DNA of 26,008 nucleotides from a virus. The number at the start of each line of letters is the position of its first letter. The first letter of the stretch is position 1. The position numbers were made by a program, and so were the translations under genes. The DNA is taken from the IMG/VR virus record IMGVR_UViG_3300037248_000040, positions 1-26,008 of that record; one strand, written 5' to 3'. Of the stretch, positions 1-26,008 are shown piece by piece. The notes beneath the pieces were generated by a model that was not told the origin of the DNA, did no database searches, and saw nothing but the letters and a program-made list of their open reading frames with translations.

Positions 1-574
1 AGGTTTGCCCTGCCGTGAGTTGGTAAGGCACATGTGGTGTTTGGATGATGCCAGACAAGATTGGTACAGGGGTTCCCGGATCTTGCGATTCACCATTCAC
101 AAAAACCTGATAGCTATACTGAACATACGAATATCCAGGTAAGCCCATGCTAGGCGGAACATAGACGACACTTTCGGACGCCTGCATTTCCCAATAGTAG
201 TATTGGCCGAGTCGATAGGCGAAGTGAGATAACGGAGTCGTGTTCGTGGAACCAAAGGCAAACGCAACCATAGAAAGGCGTCCGTCACCTATGCCAGTAG
301 TCAGCGCAATCGAAGTGTTACTGATTGCGGCACGAAAGGTTATGATTGGAGCGCCGAAGTCGAGACCGACGCTCACTGCTACGCCGCCTGTCATGGTGCT
401 GTAGCCGCCGCCAAAAGCATCAGTAAGGGGTTGTGTAGTGATTTGCTCGCCCCATCCGTGCTGTGTGCGGCCTTGATTGAGCGCAAGCCCACCGTTTCCG
501 TTTCGCCAAAGTGATCTTTCAAGCTGATCCGAGGCGCACCAATCGAAGGATTCAAGACCAAGTAACGTTGACAT
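1..574 (-). CDS. Lectin-like (concanavalin-like) tail protein, partial
   Basis: The reading frame is open from an ATG at 574 to the left edge, so about 191 residues are present and the C-terminus is missing. The N-terminus (GLESFDWCASDQLERSLWR, then a GNGG stretch) resembles the opening of phage structural proteins with a concanavalin A-like sandwich, which often begin with a GFDxY...KW...GG pattern. The rest is rich in G, S, T and aromatic residues, as expected for a beta-sandwich. It lies directly downstream of the gpJ-like tip gene, so a tail fibre or receptor-binding accessory is plausible. The start is supported by the TAAATA motif 5 nt upstream; no SD is present. Family assignment is by pattern memory and not certain. 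Confidence 0.6.
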   Translation of the reverse strand, partial: MSTLLGLESFDWCASDQLERSLWRNGNGGLALNQGRTQHGWGEQITTQPLTDAFGGGYSTMTGGVAVSVGLDFGAPIITFRAAISNTSIALTTGIGDGRLSMVAFAFGSTNTTPLSHFAYRLGQYYYWEMQASESVVYVPPSMGLPGYSYVQYSYQVFVNGESQDPGTPVPILSGIIQTPHVPYQLTAGQT

Positions 575-579
575 ACCGA

Positions 580-585
580 TATTTA
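580..585 (-). promoter_or_regulatory. TAAATA late-promoter-like motif, 5 nt before ATG 574
   Basis: The minus strand reads CCCTAAATATCGGT then ATG. It lies in an 18-nt gap after the tail tip stop codon. No SD is present, so the predicted transcript from here would start at or near the ATG. Confidence 0.55.
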
Positions 586-592
586 GGGTTCT

Positions 593-3500
593 TTAGCTGC
601 CTACTGCTGGTGCCTGAGGCGTCCAATAAAGCTGAACCGTGACCCGTTGCCCTGGCGTGCCTGATCCTACTTGTGTGACCTTGCCGTAAAGCGAGTCATT
701 CACGTTGATTTGAATGTTTGAGGCAAAGTCGCCCGATTGTAGAGTAGTCACACCAGGATTTAAGTAGACGGTTCCGATTACTGTTCCCGGTAAACTTGCG
801 CCTTGAGCAAACCTGTAAACGTCAATCGCAATTGGTAAGCCTGTGGGTGGTGTCCATGCGAACGCAAGCCATGATGGACTATTGACCGCCGACGTGTTGA
901 CAATGCCCGCCGTGTTTGCGATGTTGACGTTACAGGTTCCATTGAGTACCACGTCTGCCGGTTGCCCCTGAGTATTTTCTCCGAACAATAGGGTTGCACC
1001 TGGAATTTGAGTTGCTGCCGTCTGCTGTCCATAGACATACAGCATTCTTACAGGGGCTTCTTTTGCTTCCATTCCGTCAACGCCAACTGAATAACCACCA
1101 ATGAGCATCGACTGTTTCAGATAGTTTGCTGTGGGAAGATCGAAAGAAAGATGCTGCGTATAAGATACATTGTTTACTACGGTCTGATCTTGCCCGTTTT
1201 GCCATAGGTTACCCTCGACGATTAAGACGCTTGTCGAGTCCATAATCAAAGGCTGATCGAACGTGTAAGAGGTTGCCGTATTGCTGACAATGTGCGCCGT
1301 AGCGCCCTCATTGGTTCCGGCAATAATTCTGACCATGTTTCCGGCTTCAAAGTTTGCAGTGAGACCACAAAACGGATTCGGCAAGAGCGTTACCTGATCG
1401 ACGTTCAGAGCGTTCTCAATTCCGGCATCAGTGAAGACCGTAGGATTAGATAAATTATCGTAGCCATGAAACGTGACTACGAAGGCATCGCCCGCCAGAG
1501 CTTCACTAGCTGTGCGATCTAACGTAAATGCGCCCGCCGATGCATCAAAAGCAGCGATGTTGTAAGATGCGAAAGGCGTGCTTCCGTTCGGTCTGCCGAT
1601 TAAGATTAACTGCCGTCCTGTCCAGTCATCATGTAGAGTGGCGTCTACGCACTCCGAAGAAACAATCAGGTTGCCGGTTACCGAAGTGATGCCAGCACCG
1701 AGTACGCCACCGTGCAAAAGAGGCTTTACCTTCGGTCTGATCTTTGCGAAATTTCCGTCAGGCATCGCCCAGGTGGTGACAGCAAGCGGACCTGAGAAGG
1801 TAATCGAGGTTACAAGCCCTGAACCTGTCGCCTGAGCGCACATTGCCTGACGATCCGTAGATGCAAACAAGGCCCAATTGCCTACGCCGATTGGTTCAGA
1901 CGGCCACAGAATAGAATCAATCGTGAAGGTGTTAGTATCTGTTCCTGGTGGCGTCACGACTTCGATAACGTTCGAGGCCGCTGTTAAATGCGTAGAGGCG
2001 TCCATCCCGCAAATTGCAACGTAGATTGTCTGACCACCTGGAAGGCTACCGCCCGTCGTACTGGTGGTGACGTTACCGACAAATAACGTAGGTGGCTGTG
2101 ATCCTGAAATGAACGTGTTCACAGTCGCTACGCCCGTCAGTTTGACTTGCGCCTGTACGCTACCATCGGCGAGAAACGTATAGCTCTGCTTTGCGTCGAA
2201 TTGAAATTGATCCGGCCAGAGGGCATCAGCGGAATTTGCTTGAATGTCGTAGGGTTCCCATTCCCCGATAACTTCAGAACTTCCGGCCTGTCCCTCGATA
2301 TAAGCAATCCTCCAGGGAATAAGTGAATCATCACAATGGTTGCCGTCTTTGTCTTCGGTGCGGACACGGAACAACCACACCGAGTCAGCCTCATTGAGCA
2401 CCGAAGGTGAAGCCATTGTGCCGGTGAGCGCCTTCGAGGTTTGAATCTTTGCCGTAGGAATTTCCGGCAAGTCACCAGCGTTGCAAATGACCACCAAGTC
2501 GCCCGTTGAAGGCGTGATCGTCCAGGAATTCGCAAGCGTAAACGCAGTGCCGCCGCTGACTGATGCAATCGGTTGAATGTCACCAACATCAGCACCCGTC
2601 AGGACCACAGCGACGTTACCAGCATCGACCGAAGTAGCGCCCGAGGGGTAGAAGGCGTTCTCTAGGCCGCTGTCCAAGAATCCAGTGCTACTAAATGTCG
2701 CCTTGAAGCACATGGACACCACGTCATTAGGCGCTAGGAGAGTCGTCAGGTCCGGTAATGTGTGGCTGAGTGAATTTCCGCCCACGGTCAATGTAAATGT
2801 GCCGTCCGTTGCTGATGCCGTGCTCGATGCAATCGGGATGAAGATCAAGGGGATTTCCTGCGTAGTGTCAACTTTGGCGAGAACGGCGAGATTGTAACCG
2901 GCCCATTGGTTCAAGGTCATCGAGGCAGACGTAGGCCCTTGAATCGTGATCGTAGTAGACGTGACGCCCGCCACCACTTGCGCCCAAGGTCCACTGTGAA
3001 CCACCTGACGCAACAAGATTGAGAAGTGATCGAAAATTGTATCAATGCCGCCCGGTGTGGTCTGATTGAAAGTCGTGATCGTATGGCTACTTACTGACGA
3101 GTCCAAATCGGCCACATGATGGAACACGTAACCGTCTTCAAACGTGGTCCAACGCCCCATGTAGAGCTTGCCGCCGTCGTCACCCGAACCCCATGTAATG
3201 GCCGTGCTGATCGAACCGGAACCACTACCACCAGAAATAGAAGCGTGTCCGAATGCCTGATAATCGGTGAGCTTGAAAGGTGCGCTTCCAGCATCAGCAG
3301 CCGTCAAAGCTACAACGTACTCGCCATCAGGCAACGAACCGCCCGAAGTGTTGCCGGTGACGATGCAAAGAGGCGATGCAATCTCTTTGTCAAGTACGTT
3401 GATCGGAGATTGACCCTTGATCTGCATTTCAATAATGCCGTTGCCGGATGCGTCTGTGCCGTAGATTGGTTGAAGGCCGAAGGATGCGCCCATGCCTTCG

Positions 3501-5509
3501 TATGCGTCACCAGACAGAGGCGAGACGTAACCCGGCGACCACGGATAAGGAACCTGTTCAATTACGACGTTGTGAGGGTAGTTTGAAATCACGTACCCGG
3601 ATGGCGAAAGTTCTTCTTCAGTACTCCAAACGTAGATGTTAGAATCGGTTTCTTGAAGGTCGATTTCGGTTCCTAACAGCCATCCTTCGTTAGACTTTTC
3701 AGAGCGAAGACGTACCGCCGAAACTTCAAGCTCTTTTCCGCTGAAATTTAGGAATGTCGAATCACAAGAAATTACATCGAGTGGCACGTACTGATATGCA
3801 CTCATGTTGCATTGAAATGTACCTGTGCCGAAATGACGACGGCGTAACAATTCGATCTTTGCGAGGCGTTGCGCTGTGGCTGACGACGTGGTGAAAGGTA
3901 GCTGAATATCTAACCAACGTCTTTGACCACCGTCAGCAGCTAGATTGATATCGCCGTTGTACTGTGGGAATTCGTCATCAGGATCATAGCCGTGGTTTGC
4001 GTCCTGTGCGTAGTAAGGAAAATCACCTGAGACATAGCCGTTGAATCTCGAAATGTATGTGCCTTTTACGCCGTTGTACAGGTCTCGTGCTGAAACGGTA
4101 GGTGACCACTTCATAGGCCCCGCCGCAATCGCTTGTAGATCGACTGTGCCGCTTATAGGCGTGTTCCATCGAGCCGGATTGACCGCATAGAGACCACCTG
4201 TGTACGTCAGACGCCCGCCGCAACTGGAGAGCAAATTTTGAAGTATCTCGCCTCGTCTCATTTCGAGATTGAAGCGACCATTGCAGGTGTAACGCTTTTC
4301 GGTTCCACCAATCACTAGGTCTACGTCTTCGTCGCAAGTGTTGGCGTCAGCCGTCAGCGCCGTTGTATCGATCTCGGTTCCATACGCAGCGCCGTAGCCC
4401 CACGGATGGCGATTACGGCTGTCTGTCAAATCGCCCTGGTTAAGAAAGTCTGCGATACACAAGGCTGAATTTGTCGTGTAGCTGTAGGTGCTGGTGCGTG
4501 GGTCGAAAATGTCATTCTTGCCGGTGACCAAGAACGAAATTTGAGGCGTACCCTGTGGAAAATATTTCTGCTGATATTGAAGGCGCACGAAGACGGCAGT
4601 CATTCCGGCAAGTGAGCAAAAAGCCGTCCAGGGGTTCGGTGCTGCTGTTCCGCCTGCGTTTTCTGGTGACAGTGGAGTAACGAGCTTGCCGGTTCCCTGC
4701 CACGGCGTACCGGCTGTCATTCCTGCGAAGGTCTGACCTAAAGTTTGGTTGCCTAGCAAATATTCCACGTAGACGTTTCGCCCGTAGTCAGGCCAATTTG
4801 TTTTGGCTTGCCCTTGGCTGTCGATGGTTACCGCCGTGCCGCCATTCAGGTAGGTGAAAGTGACTTCGCTGCCCGTCTGCGAAATGATCTCAGCTACGGG
4901 AAAGGTTCCGTTCAAGCTCGCATCGGTCGTGACGTTCTGAATCGTGATTCTGTCGTTTGCCGTGAGGTAGGGAATGTTTGCCGAAAGCACCACCGTAACC
5001 ACGCCGTCAGCACTTCGAGTGATTGACGTGATGTTTACCGTTTGCTGTACCGGAGTGAATGAAGTTCCTGAACCTGTGACCGGAGTAGCAATAGAATAAC
5101 CAGCCTTGGCACTGGTCGGAATTGCGGTAGTGTCGATCTGTACTCTTTGCATATCGAAGAGAACTTCATCGACGCTTTGACAAGGGTGTGCCGCAAGCAC
5201 GAACACCAAGTCACGCATTTGATCGTTATCGCCCCAAGTATTGTCATAAACGCAAATACCGCCCGTTCGAGTCTGACCGTAGATCACTTCCCACGGCCCG
5301 ATTGGATTCTTTTCAGCCGTGGCGTAGCCTGACAGCGGTCTGTTATTGAGCAACGTTCCGATGCCAGAAAACACCATGCCAGCACCAGAGCCGATCAAGA
5401 AAAGAGCTAATGGAGTGCCGCCGCCAAGTGTTCCGGCTTCGACGAGTGCGCCGCCTGCGATCTCAGCAGCACCCGCAACGATTTTTAAGATTCCCGAAAG
5501 TAAAGACAT
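593..5509 (-). CDS. Tail tip / host-specificity protein, gpJ-like
   Basis: This 1638-residue protein is the largest in the window and follows the minor tail genes, the usual place for the baseplate hub and central fibre. It opens with a hydrophobic Gly/Ala-rich segment (about residues 8-55). A gpJ-type hub follows: PIGPWEVIYGQTRTGG, a CQSVDEVLFD stretch, VTGKNDIFDPR, then a cysteine pair region with RYTCNGRFNLEMRRGEIL. Residues about 140-235 look like a beta-sandwich insertion within the hub. The second half is a long string of Gly/Thr/Ser-rich beta modules with a recurring TSGGSLPDGEY / TTGGSLPGGQTIY pattern, fibronectin- or Ig-like. The role would be tail tip assembly and host recognition. 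The start at 5509 is preceded by TAAATA 7 nt upstream and no SD. Confidence 0.85.
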   Translation of the reverse strand: MSLLSGILKIVAGAAEIAGGALVEAGTLGGGTPLALFLIGSGAGMVFSGIGTLLNNRPLSGYATAEKNPIGPWEVIYGQTRTGGICVYDNTWGDNDQMRDLVFVLAAHPCQSVDEVLFDMQRVQIDTTAIPTSAKAGYSIATPVTGSGTSFTPVQQTVNITSITRSADGVVTVVLSANIPYLTANDRITIQNVTTDASLNGTFPVAEIISQTGSEVTFTYLNGGTAVTIDSQGQAKTNWPDYGRNVYVEYLLGNQTLGQTFAGMTAGTPWQGTGKLVTPLSPENAGGTAAPNPWTAFCSLAGMTAVFVRLQYQQKYFPQGTPQISFLVTGKNDIFDPRTSTYSYTTNSALCIADFLNQGDLTDSRNRHPWGYGAAYGTEIDTTALTADANTCDEDVDLVIGGTEKRYTCNGRFNLEMRRGEILQNLLSSCGGRLTYTGGLYAVNPARWNTPISGTVDLQAIAAGPMKWSPTVSARDLYNGVKGTYISRFNGYVSGDFPYYAQDANHGYDPDDEFPQYNGDINLAADGGQRRWLDIQLPFTTSSATAQRLAKIELLRRRHFGTGTFQCNMSAYQYVPLDVISCDSTFLNFSGKELEVSAVRLRSEKSNEGWLLGTEIDLQETDSNIYVWSTEEELSPSGYVISNYPHNVVIEQVPYPWSPGYVSPLSGDAYEGMGASFGLQPIYGTDASGNGIIEMQIKGQSPINVLDKEIASPLCIVTGNTSGGSLPDGEYVVALTAADAGSAPFKLTDYQAFGHASISGGSGSGSISTAITWGSGDDGGKLYMGRWTTFEDGYVFHHVADLDSSVSSHTITTFNQTTPGGIDTIFDHFSILLRQVVHSGPWAQVVAGVTSTTITIQGPTSASMTLNQWAGYNLAVLAKVDTTQEIPLIFIPIASSTASATDGTFTLTVGGNSLSHTLPDLTTLLAPNDVVSMCFKATFSSTGFLDSGLENAFYPSGATSVDAGNVAVVLTGADVGDIQPIASVSGGTAFTLANSWTITPSTGDLVVICNAGDLPEIPTAKIQTSKALTGTMASPSVLNEADSVWLFRVRTEDKDGNHCDDSLIPWRIAYIEGQAGSSEVIGEWEPYDIQANSADALWPDQFQFDAKQSYTFLADGSVQAQVKLTGVATVNTFISGSQPPTLFVGNVTTSTTGGSLPGGQTIYVAICGMDASTHLTAASNVIEVVTPPGTDTNTFTIDSILWPSEPIGVGNWALFASTDRQAMCAQATGSGLVTSITFSGPLAVTTWAMPDGNFAKIRPKVKPLLHGGVLGAGITSVTGNLIVSSECVDATLHDDWTGRQLILIGRPNGSTPFASYNIAAFDASAGAFTLDRTASEALAGDAFVVTFHGYDNLSNPTVFTDAGIENALNVDQVTLLPNPFCGLTANFEAGNMVRIIAGTNEGATAHIVSNTATSYTFDQPLIMDSTSVLIVEGNLWQNGQDQTVVNNVSYTQHLSFDLPTANYLKQSMLIGGYSVGVDGMEAKEAPVRMLYVYGQQTAATQIPGATLLFGENTQGQPADVVLNGTCNVNIANTAGIVNTSAVNSPSWLAFAWTPPTGLPIAIDVYRFAQGASLPGTVIGTVYLNPGVTTLQSGDFASNIQINVNDSLYGKVTQVGSGTPGQRVTVQLYWTPQAPAVGS

Positions 5510-5516
5510 TCGGGAG

Positions 5517-5522
5517 TATTTA
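5517..5522 (-). promoter_or_regulatory. TAAATA motif, 7 nt before ATG 5509
   Basis: The minus strand reads CCCTAAATACTCCCGA then ATG. It lies in the 31-nt gap between the endonuclease VII-like gene and the tail tip gene. Confidence 0.55.
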
Positions 5523-5540
5523 GGGTTTTGGTGGTGTGGT

Positions 5541-6095
5541 TTACACTTTGTTCAAGTACTCAATCGCCCTGATAAGAATGCTCACATTGTCTTTTGCGTT
5601 GCCCAACAAATGGTTGCAATTGTCGCAAAGTAGACCCCTGATCGCATTTGTTGTGTGGCAATGATCGACGTGAAGCACTTTTGCATATGCTTCTTTCGGA
5701 GGCTTGCTACAAATGGCGCAACCGTGACTTTGTTCTGCTAGAATTCGGTCGTACTCTTCTAGGCTGATGCCATACTGTCGGATCAATCTGCGGTTTCGGT
5801 GTTGCCGTTGACGTTCAGGTGTCTTATCTCTCTTCTTATCGTGTGTGGAAAAATATTTTGCAAGCCTTTCTTTGTGAGCTTGACGATACGCCCGCTGATA
5901 TTCTTTTAGATGTGGCTGTCTCTGATAGTCACGAAGTTTTTCCCTGACATCTGGACGCTTGTTAAACTTTTTGCCGTATGCTCTCTTGCAGGCGAAACAC
6001 GCATTGCCGATTTCATACCTTAGGGTTCCTCCACACTTTCGGCAAGGCTTCCCATCGTAGAGGTTGGCTTTGTTTTTTCTCGTGTGCTGTTGCAT
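5541..6095 (-). CDS. HNH endonuclease, endonuclease VII-like (free-standing)
   Basis: A 184-residue basic protein. The N-terminus has two CxxC pairs (CRKC, CFAC), likely zinc-binding, and a long Lys/Arg/Gln-rich helix follows. The C-terminus carries the recombination endonuclease VII pattern: QYGISLEEYDRILAEQ, a GCAIC zinc knuckle, VDHCH with the catalytic Asp-His, then RGLLCDNCNHLLG and KDN. Such proteins are common mobile or homing nucleases in phages. It sits between a minor tail gene and the tail tip gene, where HK97-type phages have no essential gene, so it is probably an insertion. A GTG at 6098 is also in frame, but the ATG at 6095 keeps the 6-nt spacing to TAAATA. Confidence 0.85.
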   Translation of the reverse strand: MQQHTRKNKANLYDGKPCRKCGGTLRYEIGNACFACKRAYGKKFNKRPDVREKLRDYQRQPHLKEYQRAYRQAHKERLAKYFSTHDKKRDKTPERQRQHRNRRLIRQYGISLEEYDRILAEQSHGCAICSKPPKEAYAKVLHVDHCHTTNAIRGLLCDNCNHLLGNAKDNVSILIRAIEYLNKV

Positions 6096-6101
6096 CACGA
6101 G

Positions 6102-6107
6102 TATTTA
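6102..6107 (-). promoter_or_regulatory. TAAATA motif, 6 nt before ATG 6095
   Basis: The minus strand reads TTCTAAATACTCGTG then ATG, in the short gap after the DUF2163-type gene. The inserted HNH gene thus carries the same start signal as the virion genes around it. Confidence 0.5.
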
Positions 6108-6133
6108 GAAAATGACGTTATTCCGTGTAAGCC

Positions 6134-6712
6134 CTAGACATTGTTAGTACTTTGTGGATAAGCTCCCCAAAATGTCGTTTTCTCGGTCAAGCTCGCAACG
6201 AAGCTACAGCCAAGATCGCCCGGTGTGAGTGCCTGCAAGTCGTCATTGGTCCATCGACGATCAACGCTGATGTTCATGTCAAGCAAACGATTCTCACAGT
6301 TGATTTCTAACAGGCCGTCCGTACTGCCAATGGTCACTGTTGGTTTGTCGAGTCTTCCGGCCCATGCTGTGACCGGCGAATCCACGAGGGAACCACCAGA
6401 GTAAAGACCAAGGTAAATCGTTACAGGCGTGCCAAGCTGAATATCAGTGAGACACTCGGACAGCAACGTAGGATCGAACGCAGACAGGTTGAGAGTGATT
6501 CCTTTGGCTTCTATTGTCGCTGCGTCTTCCGGTGTGGTGAAACCTAAGATGCTTCCAGCGCCTAACCACGTCTGTGAATTCCAGGTCACTGAGCCGGAAC
6601 CGGACCAAAGATAGAGCGTCTCTGATGAAAAAGCGATTGATACGAAGATTGCAGGCGTGAGCAATGAAGCCTCAAGCGCTGTAATCATCGACGAAGAAAG
6701 AGCACGAGGCAT
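6134..6712 (-). CDS. Minor tail protein, DUF2163-like
   Basis: A 192-residue protein whose sequence (LLTPAIFVSIAFSSETLYLW, then TWNSQTWLGAGSIL and EAKGITLNLS) follows the pattern of the N-terminal domain of DUF2163 / BR0599-family phage proteins. These sit between the distal tail protein and the tip, as in gene transfer agents and gpL-like hubs. The later part (WAGRLDKPTVTI, LEINCENRLLDM) continues the same family pattern, and a DLGC segment near the C-terminus could carry a metal or disulfide cysteine. The ATG overlaps the TAA stop of the upstream gene region (CTAAATG), so translation is probably coupled to the preceding gene. There is no separate SD. Confidence 0.75.
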   Translation of the reverse strand: MPRALSSSMITALEASLLTPAIFVSIAFSSETLYLWSGSGSVTWNSQTWLGAGSILGFTTPEDAATIEAKGITLNLSAFDPTLLSECLTDIQLGTPVTIYLGLYSGGSLVDSPVTAWAGRLDKPTVTIGSTDGLLEINCENRLLDMNISVDRRWTNDDLQALTPGDLGCSFVASLTEKTTFWGAYPQSTNNV

Positions 6713-7114
6713 TTAGATTGCCTCACGAATTTCAAAGGTTACGGTATAGATGTTTCCTTCACCGATTGACCACTTCGGTTTGTTGTTTTGCAATCTCCAA
6801 TAGCGTGCTGTCGTTCCGTCCGTCGTGAGTTCCTTCGGCCATACTGCGTTAATCGCATCAGTGAACTTGAAGACGTTCGTCATTCCCACGAGGCCCGTTA
6901 GGAACGTCACCCAATTTTGAGCTTGCGTAAACGTCATTGGTTGCCAAGTCACCGAGGCTTCATAGAATCCGGTTGACCAATTTTGAATTTGTTGAGCGCC
7001 GGTGAAAGGGTTCGTATTTACAGCCGTTAATGCGTTCGGTTGAAACTCGAAACTCTTTGGGAATGCCGGATCGGTCGGCAAGCTGACCACGGTCCAACCG
7101 AGATAGGTACTCAT
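6713..7114 (-). CDS. Minor tail protein (distal tail-like)
   Basis: A 133-residue protein immediately downstream of the tape measure gene region and upstream of the DUF2163 gene. It has the pattern of small minor tail proteins at this locus: a PFTGAQQIQNWSTGFYEASV stretch, then FTQAQNWVTFLTGLVG and a beta-rich C-terminus ending in a TVTFEIRE strand. The W-x-A-x-V plus F-L-x-x-L-x-G arrangement is typical of proteins capping the tail tube. The exact family is not recognised with certainty. The start at 7114 lies 5 nt after TAAATA and has no SD. Confidence 0.65.
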   Translation of the reverse strand: MSTYLGWTVVSLPTDPAFPKSFEFQPNALTAVNTNPFTGAQQIQNWSTGFYEASVTWQPMTFTQAQNWVTFLTGLVGMTNVFKFTDAINAVWPKELTTDGTTARYWRLQNNKPKWSIGEGNIYTVTFEIREAI

Positions 7115-7119
7115 GCCGA

Positions 7120-7125
7120 TATTTA
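7120..7125 (-). promoter_or_regulatory. TAAATA motif, 5 nt before ATG 7114
   Basis: The minus strand reads TCATAAATATCGGC then ATG. It lies in the 26-bp divergent gap opposite the DUF1643 gene and overlaps a plus-strand TATGAT (7124-7129), so two opposed promoters may share these bases. Confidence 0.55.
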
Positions 7126-7140
7126 TGATTTAATGTTTGG

Positions 7141-7782
7141 GTGGAAGGGCTTATGGATATGGCGTCACTTAGGAGTGTCCGACTGGAACCTTTTGTGAAA
7201 CGTTCAGATAATGACTGGTTTCGTTTTCAATTCCGCCAACCGTTGAGGGTGCCGACAAAACGTTGGGTTGCGTGGTTGATGATGAATCCGAGTGTAGCTG
7301 GAACAAAGAAGGCGACAGACCGAACGATTGATATAGTTGCTGGCTTCACCGAGGCGTGGGGTTTTGATGGTTTCGTTGTTGTCAATCTATTTCCATTCGT
7401 CTCGCCACGCTCAGATGAGGAAGGCGAGTTTCATCTGTGGCGAAAAGCTCAAATAGATCGTCATGGTGTCGGATGGTTTAAGGTCACGGAGGAGATGCAA
7501 CGGAACCTTGCGGAGATTGAGGAAGCTGGACGCATGGCGACTAGACGAGTCGCCGCTTTTGGTGGACCCATAGAAACGGAAGATCGAGATTGGGTGAAAG
7601 AGTGCGTAAAGAGGTTCGAGCACCCATCGGATTGCAGCATCAGAGAAAGCCTGAGATGCCTTCGGATCAATTCCGGGACATTCTTACCGGGACATCCGAA
7701 GCCTCGGAAAAATACTCCCATTCCCGAAAGTGCTTACAAGGAGCCGGAACCGTGGAGTCGTAGACCCTGGTGGTTAGCGTGA
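7141..7782 (+). CDS. DUF1643 family protein (accessory gene)
   Basis: This is a 213-residue protein on the opposite strand to the tail genes. Motifs match DUF1643: WLMMNPSVAG (about residues 45-54), D60-R-T, then VVVNLFPF (79-86) and a C-terminal GHPKP. The molecular function of DUF1643 is unknown to me; it is common on phages and plasmids. The GTG at 7141 gives 213 residues. An ATG at 7153 with GGAAGG just upstream is an equally good start (209 residues). The 3' end overlaps the tape measure gene tail-to-tail by 9 bp (7774-7782). It is probably a moron inserted between tape measure and minor tail genes. Confidence 0.75.
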   Translation: MEGLMDMASLRSVRLEPFVKRSDNDWFRFQFRQPLRVPTKRWVAWLMMNPSVAGTKKATDRTIDIVAGFTEAWGFDGFVVVNLFPFVSPRSDEEGEFHLWRKAQIDRHGVGWFKVTEEMQRNLAEIEEAGRMATRRVAAFGGPIETEDRDWVKECVKRFEHPSDCSIRESLRCLRINSGTFLPGHPKPRKNTPIPESAYKEPEPWSRRPWWLA

Positions 7783-10683
7783 TCGCTGAGGCGTTCTCAG
7801 TGATCGCTCATTGGTCGCTCTAACGGCGTGTTGAATTGCCGACGTGTGCGCCGCATCGATTCCTTGGGCAATCCTGTTTTCGACGCCTAACGCTGCGCCT
7901 CGTGCGTCGATGGTATTGTAGATGTGCATTCCACCACCAGCGCCGTAGCCGATCTGATTCAAAGGCGTGATCCGGCCCGGTACCTTCGGCGTGAAGATTT
8001 CCGGCCCTGCCTCGCCCACTCCGTAAGCGTTGCCGGGAATCGTATCGCCGCCTGACGCCAAATGAGGCAACAATGAAAAGACGGTGCTGAGAATTCCCTG
8101 AGAACCACCAAACACGCCCGGTGAGTCGCTTTCGCCGTCGTCTGAGCCGGTCTTGCCGAGTCTGCCTATGATGTCGCCTAGATTGCCTGACGATGCGCCA
8201 GACGACGCCCCAACGCCACCAAGAGCACCTACAATACGAACCCACAAAGGATTATTCTGTGTGCCGTCCGGTTTGCCCTGTGCGATCTTGCTGAGACCTG
8301 GGAGAGACGGAAAAGCCTTTCCAAGCGCACCAAGGCCCTGTTGGATGCCTGAGTGCAACGTGTTTTTGGTAATGTCGTCACCAATGCCGATGAACGTCTT
8401 GCTCCAGGTCTCGCCCCATCCACCTTTCGGCCTTTTCTGTGTGAGCATCGCCGCCAAATTGTCAGACACTTTTTCAACCGACGAGTTCAGAGCATCGTAG
8501 ATGATTTTTGATGTCTTTTCGGCCTGTGTCTGCATTTCCAAGAAAAACGCATGGACGCCCGCTAAAGCATCGTTCTGTTGAAGCTCGATTTGTGCCGCAA
8601 GTCTCAAGCGTTGGTCTTCGAGGTTCTTCAACGCCGTGGTTGCTGCCAACGTCTGCCCCTTGAGCGCAATTTCGGTCTGAATGGCGTCAATCTCACGGTC
8701 AAGCGTGTTCATGCGGTCTTTGTCAGCCGTTACGAGCTTCGCCGCTTCAGCTACGATTTCGCCGTAATACTTGGTCTGAGCTTCGAGCGTGATAGCTGCG
8801 ATCTCATCTTGACTTGCGCCTCGTGCCTTCGCCTCAGTGATCTGGTTTTGTAGCTCTGCCTGTCTAATCGCATCCGTACCGCCGAACTGTGCGCCTGTGA
8901 TGTTCCGATTGTTTGCAATTTGCTGATTCAGTCCGAACAGTCTTTCTTGCGATGCGTTCTTTTCCTTCGCATTGAGAAGCTCGATTTCTCTGGCTATCAA
9001 TTTGTCGGCAGCATCAGCAGAGTAAGTACGCTGAATATCGAGCACCTTCTGAGCAAGCTCCGCACGTCTCACAGCCTCAGCGCCTTGACTCTGTACCGAT
9101 GCCATAGCAGACTCTAAAGTGATTTGCTGCTGAAGTGCGAAGAGTGTTTTCTGTGCCTGTGCGTTGTTCTCTGCGTCAAACTGTGCGCCGAAACCGCCTT
9201 GAATGCCTGCGATGTTTCCGGCATACTTTTGTTGCCATGCAGGGTCATTTTGATGTTCTTTCAGCGCCTTTGCCGTCTCGGTGGTAACGAATGCTTGCTT
9301 CGCTGCGTCGTAGTTCGCACCAGTCGCCGCCGCAAGCTCACGTAGTGCCGTGATGCGTTCCTGAATCGACTTGTTTGTTTCGTCAAAAAGTTTCTTCGAT
9401 GCTGTGTCTACTTCGGTCTGGACAATCGAGCTTTCAAGACTTTTGATTTGTGCCTGATATAGCGCTGTCAAAAGGCCCTTGTGGTTGCCAAGTGCGTTAT
9501 CGAGTTCGGCAATTTTCTTTTGCCAAAGCTCCATAGTCTTCGCTGCTACTTGCTCTGCCTCTGTGCCGCCTACAGCCTTCGTCAATTCCTGGAGTCCTGA
9601 AAGTTGCGCCTTCAAATCTCTGATAGCGTCTTCAATCGGCTTCGTCAGTTTTTCGTTGTGTGCGCCTGCTGCGTCTTCGGCCTTCTTTTGTGTAAGGGTG
9701 CTGTTCAGTTCGGTTTTTGCGATTCGGTCCACTTCAAGCTGTGCGAATCTTTGAGCGTGTTCTAATGTCTCACGGTCAAAGGCTGACATGTCCGTAGATG
9801 CCAGAACGTTTCCGAGACCTTGAGCGAGTGCCTTATACTTCTCAGAGATGATCGAATCGAAATGCTTTGAAATACTGTTCGCTGCGTTCTTTGCGAGTTC
9901 TTCAGGGTTCGTACTCGTACCGGCAAGGTGAATGCCCAATTCAGACGTTTGCGGTTTAACGGTCTTGATAGAATCCAGTTGCTTTGACTCTTCGTTTCTG
10001 AGCTTCTGAATTTCGGCATAAAATCCGCCTAAGCTGCTGTCACCACCAAGTACGTGTTTCAATGCTGCTGATGTGCCACTGTCGAATGGTGAGCCGGTGG
10101 TCAAGAGCTTCTGAAGTGCGCCCGCCGATTGCTCACTCAATAGCTTGTTCATTGCTGACAAGTCTTTTTCGAGCGAATCAAAGAGATGATCGGCTTCTAC
10201 CTTCGCCTCAGCAAGTGCGATCTTTAGGCCGTTCTCTCTCTTGCCTTCGAGCTTGGCAATGTCCCTTTCAAGTTTGGCGTTCGCAAGGTCCAATTCGTCC
10301 ACTGATGTCTTGATCGGACTGAGTAGGTTATTCCATGCCGCTGAAGCCTTTTCTGGTGCGTCCTGGAGTTCGTTGAAAAACTTGTAAACTTCGCTGCCAA
10401 GTTTCCCCATGAGACCAAGAAAGGCGATACCACCCACTACGGGAAATGCGGCCTTCAGGATCGGCCCAAGACCCACGACAGACGCAAGGAATCTCTCAGC
10501 AGCACGCAAGTTGCCGGTGAAACCACCCTCCATAACTCGCAATGCTGCTGATGTTGCCTGAACGTCCGAGACGGCCCCATGTGAAAATTGACGGACACGG
10601 CTTCCAGCATCGCTCAAGGTTGTATTGAGCTTGCTTGTGTTTGCTGTGATGTCGATAACTACGGAACCGGCTTTCGTTGGCAT
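7774..10683 (-). CDS. Tail tape measure protein
   Basis: A 969-residue protein, the length ruler and DNA channel organiser of the tail. It starts MPTKAGSVVIDITANTSKL, typical of tape measures. A hydrophobic stretch lies at about residues 64-103. Long Gln/Ala/Glu/Lys-rich coiled coil covers about residues 110-720, including two related LFxLxQQI...AxRxAEL units about 80-90 residues apart. The C-terminus has the usual GVGEAGPEIFTPKVPGRITP segment followed by IDARGA. By the common rule of about 1.5 Å per residue the tail would be near 145 nm (inference). An AGGA lies about 14 nt before the ATG, and TAAATA lies 61 nt upstream. The last codons overlap the convergent DUF1643 gene. Confidence 0.95.
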   Translation of the reverse strand: MPTKAGSVVIDITANTSKLNTTLSDAGSRVRQFSHGAVSDVQATSAALRVMEGGFTGNLRAAERFLASVVGLGPILKAAFPVVGGIAFLGLMGKLGSEVYKFFNELQDAPEKASAAWNNLLSPIKTSVDELDLANAKLERDIAKLEGKRENGLKIALAEAKVEADHLFDSLEKDLSAMNKLLSEQSAGALQKLLTTGSPFDSGTSAALKHVLGGDSSLGGFYAEIQKLRNEESKQLDSIKTVKPQTSELGIHLAGTSTNPEELAKNAANSISKHFDSIISEKYKALAQGLGNVLASTDMSAFDRETLEHAQRFAQLEVDRIAKTELNSTLTQKKAEDAAGAHNEKLTKPIEDAIRDLKAQLSGLQELTKAVGGTEAEQVAAKTMELWQKKIAELDNALGNHKGLLTALYQAQIKSLESSIVQTEVDTASKKLFDETNKSIQERITALRELAAATGANYDAAKQAFVTTETAKALKEHQNDPAWQQKYAGNIAGIQGGFGAQFDAENNAQAQKTLFALQQQITLESAMASVQSQGAEAVRRAELAQKVLDIQRTYSADAADKLIAREIELLNAKEKNASQERLFGLNQQIANNRNITGAQFGGTDAIRQAELQNQITEAKARGASQDEIAAITLEAQTKYYGEIVAEAAKLVTADKDRMNTLDREIDAIQTEIALKGQTLAATTALKNLEDQRLRLAAQIELQQNDALAGVHAFFLEMQTQAEKTSKIIYDALNSSVEKVSDNLAAMLTQKRPKGGWGETWSKTFIGIGDDITKNTLHSGIQQGLGALGKAFPSLPGLSKIAQGKPDGTQNNPLWVRIVGALGGVGASSGASSGNLGDIIGRLGKTGSDDGESDSPGVFGGSQGILSTVFSLLPHLASGGDTIPGNAYGVGEAGPEIFTPKVPGRITPLNQIGYGAGGGMHIYNTIDARGAALGVENRIAQGIDAAHTSAIQHAVRATNERSLRTPQRSR

Positions 10684-10744
10684 GTAAAATTAGGTCTTCC
10701 TGGTAAAAAAGAGCTACCAATCTGATAGAAATTGCTTCAAAGAC

Positions 10745-10750
10745 TATTTA
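10745..10750 (-). promoter_or_regulatory. TAAATA motif upstream of the tape measure gene
   Basis: The minus strand reads ACCTAAATAGTC and its TAA is the stop codon of the gp10-like gene. It lies 61 nt before the tape measure ATG, so a transcript from here would carry a leader of about 55 nt with an AGGA. Confidence 0.4.
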
Positions 10751-11194
10751 GGTTTTAATGCCGCCTTTGCTCATTTCGGTCTCGAAGCTCTCAAGGATCG
10801 AATCGGCGAAGGCTTGCACAGCAGCGTCAGCAGCCTGTTCAAGTGCTGGACGCATGAAAGGATGAGCCGGAACGGTCTTTCCTAGATCGGTCTTGTTTGG
10901 TTCATGGCCGATCTCTCTGTGACCATATTCCACGAGACGAGCTTTCCATCCTGCCTGACCAAACCCAATCGTTGCCGTACCTGATTTTGTGTTTGAGTTG
11001 ATGCGAACAGTTGCCTTTAAGTGCGCCTTGAGATCGGACGTTTCAACGGGAATGTTCGGCCCCATTGTTTCGAGTACAGGAACCATTGACGCATCAAGAG
11101 CCTTGCGTAGCGCCTTCTTTGCGATGTCGTCAGGTAATGAATCAAGTGCGCCGCAAGCCGCTTCGAGTCCGGTAACGTTAATCTCTAATGGCAT
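10748..11194 (-). CDS. HK97 gp10-like tail completion protein
   Basis: A 148-residue protein of the HK97-gp10-like family. It has the N-terminal pattern VTGLEAACGALDSLPDDIAK-KALRKALDA, then PVETSDLKAHLKATV, then LVEYGHREIG...VPAHPFMRPAL (the VEYG-x-x and PAHPFMRPA motifs are characteristic), and a C-terminal helix. Such proteins act at the head-tail interface or in tail completion. In most HK97-like genomes the gene lies between head closure and tail terminator genes; here it lies after the chaperone and before the tape measure. The SD is AGGAA about 9-10 nt before the ATG. It overlaps the end of the frameshifted chaperone frame by 17 bp. Confidence 0.8.
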   Translation of the reverse strand: MPLEINVTGLEAACGALDSLPDDIAKKALRKALDASMVPVLETMGPNIPVETSDLKAHLKATVRINSNTKSGTATIGFGQAGWKARLVEYGHREIGHEPNKTDLGKTVPAHPFMRPALEQAADAAVQAFADSILESFETEMSKGGIKT

Positions 11195-11968
11195 CTGATT
11201 TTGGTTCCTGTGCCGGTCTCGTCTTTCCTTGCGCTTTCAAACTTGCAAAGAGAGACCTTGCACTGTTTGTGAATCGTTCTTGCATCGCTTTCGTGTAACG
11301 TGGCTTGCGAGGCTTTCTCTGTTTCGCCTTCGCTGCGTTGAAAGTTGGCATGAAGACCGAAGGCTTGACGGCCCTTTTCGGTGGATACGGCCCATGATTC
11401 ACAATGGTTGCCGCAACGATTCCCATGAGTAGCTCTGAGTGCCTTCTGTCGTACTCAGCTTGTTCAAGATGAGTTTTGAGAAGTGCGTCAAATTGTCTCG
11501 GTGTGAGTGAATAGAAATCGTCGTCCGAAAGCCTTAATAGTTGTCGCCCCGTAGTCCAAAACGAAAGCCAAAGCTCATCATTGGTTAGCTTGCGCTTGGG
11601 GCTTGTGCGTTTTTTTCCGTACCTTCCGGCATGGAATTTACCACGGCTTCGGTCAATGCATCGATAATGCGTCTGATAGTGTCGATGCGGATCAAATTTC
11701 CGGCTTGCTCAAGGGTGACATCGGGGTAAGCAACCAACATCGAGGCATACAGCAAACCTCGCAGCATCGTAGCGCCCATGATGTCAGCCTTTCCGAGGTT
11801 ATTCAATTCCACGAGGCCCGAAAGCATGTTGCACTTGGTGACCGATTCAGCCTCAGAAATGGAATTGAACGAGAAAGCTAATTGATAGTCTTTCTCGTCC
11901 ACTGTGAGCGTAGAAAATGTGATTGTCGGATCTTTGACGGTTCCGGCAACGTTTTTCTTGGATCCCAT
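11178..11968 (-). CDS. Tail assembly chaperone, -1 frameshift product
   Basis: Translation begins at 11968 as for the short chaperone and shifts -1 at A_AAA_AAC (11609-11615). The -1 frame then reads KKRTSPKRKLTNDELW and stays open to a stop at 11178. The extension has the hallmark of the second chaperone domain: DELWLSFWTTGRQLLRLS, DDFYSLTPRQFDALLK, then EYDRRHSELLMGIVAATIV and a basic tail with a FMPTF motif. The fusion is about 264 residues. This is the gpG/gpGT logic of lambda: the two products in a fixed ratio load tail tube subunits on the tape measure. The extension has no start of its own with an SD. Confidence 0.85.
11565..11615 (-). promoter_or_regulatory. Programmed -1 ribosomal frameshift signal
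   Basis: The slippery heptamer A_AAA_AAC is in the zero frame of the short chaperone (Glu-Lys-Asn codons). A 4-nt spacer follows, then a predicted stem: AAGCC and AAGC (11594-11604) pair with GCTT and GGCTT (11565-11574), with a small internal loop and a 19-nt apical loop. The -1 frame leads straight into the conserved second chaperone domain. Confidence 0.85.
11585..11968 (-). CDS. Tail assembly chaperone, short form (gpG-like)
   Basis: A 127-residue protein between the tail tube and tape measure genes, the standard place for the chaperone. Its core (a VDEKDYQLAFSFNSISEAE stretch, then LRGLLYASMLVAYPDVTLEQ-AGNLI and IIDALTEAV) has the fold pattern of phage tail tube chaperones of the TAC family. 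It ends 8 codons past the slippery heptamer, at 11585. The AGGA about 9 nt upstream of ATG 11968 is a good SD, and the gap to the tail tube gene is only 3 nt, so the two are cotranscribed. Confidence 0.85.
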   Translation of the reverse strand: MGSKKNVAGTVKDPTITFSTLTVDEKDYQLAFSFNSISEAESVTKCNMLSGLVELNNLGKADIMGATMLRGLLYASMLVAYPDVTLEQAGNLIRIDTIRRIIDALTEAVVNSMPEGTEKNAQAPSAS

Positions 11969-11971
11969 GCG

Positions 11972-12439
11972 TTACGATCCTGCTGTGACGGTGTACAAGG
12001 TCACGACTTTGACAGTAAACTCGAAGTTAACGAGCTTCTCTGCTGAGATCGTGCCGAAATCATCACACTCAGTAACGTAGCCGCTGAATGCTGCAAGATC
12101 GCCTGCGGTAGTCTGCCCCGCCGCTGCGTCCGGTGGTAGTTGCAACTTGAAAGCGATTGGAGCTTGAGACGCACCAAGATTGAATTGGGTCAATACAGCA
12201 GCCTGACCAGCGTCAGCCGGAACACGGATTGCACGTACTTTCAGTTCGCCAGAATTCGGCAGTGTCGGCAAAACCTCTTCAACGGTTGATTGCAAGTTGG
12301 TCGCATCGACAGTCTTAACTACCTTGCCGCTTTGTGTGATTTCCTGAATTTGTCCAATAGCCGTATAGGTTGACGATCCTGTGTGAATGGACAGAGACGC
12401 ACCTGAGGCTACTTGACCTGTAGAAAACGAGTAACTCAT
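11972..12439 (-). CDS. Major tail (tube) protein
   Basis: A 155-residue, acidic-neutral, beta-rich protein lying between tail terminator and chaperone genes. It begins with SFSTGQVASGASLSIHTG and continues with ITQSGKVVKTVDATNLQSTV, matching the tube-protein pattern in which a strand pair is followed by ...vDvTn..s. The C-terminal strands (AAFSGYVTECDDFGTISAEK...FEFTVKVV) complete a tail-tube fold. It polymerises into hexameric rings around the tape measure. The SD is GAGG 8 nt before ATG 12439, one of the best in the window, in line with high expression. Its own TAAATA promoter and a leader hairpin lie upstream. Confidence 0.85.
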   Translation of the reverse strand: MSYSFSTGQVASGASLSIHTGSSTYTAIGQIQEITQSGKVVKTVDATNLQSTVEEVLPTLPNSGELKVRAIRVPADAGQAAVLTQFNLGASQAPIAFKLQLPPDAAAGQTTAGDLAAFSGYVTECDDFGTISAEKLVNFEFTVKVVTLYTVTAGS

Positions 12440-12458
12440 TGATATTTCCTCTTTGGGT

Positions 12459-12477
12459 CACTCCAGATTCAGGAGTG
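12459..12477 (-). promoter_or_regulatory. Leader hairpin of tail tube mRNA
   Basis: A perfect 6-bp inverted repeat, CACTCC and GGAGTG with a 7-nt loop, lies in the tail tube leader. It begins about 6 nt after the start point predicted from the TAAATA motif and ends just before the SD, a layout seen in stable phage mRNAs. Confidence 0.5.
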
Positions 12478-12489
12478 CCGTTCAAGAGG

Positions 12490-12495
12490 TATTTA
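12490..12495 (-). promoter_or_regulatory. TAAATA motif upstream of the tail tube gene
   Basis: The minus strand reads GCTCATAAATACCTC, 50 nt before the tail tube ATG and 7 nt after the tail terminator stop. Predicted leader about 44 nt. Confidence 0.55.
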
Positions 12496-12502
12496 TGAGC
12501 GC

Positions 12503-12931
12503 TTAAACTTGGTAATAAAACACGTCGTACTCAAGCGACTGGACGAAAGTACGGCTGATATCGTTGATTCCTGAAACGGCGTTCGGTAGTTGAAAGATAC
12601 CTTCTACTTTGGTCGAATCAGGATCACTGAACGTGCCCCGAAAACTACCACGCAAAACGTTTTGGATTGCATAGGCGAGACTAAGCGCATAGTCGCCGGT
12701 AGTGCCGTGGCAATCGATCTGTACTTCCCACTTGGTGAGCGAAACCTGACCGTTCAAGATGTACGTTGGCGTCTTGAAAATTGTCTTGTACACCCATGCT
12801 TGGTTAATCGTGCAACCAGTGAAAGAGGCAAGCTGATTTTCAGGAATCTGGTTAAAGAAGCCACCCGGAACCGTGACCGATGCCGCCGTGAGTCCTGCCT
12901 GAACATATTGGACGAAACCTTGCTCTATCAT
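12503..12931 (-). CDS. Tail terminator-like protein (DUF3168-like)
   Basis: A 142-residue protein starting MIEQGFVQYVQAGL. The ATG at 12931 overlaps the TGA of the head closure gene (ATGA), a classic coupling signal. A longer frame runs up to 13042 but overlaps the previous gene by 114 bp, so the shorter form is preferred. The pattern Gxx...WEVQIDCHGTTGDYALSLAYAIQNVLRG and the C-terminal VQSLEYDVFYY strand match DUF3168/GTA gp9-type tail terminators, which cap the tail tube and dock it to the head. Its position between head closure and tube genes agrees. Confidence 0.75.
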   Translation of the reverse strand: MIEQGFVQYVQAGLTAASVTVPGGFFNQIPENQLASFTGCTINQAWVYKTIFKTPTYILNGQVSLTKWEVQIDCHGTTGDYALSLAYAIQNVLRGSFRGTFSDPDSTKVEGIFQLPNAVSGINDISRTFVQSLEYDVFYYQV

Positions 12932-13302
12932 TGCGTCACACCAATTGCTAGACACGTCAGGACCATGTAAGTATTCATTTCTCGCACGTTCTCTACGTTC
13001 TGAATCCTGTAGACCGATCCTGACGGAAACTGAATCTGACATTGAACAGTAAACTCAGGACGCCACCAAGACGTAACTTTCGTGAATGTTTGCGAAACTT
13101 CTACGCCTGCCTTGATAAGATCAGTTCCACGGACGTAATCAATCTTTGCCCACGCCCCGATTGGTGGATCACTCGCCGCAAACGTTGCAACGCTTCCAGA
13201 CAGGCCCGCAGTGATGGTAGGCTGTAGCAGGGTCACACGATGTCTAAACGATCCTGGATCGATTCCCGGCCAATCTGAGGCAAGGCTAATCTTGTTCAGC
13301 AT
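12928..13302 (-). CDS. Head-tail joining / head closure protein
   Basis: A 124-residue beta-barrel-like protein. The pattern IDPGSFRHRVTLLQPT, then PIGAWAKIDYVRGTDLIKAG and the C-terminal SGSVYRIQNVENVREMNTYM matches the phage head-tail joining family (SPP1 gp16 / HK97 gp7-like). Its role is to close the portal exit and provide the docking surface for the tail. The SD AGG lies 6 nt before ATG 13302, within the end of the connector gene, whose TAA overlaps the region (TGTAAATG). The 3' end overlaps the next gene by ATGA. Confidence 0.8.
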   Translation of the reverse strand: MLNKISLASDWPGIDPGSFRHRVTLLQPTITAGLSGSVATFAASDPPIGAWAKIDYVRGTDLIKAGVEVSQTFTKVTSWWRPEFTVQCQIQFPSGSVYRIQNVENVREMNTYMVLTCLAIGVTQ

Positions 13303-14193
13303 TTACAACCTCACGTCACAGACCGGCATCAGAAGCGCTTTCACTGCGTCTCTTGATGCTGCGTCGTAGGATGGCAGGCGATTCACGAACCACGCATTCA
13401 CCAAGACCTTGATTGCGCTCTTCAAAAGCTCCCAATGCGCCGCAATGCCGTTATTGACGAGTAGTGCCGGTGTGCCTGACGAAAGCGTAGTAGACGGGAT
13501 GTCACGCACCGAGGCCGTAGAGCCGCTGACGCTCGAAATCACCGTGTTCAGAGTCGTACCGTTCGCACCAGCGCCAATGATTGAAATCGGCTGTCCCACG
13601 TTCGCCGCCGTGAAGTCGTAAGCGCCGCCCAAGACAGCCACGTTTGCACTGGTGACTACACTTATCGGCGTGGCGTAACCCACCGTAAAAGTCATTTGCA
13701 GAGCATTGGCGACCACTTTAGCGACAGGCCACATTTGCCCAAAGATCGGCATTACTCTTGCCGGTTGTGAAAGCGTGTCCAACTGGAAAGCCCAATCAGC
13801 CGGATTGTCAGAACCGTTGAACATGTCCACCGTGTCACCGTTCGCCGCAATGTACGTGAAGGTCTCAAAATTGAAGACAGGAGGATACGGTAGGACAATG
13901 GCGTACCGAATGCCCACGAGCACGGCATTAGAACCACTGACGAACGGCGAAGACACCTTCTGACCGGCTAATTTCATGTCGATGTATCCGGGAAAGAAAT
14001 CAAGCGTCAGTTGCCAAGTCTGTTGAACGAAACGACGCTGCGTCACGGTCTCACACCACGCCCTTGCAGCCGAATTGAGACCCATCAAAACATCATCCTG
14101 TGTCGTGTCCGATGGATCGATTCTCAGCATATCTTTCAGTTCCGATAGGCTGACAGGTTCTAAAGCCGGTGGTTGTGTGCAGAGTAGCGCCAT
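13303..14193 (-). CDS. Head-tail connector (gp6-like) with an inserted beta domain
   Basis: This is a 296-residue protein. The N-terminus LEPVSLSELKDMLRIDPSDT, then AARAWCETVTQRRF and DFFPGYIDMKL, and the C-terminal helix AIKVLVNAWFVNR, match the HK97 gp6-like adaptor that binds the portal. Such proteins are usually 100-200 residues. The extra length is largely residues about 175-248, with a YDFTAANVGQPISIIGAGA...SSVSGSTASV pattern, typical of small beta modules found in phage tail and depolymerase proteins. The module is inserted before the last helices. The start lies 5 nt after the stop of the small upstream gene; no clear SD, so coupling is likely. Confidence 0.8.
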   Translation of the reverse strand: MALLCTQPPALEPVSLSELKDMLRIDPSDTTQDDVLMGLNSAARAWCETVTQRRFVQQTWQLTLDFFPGYIDMKLAGQKVSSPFVSGSNAVLVGIRYAIVLPYPPVFNFETFTYIAANGDTVDMFNGSDNPADWAFQLDTLSQPARVMPIFGQMWPVAKVVANALQMTFTVGYATPISVVTSANVAVLGGAYDFTAANVGQPISIIGAGANGTTLNTVISSVSGSTASVRDIPSTTLSSGTPALLVNNGIAAHWELLKSAIKVLVNAWFVNRLPSYDAASRDAVKALLMPVCDVRL

Positions 14194-14198
14194 GTTTG

Positions 14199-14393
14199 TT
14201 ATTCAGCCGTCGTCTTCTTTGTGGTCTTCTTTGGTTTCGGTTCGTCGATTGTTTCCGGCTTCACTTCAGGCAGGATTGAGCAAACGCCGATGGTCTGCCA
14301 CTTTTGCGCTATATCGTCGCTGATCTGTACTAACTGACCTGGACGATAAGCAAATTCCATCGAAGCAATGGACTGTAGAATTTTTACTTGCAT
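14199..14393 (-). CDS. Small head-module protein
   Basis: A 64-residue protein just after the post-capsid terminator. The pattern KILQSIASMEFAYRPGQLVQ-ISDDIAQKW...GVCSIL resembles the small proteins often found between capsid and gp6-like connector genes in HK97-type modules. It ends in a Lys/Thr/Pro/Glu-rich tail, probably disordered. The function is not known to me. The start is 6 nt after TAAATA and has no SD, so it is among the strongest leaderless candidates because a terminator lies directly upstream. Confidence 0.65.
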   Translation of the reverse strand: MQVKILQSIASMEFAYRPGQLVQISDDIAQKWQTIGVCSILPEVKPETIDEPKPKKTTKKTTAE

Positions 14394-14399
14394 GAAAGG

Positions 14400-14405
14400 T
14401 ATTTA
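14400..14405 (-). promoter_or_regulatory. TAAATA motif, 6 nt before ATG 14393, after a terminator
   Basis: The minus strand reads CTCTAAATACCTTTC then ATG. Only 16 nt separate it from the terminator U-tract, so a promoter is needed here if the downstream connector and tail genes are to be fully transcribed. Confidence 0.65.
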
Positions 14406-14421
14406 GAGTTCCGTAGACAAC

Positions 14422-14451
14422 AAAAAAGCCCCACTCCGAAGAGTGAGGCTT
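14422..14451 (-). terminator. Rho-independent terminator after the major capsid gene
   Basis: On the minus strand an 11-bp stem (AAGCCTCACTC / GAGTGGGGCTT, one G-U pair) with a TTCG tetraloop is followed by T6. It lies 24 nt after the capsid stop codon. It is the only clear intrinsic terminator in the late module and would separate abundant capsid mRNA from the connector and tail genes. Confidence 0.9.
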
Positions 14452-14474
14452 GATCGAAAACCAGACGACTTGGT

Positions 14475-15800
14475 TTAGGTTGCGGACTGCTTCAATACTG
14501 CAATCGGGTTCGTGCCTGCGTTGACATAGTTGCTGTCGAAACGCTGGAAGGCAATAAAACCACGCTGCAAGTAGTCTGCGTAACGTTCATTGAGAATCAT
14601 TACCTCAGTACCGCTTGCGAGTTCACGGACCTTGAAGCAAGACAGGTCACCAAAGATCATCGAGTATGCCGATGCTGCCGGTGATGCCATGCTCTGATTG
14701 ATGATGTAAGGGTGATCCAAAATTCTTGGTTTCACGCCGCCATCAGCAACGCTTGCGCCGTTGATGAACGAGGCCGTCAAGCCCGGTTGCCACAACGGAC
14801 GGCTGTTTCCGTCAACCAACTGTTTGAGAACCTTCAGCATCGAATCGTTAAACATCCAATACGTCTGTGGATTCTCACGGTATGCCGGATCTACTGCGCC
14901 CTCAAGGTTGACAAGATCGGTGTACGTGATCGTTGACGTTTCGCCCGAAGAGCTAGAACCGCCTGCCGTTACGATGTTGCCGGAACCACCGTTAGCAACT
15001 GCCGTGACGATACCAGTAGGCTGAGAGCTACCTGTTCCCGTTGTGGTGTAGTTGTTATAACCACGGCCCAAACGGATACCAAGATTCTTTGCGACCAATG
15101 CATCAAGATCAAAGTAAGAATCTTCGATCAAGGCCAAAGGCGCAAGAACCAAGCCAGACTGCAAAATGTATGCAGAGAAATTCACCGAACCGAAGACAAG
15201 ATCAGTTTCAGCAACCTGTGTGTTCTGAGCAATGATCGTGCCTGCGTTGCTGGTGTCGTTCAAGGTCGGCCAAGGCATTGTGTTACCTGTAGCTGTCTTG
15301 AAATGCTCTGCTACGCCTGCCATGCAATAGTAGTATTTCTTTGCCTCTTCCAACATGTCGCTGAAGCCTTGCGGAATCAAGTAACCACCCTGTGAGCCGG
15401 TGGTAGTAGACATGGTGTTCTTGAACAAAAGCTCTTTGTCGCCTTCGCTCAGTGGGTGACGAGACGAGGCCGATTTCAGATAGTTTGAGAATGCCTTTTC
15501 ATACGGAGTCTTGGCACGCTTGTTAGCTTCGGAAAGACGGAACGTATCCTTGATTTCTTCGACTTCAGTAGCGGAAAGCTCCGAGACCTTCGGTTTCTCC
15601 AGTGAAGTTGTCAGGGACGACTTATTTGCAATCTTGATTGACTCTTCGATTGCGGAATGATCGGCTTCGAGCTTGTGATACTGTTCACGCTCTACCGATG
15701 TAAACGGACGATTGTTTTCTTTCTTCGCCGTGTCGATCAGGTTTTGAATCTGTACTTCAATACGGATTGCCTGATCTTTGAGACTGTTTGCGTAACTCAT
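14475..15800 (-). CDS. Major capsid protein, HK97 fold
   Basis: A 441-residue protein. The N-terminal 100 residues are a charged coiled coil, the delta/scaffold domain that the head protease removes. The capsid domain follows: MSTTTGSQGGYLIPQGFSD, then VAETDLVFGSVNF-SAYILQSGLVLAPLALIEDS, LGRGYNNYTTTGTGSSQPTG, and the C-terminal VMILNERYADYLQRGFIAFQR. These are standard Phage_capsid (HK97 gp5) landmarks. A GTG at 15812 is in frame, but AGGTG 9 nt before ATG 15800 supports the latter. Its own TAAATA motif is 115 nt upstream and an intrinsic terminator closes the gene, so it may have a dedicated transcript. Confidence 0.92.
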   Translation of the reverse strand: MSYANSLKDQAIRIEVQIQNLIDTAKKENNRPFTSVEREQYHKLEADHSAIEESIKIANKSSLTTSLEKPKVSELSATEVEEIKDTFRLSEANKRAKTPYEKAFSNYLKSASSRHPLSEGDKELLFKNTMSTTTGSQGGYLIPQGFSDMLEEAKKYYYCMAGVAEHFKTATGNTMPWPTLNDTSNAGTIIAQNTQVAETDLVFGSVNFSAYILQSGLVLAPLALIEDSYFDLDALVAKNLGIRLGRGYNNYTTTGTGSSQPTGIVTAVANGGSGNIVTAGGSSSSGETSTITYTDLVNLEGAVDPAYRENPQTYWMFNDSMLKVLKQLVDGNSRPLWQPGLTASFINGASVADGGVKPRILDHPYIINQSMASPAASAYSMIFGDLSCFKVRELASGTEVMILNERYADYLQRGFIAFQRFDSNYVNAGTNPIAVLKQSAT

Positions 15801-15869
15801 TTTGGTTTTCACCTGTTTGGTTGCGCCGCCAACGAAACACCCTGGTGAACCGTTGCGTCACTTCGCATT

Positions 15870-15903
15870 GAGACCGGAACCACTCAAGGTCAAATGCGGT
15901 CTC
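15870..15903 (-). promoter_or_regulatory. Leader hairpin of capsid mRNA
   Basis: A 7-bp inverted repeat, GAGACCG and CGGTCTC with a 20-nt loop, in the 115-nt capsid leader. It begins about 6 nt after the start point predicted from TAAATA, the same offset as in the tail tube leader. Confidence 0.4.
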
Positions 15904-15915
15904 TTTGCTGCTGAG

Positions 15916-15921
15916 TATTTA
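15916..15921 (-). promoter_or_regulatory. TAAATA motif upstream of the major capsid gene
   Basis: The minus strand reads TTCTAAATACTCAGC, 22 nt after the protease stop and 115 nt before the capsid ATG. The 143-bp gap is the largest inside the head module and holds only this motif, a hairpin and the SD. Confidence 0.55.
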
Positions 15922-15943
15922 GAAAACGAGTTACTTTTGAAGA

Positions 15944-16909
15944 CTAGGCAACGTTCAGACGCATACGCATCAAGTTGAGACTTGCTTCGTAGACATCGAG
16001 CGAGGCCGTAGGTTCGGTCTGTGTCTCTTCGCTGCCTTCTGTTTGGTTCGGGCAATCCTCGCAGTTTTCGTCTTTGCAATCCTGCATCGAACAGTTGGAA
16101 CAGTCTTTATTAAGGCAGTTCACGCAATCGCAAGCACATACTTTGTCTTCGTAATCGTCATTGTGAGTGCCGGTGTTGCCCGTTCTGATCGCTTGGATTG
16201 CGTCAGCCAGTTTTTGAAAGTTCTTGGTCAACTTGCAATCGATGTTCACCGTAACCGTGTTGCCGGTGCCACTCTTGAACTTGGTCGGAATGTTCTTGAA
16301 GCCTTGCGCTACCTTCGCTGACGCAATCGAAGTCTTGGCAAAAGCCATTGCTTCGCTATCGTCATTCTTGGTGATCGACGTACAGAAGCCATCGGAGAGC
16401 GCATCTTGAGCACTCATCCAAGTTTCATCGTCCATCATTTGCTTGATAGTCGCCATGCTCTTACCTGTTCGGTCCACATAGGTCTGAGCAATCGAGGCCG
16501 AAACCTTATCGAGTGTGTCAGCCATCTTGCGAAGGTCCGAGGCGTAGCCTACACAGCCTGTCCATGCGTTGTGAATCATCAGCATGGCGTTAGGTGCCAT
16601 CGTAATGGTGTTGCCACACATTGCCACGATAGAAGCCGCTGACGCTGCGATACCGTCAACGTACACGTCAATAGGCTTGTTCTGTGCCTTCAGCATGTTT
16701 CCGATTGCGATACCTTCAGCAGCATCACCACCCGGCGAATTGATACGCATCGAAATTTTGTTAAAGCTGCCTGCGTCGTCAATGGCTTTCTTCATGTCAA
16801 CGGTTGATACTGCGTCTTCGTCAGCACCGAAACCAATCGTGCCGTAGACCAATAGCTCTAACGTTCCGTCGTTCTGTAATGCTGCCTTGAAATGGGGTTT
16901 CTTGTTCAT
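15944..16909 (-). CDS. Head maturation protease, ClpP-like, with a Cys-rich tail
   Basis: A 321-residue protein. Residues about 15-180 are a ClpP/S14-type serine protease: SMRINSPGGDAAEGIAI (oxyanion loop), GIAASAASIVAM with nucleophile Ser90, LMIHNAW with His113, and the candidate third residue Asp146 in DRTG. It cleaves the capsid delta domain during head maturation. The C-terminal part is odd: nine cysteines in residues 258-286 (CACDCVNC, CSNCSMQDC, CEDC), in an acidic context, which suggests a zinc-binding or structural module. The portal stop is 5 nt upstream of the ATG, and GGAGC may act as SD. Confidence 0.88.
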   Translation of the reverse strand: MNKKPHFKAALQNDGTLELLVYGTIGFGADEDAVSTVDMKKAIDDAGSFNKISMRINSPGGDAAEGIAIGNMLKAQNKPIDVYVDGIAASAASIVAMCGNTITMAPNAMLMIHNAWTGCVGYASDLRKMADTLDKVSASIAQTYVDRTGKSMATIKQMMDDETWMSAQDALSDGFCTSITKNDDSEAMAFAKTSIASAKVAQGFKNIPTKFKSGTGNTVTVNIDCKLTKNFQKLADAIQAIRTGNTGTHNDDYEDKVCACDCVNCLNKDCSNCSMQDCKDENCEDCPNQTEGSEETQTEPTASLDVYEASLNLMRMRLNVA

Positions 16910-16914
16910 TGGTT

Positions 16915-18537
16915 TTATGCTCCGATCAGTTTTGTATTGGTCATGTACGCTTCGATCACGGCGTAGGTTTTCTCTGTCAGTTCAGTTGCGAGTTCCGAAG
17001 CTCTGCCACGAGTCCAGTTAGGCGCATCATTGGCAATCGACGAAACCACAGTGCCGATAAAATCCATATCGGTCTTGTTCATCGTTGTAAAGCCGTACTC
17101 AGCCGCAAGGAATGTTTGCAGCATCGAGTTAGCGACAGGTTGAAAGGCTTTCTTGATAAACTCGATATCGTTTCCACGGTTCACAGCACGGCCCACAGCG
17201 TCACGAATCAACGGACGGTAAGCATTGAGCATCTGAACTTTTCTCGATGCCACTGGACTACCTGTGTCTACGTTTGTGTCCGGTTCTTTCGTGGTGGTGA
17301 TGTCCGGTTCGTTCTCGACTTGTTCGGCTTCTTTCAAAAGTTGGTCAAGAGATTTGAAAGTACCGTTGACGATTCGCACGGTTCCCACTTCGCCGCCTAC
17401 AGTGTTTTCGTTCAGGCTTCGCAGACAATCATCAAGTGAATAGATGCCAGCGTTACGGAGTGAGCAAAGAGCCGTTGTGACCGTTGCAAAGTCGCCTCGC
17501 TGAAGGTCCATCATGTTGTGAGAGACCGAATAGTTACCGAGGCCCAACAGCTTGAAATTGATTTCTTGCTCCATACAGGCCGCAATTGGCGCAAGACAGT
17601 AACGTGTATAGTCTAGGCCCTGATGCTCGATGTTGTTATTTGTGGAGCGTGTCAGGTCTTGTAAGAGATGCAACGGCACACGATACAACTGTGCGATTTC
17701 TTCTTTCTGAAATTTGCGAGTCTCAAGAAACTGAGCCTCTTCAGGTGGAATGGTCAACTGATGCCACTCCATACCCTCTTCAAGCAAGATCGGTCTTAAT
17801 GCGGTCTCGCCGGTTGCCACTTCATGCAATGACTTTTTGAGGTTTTCGTATGCTTCAGACTCCAAAGAGCCGGGATGTCTGAAGTAGCCGGAAGGTCTCG
17901 CACCGTTGCCGAACAATTGAGCGCCGAACTTCTCAGCAGCAAGGCCGATTCCTACGGCGTTCTTACACATTCCGATTGGTGACACGCTCCGAATTCCATC
18001 GAGCGTGAACGGCATGAAATGTAGAACGTCGTCAGGGTCAAGAATTGCCACGTCACCATTGGGAGTCTGACGAGTAACAAAGATCAGGTTTCCGTTTTGG
18101 TCTCTGTCAGGGTGCGTCTTCTCAGGGTCAAGATATGTCAGCGAGACCACACGATTAGATGAGTCACGATTGATGTACGAGTAGCCCGAACCTGACATGA
18201 GCATTGACGCAATCATTGCCATGCGCCACACCATGCTTGACATGTTTCTGTTAGGACGGCTGTGTAGCAGAGTGTAGAAACGGTGGTCTGTCGCCTTGCG
18301 TGTGGTTCCGTCTGGCATTGATTCGTAGATGTCCAGAGAAACTCTTGAAAGGTCTTGAGCGATAACCTTGATGCAACTGTAAACCGTGCTGAGTCTCAAG
18401 GCTTGCTTCTGATTGACCATTACGCCAGCATCAGAGCGACCAAGACCTAACGACTCGAACAAAGCAGACATTGGTAACAATGGCTGTGCCGGGTCTTCGA
18501 GCGACCAATTAAAAATACGACTGAGTAGCAAACCCAT
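16915..18537 (-). CDS. Portal protein, HK97 family
   Basis: A 540-residue protein. Landmarks are ALRLSTVYSCIKVIAQDLSR, then LHSRPNRNMSSMVWRMAMI, a DPDDVLHFMPF segment, GIGLAAEKFGAQLFGNGARP-SGYFRHPG, YRVPLHLLQDLTRSTNNNIE and YCLAPIAACMEQEINFKLL. These are standard for HK97 gp3-type portals, the dodecameric vertex through which the terminase pumps DNA. The C-terminal 150 residues are longer and more charged than the core family. A strong SD, GAGAGG, lies 9-10 nt before the ATG. The gene follows the small membrane protein gene by 2 nt and precedes the protease by 5 nt. Confidence 0.93.
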   Translation of the reverse strand: MGLLLSRIFNWSLEDPAQPLLPMSALFESLGLGRSDAGVMVNQKQALRLSTVYSCIKVIAQDLSRVSLDIYESMPDGTTRKATDHRFYTLLHSRPNRNMSSMVWRMAMIASMLMSGSGYSYINRDSSNRVVSLTYLDPEKTHPDRDQNGNLIFVTRQTPNGDVAILDPDDVLHFMPFTLDGIRSVSPIGMCKNAVGIGLAAEKFGAQLFGNGARPSGYFRHPGSLESEAYENLKKSLHEVATGETALRPILLEEGMEWHQLTIPPEEAQFLETRKFQKEEIAQLYRVPLHLLQDLTRSTNNNIEHQGLDYTRYCLAPIAACMEQEINFKLLGLGNYSVSHNMMDLQRGDFATVTTALCSLRNAGIYSLDDCLRSLNENTVGGEVGTVRIVNGTFKSLDQLLKEAEQVENEPDITTTKEPDTNVDTGSPVASRKVQMLNAYRPLIRDAVGRAVNRGNDIEFIKKAFQPVANSMLQTFLAAEYGFTTMNKTDMDFIGTVVSSIANDAPNWTRGRASELATELTEKTYAVIEAYMTNTKLIGA

Positions 18538-18539
18538 TT

Positions 18540-18743
18540 TTAGTTACCTCTCCACGCCGTCAAAGCAAATGGAGTGAGACAGAGCACGCCACCCACAATC
18601 AGAGCCGTAGGAATATGAATTTTCGCTAGACCTGTTTCAATGAGCACGACGCCTAGAAGGGTGAGCACGTCTTGAAGGTCGATCAACGCCTTTTTTACCG
18701 GAACGGGCTTTACTCCGTCGTCTTTCGTGGTGATTCGTAGCAT
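18540..18743 (-). CDS. Small predicted membrane protein
   Basis: A 67-residue protein between the terminase nuclease and portal genes. Two hydrophobic helices (about residues 26-40 and 44-62) follow a charged N-terminus; a short turn (KIHIPT) separates them. The C-terminus is WRGN. Small two-helix proteins at this place are seen in other HK97-like phages, but I know of no function. The start is 7 nt after TAAATA with no SD. Confidence 0.6.
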   Translation of the reverse strand: MLRITTKDDGVKPVPVKKALIDLQDVLTLLGVVLIETGLAKIHIPTALIVGGVLCLTPFALTAWRGN

Positions 18744-18750
18744 TACAAGG

Positions 18751-18756
18751 TATTTA
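18751..18756 (-). promoter_or_regulatory. TAAATA motif, 7 nt before ATG 18743
   Basis: The minus strand reads CCTCATAAATACCTTGTA then ATG. It lies in the 20-nt gap after the terminase nuclease gene and closely resembles the motif at 12490-12495 (CTCATAAATACCT type). Confidence 0.55.
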
Positions 18757-18763
18757 TGAGGAT

Positions 18764-19450
18764 TCAGAACACACGAACACCACGAGTAGCGTAGATGCTT
18801 TTCTTTTTCAGTGGCACGTTCTGAAGCCGTGAAATCGCCATGATGAGCGACACCACGCCGTCAATACGTTTGGTGCTCTTGCCGATGTCAGGCTTCTGTA
18901 CTTTGATGTTGCCGTTAACGTCGCTGTAGATTGTGGTGCAATCAAAATTCCAGCGAAGACAGGGATTCCCGGCATGTACAAATTTGTTGCTGAGGATTGC
19001 CTCTTGCAGTCGCTTCGCCGGTGCTGTCTGTGCTGAGATCGCCTGTGAAGTATCGACGCAAACGAGGCCGCTGTCTTGAAGCTCTGCCACTGTATCACGA
19101 GCGCCCCATTGATCGAACGAAATTTCTTTGATCTTGAACACAGTCGAAAGGTCTTTTATGCGCCTCACGACGTAGCGCCAATCTGTTACTGACCCTGGTG
19201 TAAGCTCTATATGACCTTGCTTTGACCACGAGACATAAGGCACGCTGTCACGAATAGACCGAGCTTCTAGGCCGTCTTCAGGCAGAAAGAACCACGGATG
19301 AGCGTAAATCACACCGTTGATCGACCACGCCAACGTAAAGCAAGTGAGATCGACCACAGCAGCCAAATCGAGACCGCCGTAGCAATCGTAATCTTTCAGT
19401 TGGTCTAGGAATCGTGCGCCTGTAGAGTCTTGCGTCGTGATGATGGTCAC
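18764..19450 (-). CDS. Terminase large subunit, nuclease domain (separate gene)
   Basis: A 228-residue protein corresponding to the C-terminal half of an HK97-type large terminase. CYGGLDLAAVVDLTCF carries the first metal-binding Asp of the RNase H-like nuclease, ISFDQWGARDTVAEL the second site, and RIDGVVSLIMAISR the last Asp. It cuts concatemeric DNA at packaging start and end. No ATPase residues are present; those are encoded by 19850-20818. The start is GTG at 19450, 6 nt after TAAATA, with no SD. The first about 20 residues are a linker not typical of nuclease domains. Together the two halves total 550 residues, a normal full-length terminase. Confidence 0.85.
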   Translation of the reverse strand: MTIITTQDSTGARFLDQLKDYDCYGGLDLAAVVDLTCFTLAWSINGVIYAHPWFFLPEDGLEARSIRDSVPYVSWSKQGHIELTPGSVTDWRYVVRRIKDLSTVFKIKEISFDQWGARDTVAELQDSGLVCVDTSQAISAQTAPAKRLQEAILSNKFVHAGNPCLRWNFDCTTIYSDVNGNIKVQKPDIGKSTKRIDGVVSLIMAISRLQNVPLKKKSIYATRGVRVF

Positions 19451-19456
19451 GAACGA

Positions 19457-19462
19457 TATTTA
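19457..19462 (-). promoter_or_regulatory. TAAATA motif, 6 nt before GTG 19450
   Basis: The minus strand reads CCCTAAATATCGTTC then GTG. It restarts leftward expression for the nuclease half of the split terminase, back to back with a plus-strand TATACT at 19470-19475. Confidence 0.6.
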
Positions 19463-19469
19463 GGGTTGG

Positions 19470-19475
19470 TATACT
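19470..19475 (+). promoter_or_regulatory. Plus-strand -10 box, 6 nt before ATG 19482
   Basis: TATACT differs from the TATAAT consensus at one base. Six nucleotides follow before the ATG, so a transcript would be leaderless. No good -35 is seen at the usual distance. Confidence 0.45.
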
Positions 19476-19481
19476 TCTGTA

Positions 19482-19853
19482 ATGCCAATGACCGAGGAAG
19501 CACAAGCGCTAATGCGAGTTCTTTTGAGGCGTCATGACGAAGTTTGCAAGAATTTCAACGTGACCGGCCCCGATCAAGTAGATGAGGGGATGATTTTACG
19601 GAGCGTTATTTCGTATGGCGTTTTGTGCGAACGTGCTGGAGCACCGTTTCTGACCCGCATTGTCGGACAGTTCCTTGGTGAAGTTGCGGAGTTATGCGCC
19701 GAAAACACTTGGCCGCCGTTGAATTCGATGGCGGTTAACGGGGATACAAATCGCCCTGGTGAAGGGTATGATACGGCTGTGAACTGTTCTTTTGCGGAGT
19801 GGGAGCGAGATGTTAGGCGGTGCATCGCCTTCCCCTTTCCTCCGACGATCTAA
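19482..19853 (+). CDS. Unknown 123-residue protein inserted in the terminase
   Basis: This gene lies on the plus strand between the two terminase halves. Its stop (TAA 19851-19853) overlaps the TAG of the ATPase half (19850-19852) in a tail-to-tail arrangement. The C-terminal half has a strong conserved-looking signature: YGVLCERAGAPFLTRIVGQF, LGEVAELCAENTWPPLNSM, then AVNGDTNRPGEGYD and a C-terminal WERDVRRCIAF. I recall a similar PPLxxxxVNxxTxxPGxGY pattern in uncharacterised bacterial and phage proteins, but I know of no function. It is not an HNH, GIY-YIG or LAGLIDADG nuclease, so it is not an ordinary homing gene. ATG 19488 is an alternative start. Confidence 0.7.
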   Translation: MPMTEEAQALMRVLLRRHDEVCKNFNVTGPDQVDEGMILRSVISYGVLCERAGAPFLTRIVGQFLGEVAELCAENTWPPLNSMAVNGDTNRPGEGYDTAVNCSFAEWERDVRRCIAFPFPPTI

Positions 19854-20818
19854 GCGGCAATTGGCAAGGATGTTTCGCCGTCCCATTTGCAGGCGTCGAA
19901 ATGGTGTAGAGAAATCCAAACGTCCTTTGCATTGACCCATTGATTGAGAAATAGACGGCGAAATTTTGTTTGCTCTGCTGGAATCTTGAGCGCTGTTTCA
20001 CGTTCGGCCCTGAGATCATCGAGCTTGACGAGTGCGCCCAACGTGGGATTGGCAAGAGGCCAGAGGGTTTCATCGGTCCAATCAGCATCTTTGGGAACCT
20101 CGAAGATTAGAGGCAAGAAAGCCGGATCATCTACAACGCCGTCACGGACCTTGCAGGCGTACTCGTATTGCTTGCCACAAATGGAGTGTTCATCGATACC
20201 GGCTGTCGTGATCGTAAGAAACAACGGCTGACGCCTGAGGCCGCTACCAGTCGTCAAGGCGTCGTAAAGCTCTTGCTCGCTCGATGTCCAGGAATGAAGC
20301 TCATCAAAGATCACGCATGAAGGATTCAGACCATGCTTGCTCTTGCCTTCTGAAGACAGCGCCTTGAGCTTGCCGCCATTCTGCCGGTTGATAATGGTTT
20401 TAGTTGACGGAGTGATAGCAAGAATGTCTGACAGGTCCGGTGAAGCATGGATCATGTCAGCGATTGCATAAAAACACAGTGAGGCTTGCTCTCTGTCCTT
20501 CGCAGCAATGTAAATTTCAGGCTGAAGTTCGTTATCGAGCACCAGCATTACCAAAGCAATCGCCGCCGCAATCTGAGTCTTTGCGTTCTTGCGTGCCAGT
20601 GAGAAATAACACTTTCGATAAAGCCTCGTGCCGTCTGGACGCTTCCACCCTAGAAGATTCTCGATAAGCTCACGATGGACAGGTAACAGGGTGAACGGTT
20701 CCGGCCTGCCTGACTTGGTGGTCTTGGTGAGCGTCAGTGATTCGATAAAGGCAATGTCAATGTCAACGTGCTTGCGGTCGAAAAATGCGCCTGATGGTTT
20801 GTTACGTGGTTCCTTCAT
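19850..20818 (-). CDS. Terminase large subunit, ATPase domain (separate gene)
   Basis: A 322-residue protein with the N-terminal motor half of an HK97-type terminase. Walker A is the variant SLARKNAKT (about residues 73-81). Walker B is PSCVIFDELHSW (about 165-176), followed by the coupling motif region LFLTITTAGIDEHS. It ends at FDACKWDGETSLPIAA, exactly where an intact protein would pass through the linker into the nuclease domain. It pumps DNA through the portal. Its start overlaps the small terminase gene by 17 bp, so translation is probably coupled; no SD is clear. It must act with the separately encoded nuclease domain. Confidence 0.88.
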   Translation of the reverse strand: MKEPRNKPSGAFFDRKHVDIDIAFIESLTLTKTTKSGRPEPFTLLPVHRELIENLLGWKRPDGTRLYRKCYFSLARKNAKTQIAAAIALVMLVLDNELQPEIYIAAKDREQASLCFYAIADMIHASPDLSDILAITPSTKTIINRQNGGKLKALSSEGKSKHGLNPSCVIFDELHSWTSSEQELYDALTTGSGLRRQPLFLTITTAGIDEHSICGKQYEYACKVRDGVVDDPAFLPLIFEVPKDADWTDETLWPLANPTLGALVKLDDLRAERETALKIPAEQTKFRRLFLNQWVNAKDVWISLHHFDACKWDGETSLPIAA

Positions 20819-21242
20819 TCTTTGCTGCTAAGAGCGTTGCCAATTGCGATGTCTTCGGCTGTTCTCTTTTCAATCCGAGGCGTAAGCGTGCTGCCGGTGT
20901 TGCGCCGATCATGTCAAGCCACTTCTGAAGGTCTCGTGCATAGCGTGTGATTTCCTTCGAGCATTTGAGCTTGTCTGCGAGGCTTTCCGCCAGTGCCTCA
21001 CGTTCTAACCACTCGCCGCAAGAAACAACAGTGTGCGCTGTGATTGCGATGGCGTTGCAGTCCAGTTGCTTGACAGGGACACCAGCGCCGATAAGTTCAG
21101 CCACCAGTTTTTTGAATTGAGCCTTCGCTTTTTTTGAAAGAAATTTTGGTGCGTCGATGTGTTCAGGCGCATCTATGAAAGTGCCACCTTCACGTTCAGC
21201 ACGAACGCTTCCAGGTTGTCTCAATTTTCCTTTTAATCCCAT
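20802..21242 (-). CDS. Terminase small subunit (P27-like)
   Basis: A 146-residue protein beginning MGLKGKLRQPGSVRAER, typical of small terminases of the P27/Terminase_4 type. PKFLSKKAKAQFKKLVAELI-GAG, LDCNAIAITAHTVVSCGEWL and the helical C-terminus agree. It recognises the packaging start site and presents DNA to the large subunit. The same frame is open up to a TTG at 21401, overlapping the preceding gene, but those 53 extra residues are low-complexity and unlike the family, so ATG 21242 is preferred. A perfect GGTAAATTTTACC palindrome lies 9 nt upstream. The 3' end overlaps the ATPase gene by 17 bp. Confidence 0.8.
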   Translation of the reverse strand: MGLKGKLRQPGSVRAEREGGTFIDAPEHIDAPKFLSKKAKAQFKKLVAELIGAGVPVKQLDCNAIAITAHTVVSCGEWLEREALAESLADKLKCSKEITRYARDLQKWLDMIGATPAARLRLGLKREQPKTSQLATLLAAKNEGTT

Positions 21243-21251
21243 TTGTATATC

Positions 21252-21264
21252 GGTAAAATTTACC
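21252..21264 (-). repeat. 13-bp palindrome before the small terminase gene
   Basis: The minus strand reads GGTAAATTTTACC, a perfect dyad around one central base, 9 nt before ATG 21242. It occupies the place of the TAAATA motif in other genes and could be an operator or a variant promoter element; it also lies in the usual cos/pac neighbourhood. Confidence 0.4.
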
Positions 21265-21390
21265 TTTTCAAATTTGTAAACGCTCGCATAGCCCCGCCGT
21301 GGTGGTCTGCGGCCCTGTGGTACCCAAGGATTTTCGGTACCCCTGCCTTGGGAACCTTGCGCCACGGCCTGAGAGCTTCTTTCGCCCTGG

Positions 21391-21675
21391 TTAGTTGCCA
21401 AACATCGGAGTCATGAACGAAACCGTTGCTGTGCTGGTGGCAGTGATACCGTAGATCGGCGAACCTACCGAACCGTCACAGGATGGAATCGTGATCGATG
21501 CGCCTGACGCTACCTTGATGCCACCCGTAGCCGTCGTGTCCGCTGTGACCGATGCACCACCGAAGTAAACCGCCGCCGATCCATTGTTGACGAGTAGCAC
21601 GCCGCTGTTGGTATTGGGTGTGCAAATCAACGTTGCCGTGCTCGATACTGAAACCGTTCCTTGTGAGTAAGCCAT
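21391..21675 (-). CDS. Small beta-rich protein, possible virion decoration
   Basis: A 94-residue protein rich in S, T, G, A and V with no charged helices. The pattern GVLLVNNGSAAVYFGGASV-TADTTATGGIKVASGASITI...PIYGITATSTATVSF resembles small beta-sandwich proteins that occur in many tailed phages, often in the head module. A decoration or fibre-base role is possible, but the function is not established. Here it is upstream of the terminase genes and not next to the capsid gene. The start is 5 nt after TAAATA, with no SD. Confidence 0.6.
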   Translation of the reverse strand: MAYSQGTVSVSSTATLICTPNTNSGVLLVNNGSAAVYFGGASVTADTTATGGIKVASGASITIPSCDGSVGSPIYGITATSTATVSFMTPMFGN

Positions 21676-21680
21676 GATCG

Positions 21681-21686
21681 TATTTA
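21681..21686 (-). promoter_or_regulatory. TAAATA motif, 5 nt before ATG 21675
   Basis: The minus strand reads ACCTAAATACGATC then ATG. It lies in the 18-nt gap after the HNH gene stop. Confidence 0.55.
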
Positions 21687-21693
21687 GGTCTTG

Positions 21694-22023
21694 CTATTCG
21701 CCTTGATTGGTGCGCTTCTGATGACATGGCTTGCAAAGTCCCAAACAATTTGACTCGACTAGACGAAGTTCAGGAAAATCGACGAGCTTCTTTATGTGGT
21801 GTACTTCGGCTGTCGCTTTGATGCCGCAATCGTTACAAATTGGGTGACGACTGATGAACCACACTCTAAACTTTTGCCAAGTGCGATCATAGCCACGCTC
21901 AAACGCACTCTTCCGGCTATCAATGTGAAGTTGTAACGATGAACGATGGTCAGGACAACGGTACGAGTCTGAGAGCTTGCCGCAATTGGGATAAGAACAG
22001 GCTTTGAATGGTTTCGATGGCAC
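21694..22023 (-). CDS. HNH endonuclease, terminase-associated type
   Basis: A 109-residue protein. An N-terminal zinc ribbon-like part (CSYPNCG, YRCPDH) precedes the typical phage HNH core: RGYDRTWQKFRVWFISRHPI, then CNDCG, EVHHIKKL with the catalytic His, and a terminal CKPCHQKRT. HNH proteins of this type lie beside terminase genes in many HK97-like phages and assist DNA cleavage during packaging, which is the likely role here given its place as the first gene of the leftward module. The start is GTG at 22023, 5 nt after TAAATA; no SD. Confidence 0.88.
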   Translation of the reverse strand: MPSKPFKACSYPNCGKLSDSYRCPDHRSSLQLHIDSRKSAFERGYDRTWQKFRVWFISRHPICNDCGIKATAEVHHIKKLVDFPELRLVESNCLGLCKPCHQKRTNQGE

Positions 22024-22028
22024 TCACG

Positions 22029-22034
22029 TATTTA
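22029..22034 (-). promoter_or_regulatory. TAAATA motif, 5 nt before GTG 22023
   Basis: The minus strand reads TTGTAAATACGTGA then GTG. It is the first motif of the late module and lies back to back with the plus-strand box at 22047-22052. Confidence 0.5.
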
Positions 22035-22046
22035 CAAGAATTGAGG

Positions 22047-22052
22047 TAGACT
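22047..22052 (+). promoter_or_regulatory. Plus-strand -10 box, 6 nt before ATG 22059
   Basis: TAGACT fits the TANNNT form of a housekeeping -10 box, and the 6-nt gap to the ATG predicts a leaderless transcript for the accessory pair. No clear -35 is seen. Confidence 0.45.
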
Positions 22053-22058
22053 CGAAGC

Positions 22059-22349
22059 ATGAACACCGAAAAACGAAGCGCCTATTTTGTCGCCCTCGAT
22101 ATGAGTGATAAAGTTCGTGTGGAGGAGCGGTTGACGGAAATGGGCGAGTGGATCGAAATGACTCCCGGGTCCTACCTGCTCGAAATAAAGGGTGACAATT
22201 CTGGAGAAATTCTTTTCGAGCTTGACCCTCGCCGATTAGATGCGGTGAAGCGGTATGTCGTGCTTCAGGCTGAAACAGCGATATGGATTCCATTCGGCGA
22301 CGAAAGAGACGCTCGAATAGAAGCAATGAAAAATCGAACGAATAAGTGA
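22059..22349 (+). CDS. Small protein resembling the Cas2/SinR-like fold
   Basis: A 96-residue protein on the plus strand, first of a two-gene cassette. The order strand-helix-strand-strand-helix-strand can be read: SAYFVALDM, DKVRVEERLTEMGEW, GSYLLEIK, SGEILFELD, then KRYVVLQAETAIWIPFG. This recalls the small ferredoxin-like family annotated as SinR or Cas2-like, including the Y-x-V-x-x-D opening and the C-terminal W-x-P-F/K segment. There is no cas1 and no array here, so a CRISPR role is not implied. The fold call is by eye. It is followed after 12 nt by the DUF3800 gene, probably in one transcript. Confidence 0.5.
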   Translation: MNTEKRSAYFVALDMSDKVRVEERLTEMGEWIEMTPGSYLLEIKGDNSGEILFELDPRRLDAVKRYVVLQAETAIWIPFGDERDARIEAMKNRTNK

Positions 22350-22361
22350 GATTTTGAAGTT

Positions 22362-23045
22362 ATGGCAATTCGTCATGCTGCATTCGACGAAAGCGGCAAA
22401 GCAGACAGAGAAAAGGTCATCTTCGCCGGTTTGATTTCGACGCCGCAAGAGTGGTTTTCTCTCAATCAAAAATGGATAGCCCTACTTGCTCCGCACGGCC
22501 TTCAGTATTGGCGAACATCGGATGCGGCCCGCCTGAAGGGGCCTTGTGAGCGCTTTCGTGGACATCGAGAGGAATTACGCACGCTGACGAGAGAACTTGC
22601 AAATGTGATTTGTGAGCACGCCGAAGGCGGTACGATTCACATCATTACGATGGACTTGTACAACGCCCTGAGTCCCGAAAAGAAGGCGATTTTGAAGGAC
22701 CCGTATTATGCCGCATTTGACGAAGGTCTGATGGCGCTGGCCTTTGGTCCACACAGTAACGCCGACGACACCCTAACGCTTGTAGCCGACGACTCGGATG
22801 AATATTCTAAAGAAGCGGTCACACGCTATCGACGGTTCAAGCAGTTGCATCAGGAAAACGCCCGAATGATTGCCGGTTTCTGTTTGCATGACGACAAAGC
22901 CTATCCGCCGTTGCAGGCTGCTGATCTCTTTGCGTACTGCCAACGTAGAAGGGCAGAAGGAACGCTGAACGGGATATGGGCGGAAGTCATGACGAAATTT
23001 GATGAGACCTTCACGGACATAGCAAGAGCCGACATCACGGCATAG
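22362..23045 (+). CDS. DUF3800 family protein
   Basis: A 227-residue protein. HAAFDESGK (Asp9, Glu10) opens the fold, followed by an aGL...W strand, LVADDSDEY (Asp143-144) and the C-terminal PPLQAADLFAYCQRR. These are the DUF3800 landmarks; acidic residues at the ends of strands give it an RNase H-like look, and a nuclease role has been suggested for the family, but no function is proven to my knowledge. DUF3800 genes are frequent in mobile elements and defence islands. It lies 12 nt after the small Cas2-like gene and faces the glycosyltransferase gene with a 23-bp gap. Confidence 0.8.
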   Translation: MAIRHAAFDESGKADREKVIFAGLISTPQEWFSLNQKWIALLAPHGLQYWRTSDAARLKGPCERFRGHREELRTLTRELANVICEHAEGGTIHIITMDLYNALSPEKKAILKDPYYAAFDEGLMALAFGPHSNADDTLTLVADDSDEYSKEAVTRYRRFKQLHQENARMIAGFCLHDDKAYPPLQAADLFAYCQRRRAEGTLNGIWAEVMTKFDETFTDIARADITA

Positions 23046-23068
23046 TCGAATCCGAAGTTTCAAACCGT

Positions 23069-23698
23069 TCATTGCTCAATCCACCTATGACCAACGCTGA
23101 CGACACGCCCCGAAACGTTGCCGGAATGATTGACGCAGCAAAGAAGCTCGAAGCCATCAGCCGAAACAGTCTCACCAGCATTCAGAGCTTCGTTCCAAAA
23201 TGGTTTATCGTTCGCCTGTGTGTCTTGAAATGGATGCGAAGCCCACCAATTACGACGGTACATAAACGAAGCCCCGAGAACGTCATCGAGTGGGCAAGTG
23301 TGTTTCCAGGTCGTATCAGATTTGCCGTTGACGATTCTGGTTTCGATGACCTTGACGCAGCGATAGCCGGTGACGCTCTTCTCAGTGTTGGTCAAACGTT
23401 GCACTTGGTCTTCGAGGCGTTCAGGTGCGCTGATGTCGTCTGAATCAAAATGTGCGATGAATTGACCGTGTGCGAGTGAATTACACAGATTGAGCTTTGC
23501 GCCTACTGTAAGATCGTGACTAGCCGGGAAACAGTAAATCGCCTCGCCCGGTGTAGTCAGATTTTCGGCGTAACAATCTCCTACAATGACAAGCTCTTTC
23601 TCGGTGTAGGTTTGTCGCCGGAAAGAATCTAGTAGTGCCGGTAAGAAGCGCCTTCGGTCTTCGGTTATGGGTGTGATACAAGAAATCAGCGGTCTCAT
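23069..23698 (-). CDS. Family 2 glycosyltransferase
   Basis: A 209-residue GT-A enzyme. It starts PLISCITPITEDRRRFLPAL-LDSFRRQTY, followed by KELVIVGD, a GAKLNLCNSLAHG helix and GQFIAHFDSDD, whose DSDD at 85-88 is the metal- and sugar-nucleotide-binding DxD motif. SADGFELL follows near the C-terminus. It would transfer a sugar from a nucleotide donor. The acceptor is unknown: host envelope polysaccharide (receptor change), phage DNA or virion proteins are all possible. No membrane segment is seen. At about 210 residues it is compact for GT2. No SD or TAAATA motif precedes the ATG. Confidence 0.85.
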   Translation of the reverse strand: MRPLISCITPITEDRRRFLPALLDSFRRQTYTEKELVIVGDCYAENLTTPGEAIYCFPASHDLTVGAKLNLCNSLAHGQFIAHFDSDDISAPERLEDQVQRLTNTEKSVTGYRCVKVIETRIVNGKSDTTWKHTCPLDDVLGASFMYRRNWWASHPFQDTQANDKPFWNEALNAGETVSADGFELLCCVNHSGNVSGRVVSVGHRWIEQ

Positions 23699-23703
23699 TT
23701 TGG

Positions 23704-23763
23704 AAGTTTCGAGGCGTCAATCAGTACCCTATGCCAAAGACCAAATCTGACGCCCCGAAACTT
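23704..23763. repeat. 16-bp inverted repeat (15/16), 28-bp loop
   Basis: Left arm AAGTTTCGAGGCGTCA (23704-23719), right arm TGACGCCCCGAAACTT (23748-23763). It lies just upstream of the glycosyltransferase start, so it could be an operator, a terminator of the preceding leftward transcript, or a recombination site. There is no U-tract on either strand. Confidence 0.7.
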
Positions 23764-23800
23764 TAAGACCGAATGGAGTGTACGAAATGTTCGGTCTCAA
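23763..23800. repeat. 11-bp inverted repeat (10/11), 16-bp loop
   Basis: TTAAGACCGAA (23763-23773) faces TTCGGTCTCAA (23790-23800). It abuts the right arm of the preceding inverted repeat, so two hairpins stand side by side in the 144-bp gap 23699-23842, which holds no other feature that I see. Confidence 0.65.
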
Positions 23801-23842
23801 GTAAAATTTAGCACGCTTTAGGATTTCGTCAAGTTTCCAATT

Positions 23843-23995
23843 TTAGTGTGCTTTTGGGTTCTCGTCAGCCGCTACCAGTTCTGTCAGTAATCCAAAGTAG
23901 TCGATGTCTTCGGGAGTGTGGGAATGGGTGTTGCGATTACTCTCTACAGGAGTAACCAATAGAGGTAGTGTACGAGTCACGCCTTGAGTGTTCAT
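23843..23995 (-). CDS. Possible small protein, 50 residues
   Basis: An ATG at 23995 opens a 50-residue frame starting MNTQGVTRTLPLLVTP and ending ELVAADENPKAH. Composition is protein-like and acidic at the C-terminus. The same frame stays open upstream to 24184, but there it overlaps the larger leftward gene and crosses the inverted repeat, so a long version is unlikely. I recognise no family and no good SD. It may be real or chance. Confidence 0.35.
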   Translation of the reverse strand: MNTQGVTRTLPLLVTPVESNRNTHSHTPEDIDYFGLLTELVAADENPKAH

Positions 23996-24008
23996 CAGGT
24001 CTCTACAG

Positions 24009-24086
24009 TTCCTCAAACCGTACAGTATATAAAAGCCTCTTCTATATTCTTTTATATTAGTATTACTTACTGTACGGTTTGAGGAA
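24009..24086. repeat. 19-bp perfect inverted repeat with nested inner repeat
   Basis: Arms TTCCTCAAACCGTACAGTA (24009-24027) and its exact complement (24068-24086), 40-bp loop. On the minus strand the loop contains ATATAAAAG and CTTTTATAT, a second 8-9 bp repeat next to the first, so nearly the whole loop could fold into one long bulged hairpin or cruciform. The loop is very AT-rich (TATATAAAAG, CTATATTCTTTTATATTAG). The right arm lies inside the last codons of the leftward gene and the stop codon is in the loop. Possible roles are transcription stop, regulator binding or replication origin. Confidence 0.9.
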
Positions 24087-24800
24087 ATCACGAAGTTGCT
24101 CTTGAGTGGTCCATCCATAAACCTGATCCCACCTGATGCTTTCATTCTGCCGGTAAAAAATACCATCACTGTTCCGTCTGACAAGGTTATCCGTTACAAG
24201 CCTCGATAGGTGAGCCTCGATGGACTTCTTCGTAACATTGAACTTCGTCATTAAGCCCTGGACGGTTCCTGTACGCTCTTCGTTATAACTCCAGTCGTTC
24301 AAATCGTCACCCACAGCATTATGACTTTCCGGTAGCGCCCTGTATACCTGTATAGCCTTCAAGCGTGGTAACCGTCCTGCCTCTTCACGTTCTCTATTGC
24401 GAATTTCCTGTGATCTCATTCGGTTCTCGTGACGCTTCAATCCTTCACGCTCATCAAAGTAAAATCGTTTCTTGTGGCGAACGTGCTCTACTTTGGCTTT
24501 GATGTCCTGGAAGTGATCGACCGCCGCCTTTTCCCTGCCGTTCTTGACATACCACGCAGCGAGTACGATTACACTCTCTCTTACACTGAGATGGTGCAGG
24601 CAATGATAGGCGAGTTTCCCGGCTGTCATGTTGTCCCAAGGATTCGTTTCTTTCGTGGGACTGTTCCATACTTGTTTTGCCGGTGATTTGTACCACACTG
24701 AGAACAGCTTGCTTTCGGACACGTAACCAATGTTGGACACGAACGCACAAAAGCTACGATAGTGCTGATAGTTTAACTGTGCATCGGTGGCGTACTTCAT
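24063..24800 (-). CDS. Winged-helix-like protein, early region
   Basis: A 245-residue basic protein, first leftward gene from the divergent promoter region. The middle is highly charged (about residues 95-150, an EREGLKRHENRMRSQEIRN-type helix). The C-terminal 85 residues look like a winged helix: GTVQGLMTKFNVTKKSIEAH-LSRLVTDNLVRRNSDGIFYR, a helix-turn-helix followed by the wing. I do not recognise the family. A DNA-binding regulator or a replication initiator-like protein fits the position and the large inverted repeat at its 3' end, but this is inference. Confidence 0.6.
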   Translation of the reverse strand: MKYATDAQLNYQHYRSFCAFVSNIGYVSESKLFSVWYKSPAKQVWNSPTKETNPWDNMTAGKLAYHCLHHLSVRESVIVLAAWYVKNGREKAAVDHFQDIKAKVEHVRHKKRFYFDEREGLKRHENRMRSQEIRNREREEAGRLPRLKAIQVYRALPESHNAVGDDLNDWSYNEERTGTVQGLMTKFNVTKKSIEAHLSRLVTDNLVRRNSDGIFYRQNESIRWDQVYGWTTQEQLRDFLKPYSK

Positions 24801-24810
24801 GGTTGTTACT

Positions 24811-24838
24811 ATTTCAGCATGAATCGGCGATCTGTCAA
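24811..24838 (-). promoter_or_regulatory. Leftward early promoter, tentative
   Basis: A perfect TTGACA (24833-24838, minus strand) is followed after 16 nt by TGAAAT (24811-24816), 10 nt before ATG 24800. The -35 overlaps the candidate -35 of the opposite promoter. The -10 is weak. Confidence 0.35.
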
Positions 24839-24860
24839 CAAAAGTAGCTACGTCTAAATG
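24832..24860 (+). promoter_or_regulatory. Rightward early promoter, leaderless geometry
   Basis: CTGTCA (24832-24837), a 17-nt spacer and TAAATG (24855-24860), then 6 nt to ATG 24867. The same GTCTAAATGTT string recurs at the promoter at 25416-25443. Confidence 0.5.
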
Positions 24861-24866
24861 TTTTTC

Positions 24867-25079
24867 ATGAACCTACGCCGCCGCAACAAACCAGCACCAC
24901 GCAAGTCTACTCATCCTGTGATCGCTGAACTTATCGCAAAGATCGCTCCGAATCGAGAATGGCTTTCTTACAATCAAGTCGTAGAAATCGCCGAAACCAT
25001 GCTTGACCTGAAGACTGCCGACGATGACGTTTTCGAGCAACGATGCAAAAGACTTATCGCCGTGACCTGGACGGTTTGA
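24867..25079 (+). CDS. Small basic protein of unknown function
   Basis: A 70-residue protein starting MNLRRRNKPAPRKSTHP, with an Arg/Lys-rich N-terminus followed by two amphipathic helices (PVIAELIAKIAP, NQVVEIAETMLDLK). The start at 24867 is chosen for the 6-nt gap to TAAATG; an in-frame ATG at 24858 overlaps that box. No family recognised. It is the first rightward gene opposite the winged-helix protein, a position where phages often place early regulators. Confidence 0.5.
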   Translation: MNLRRRNKPAPRKSTHPVIAELIAKIAPNREWLSYNQVVEIAETMLDLKTADDDVFEQRCKRLIAVTWTV

Positions 25080-25088
25080 GCGAACAAG

Positions 25089-25116
25089 TTGACAAATCTC
25101 GGAACCGTGTTTTGAT
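25089..25116 (+). promoter_or_regulatory. Sigma70-like promoter, 7 nt before ATG 25124
   Basis: A perfect TTGACA (25089-25094), 16-nt spacer and TTTGAT (25111-25116), then 7 nt to the ATG. There is no SD before this gene. Confidence 0.45.
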
Positions 25117-25123
25117 AGTGAAC

Positions 25124-25399
25124 ATGAAGAACAAACCAGCAGTACCCACAACCAAGATAAAGATCGTAGTGCCTCTGACAGAAGAAAACGCCGACGCACT
25201 CATGAACCAAAACATTATAGTAGTCAAGAAGAACGATGTCGCCAAAGCCGAAGAGGTTTTGAAGACGATGGCGAAGCAAGGCGGTCAATTAGTAGCCTTC
25301 CAGCATCAGGACATTGATCGGGAATACATCGACGTACCACAAGGCGAAACCGAACGGAATTACGTCGCCATTAGATACGCATTCTTTGCCCAAGCCTGA
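25124..25399 (+). CDS. Small protein of unknown function
   Basis: A 91-residue protein, MKNKPAVPTTKIKIVVPLTE onward, with alternating strands and helices (NIIVVKKNDVAKAEEVLKTM, GGQLVAFQHQ). The frame extends upstream to 25043, but that would overlap the preceding gene by 37 bp and the region lacks a start signal; ATG 25124 has a promoter 7 nt upstream. No family recognised; no signal peptide or membrane helix. Confidence 0.5.
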   Translation: MKNKPAVPTTKIKIVVPLTEENADALMNQNIIVVKKNDVAKAEEVLKTMAKQGGQLVAFQHQDIDREYIDVPQGETERNYVAIRYAFFAQA

Positions 25400-25415
25400 C
25401 AGTTTGAGAGATCGG

Positions 25416-25443
25416 TTGACAGGCTTTTCCCGCTGTCTAAATG
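25416..25443 (+). promoter_or_regulatory. Rightward promoter with TGACAG operator-like repeats
   Basis: TTGACA (25416-25421), 16-nt spacer, TAAATG (25438-25443). GACAG and CTGTC form a dyad across the spacer (25418-25422, 25433-25437), and another TGACAG lies at 25397-25402. The leader to 25519 also holds a 7-bp inverted repeat, GCTTGAA (25455-25461) and TTCAAGC (25484-25490). The intergenic stretch is 119 bp. Confidence 0.5.
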
Positions 25444-25518
25444 TTCATTGGCGGGCTTGAAAGTCATTCCGACGCTTTACCGCTTCAAGCATCAAAGTAG
25501 CCTGCCATCGAGCAAGAC

Positions 25519-25848
25519 ATGAGCACCACGACAGCAGCACCAGCACGAGAGACGACAGAGAGCACGGCACCAAGCAAGAAAGCCCGACGTCAAATGCCCG
25601 TCGATGTGGTCAAGAACCGGCTGAAGTGGAACCCCTTTACCACCATGCCGCCCGATCACACCACAATTGCAGGACAGCGTTTCTACAAATTACGCCACGT
25701 TGCCGAGCATTTCAATGTGTCAATCTATTCTGTCCGTGATTTGTGCATTACTGGCAAGATCGGTTTCGTGGTTCATCCCGGCTTGAGAAACGGTGAGCGC
25801 CTGATTCCTGAAAGTGAATTGCGCCGGGTGTTGACGGAGAGCTTCTGA
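25519..25848 (+). CDS. Helix-turn-helix DNA-binding protein
   Basis: A 109-residue protein. The first 30 residues are Thr/Ala/Ser-rich and likely disordered. The C-terminal part, YKLRHVAEHFNVSIYSVRDL-CITGKIGF...RLIPESELRRVL, has the MerR/excisionase-type winged helix-turn-helix pattern, in which a short HTH is followed by a hydrophobic wing ending with (I)PESEL. It could be an excisionase-like or regulatory protein. TGACAG repeats directly upstream are candidate binding sites. It ends one base before the next gene's ATG. Confidence 0.7.
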   Translation: MSTTTAAPARETTESTAPSKKARRQMPVDVVKNRLKWNPFTTMPPDHTTIAGQRFYKLRHVAEHFNVSIYSVRDLCITGKIGFVVHPGLRNGERLIPESELRRVLTESF

Positions 25849-25849
25849 C

Positions 25850-26008
25850 ATGATCGCTGGAATTGATTACTTCACCACTCCCGAAGAACTTTCAGCGATA
25901 GCCTTCGGAGTCGATGAGCTTCTGAAACTTCAGGGTGCGTACATGATCGAAGAACTAACACGGCATTGCTCGATAGATGCATCAAAAAGTTTGCGCCTGT
26001 CGATCACG
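25850..26008 (+). CDS. Unknown protein, truncated at the window edge
   Basis: Starting MIAGIDYFTTPEELSAIAFG, 53 codons are present and the frame is still open at the edge. The ATG follows the HTH gene's TGA by one base, so the two are probably translated in series. Too short to assign. Confidence 0.55.
   Translation, partial: MIAGIDYFTTPEELSAIAFGVDELLKLQGAYMIEELTRHCSIDASKSLRLSIT

Follow-up and report, generated by a model that had tools for sequence, protein, structure and literature searches.

The hexamer TAAATA probably serves as a single-element late promoter, with no -35 box and with mostly leaderless transcripts, in a soil phage represented by a 26,008-nt stretch of DNA (the window) and in two diverged relatives, here called G001 and G413. 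We consider this likely because of the position and strand of the motif, its conservation in the three phages, the division of its genes into those with and without a Shine-Dalgarno sequence (SD), the lack of a -35 element and the placement of terminators, all of which are seen directly in the sequence. The promoter role, the start site and the late timing are inferred from these features, and our confidence applies to the promoter and its leaderless transcripts, not to the identity of the reader. The general picture of HK97-type late genes is a single long operon whose genes are led by SDs. If the promoter reading is true, each of three diverged phages drives its late genes from about ten short, mostly leaderless single-element promoters; phage late regulation is tied to a leaderless mode of initiation that is common in Acidobacteria; promoters and units of late transcription become predictable in uncultured phages; and a further RNA polymerase specificity factor is implied. 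Far more tentatively, HK97-type soil phages may possess an undescribed late switch, in which a phage factor unlike gp55 or phiEco32 gp36 would redirect host RNA polymerase to TAAATA, and in which leaderless mRNAs for most structural units, set against long SD-bearing leaders for the capsid and major tail genes, would allow protein amounts to be controlled by the promoters.

TAAATA at late gene boundaries

The late module of the window is an HK97-type siphovirus cluster of terminase, portal, protease, capsid, tape measure and tail genes, and matches to phrog_10 capsid, Phage_portal and TerL agree with the label given to it in an earlier note on this DNA. Across the whole window the minus strand holds 13 copies of TAAATA and the plus strand none; dinucleotide shuffles, with both strands pooled, gave a mean of 5.2 copies and a maximum of 10, so that none of 100 shuffles reached 13. 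Late-module gene boundaries hold 12 of the 13 copies. The earlier note had placed these twelve exactly, had correctly counted a single further minus-strand copy inside a gene (7015-7020) and none on the plus strand, and had described a flank bias that proves real over 26 sites pooled from the three phages; absent from it were the fixed gap of 5-7 nt, the lack of an SD at that gap and the three leadered sites described below. Window genes on the opposite strand have no copy, and the strand exclusivity arises in part because the late genes occupy one strand. In hexamer counts over the window, codon-usage hexamers outrank TAAATA in over-representation, and the motif is distinctive by position: ATG, GTG or TTG follows 5-7 nt after 9 of the 13 copies (background 14%, p ~1e-5). 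Nine of the 12 boundary sites end exactly 5-7 nt before the ATG or GTG of a gene without an SD, some start codons having been picked among alternatives a few nucleotides apart (for example, 6095 over 6098), and the other three stand farther off, 50-103 nt upstream of SD-bearing genes (tape measure, major tail and capsid). The features of the window, all on the minus strand, are as follows.

22029..22034, minus: TAAATA, 5 nt before GTG 22023 (HNH endonuclease gene 21694-22023); also before the G001 homologue
21681..21686, minus: TAAATA, 5 nt before ATG 21675 (94-aa gene); the gene after the HNH gene has it likewise in G001 and G413
19457..19462, minus: TAAATA, 6 nt before GTG 19450 (TerL nuclease half); after opposite-strand ORF 19482-19853
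18751..18756, minus: TAAATA, 7 nt before ATG 18743 (67-aa gene preceding portal); position matched in G001 and G413
15916..15921, minus: TAAATA of the major capsid gene, 103-nt leader to GTG 15812; site conserved in a fourth phage (L008)
14426..14451, minus: intrinsic terminator downstream of the capsid gene, with an 11-bp stem, a 4-nt loop and a T-rich tail
14400..14405, minus: TAAATA, 6 nt before ATG 14393 (64-aa gene); position matched in G001 and G413
12490..12495, minus: TAAATA of the putative major tail protein gene, 50-nt leader to ATG 12439; SD AGAGGA
10745..10750, minus: TAAATA, 61 nt before ATG 10683 (tape measure)
7120..7125, minus: TAAATA, 5 nt before ATG 7114 (distal tail-like gene); after opposite-strand ORF 7141-7782
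7015..7020, minus: TAAATA within gene 6713-7114, probably chance
6102..6107, minus: TAAATA, 6 nt before ATG 6095 (endonuclease VII-like gene), or 3 nt before the alternative GTG 6098
5517..5522, minus: TAAATA, 7 nt before ATG 5509 (putative tail-tip gene, 1638 aa); the G413 homologue is preceded by it too
580..585, minus: TAAATA, 5 nt before ATG 574 (gene that continues beyond the window)

The TAA of the site at 10745..10750 also ends the reading frame of gene 10748-11194. Several TAAATA sites in the window and in G001 come directly after an intrinsic terminator. The one after the capsid gene ends 20 nt before the site at 14400..14405, a terminator in G001 (L015 15262-15291) precedes the site at 15306, and the equivalent site in G413 follows a T-rich, terminator-like stretch, an apparent terminator. 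Terminators just upstream of these sites call for a new promoter. Genes tightly coupled to the gene upstream almost never have TAAATA. In the window the two halves of TerL are split by ORF 19482-19853, on the opposite strand, and the second half has its own TAAATA; in G001 and G413 the halves overlap, with no TAAATA between them. Similarly, the distal tail gene of G413 overlaps the tape measure gene and has no TAAATA; its counterpart in the window (7114) has a site.

Several side observations concern the same regions. Three genes inserted into the late module of the window lie on the opposite strand, at 7141-7782 (plus; DUF1643), 19482-19853 (plus; unknown) and 22059-23045 (plus; unknown plus DUF3800), and each immediately adjoins the TAAATA of the next late gene. 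The TerL ATPase/nuclease ORF is split at phrog_9 position 470 in the window, G001 and G413, and apparently also in L124 and L141 (window 18764-20818, minus; L015 5413-7156; L202 3721-5360); in L132 and L133 it is seemingly one long ORF. A block in the capsid leader, GTTCACC[AT]GGGTG, is common to three phages (window 15812-15915, minus; L008 3275-3383; L015 9903-10003) and not obvious in G413; it is possibly a regulatory RNA or operator. Outside the structural module of G001, a DNA methylase gene (N6_N4_Mtase; L098 8540-9561, minus) has hairpin-TAAATA-N5-GTG in front of it.

Conservation in three phages and the gap to the start codon

Relatives were gathered by capsid and portal searches. A motif search among relatives had been proposed in the earlier note, and two diverged phages repeat the layout: G001 (L015), with a capsid 58% identical, carries 13 late-strand and 2 other-strand copies of TAAATA in 35 kb, and G413 (L136, with L135 representing the same phage), with a capsid 48% identical, carries 12 and 1 in 36 kb. 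The site before the capsid gene is kept in L008 as well. Two fragments, L001 and L004, have portal and capsid proteins 100% identical to those of the window and are presumably the window phage itself. L156 and similar loci were rejected as motif phages, since they have TAAATA on both strands from AT-rich composition. Against the promoter reading, TAAATA is missing from several GC-rich relatives whose capsids and portals are related; relatives of 56-65% GC have no motif and have SDs on many genes. The three motif phages group weakly in a portal tree, and in a TerL tree the GC-rich, motif-free phages are intermixed with them. Exclusive to the motif-bearing phages is TerS, joined in G001 and G413 by an integrase, which both carry, and a DNA methylase; no transcription factor is evident among these exclusive genes. 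The TerS family (window 20802-21401, minus) is confined, among viral contigs, to motif-bearing phages, and a scan with the TerS alignment recovered the known motif-bearing phages only. Comparison suggests that the true start of TerS is ATG 21242 and not TTG 21401.

Statistics were compiled for the 72 late gene starts of the window, G001 and G413. TAAATA ends 5, 6, 7, 8 or 9 nt before the start codon in 10, 7, 6, 1 and 1 cases, respectively, and never at gaps of 0-4 or 10-29 nt; at gaps of 5-7 nt, 23 sites were observed, compared with 0.1 expected from the late-strand density. TAAATC occupies that position in four more genes. None of the 25 motif-adjacent genes has an SD at or below -4 kcal/mol (median +1.5), and random sequence in which TAAATA had been planted has a stronger median, -0.3. 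An SD is present in 6 of the 8 leadered genes (difference from motif-adjacent genes, p 2e-4) and in 46% of motif-free genes. The leaders themselves are of similar length in the window, G001 and G413, at 103, 101 and 88 nt for the capsid gene and 50, 54 and 44 nt for the major tail gene. In the gap and in the lack of an SD, motif-adjacent genes match leaderless bacterial genes, whose -10-type element lies about 12 bp upstream of the start codon. The pooled consensus of 26 sites is roughly [CT][CT][CA]TAAATA[CT], and in 24 of the 26 the motif is followed by C or T; the two bases 5' of it are usually a pyrimidine and then C or A. No -35 or other conserved upstream element was found across the 26 aligned sites, and a scan with the sigma-70 consensus promoter gave no excess and no relation to TAAATA sites.

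In the mechanism that we propose, TAAATA (consensus [CT][CA]TAAATA[CT], in some cases TAAATC) would act as the -10-type element of phage late promoters, and transcription would begin about 6 nt past it. In most units the first transcribed base would be that of the start codon itself, giving a leaderless mRNA that can dispense with an SD. The start site of the capsid and major tail genes, and in the window of the tape measure gene as well, would lie 44-103 nt upstream, and translation would proceed via the SD. Terminators would separate units in places, and where a gene of opposite orientation interrupts the late operon, a fresh copy of TAAATA would restart it.

Alternative explanations and the identity of the reader

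A few copies, among them that at 7015 and some in G413, are probably random, but chance or base composition is refuted for the whole set by the 23 sites at gaps of 5-7 nt where 0.1 were expected and by the strand count of 13 to 0, and we give it practically no weight. The motif might instead be a non-SD ribosome-binding signal on messages already transcribed. Such a signal would fit the 5-7 nt gap, which is SD-like, and the lack of an SD in motif-adjacent genes; however, in all three phages the motif precedes the capsid and major tail genes by 44-103 nt, mostly in addition to an SD, a location that does not suit a ribosome-binding element. The terminators directly upstream and the near absence of the motif from tightly coupled genes likewise argue against a translation signal, which we regard as highly improbable.

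If TAAATA is a promoter, it could be an ordinary -10 box read by the host primary sigma, with no phage factor. Searches of genome contigs found only distant capsid relatives, the best two in Acidobacteria MAGs, and the host phylum is probably Acidobacteria. In this phylum 13.3% of genes on average are leaderless, and leaderless -10 boxes sit immediately before start codons without an SD, which is the position that TAAATA occupies (PMC3160421). In two Acidobacteria genomes, with starts crudely called, TANNNT is enriched before start codons (12 vs 4.8 and 14 vs 5.2). Yet TAAATA stood at the leaderless -10 place in none of 450 genes of these two sampled Acidobacteria, and TANNNA showed no clear enrichment there; in two other Acidobacteria MAGs, TAAATA-N5-7-ATG was not above a reversed-pattern control. 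The contrast drawn in the earlier note between the motif and the TANNNT host-type box thus agrees with the two sampled genomes. The early-strand genes of the same phages also lack TAAATA, and an ordinary host box is unlikely. Since TANNNT is enriched and TAAATA absent in the Acidobacteria sampled, the phages probably exploit the leaderless habit of the host with a different -10 sequence. Because the element ends in A where the usual -10 box has T, we infer that the reader is RNA polymerase with something besides the ordinary host primary sigma. It is possible, though doubtful, that this is a phage-encoded small sigma, or a sigma with a co-activator, similar single-element promoters being read by the phage sigmas of T4 and phiEco32 (PMC3014915, PMC8948821). 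One candidate is a 129-aa protein of G001 (L097 2134-2523, plus), encoded on the strand that does not carry the late genes, with a Sigma70_r4 match of 8e-9 (Pfam), a helix-turn-helix and region 4 only. Sigma region 4 normally reads the -35 box, which is missing from these sites. Moreover, no region 4-like protein above the cut-off was found in G413, the window or the motif-free relatives searched, and the G001 protein has no relatives in viral contigs or phage records. Neither Sigma70_r2 nor the gp55-family phrog_234 had a match in the window, G001, G413 or G414 at E up to 10, the records being possibly incomplete. The earlier note was right that no late sigma is visible in the window, and the search that it proposed for a gp55-like sigma, extended to the relatives of 35-36 kb (possibly fragments), likewise yielded nothing; its view that a phage-encoded specificity factor is likely was not borne out, and the sole sigma-like protein, that of G001, was not found in G413.

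Comparison with known promoter systems

The proposed promoters resemble T4-type late promoters in having a single -10-type element with a TAAATA core followed by C or T, in lacking a -35 box and in serving late structural genes. The T4-type late system is coupled to replication via gp33 and the sliding clamp. T4 late promoters (TATAAATA) require gp55 and gp33 and lie upstream of the ribosome-binding site (PMC3014915). In the phages described here, the TA that begins TATAAATA is usually absent, a pyrimidine followed by C or A taking its place; TTATAAATAAT stands at the capsid sites of G001 and G413. The identity with the T4 core proposed in the earlier note holds for TAAATAY, and the full octamer TATAAATA is not the rule. 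Further differences from T4 are that no gp55-family match was found here, that the predicted starts are mostly leaderless and that the phages are of the HK97 type, G001 and G413 carrying integrases. The late promoters of phiEco32 have one element, with start sites 6-8 bp downstream, serve several late units and are recognised by a phage sigma that shows no homology to region 4 (PMC8948821). The proposed promoters are like the gp36 middle and late promoters of that phage (tAATGTAtA) in their single element and lack of a -35 box; they differ in sequence, and phiEco32 is a phage of enterobacteria whose sigma is known. Finally, like the TANNNT boxes of Acidobacteria, Actinobacteria and Deinococcus, TAAATA lies immediately before start codons without an SD; unlike them, it ends in A (or C), has a near-invariant TAAAT and is limited to one class of phage genes.

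Follow-up and report, generated by a model that had tools for sequence, protein, structure and literature searches.

The large terminase subunit (TerL) of HK97 is described as a single chain whose ATPase and nuclease domains are connected by a short linker and a beta-strand, with D302, D388 and D471 as catalytic residues and with the connecting strand speculated to switch between cutting and translocating (PMC9410871). In phi29 gp16, the ATPase domain and the vestigial nuclease-fold domain, which form one chain, can be studied apart, and the linker promotes oligomerisation (PMC7672431). Elsewhere, the terL coding sequence is interrupted by introns or inteins and rejoined by splicing (PMC11878797, PMC3322345, PMC7156551). 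The ATPase and nuclease of TerL are usually treated as one chain, and a clade in which this chain is cut, in many arrangements, shows where separation is tolerated. We found no report of a separately encoded TerL ATPase and nuclease in the open-licence literature. Some actinobacteriophages have TerL ATPase and nuclease annotated as separate genes, which would amount to a two-gene TerL, and no such gene names occurred in 60 records taken at even steps from 1,155.

Two open reading frames for one terminase

The stretch of DNA analysed here (the window) comprises the 26,008 bp of one virus record. Its open reading frames (ORFs) and profile matches were read as a minus-strand late gene cluster in the order small terminase (TerS) candidate, terL ATPase, plus-strand ORF, terL nuclease, 67-aa ORF, portal, Clp-like protease and capsid (Table 1). 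The order TerS candidate, TerL, portal is shared with HK97-type phages, as are both TerL domains and their catalytic residues (PDB 6z6d; PHROG 9; Pfam PF03354 and PF20441). The initial annotation had given the coordinates, lengths and start codons of the two halves correctly. Its description of an intact ATPase half that ends at the inter-domain linker also held, with a Walker A-like motif and VIFDELH, which we take to be the Walker B/catalytic Glu motif, both in place. The nuclease half, likewise described as intact with its own GTG and TAAATA motif, has three predicted catalytic aspartates, D28, D113 and D197; by hand count of the alignment, these fall at chain positions 312, 398 and 481 of 6z6d, a constant 10 above the published HK97 residues.

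Table 1. Positions of features in and around the divided terL of the window
Feature	Position	Strand	Basis
DUF1643 gene	7141-7782	+	1.4e-11
Portal gene	16915..18537	-	Pfam Phage_portal 4.7e-91
terL nuclease gene, 228 aa, GTG start	18764..19450	-	Pfam TerL_nuclease 2.4e-22
Predicted catalytic D197	18860..18862	-	aligned to HK97 D471
Predicted catalytic D113	19112..19114	-	aligned to HK97 D388
Predicted catalytic D28	19367..19369	-	aligned to HK97 D302
Nuclease N-terminal segment, residues 1-22	19385..19450	-	AlphaFold2 model: helix 9-18
TAAATA gene-start motif, 6 nt before nuclease GTG	19457..19462	-	motif count
Extended -10-like TGGTATACT, just upstream of plus-strand ORF	19467..19475	+	sole match in window; at least 1 in 31/100 shuffles
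Inserted gene, 123 aa, weak ATL/MGMT-like match	19482..19853	+	homologs, profile search
ATPase C-terminal tail after W312 (DGETSLPIAA) and stop	19850..19882	-	alignment
terL ATPase gene, 322 aa	19850..20818	-	Pfam TerL_ATPase 5e-30; PHROG 9 3.3e-97; HK97 TerL 6z6d 5.7e-36
VIFDELH, residues 169-175	20294..20314	-	sequence
Walker A-like motif ARKNAKTQ, residues 75-82	20573..20596	-	sequence; invariant in 4/4 split ATPases aligned
Small terminase candidate	20802..21401	-	PHROG 83 1.5e-9; Pfam Terminase_4 below cut-off
DUF3800 gene	22362-23045	+	1.5e-7

Positions 2-85 of the Pfam TerL_nuclease profile match within the ATPase ORF and positions 92-282 within the nuclease ORF, and the PHROG 9 profile breaks off and restarts at one position, 470, across the two. 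Alignment to intact TerLs places the break within the linker that joins the domains, between HK97 chain positions 296 and 307. The ATPase TAG, which overlaps the TAA of the plus-strand gene (19850-19853), is separated from the nuclease GTG by 399 bp, and the in-frame stop just upstream of this GTG is the TAA of TAAATA. The junction comprises 12 + 22 residues in the window, against about 13 in intact relatives; the earlier statement that nothing was lost is therefore true of the domains, which are whole, and does not extend to the junction, which is more than a cut linker. Modelled alone with AlphaFold2 (pLDDT 84.4), the nuclease half has a confidently predicted N-terminal helix at residues 9-18, and the best Foldseek match of the model is 6z6d (E 1e-17), suggesting that this half folds by itself.

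The window thus encodes a packaging ATPase domain with Walker A and B motifs and an RNase H-like nuclease with three aspartates, as in HK97-type TerL, but on separate ORFs rather than in one polypeptide, and the same separation was found in 17 contigs, one of them the window's twin. Relative to the HK97 chain (PMC9410871), that of the window is broken at the inter-domain linker, and the nuclease carries a new, predicted N-terminal helix. In contrast to the account of phi29 gp16 (PMC7672431), the nuclease is encoded by a separate gene and retains its active site. The discontinuous coding sequence recalls intron- and intein-interrupted terL, but no element of the kind that rejoins those genes by splicing was found here.

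A second contig, IMGVR 3300037235_000151 (metagenome 3300037235), is 100% identical to the window over 6,812 bp, split included, and an artefact of a single assembly is for this reason an unlikely source of the split, although the sample of this twin may be related. A second intact terL, raised in the initial annotation as a possible objection to a two-piece enzyme, was found nowhere in the 26,008-bp record, which was searched whole and may be a fragment.

Split terL genes among relatives

Relatives were gathered by a portal profile scan, an ATPase profile scan and, later, a nuclease profile scan. Each locus was scored by whether the ATPase and nuclease halves lie in one open frame, with the copies of the window (L001, L004 and L009) excluded. 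An ATPase match was present in 230 loci, and a same-strand nuclease match was also present in 218 of these and absent in 12. The 218 two-half loci comprised 200 with one frame and 18 that were split; without L176 (the L108 contig again) and L237, these 18 rows represent 16 contigs, including the twin (L002). All 18 split loci have an ATPase more than 45% identical to that of the window, a range that also holds 38 intact loci, many of them near-copies of one group, whereas below 45% there were 162 intact loci and no split ones. The nuclease scan added 68 loci (59 intact, 8 split and 1 without an ATPase match); seven of the eight split loci were contigs already found, and the new one, L270, lies in a 97-kb contig. 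The split total thereby came to 17 contigs from 15 metagenome ids. No second TerL was detected in the 15 split records searched whole, each of which has one ATPase, and the L270 record likewise has one. Two Acidobacteria MAGs hold portal relatives (48%), which hints at Acidobacteria as the host. No split TerL was found in 396 Acidobacteriota genomes, four of which gave matches (E 1e-60) at five places, in open frames of 526-703 aa.

The closest relatives found, IMG/VR contigs with ATPases 62-68% identical to that of the window, also encode terL in two ORFs, which no other gene separates, and L108, L097, L117 and others are likewise split without an inserted gene. The initial annotation had attributed the split to the opposite-strand gene and proposed comparison with close relatives to date the insertion; this comparison reverses the order of events, since the sister contigs L108 and L180/L181 are already split and insert-free. 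The split is therefore older than the plus-strand gene, which entered an existing junction, only in the window's lineage. What emerges is probably a two-gene TerL clade, with no earlier report found in the open-licence literature and with the inserted gene as a secondary event.

After removal of the duplicate L176 from the 18 rows, 16 of the 17 split TerLs break at one domain junction, the exception being L237, and catalytic residues are retained in 14/14 nuclease rows. Estimates of dN/dS were 0.034/0.807 for the ATPase and 0.124/1.83 for the nuclease in the pair L097/L179, and 0.008/0.251 and 0.008/0.283, respectively, in the pair L182/L184; judged from these values, both halves are under purifying selection. 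This conservation suggests that the two proteins act together as a motor in two pieces, and the earlier proposal of a two-piece packaging enzyme gains support from a split that appears common to a whole clade. In L237, the break lies inside the ATPase part and may reflect error or decay. In Paenibacillus phage PG1 (L332), terL lies at 1455-3124 without an annotated CDS in the record, and a frame change (1757-1802) falls inside its ATPase part, away from the domain junction.

The form of the junction differs among the contigs. In seven of them (L177, L097, L179, L183, L182, L184 and L223), the two genes overlap, with the nuclease ORF in the -1 frame of the ATPase gene; L108 and L188 share an eight-nt overlap (ATGNNTGA), L189 has a 19-nt overlap with a GTG start, and L180 and L181 have a TAATG junction. 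In L178, an in-frame amber stop is followed by GTG. The nuclease start lies downstream of the ATPase stop in L270 and L185, the latter with a second WDAC-like stretch, and in L117 an ATG lies within the ATPase end, with its own DWDKC stretch. The window's junction is the 399-nt form with a plus-strand gene. The relative frame of the halves varies, being 0, +1 or -1. The second WDAC-like ATPase-end stretch carried by the nuclease ORF itself in L117 and L185 looks as if it came from duplication or swapping of the junction.

ATPase and nuclease trees were built from 31 rows, 30 of them different, with L270 left out. In both trees, the split label required two changes (shuffled mean 10.7), one for 14 rows including the window and one for the pair L188/L189. 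The nuclease tree unites the 14 split rows in a single clade (96/94); the ATPase tree has an open fork at which L185/L223, the remaining 12 rows and the intact L187 meet. The window, L180/L181 and L108 group together in both the nuclease (100/98) and ATPase (84/87) trees. These topologies point to two origins of the split, one in the window's clade and one in the further pair. The pair L188/L189 has a second split at the same junction, apparently independent, and lacks the N-terminal segment of the nuclease.

Nuclease start, N-terminal segment and competing explanations

In the overlapping relatives, the nuclease N-terminal segment is the -1-frame reading of the conserved ATPase WIPxxxWDAC codons, and a DxxxxxGR-like peptide results from this reading even in several intact relatives. 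Constraint on the overlap was tested in two sequence pairs. Synonymous change in the ATPase frame was suppressed within the overlap, affecting 3/31 codons there versus 102/285 in L097/L179 (p 0.0017), and 0/24 versus 48/302 in L182/L184 (p 0.019), in keeping with an independent nuclease start. For the part upstream of WDAC only, the counts were 1/17 (p 0.007; equal windows as low, 0/270) and 0/10 (p 0.18; 90/294), respectively. In this part, the two pairs show four differences in all, every one of them silent in the nuclease frame, and three of the four alter the ATPase.

The segment is retained in contigs without the overlap, where shuffles scored as high in 14/20000 (window), 21/20000 (L108), 10/20000 (L180), 0/5000 (L185) and 16/5000 (L270) trials; for L178, it was not significant (1637/20000). 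In L185, the ATPase reading of the segment's DNA is destroyed (SIPPMQSAVRLL, no longer an ATPase end) and the nuclease reading is kept. Because the segment is kept without overlap and the ATPase reading is lost in L185, selection appears to act on the peptide that the nuclease frame encodes, and because five contigs, the window among them, keep it without overlap, the nuclease is most simply read as a separately started protein. A search of the ATPase tail for remnants of the nuclease start was not significant in the window, where 573/2000 shuffles scored as high, nor in L178 (1458/2000), L108 (1601/2000) or L180 (1148/2000); the corresponding counts were 106 for L185, 54 for L117 and 232 for L270.

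We consider it probable that an ancestral, ordinary terL underwent a frameshifting change in the inter-domain linker, after which the ATPase ORF would have stopped shortly past WDAC and the nuclease would have been translated, in the -1 frame, from a start within the ATPase gene. This internal start would have created a new nuclease N-terminal segment from out-of-frame WIPxxxWDAC codons. In several lineages the overlap would later have been lost and the segment retained, and a cargo gene on the plus strand would then have entered the junction in the lineage of the window, where the nuclease starts behind the TAAATA late-gene motif. The two subunits would assemble at the portal without a covalent link and divide the labour, with the ATPase driving translocation and the nuclease cutting. 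A further extension, possible but doubtful, is that the N-terminal helix serves as a docking element in place of the linker, that the number and timing of motor and nuclease subunits at the portal can vary, and that the junction tolerates cargo.

Programmed ribosomal frameshifting could instead produce a one-piece TerL from the overlapping ORFs, so that the motor would not really be in two pieces; a single -1 shift just past WDAC in the seven overlapping contigs would give about the normal length. However, no -1 slippery heptamer (X_XXY_YYZ) was found in any of these seven junctions, the relative frame changes from contig to contig, and in the window the halves are separated by stops and a gene. 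A fusion would also lack the out-of-frame N-terminal segment, yet this is conserved without overlap, and we regard frameshifting as improbable. Slightly less probable again is a reading of the split TerLs as pseudogenes in decay, or as products of sequencing error, in defective proviruses: most of the contigs are short fragments and none is marked as a complete genome, but the recurrence of the break at one domain junction, the low dN/dS of both halves, the retained catalytic residues and the usable starts at the junctions, such as ATGNNTGA and TAATG, speak against it.

Disruption of a whole terL in the window's phage by the plus-strand gene or by a mobile element would account for a gene lying exactly at the junction and for halves in one frame; with sister contigs already split without the gene, this is very unlikely. 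Introns are known in phage terL (PMC11878797, PMC3322345), and a self-splicing intron might rejoin the halves in RNA, but the window has no Rfam match at the gathering threshold and the halves overlap or abut in insert-free relatives, making this the least credible of the alternatives. An intein was rejected, as the insert ORF has no Pfam domain, and the statement of the initial annotation that the insert is neither an intron ORF nor an intein is supported. If the two-protein reading is correct, the split clade offers ready-made pairs for testing the need for a covalent link in initiation, translocation and termination, and a case in which the origin of a protein segment from an overlapping frame in an essential gene, and its survival after the overlap was lost, can be followed.

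The plus-strand gene and the TAAATA motif

The plus-strand ORF is a real gene, as the initial annotation had it for the roughly 400 bp between the halves, because GC skew flips across it and it has plasmid homologs (E 4e-4). These homologs, on Enterobacter plasmids, are 37-49% identical over 35-60 residues and lie near dcm and DUF4928 genes. Further homologs were found in one virus contig (L010) and, by profile, in 3/396 Acidobacteriota genomes; there was none in 50,697 phage records, and tblastn with the plus-strand protein over 263 loci (before L270 was added) gave no match in any other split contig. The closest PDB profile, 2kif of the O6-methylguanine-DNA methyltransferase family, matches weakly (E 0.12), which makes an alkyltransferase-like (ATL/MGMT) function a lead only, and the model of the protein (pLDDT 47) was unusable. 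The single extended -10-like match in front of the gene does not exceed chance expectation, a sigma-70 scan found no site there, and no terminator-like site of its own, as in a moron, was found within 19482-19900. A 12-nt inverted repeat flanking the insert (83% complementary, 19483-19494 / 19855-19866) was set aside; the 701 bases hold two such pairs, this being one, and the TAA of TAAATA would fall outside the element. In L010 (2917-4272), the homolog adjoins a 260-aa ORF of DUF3800-like appearance, and the window also has a DUF3800 gene.

TAAATA occurs 13 times in the window (for example at 19457, 21681, 22029 and 18751), always on the minus strand (5.2 expected; 0/100 shuffles with as many), and by hand reading 11 of the 13 copies lie 3-7 nt upstream of a start codon. 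It is sense-only in L108 (10 to 0) and L180/L181 (7 to 0) and nearly absent from the overlapping, higher-GC contigs. We infer a late promoter or start signal; the motif looks like a late promoter for near-leaderless mRNAs or a non-SD start signal, and after the insertion it would provide a separate start for the nuclease half. Two more cargo-like plus-strand stretches, with the DUF1643 and DUF3800 genes, interrupt the minus-strand late cluster, and the ORF preceding the DUF3800 gene (22059-22349) has no family match. All three plus-strand stretches start back to back with a minus-strand TAAATA (7120, 19457 and 22029).
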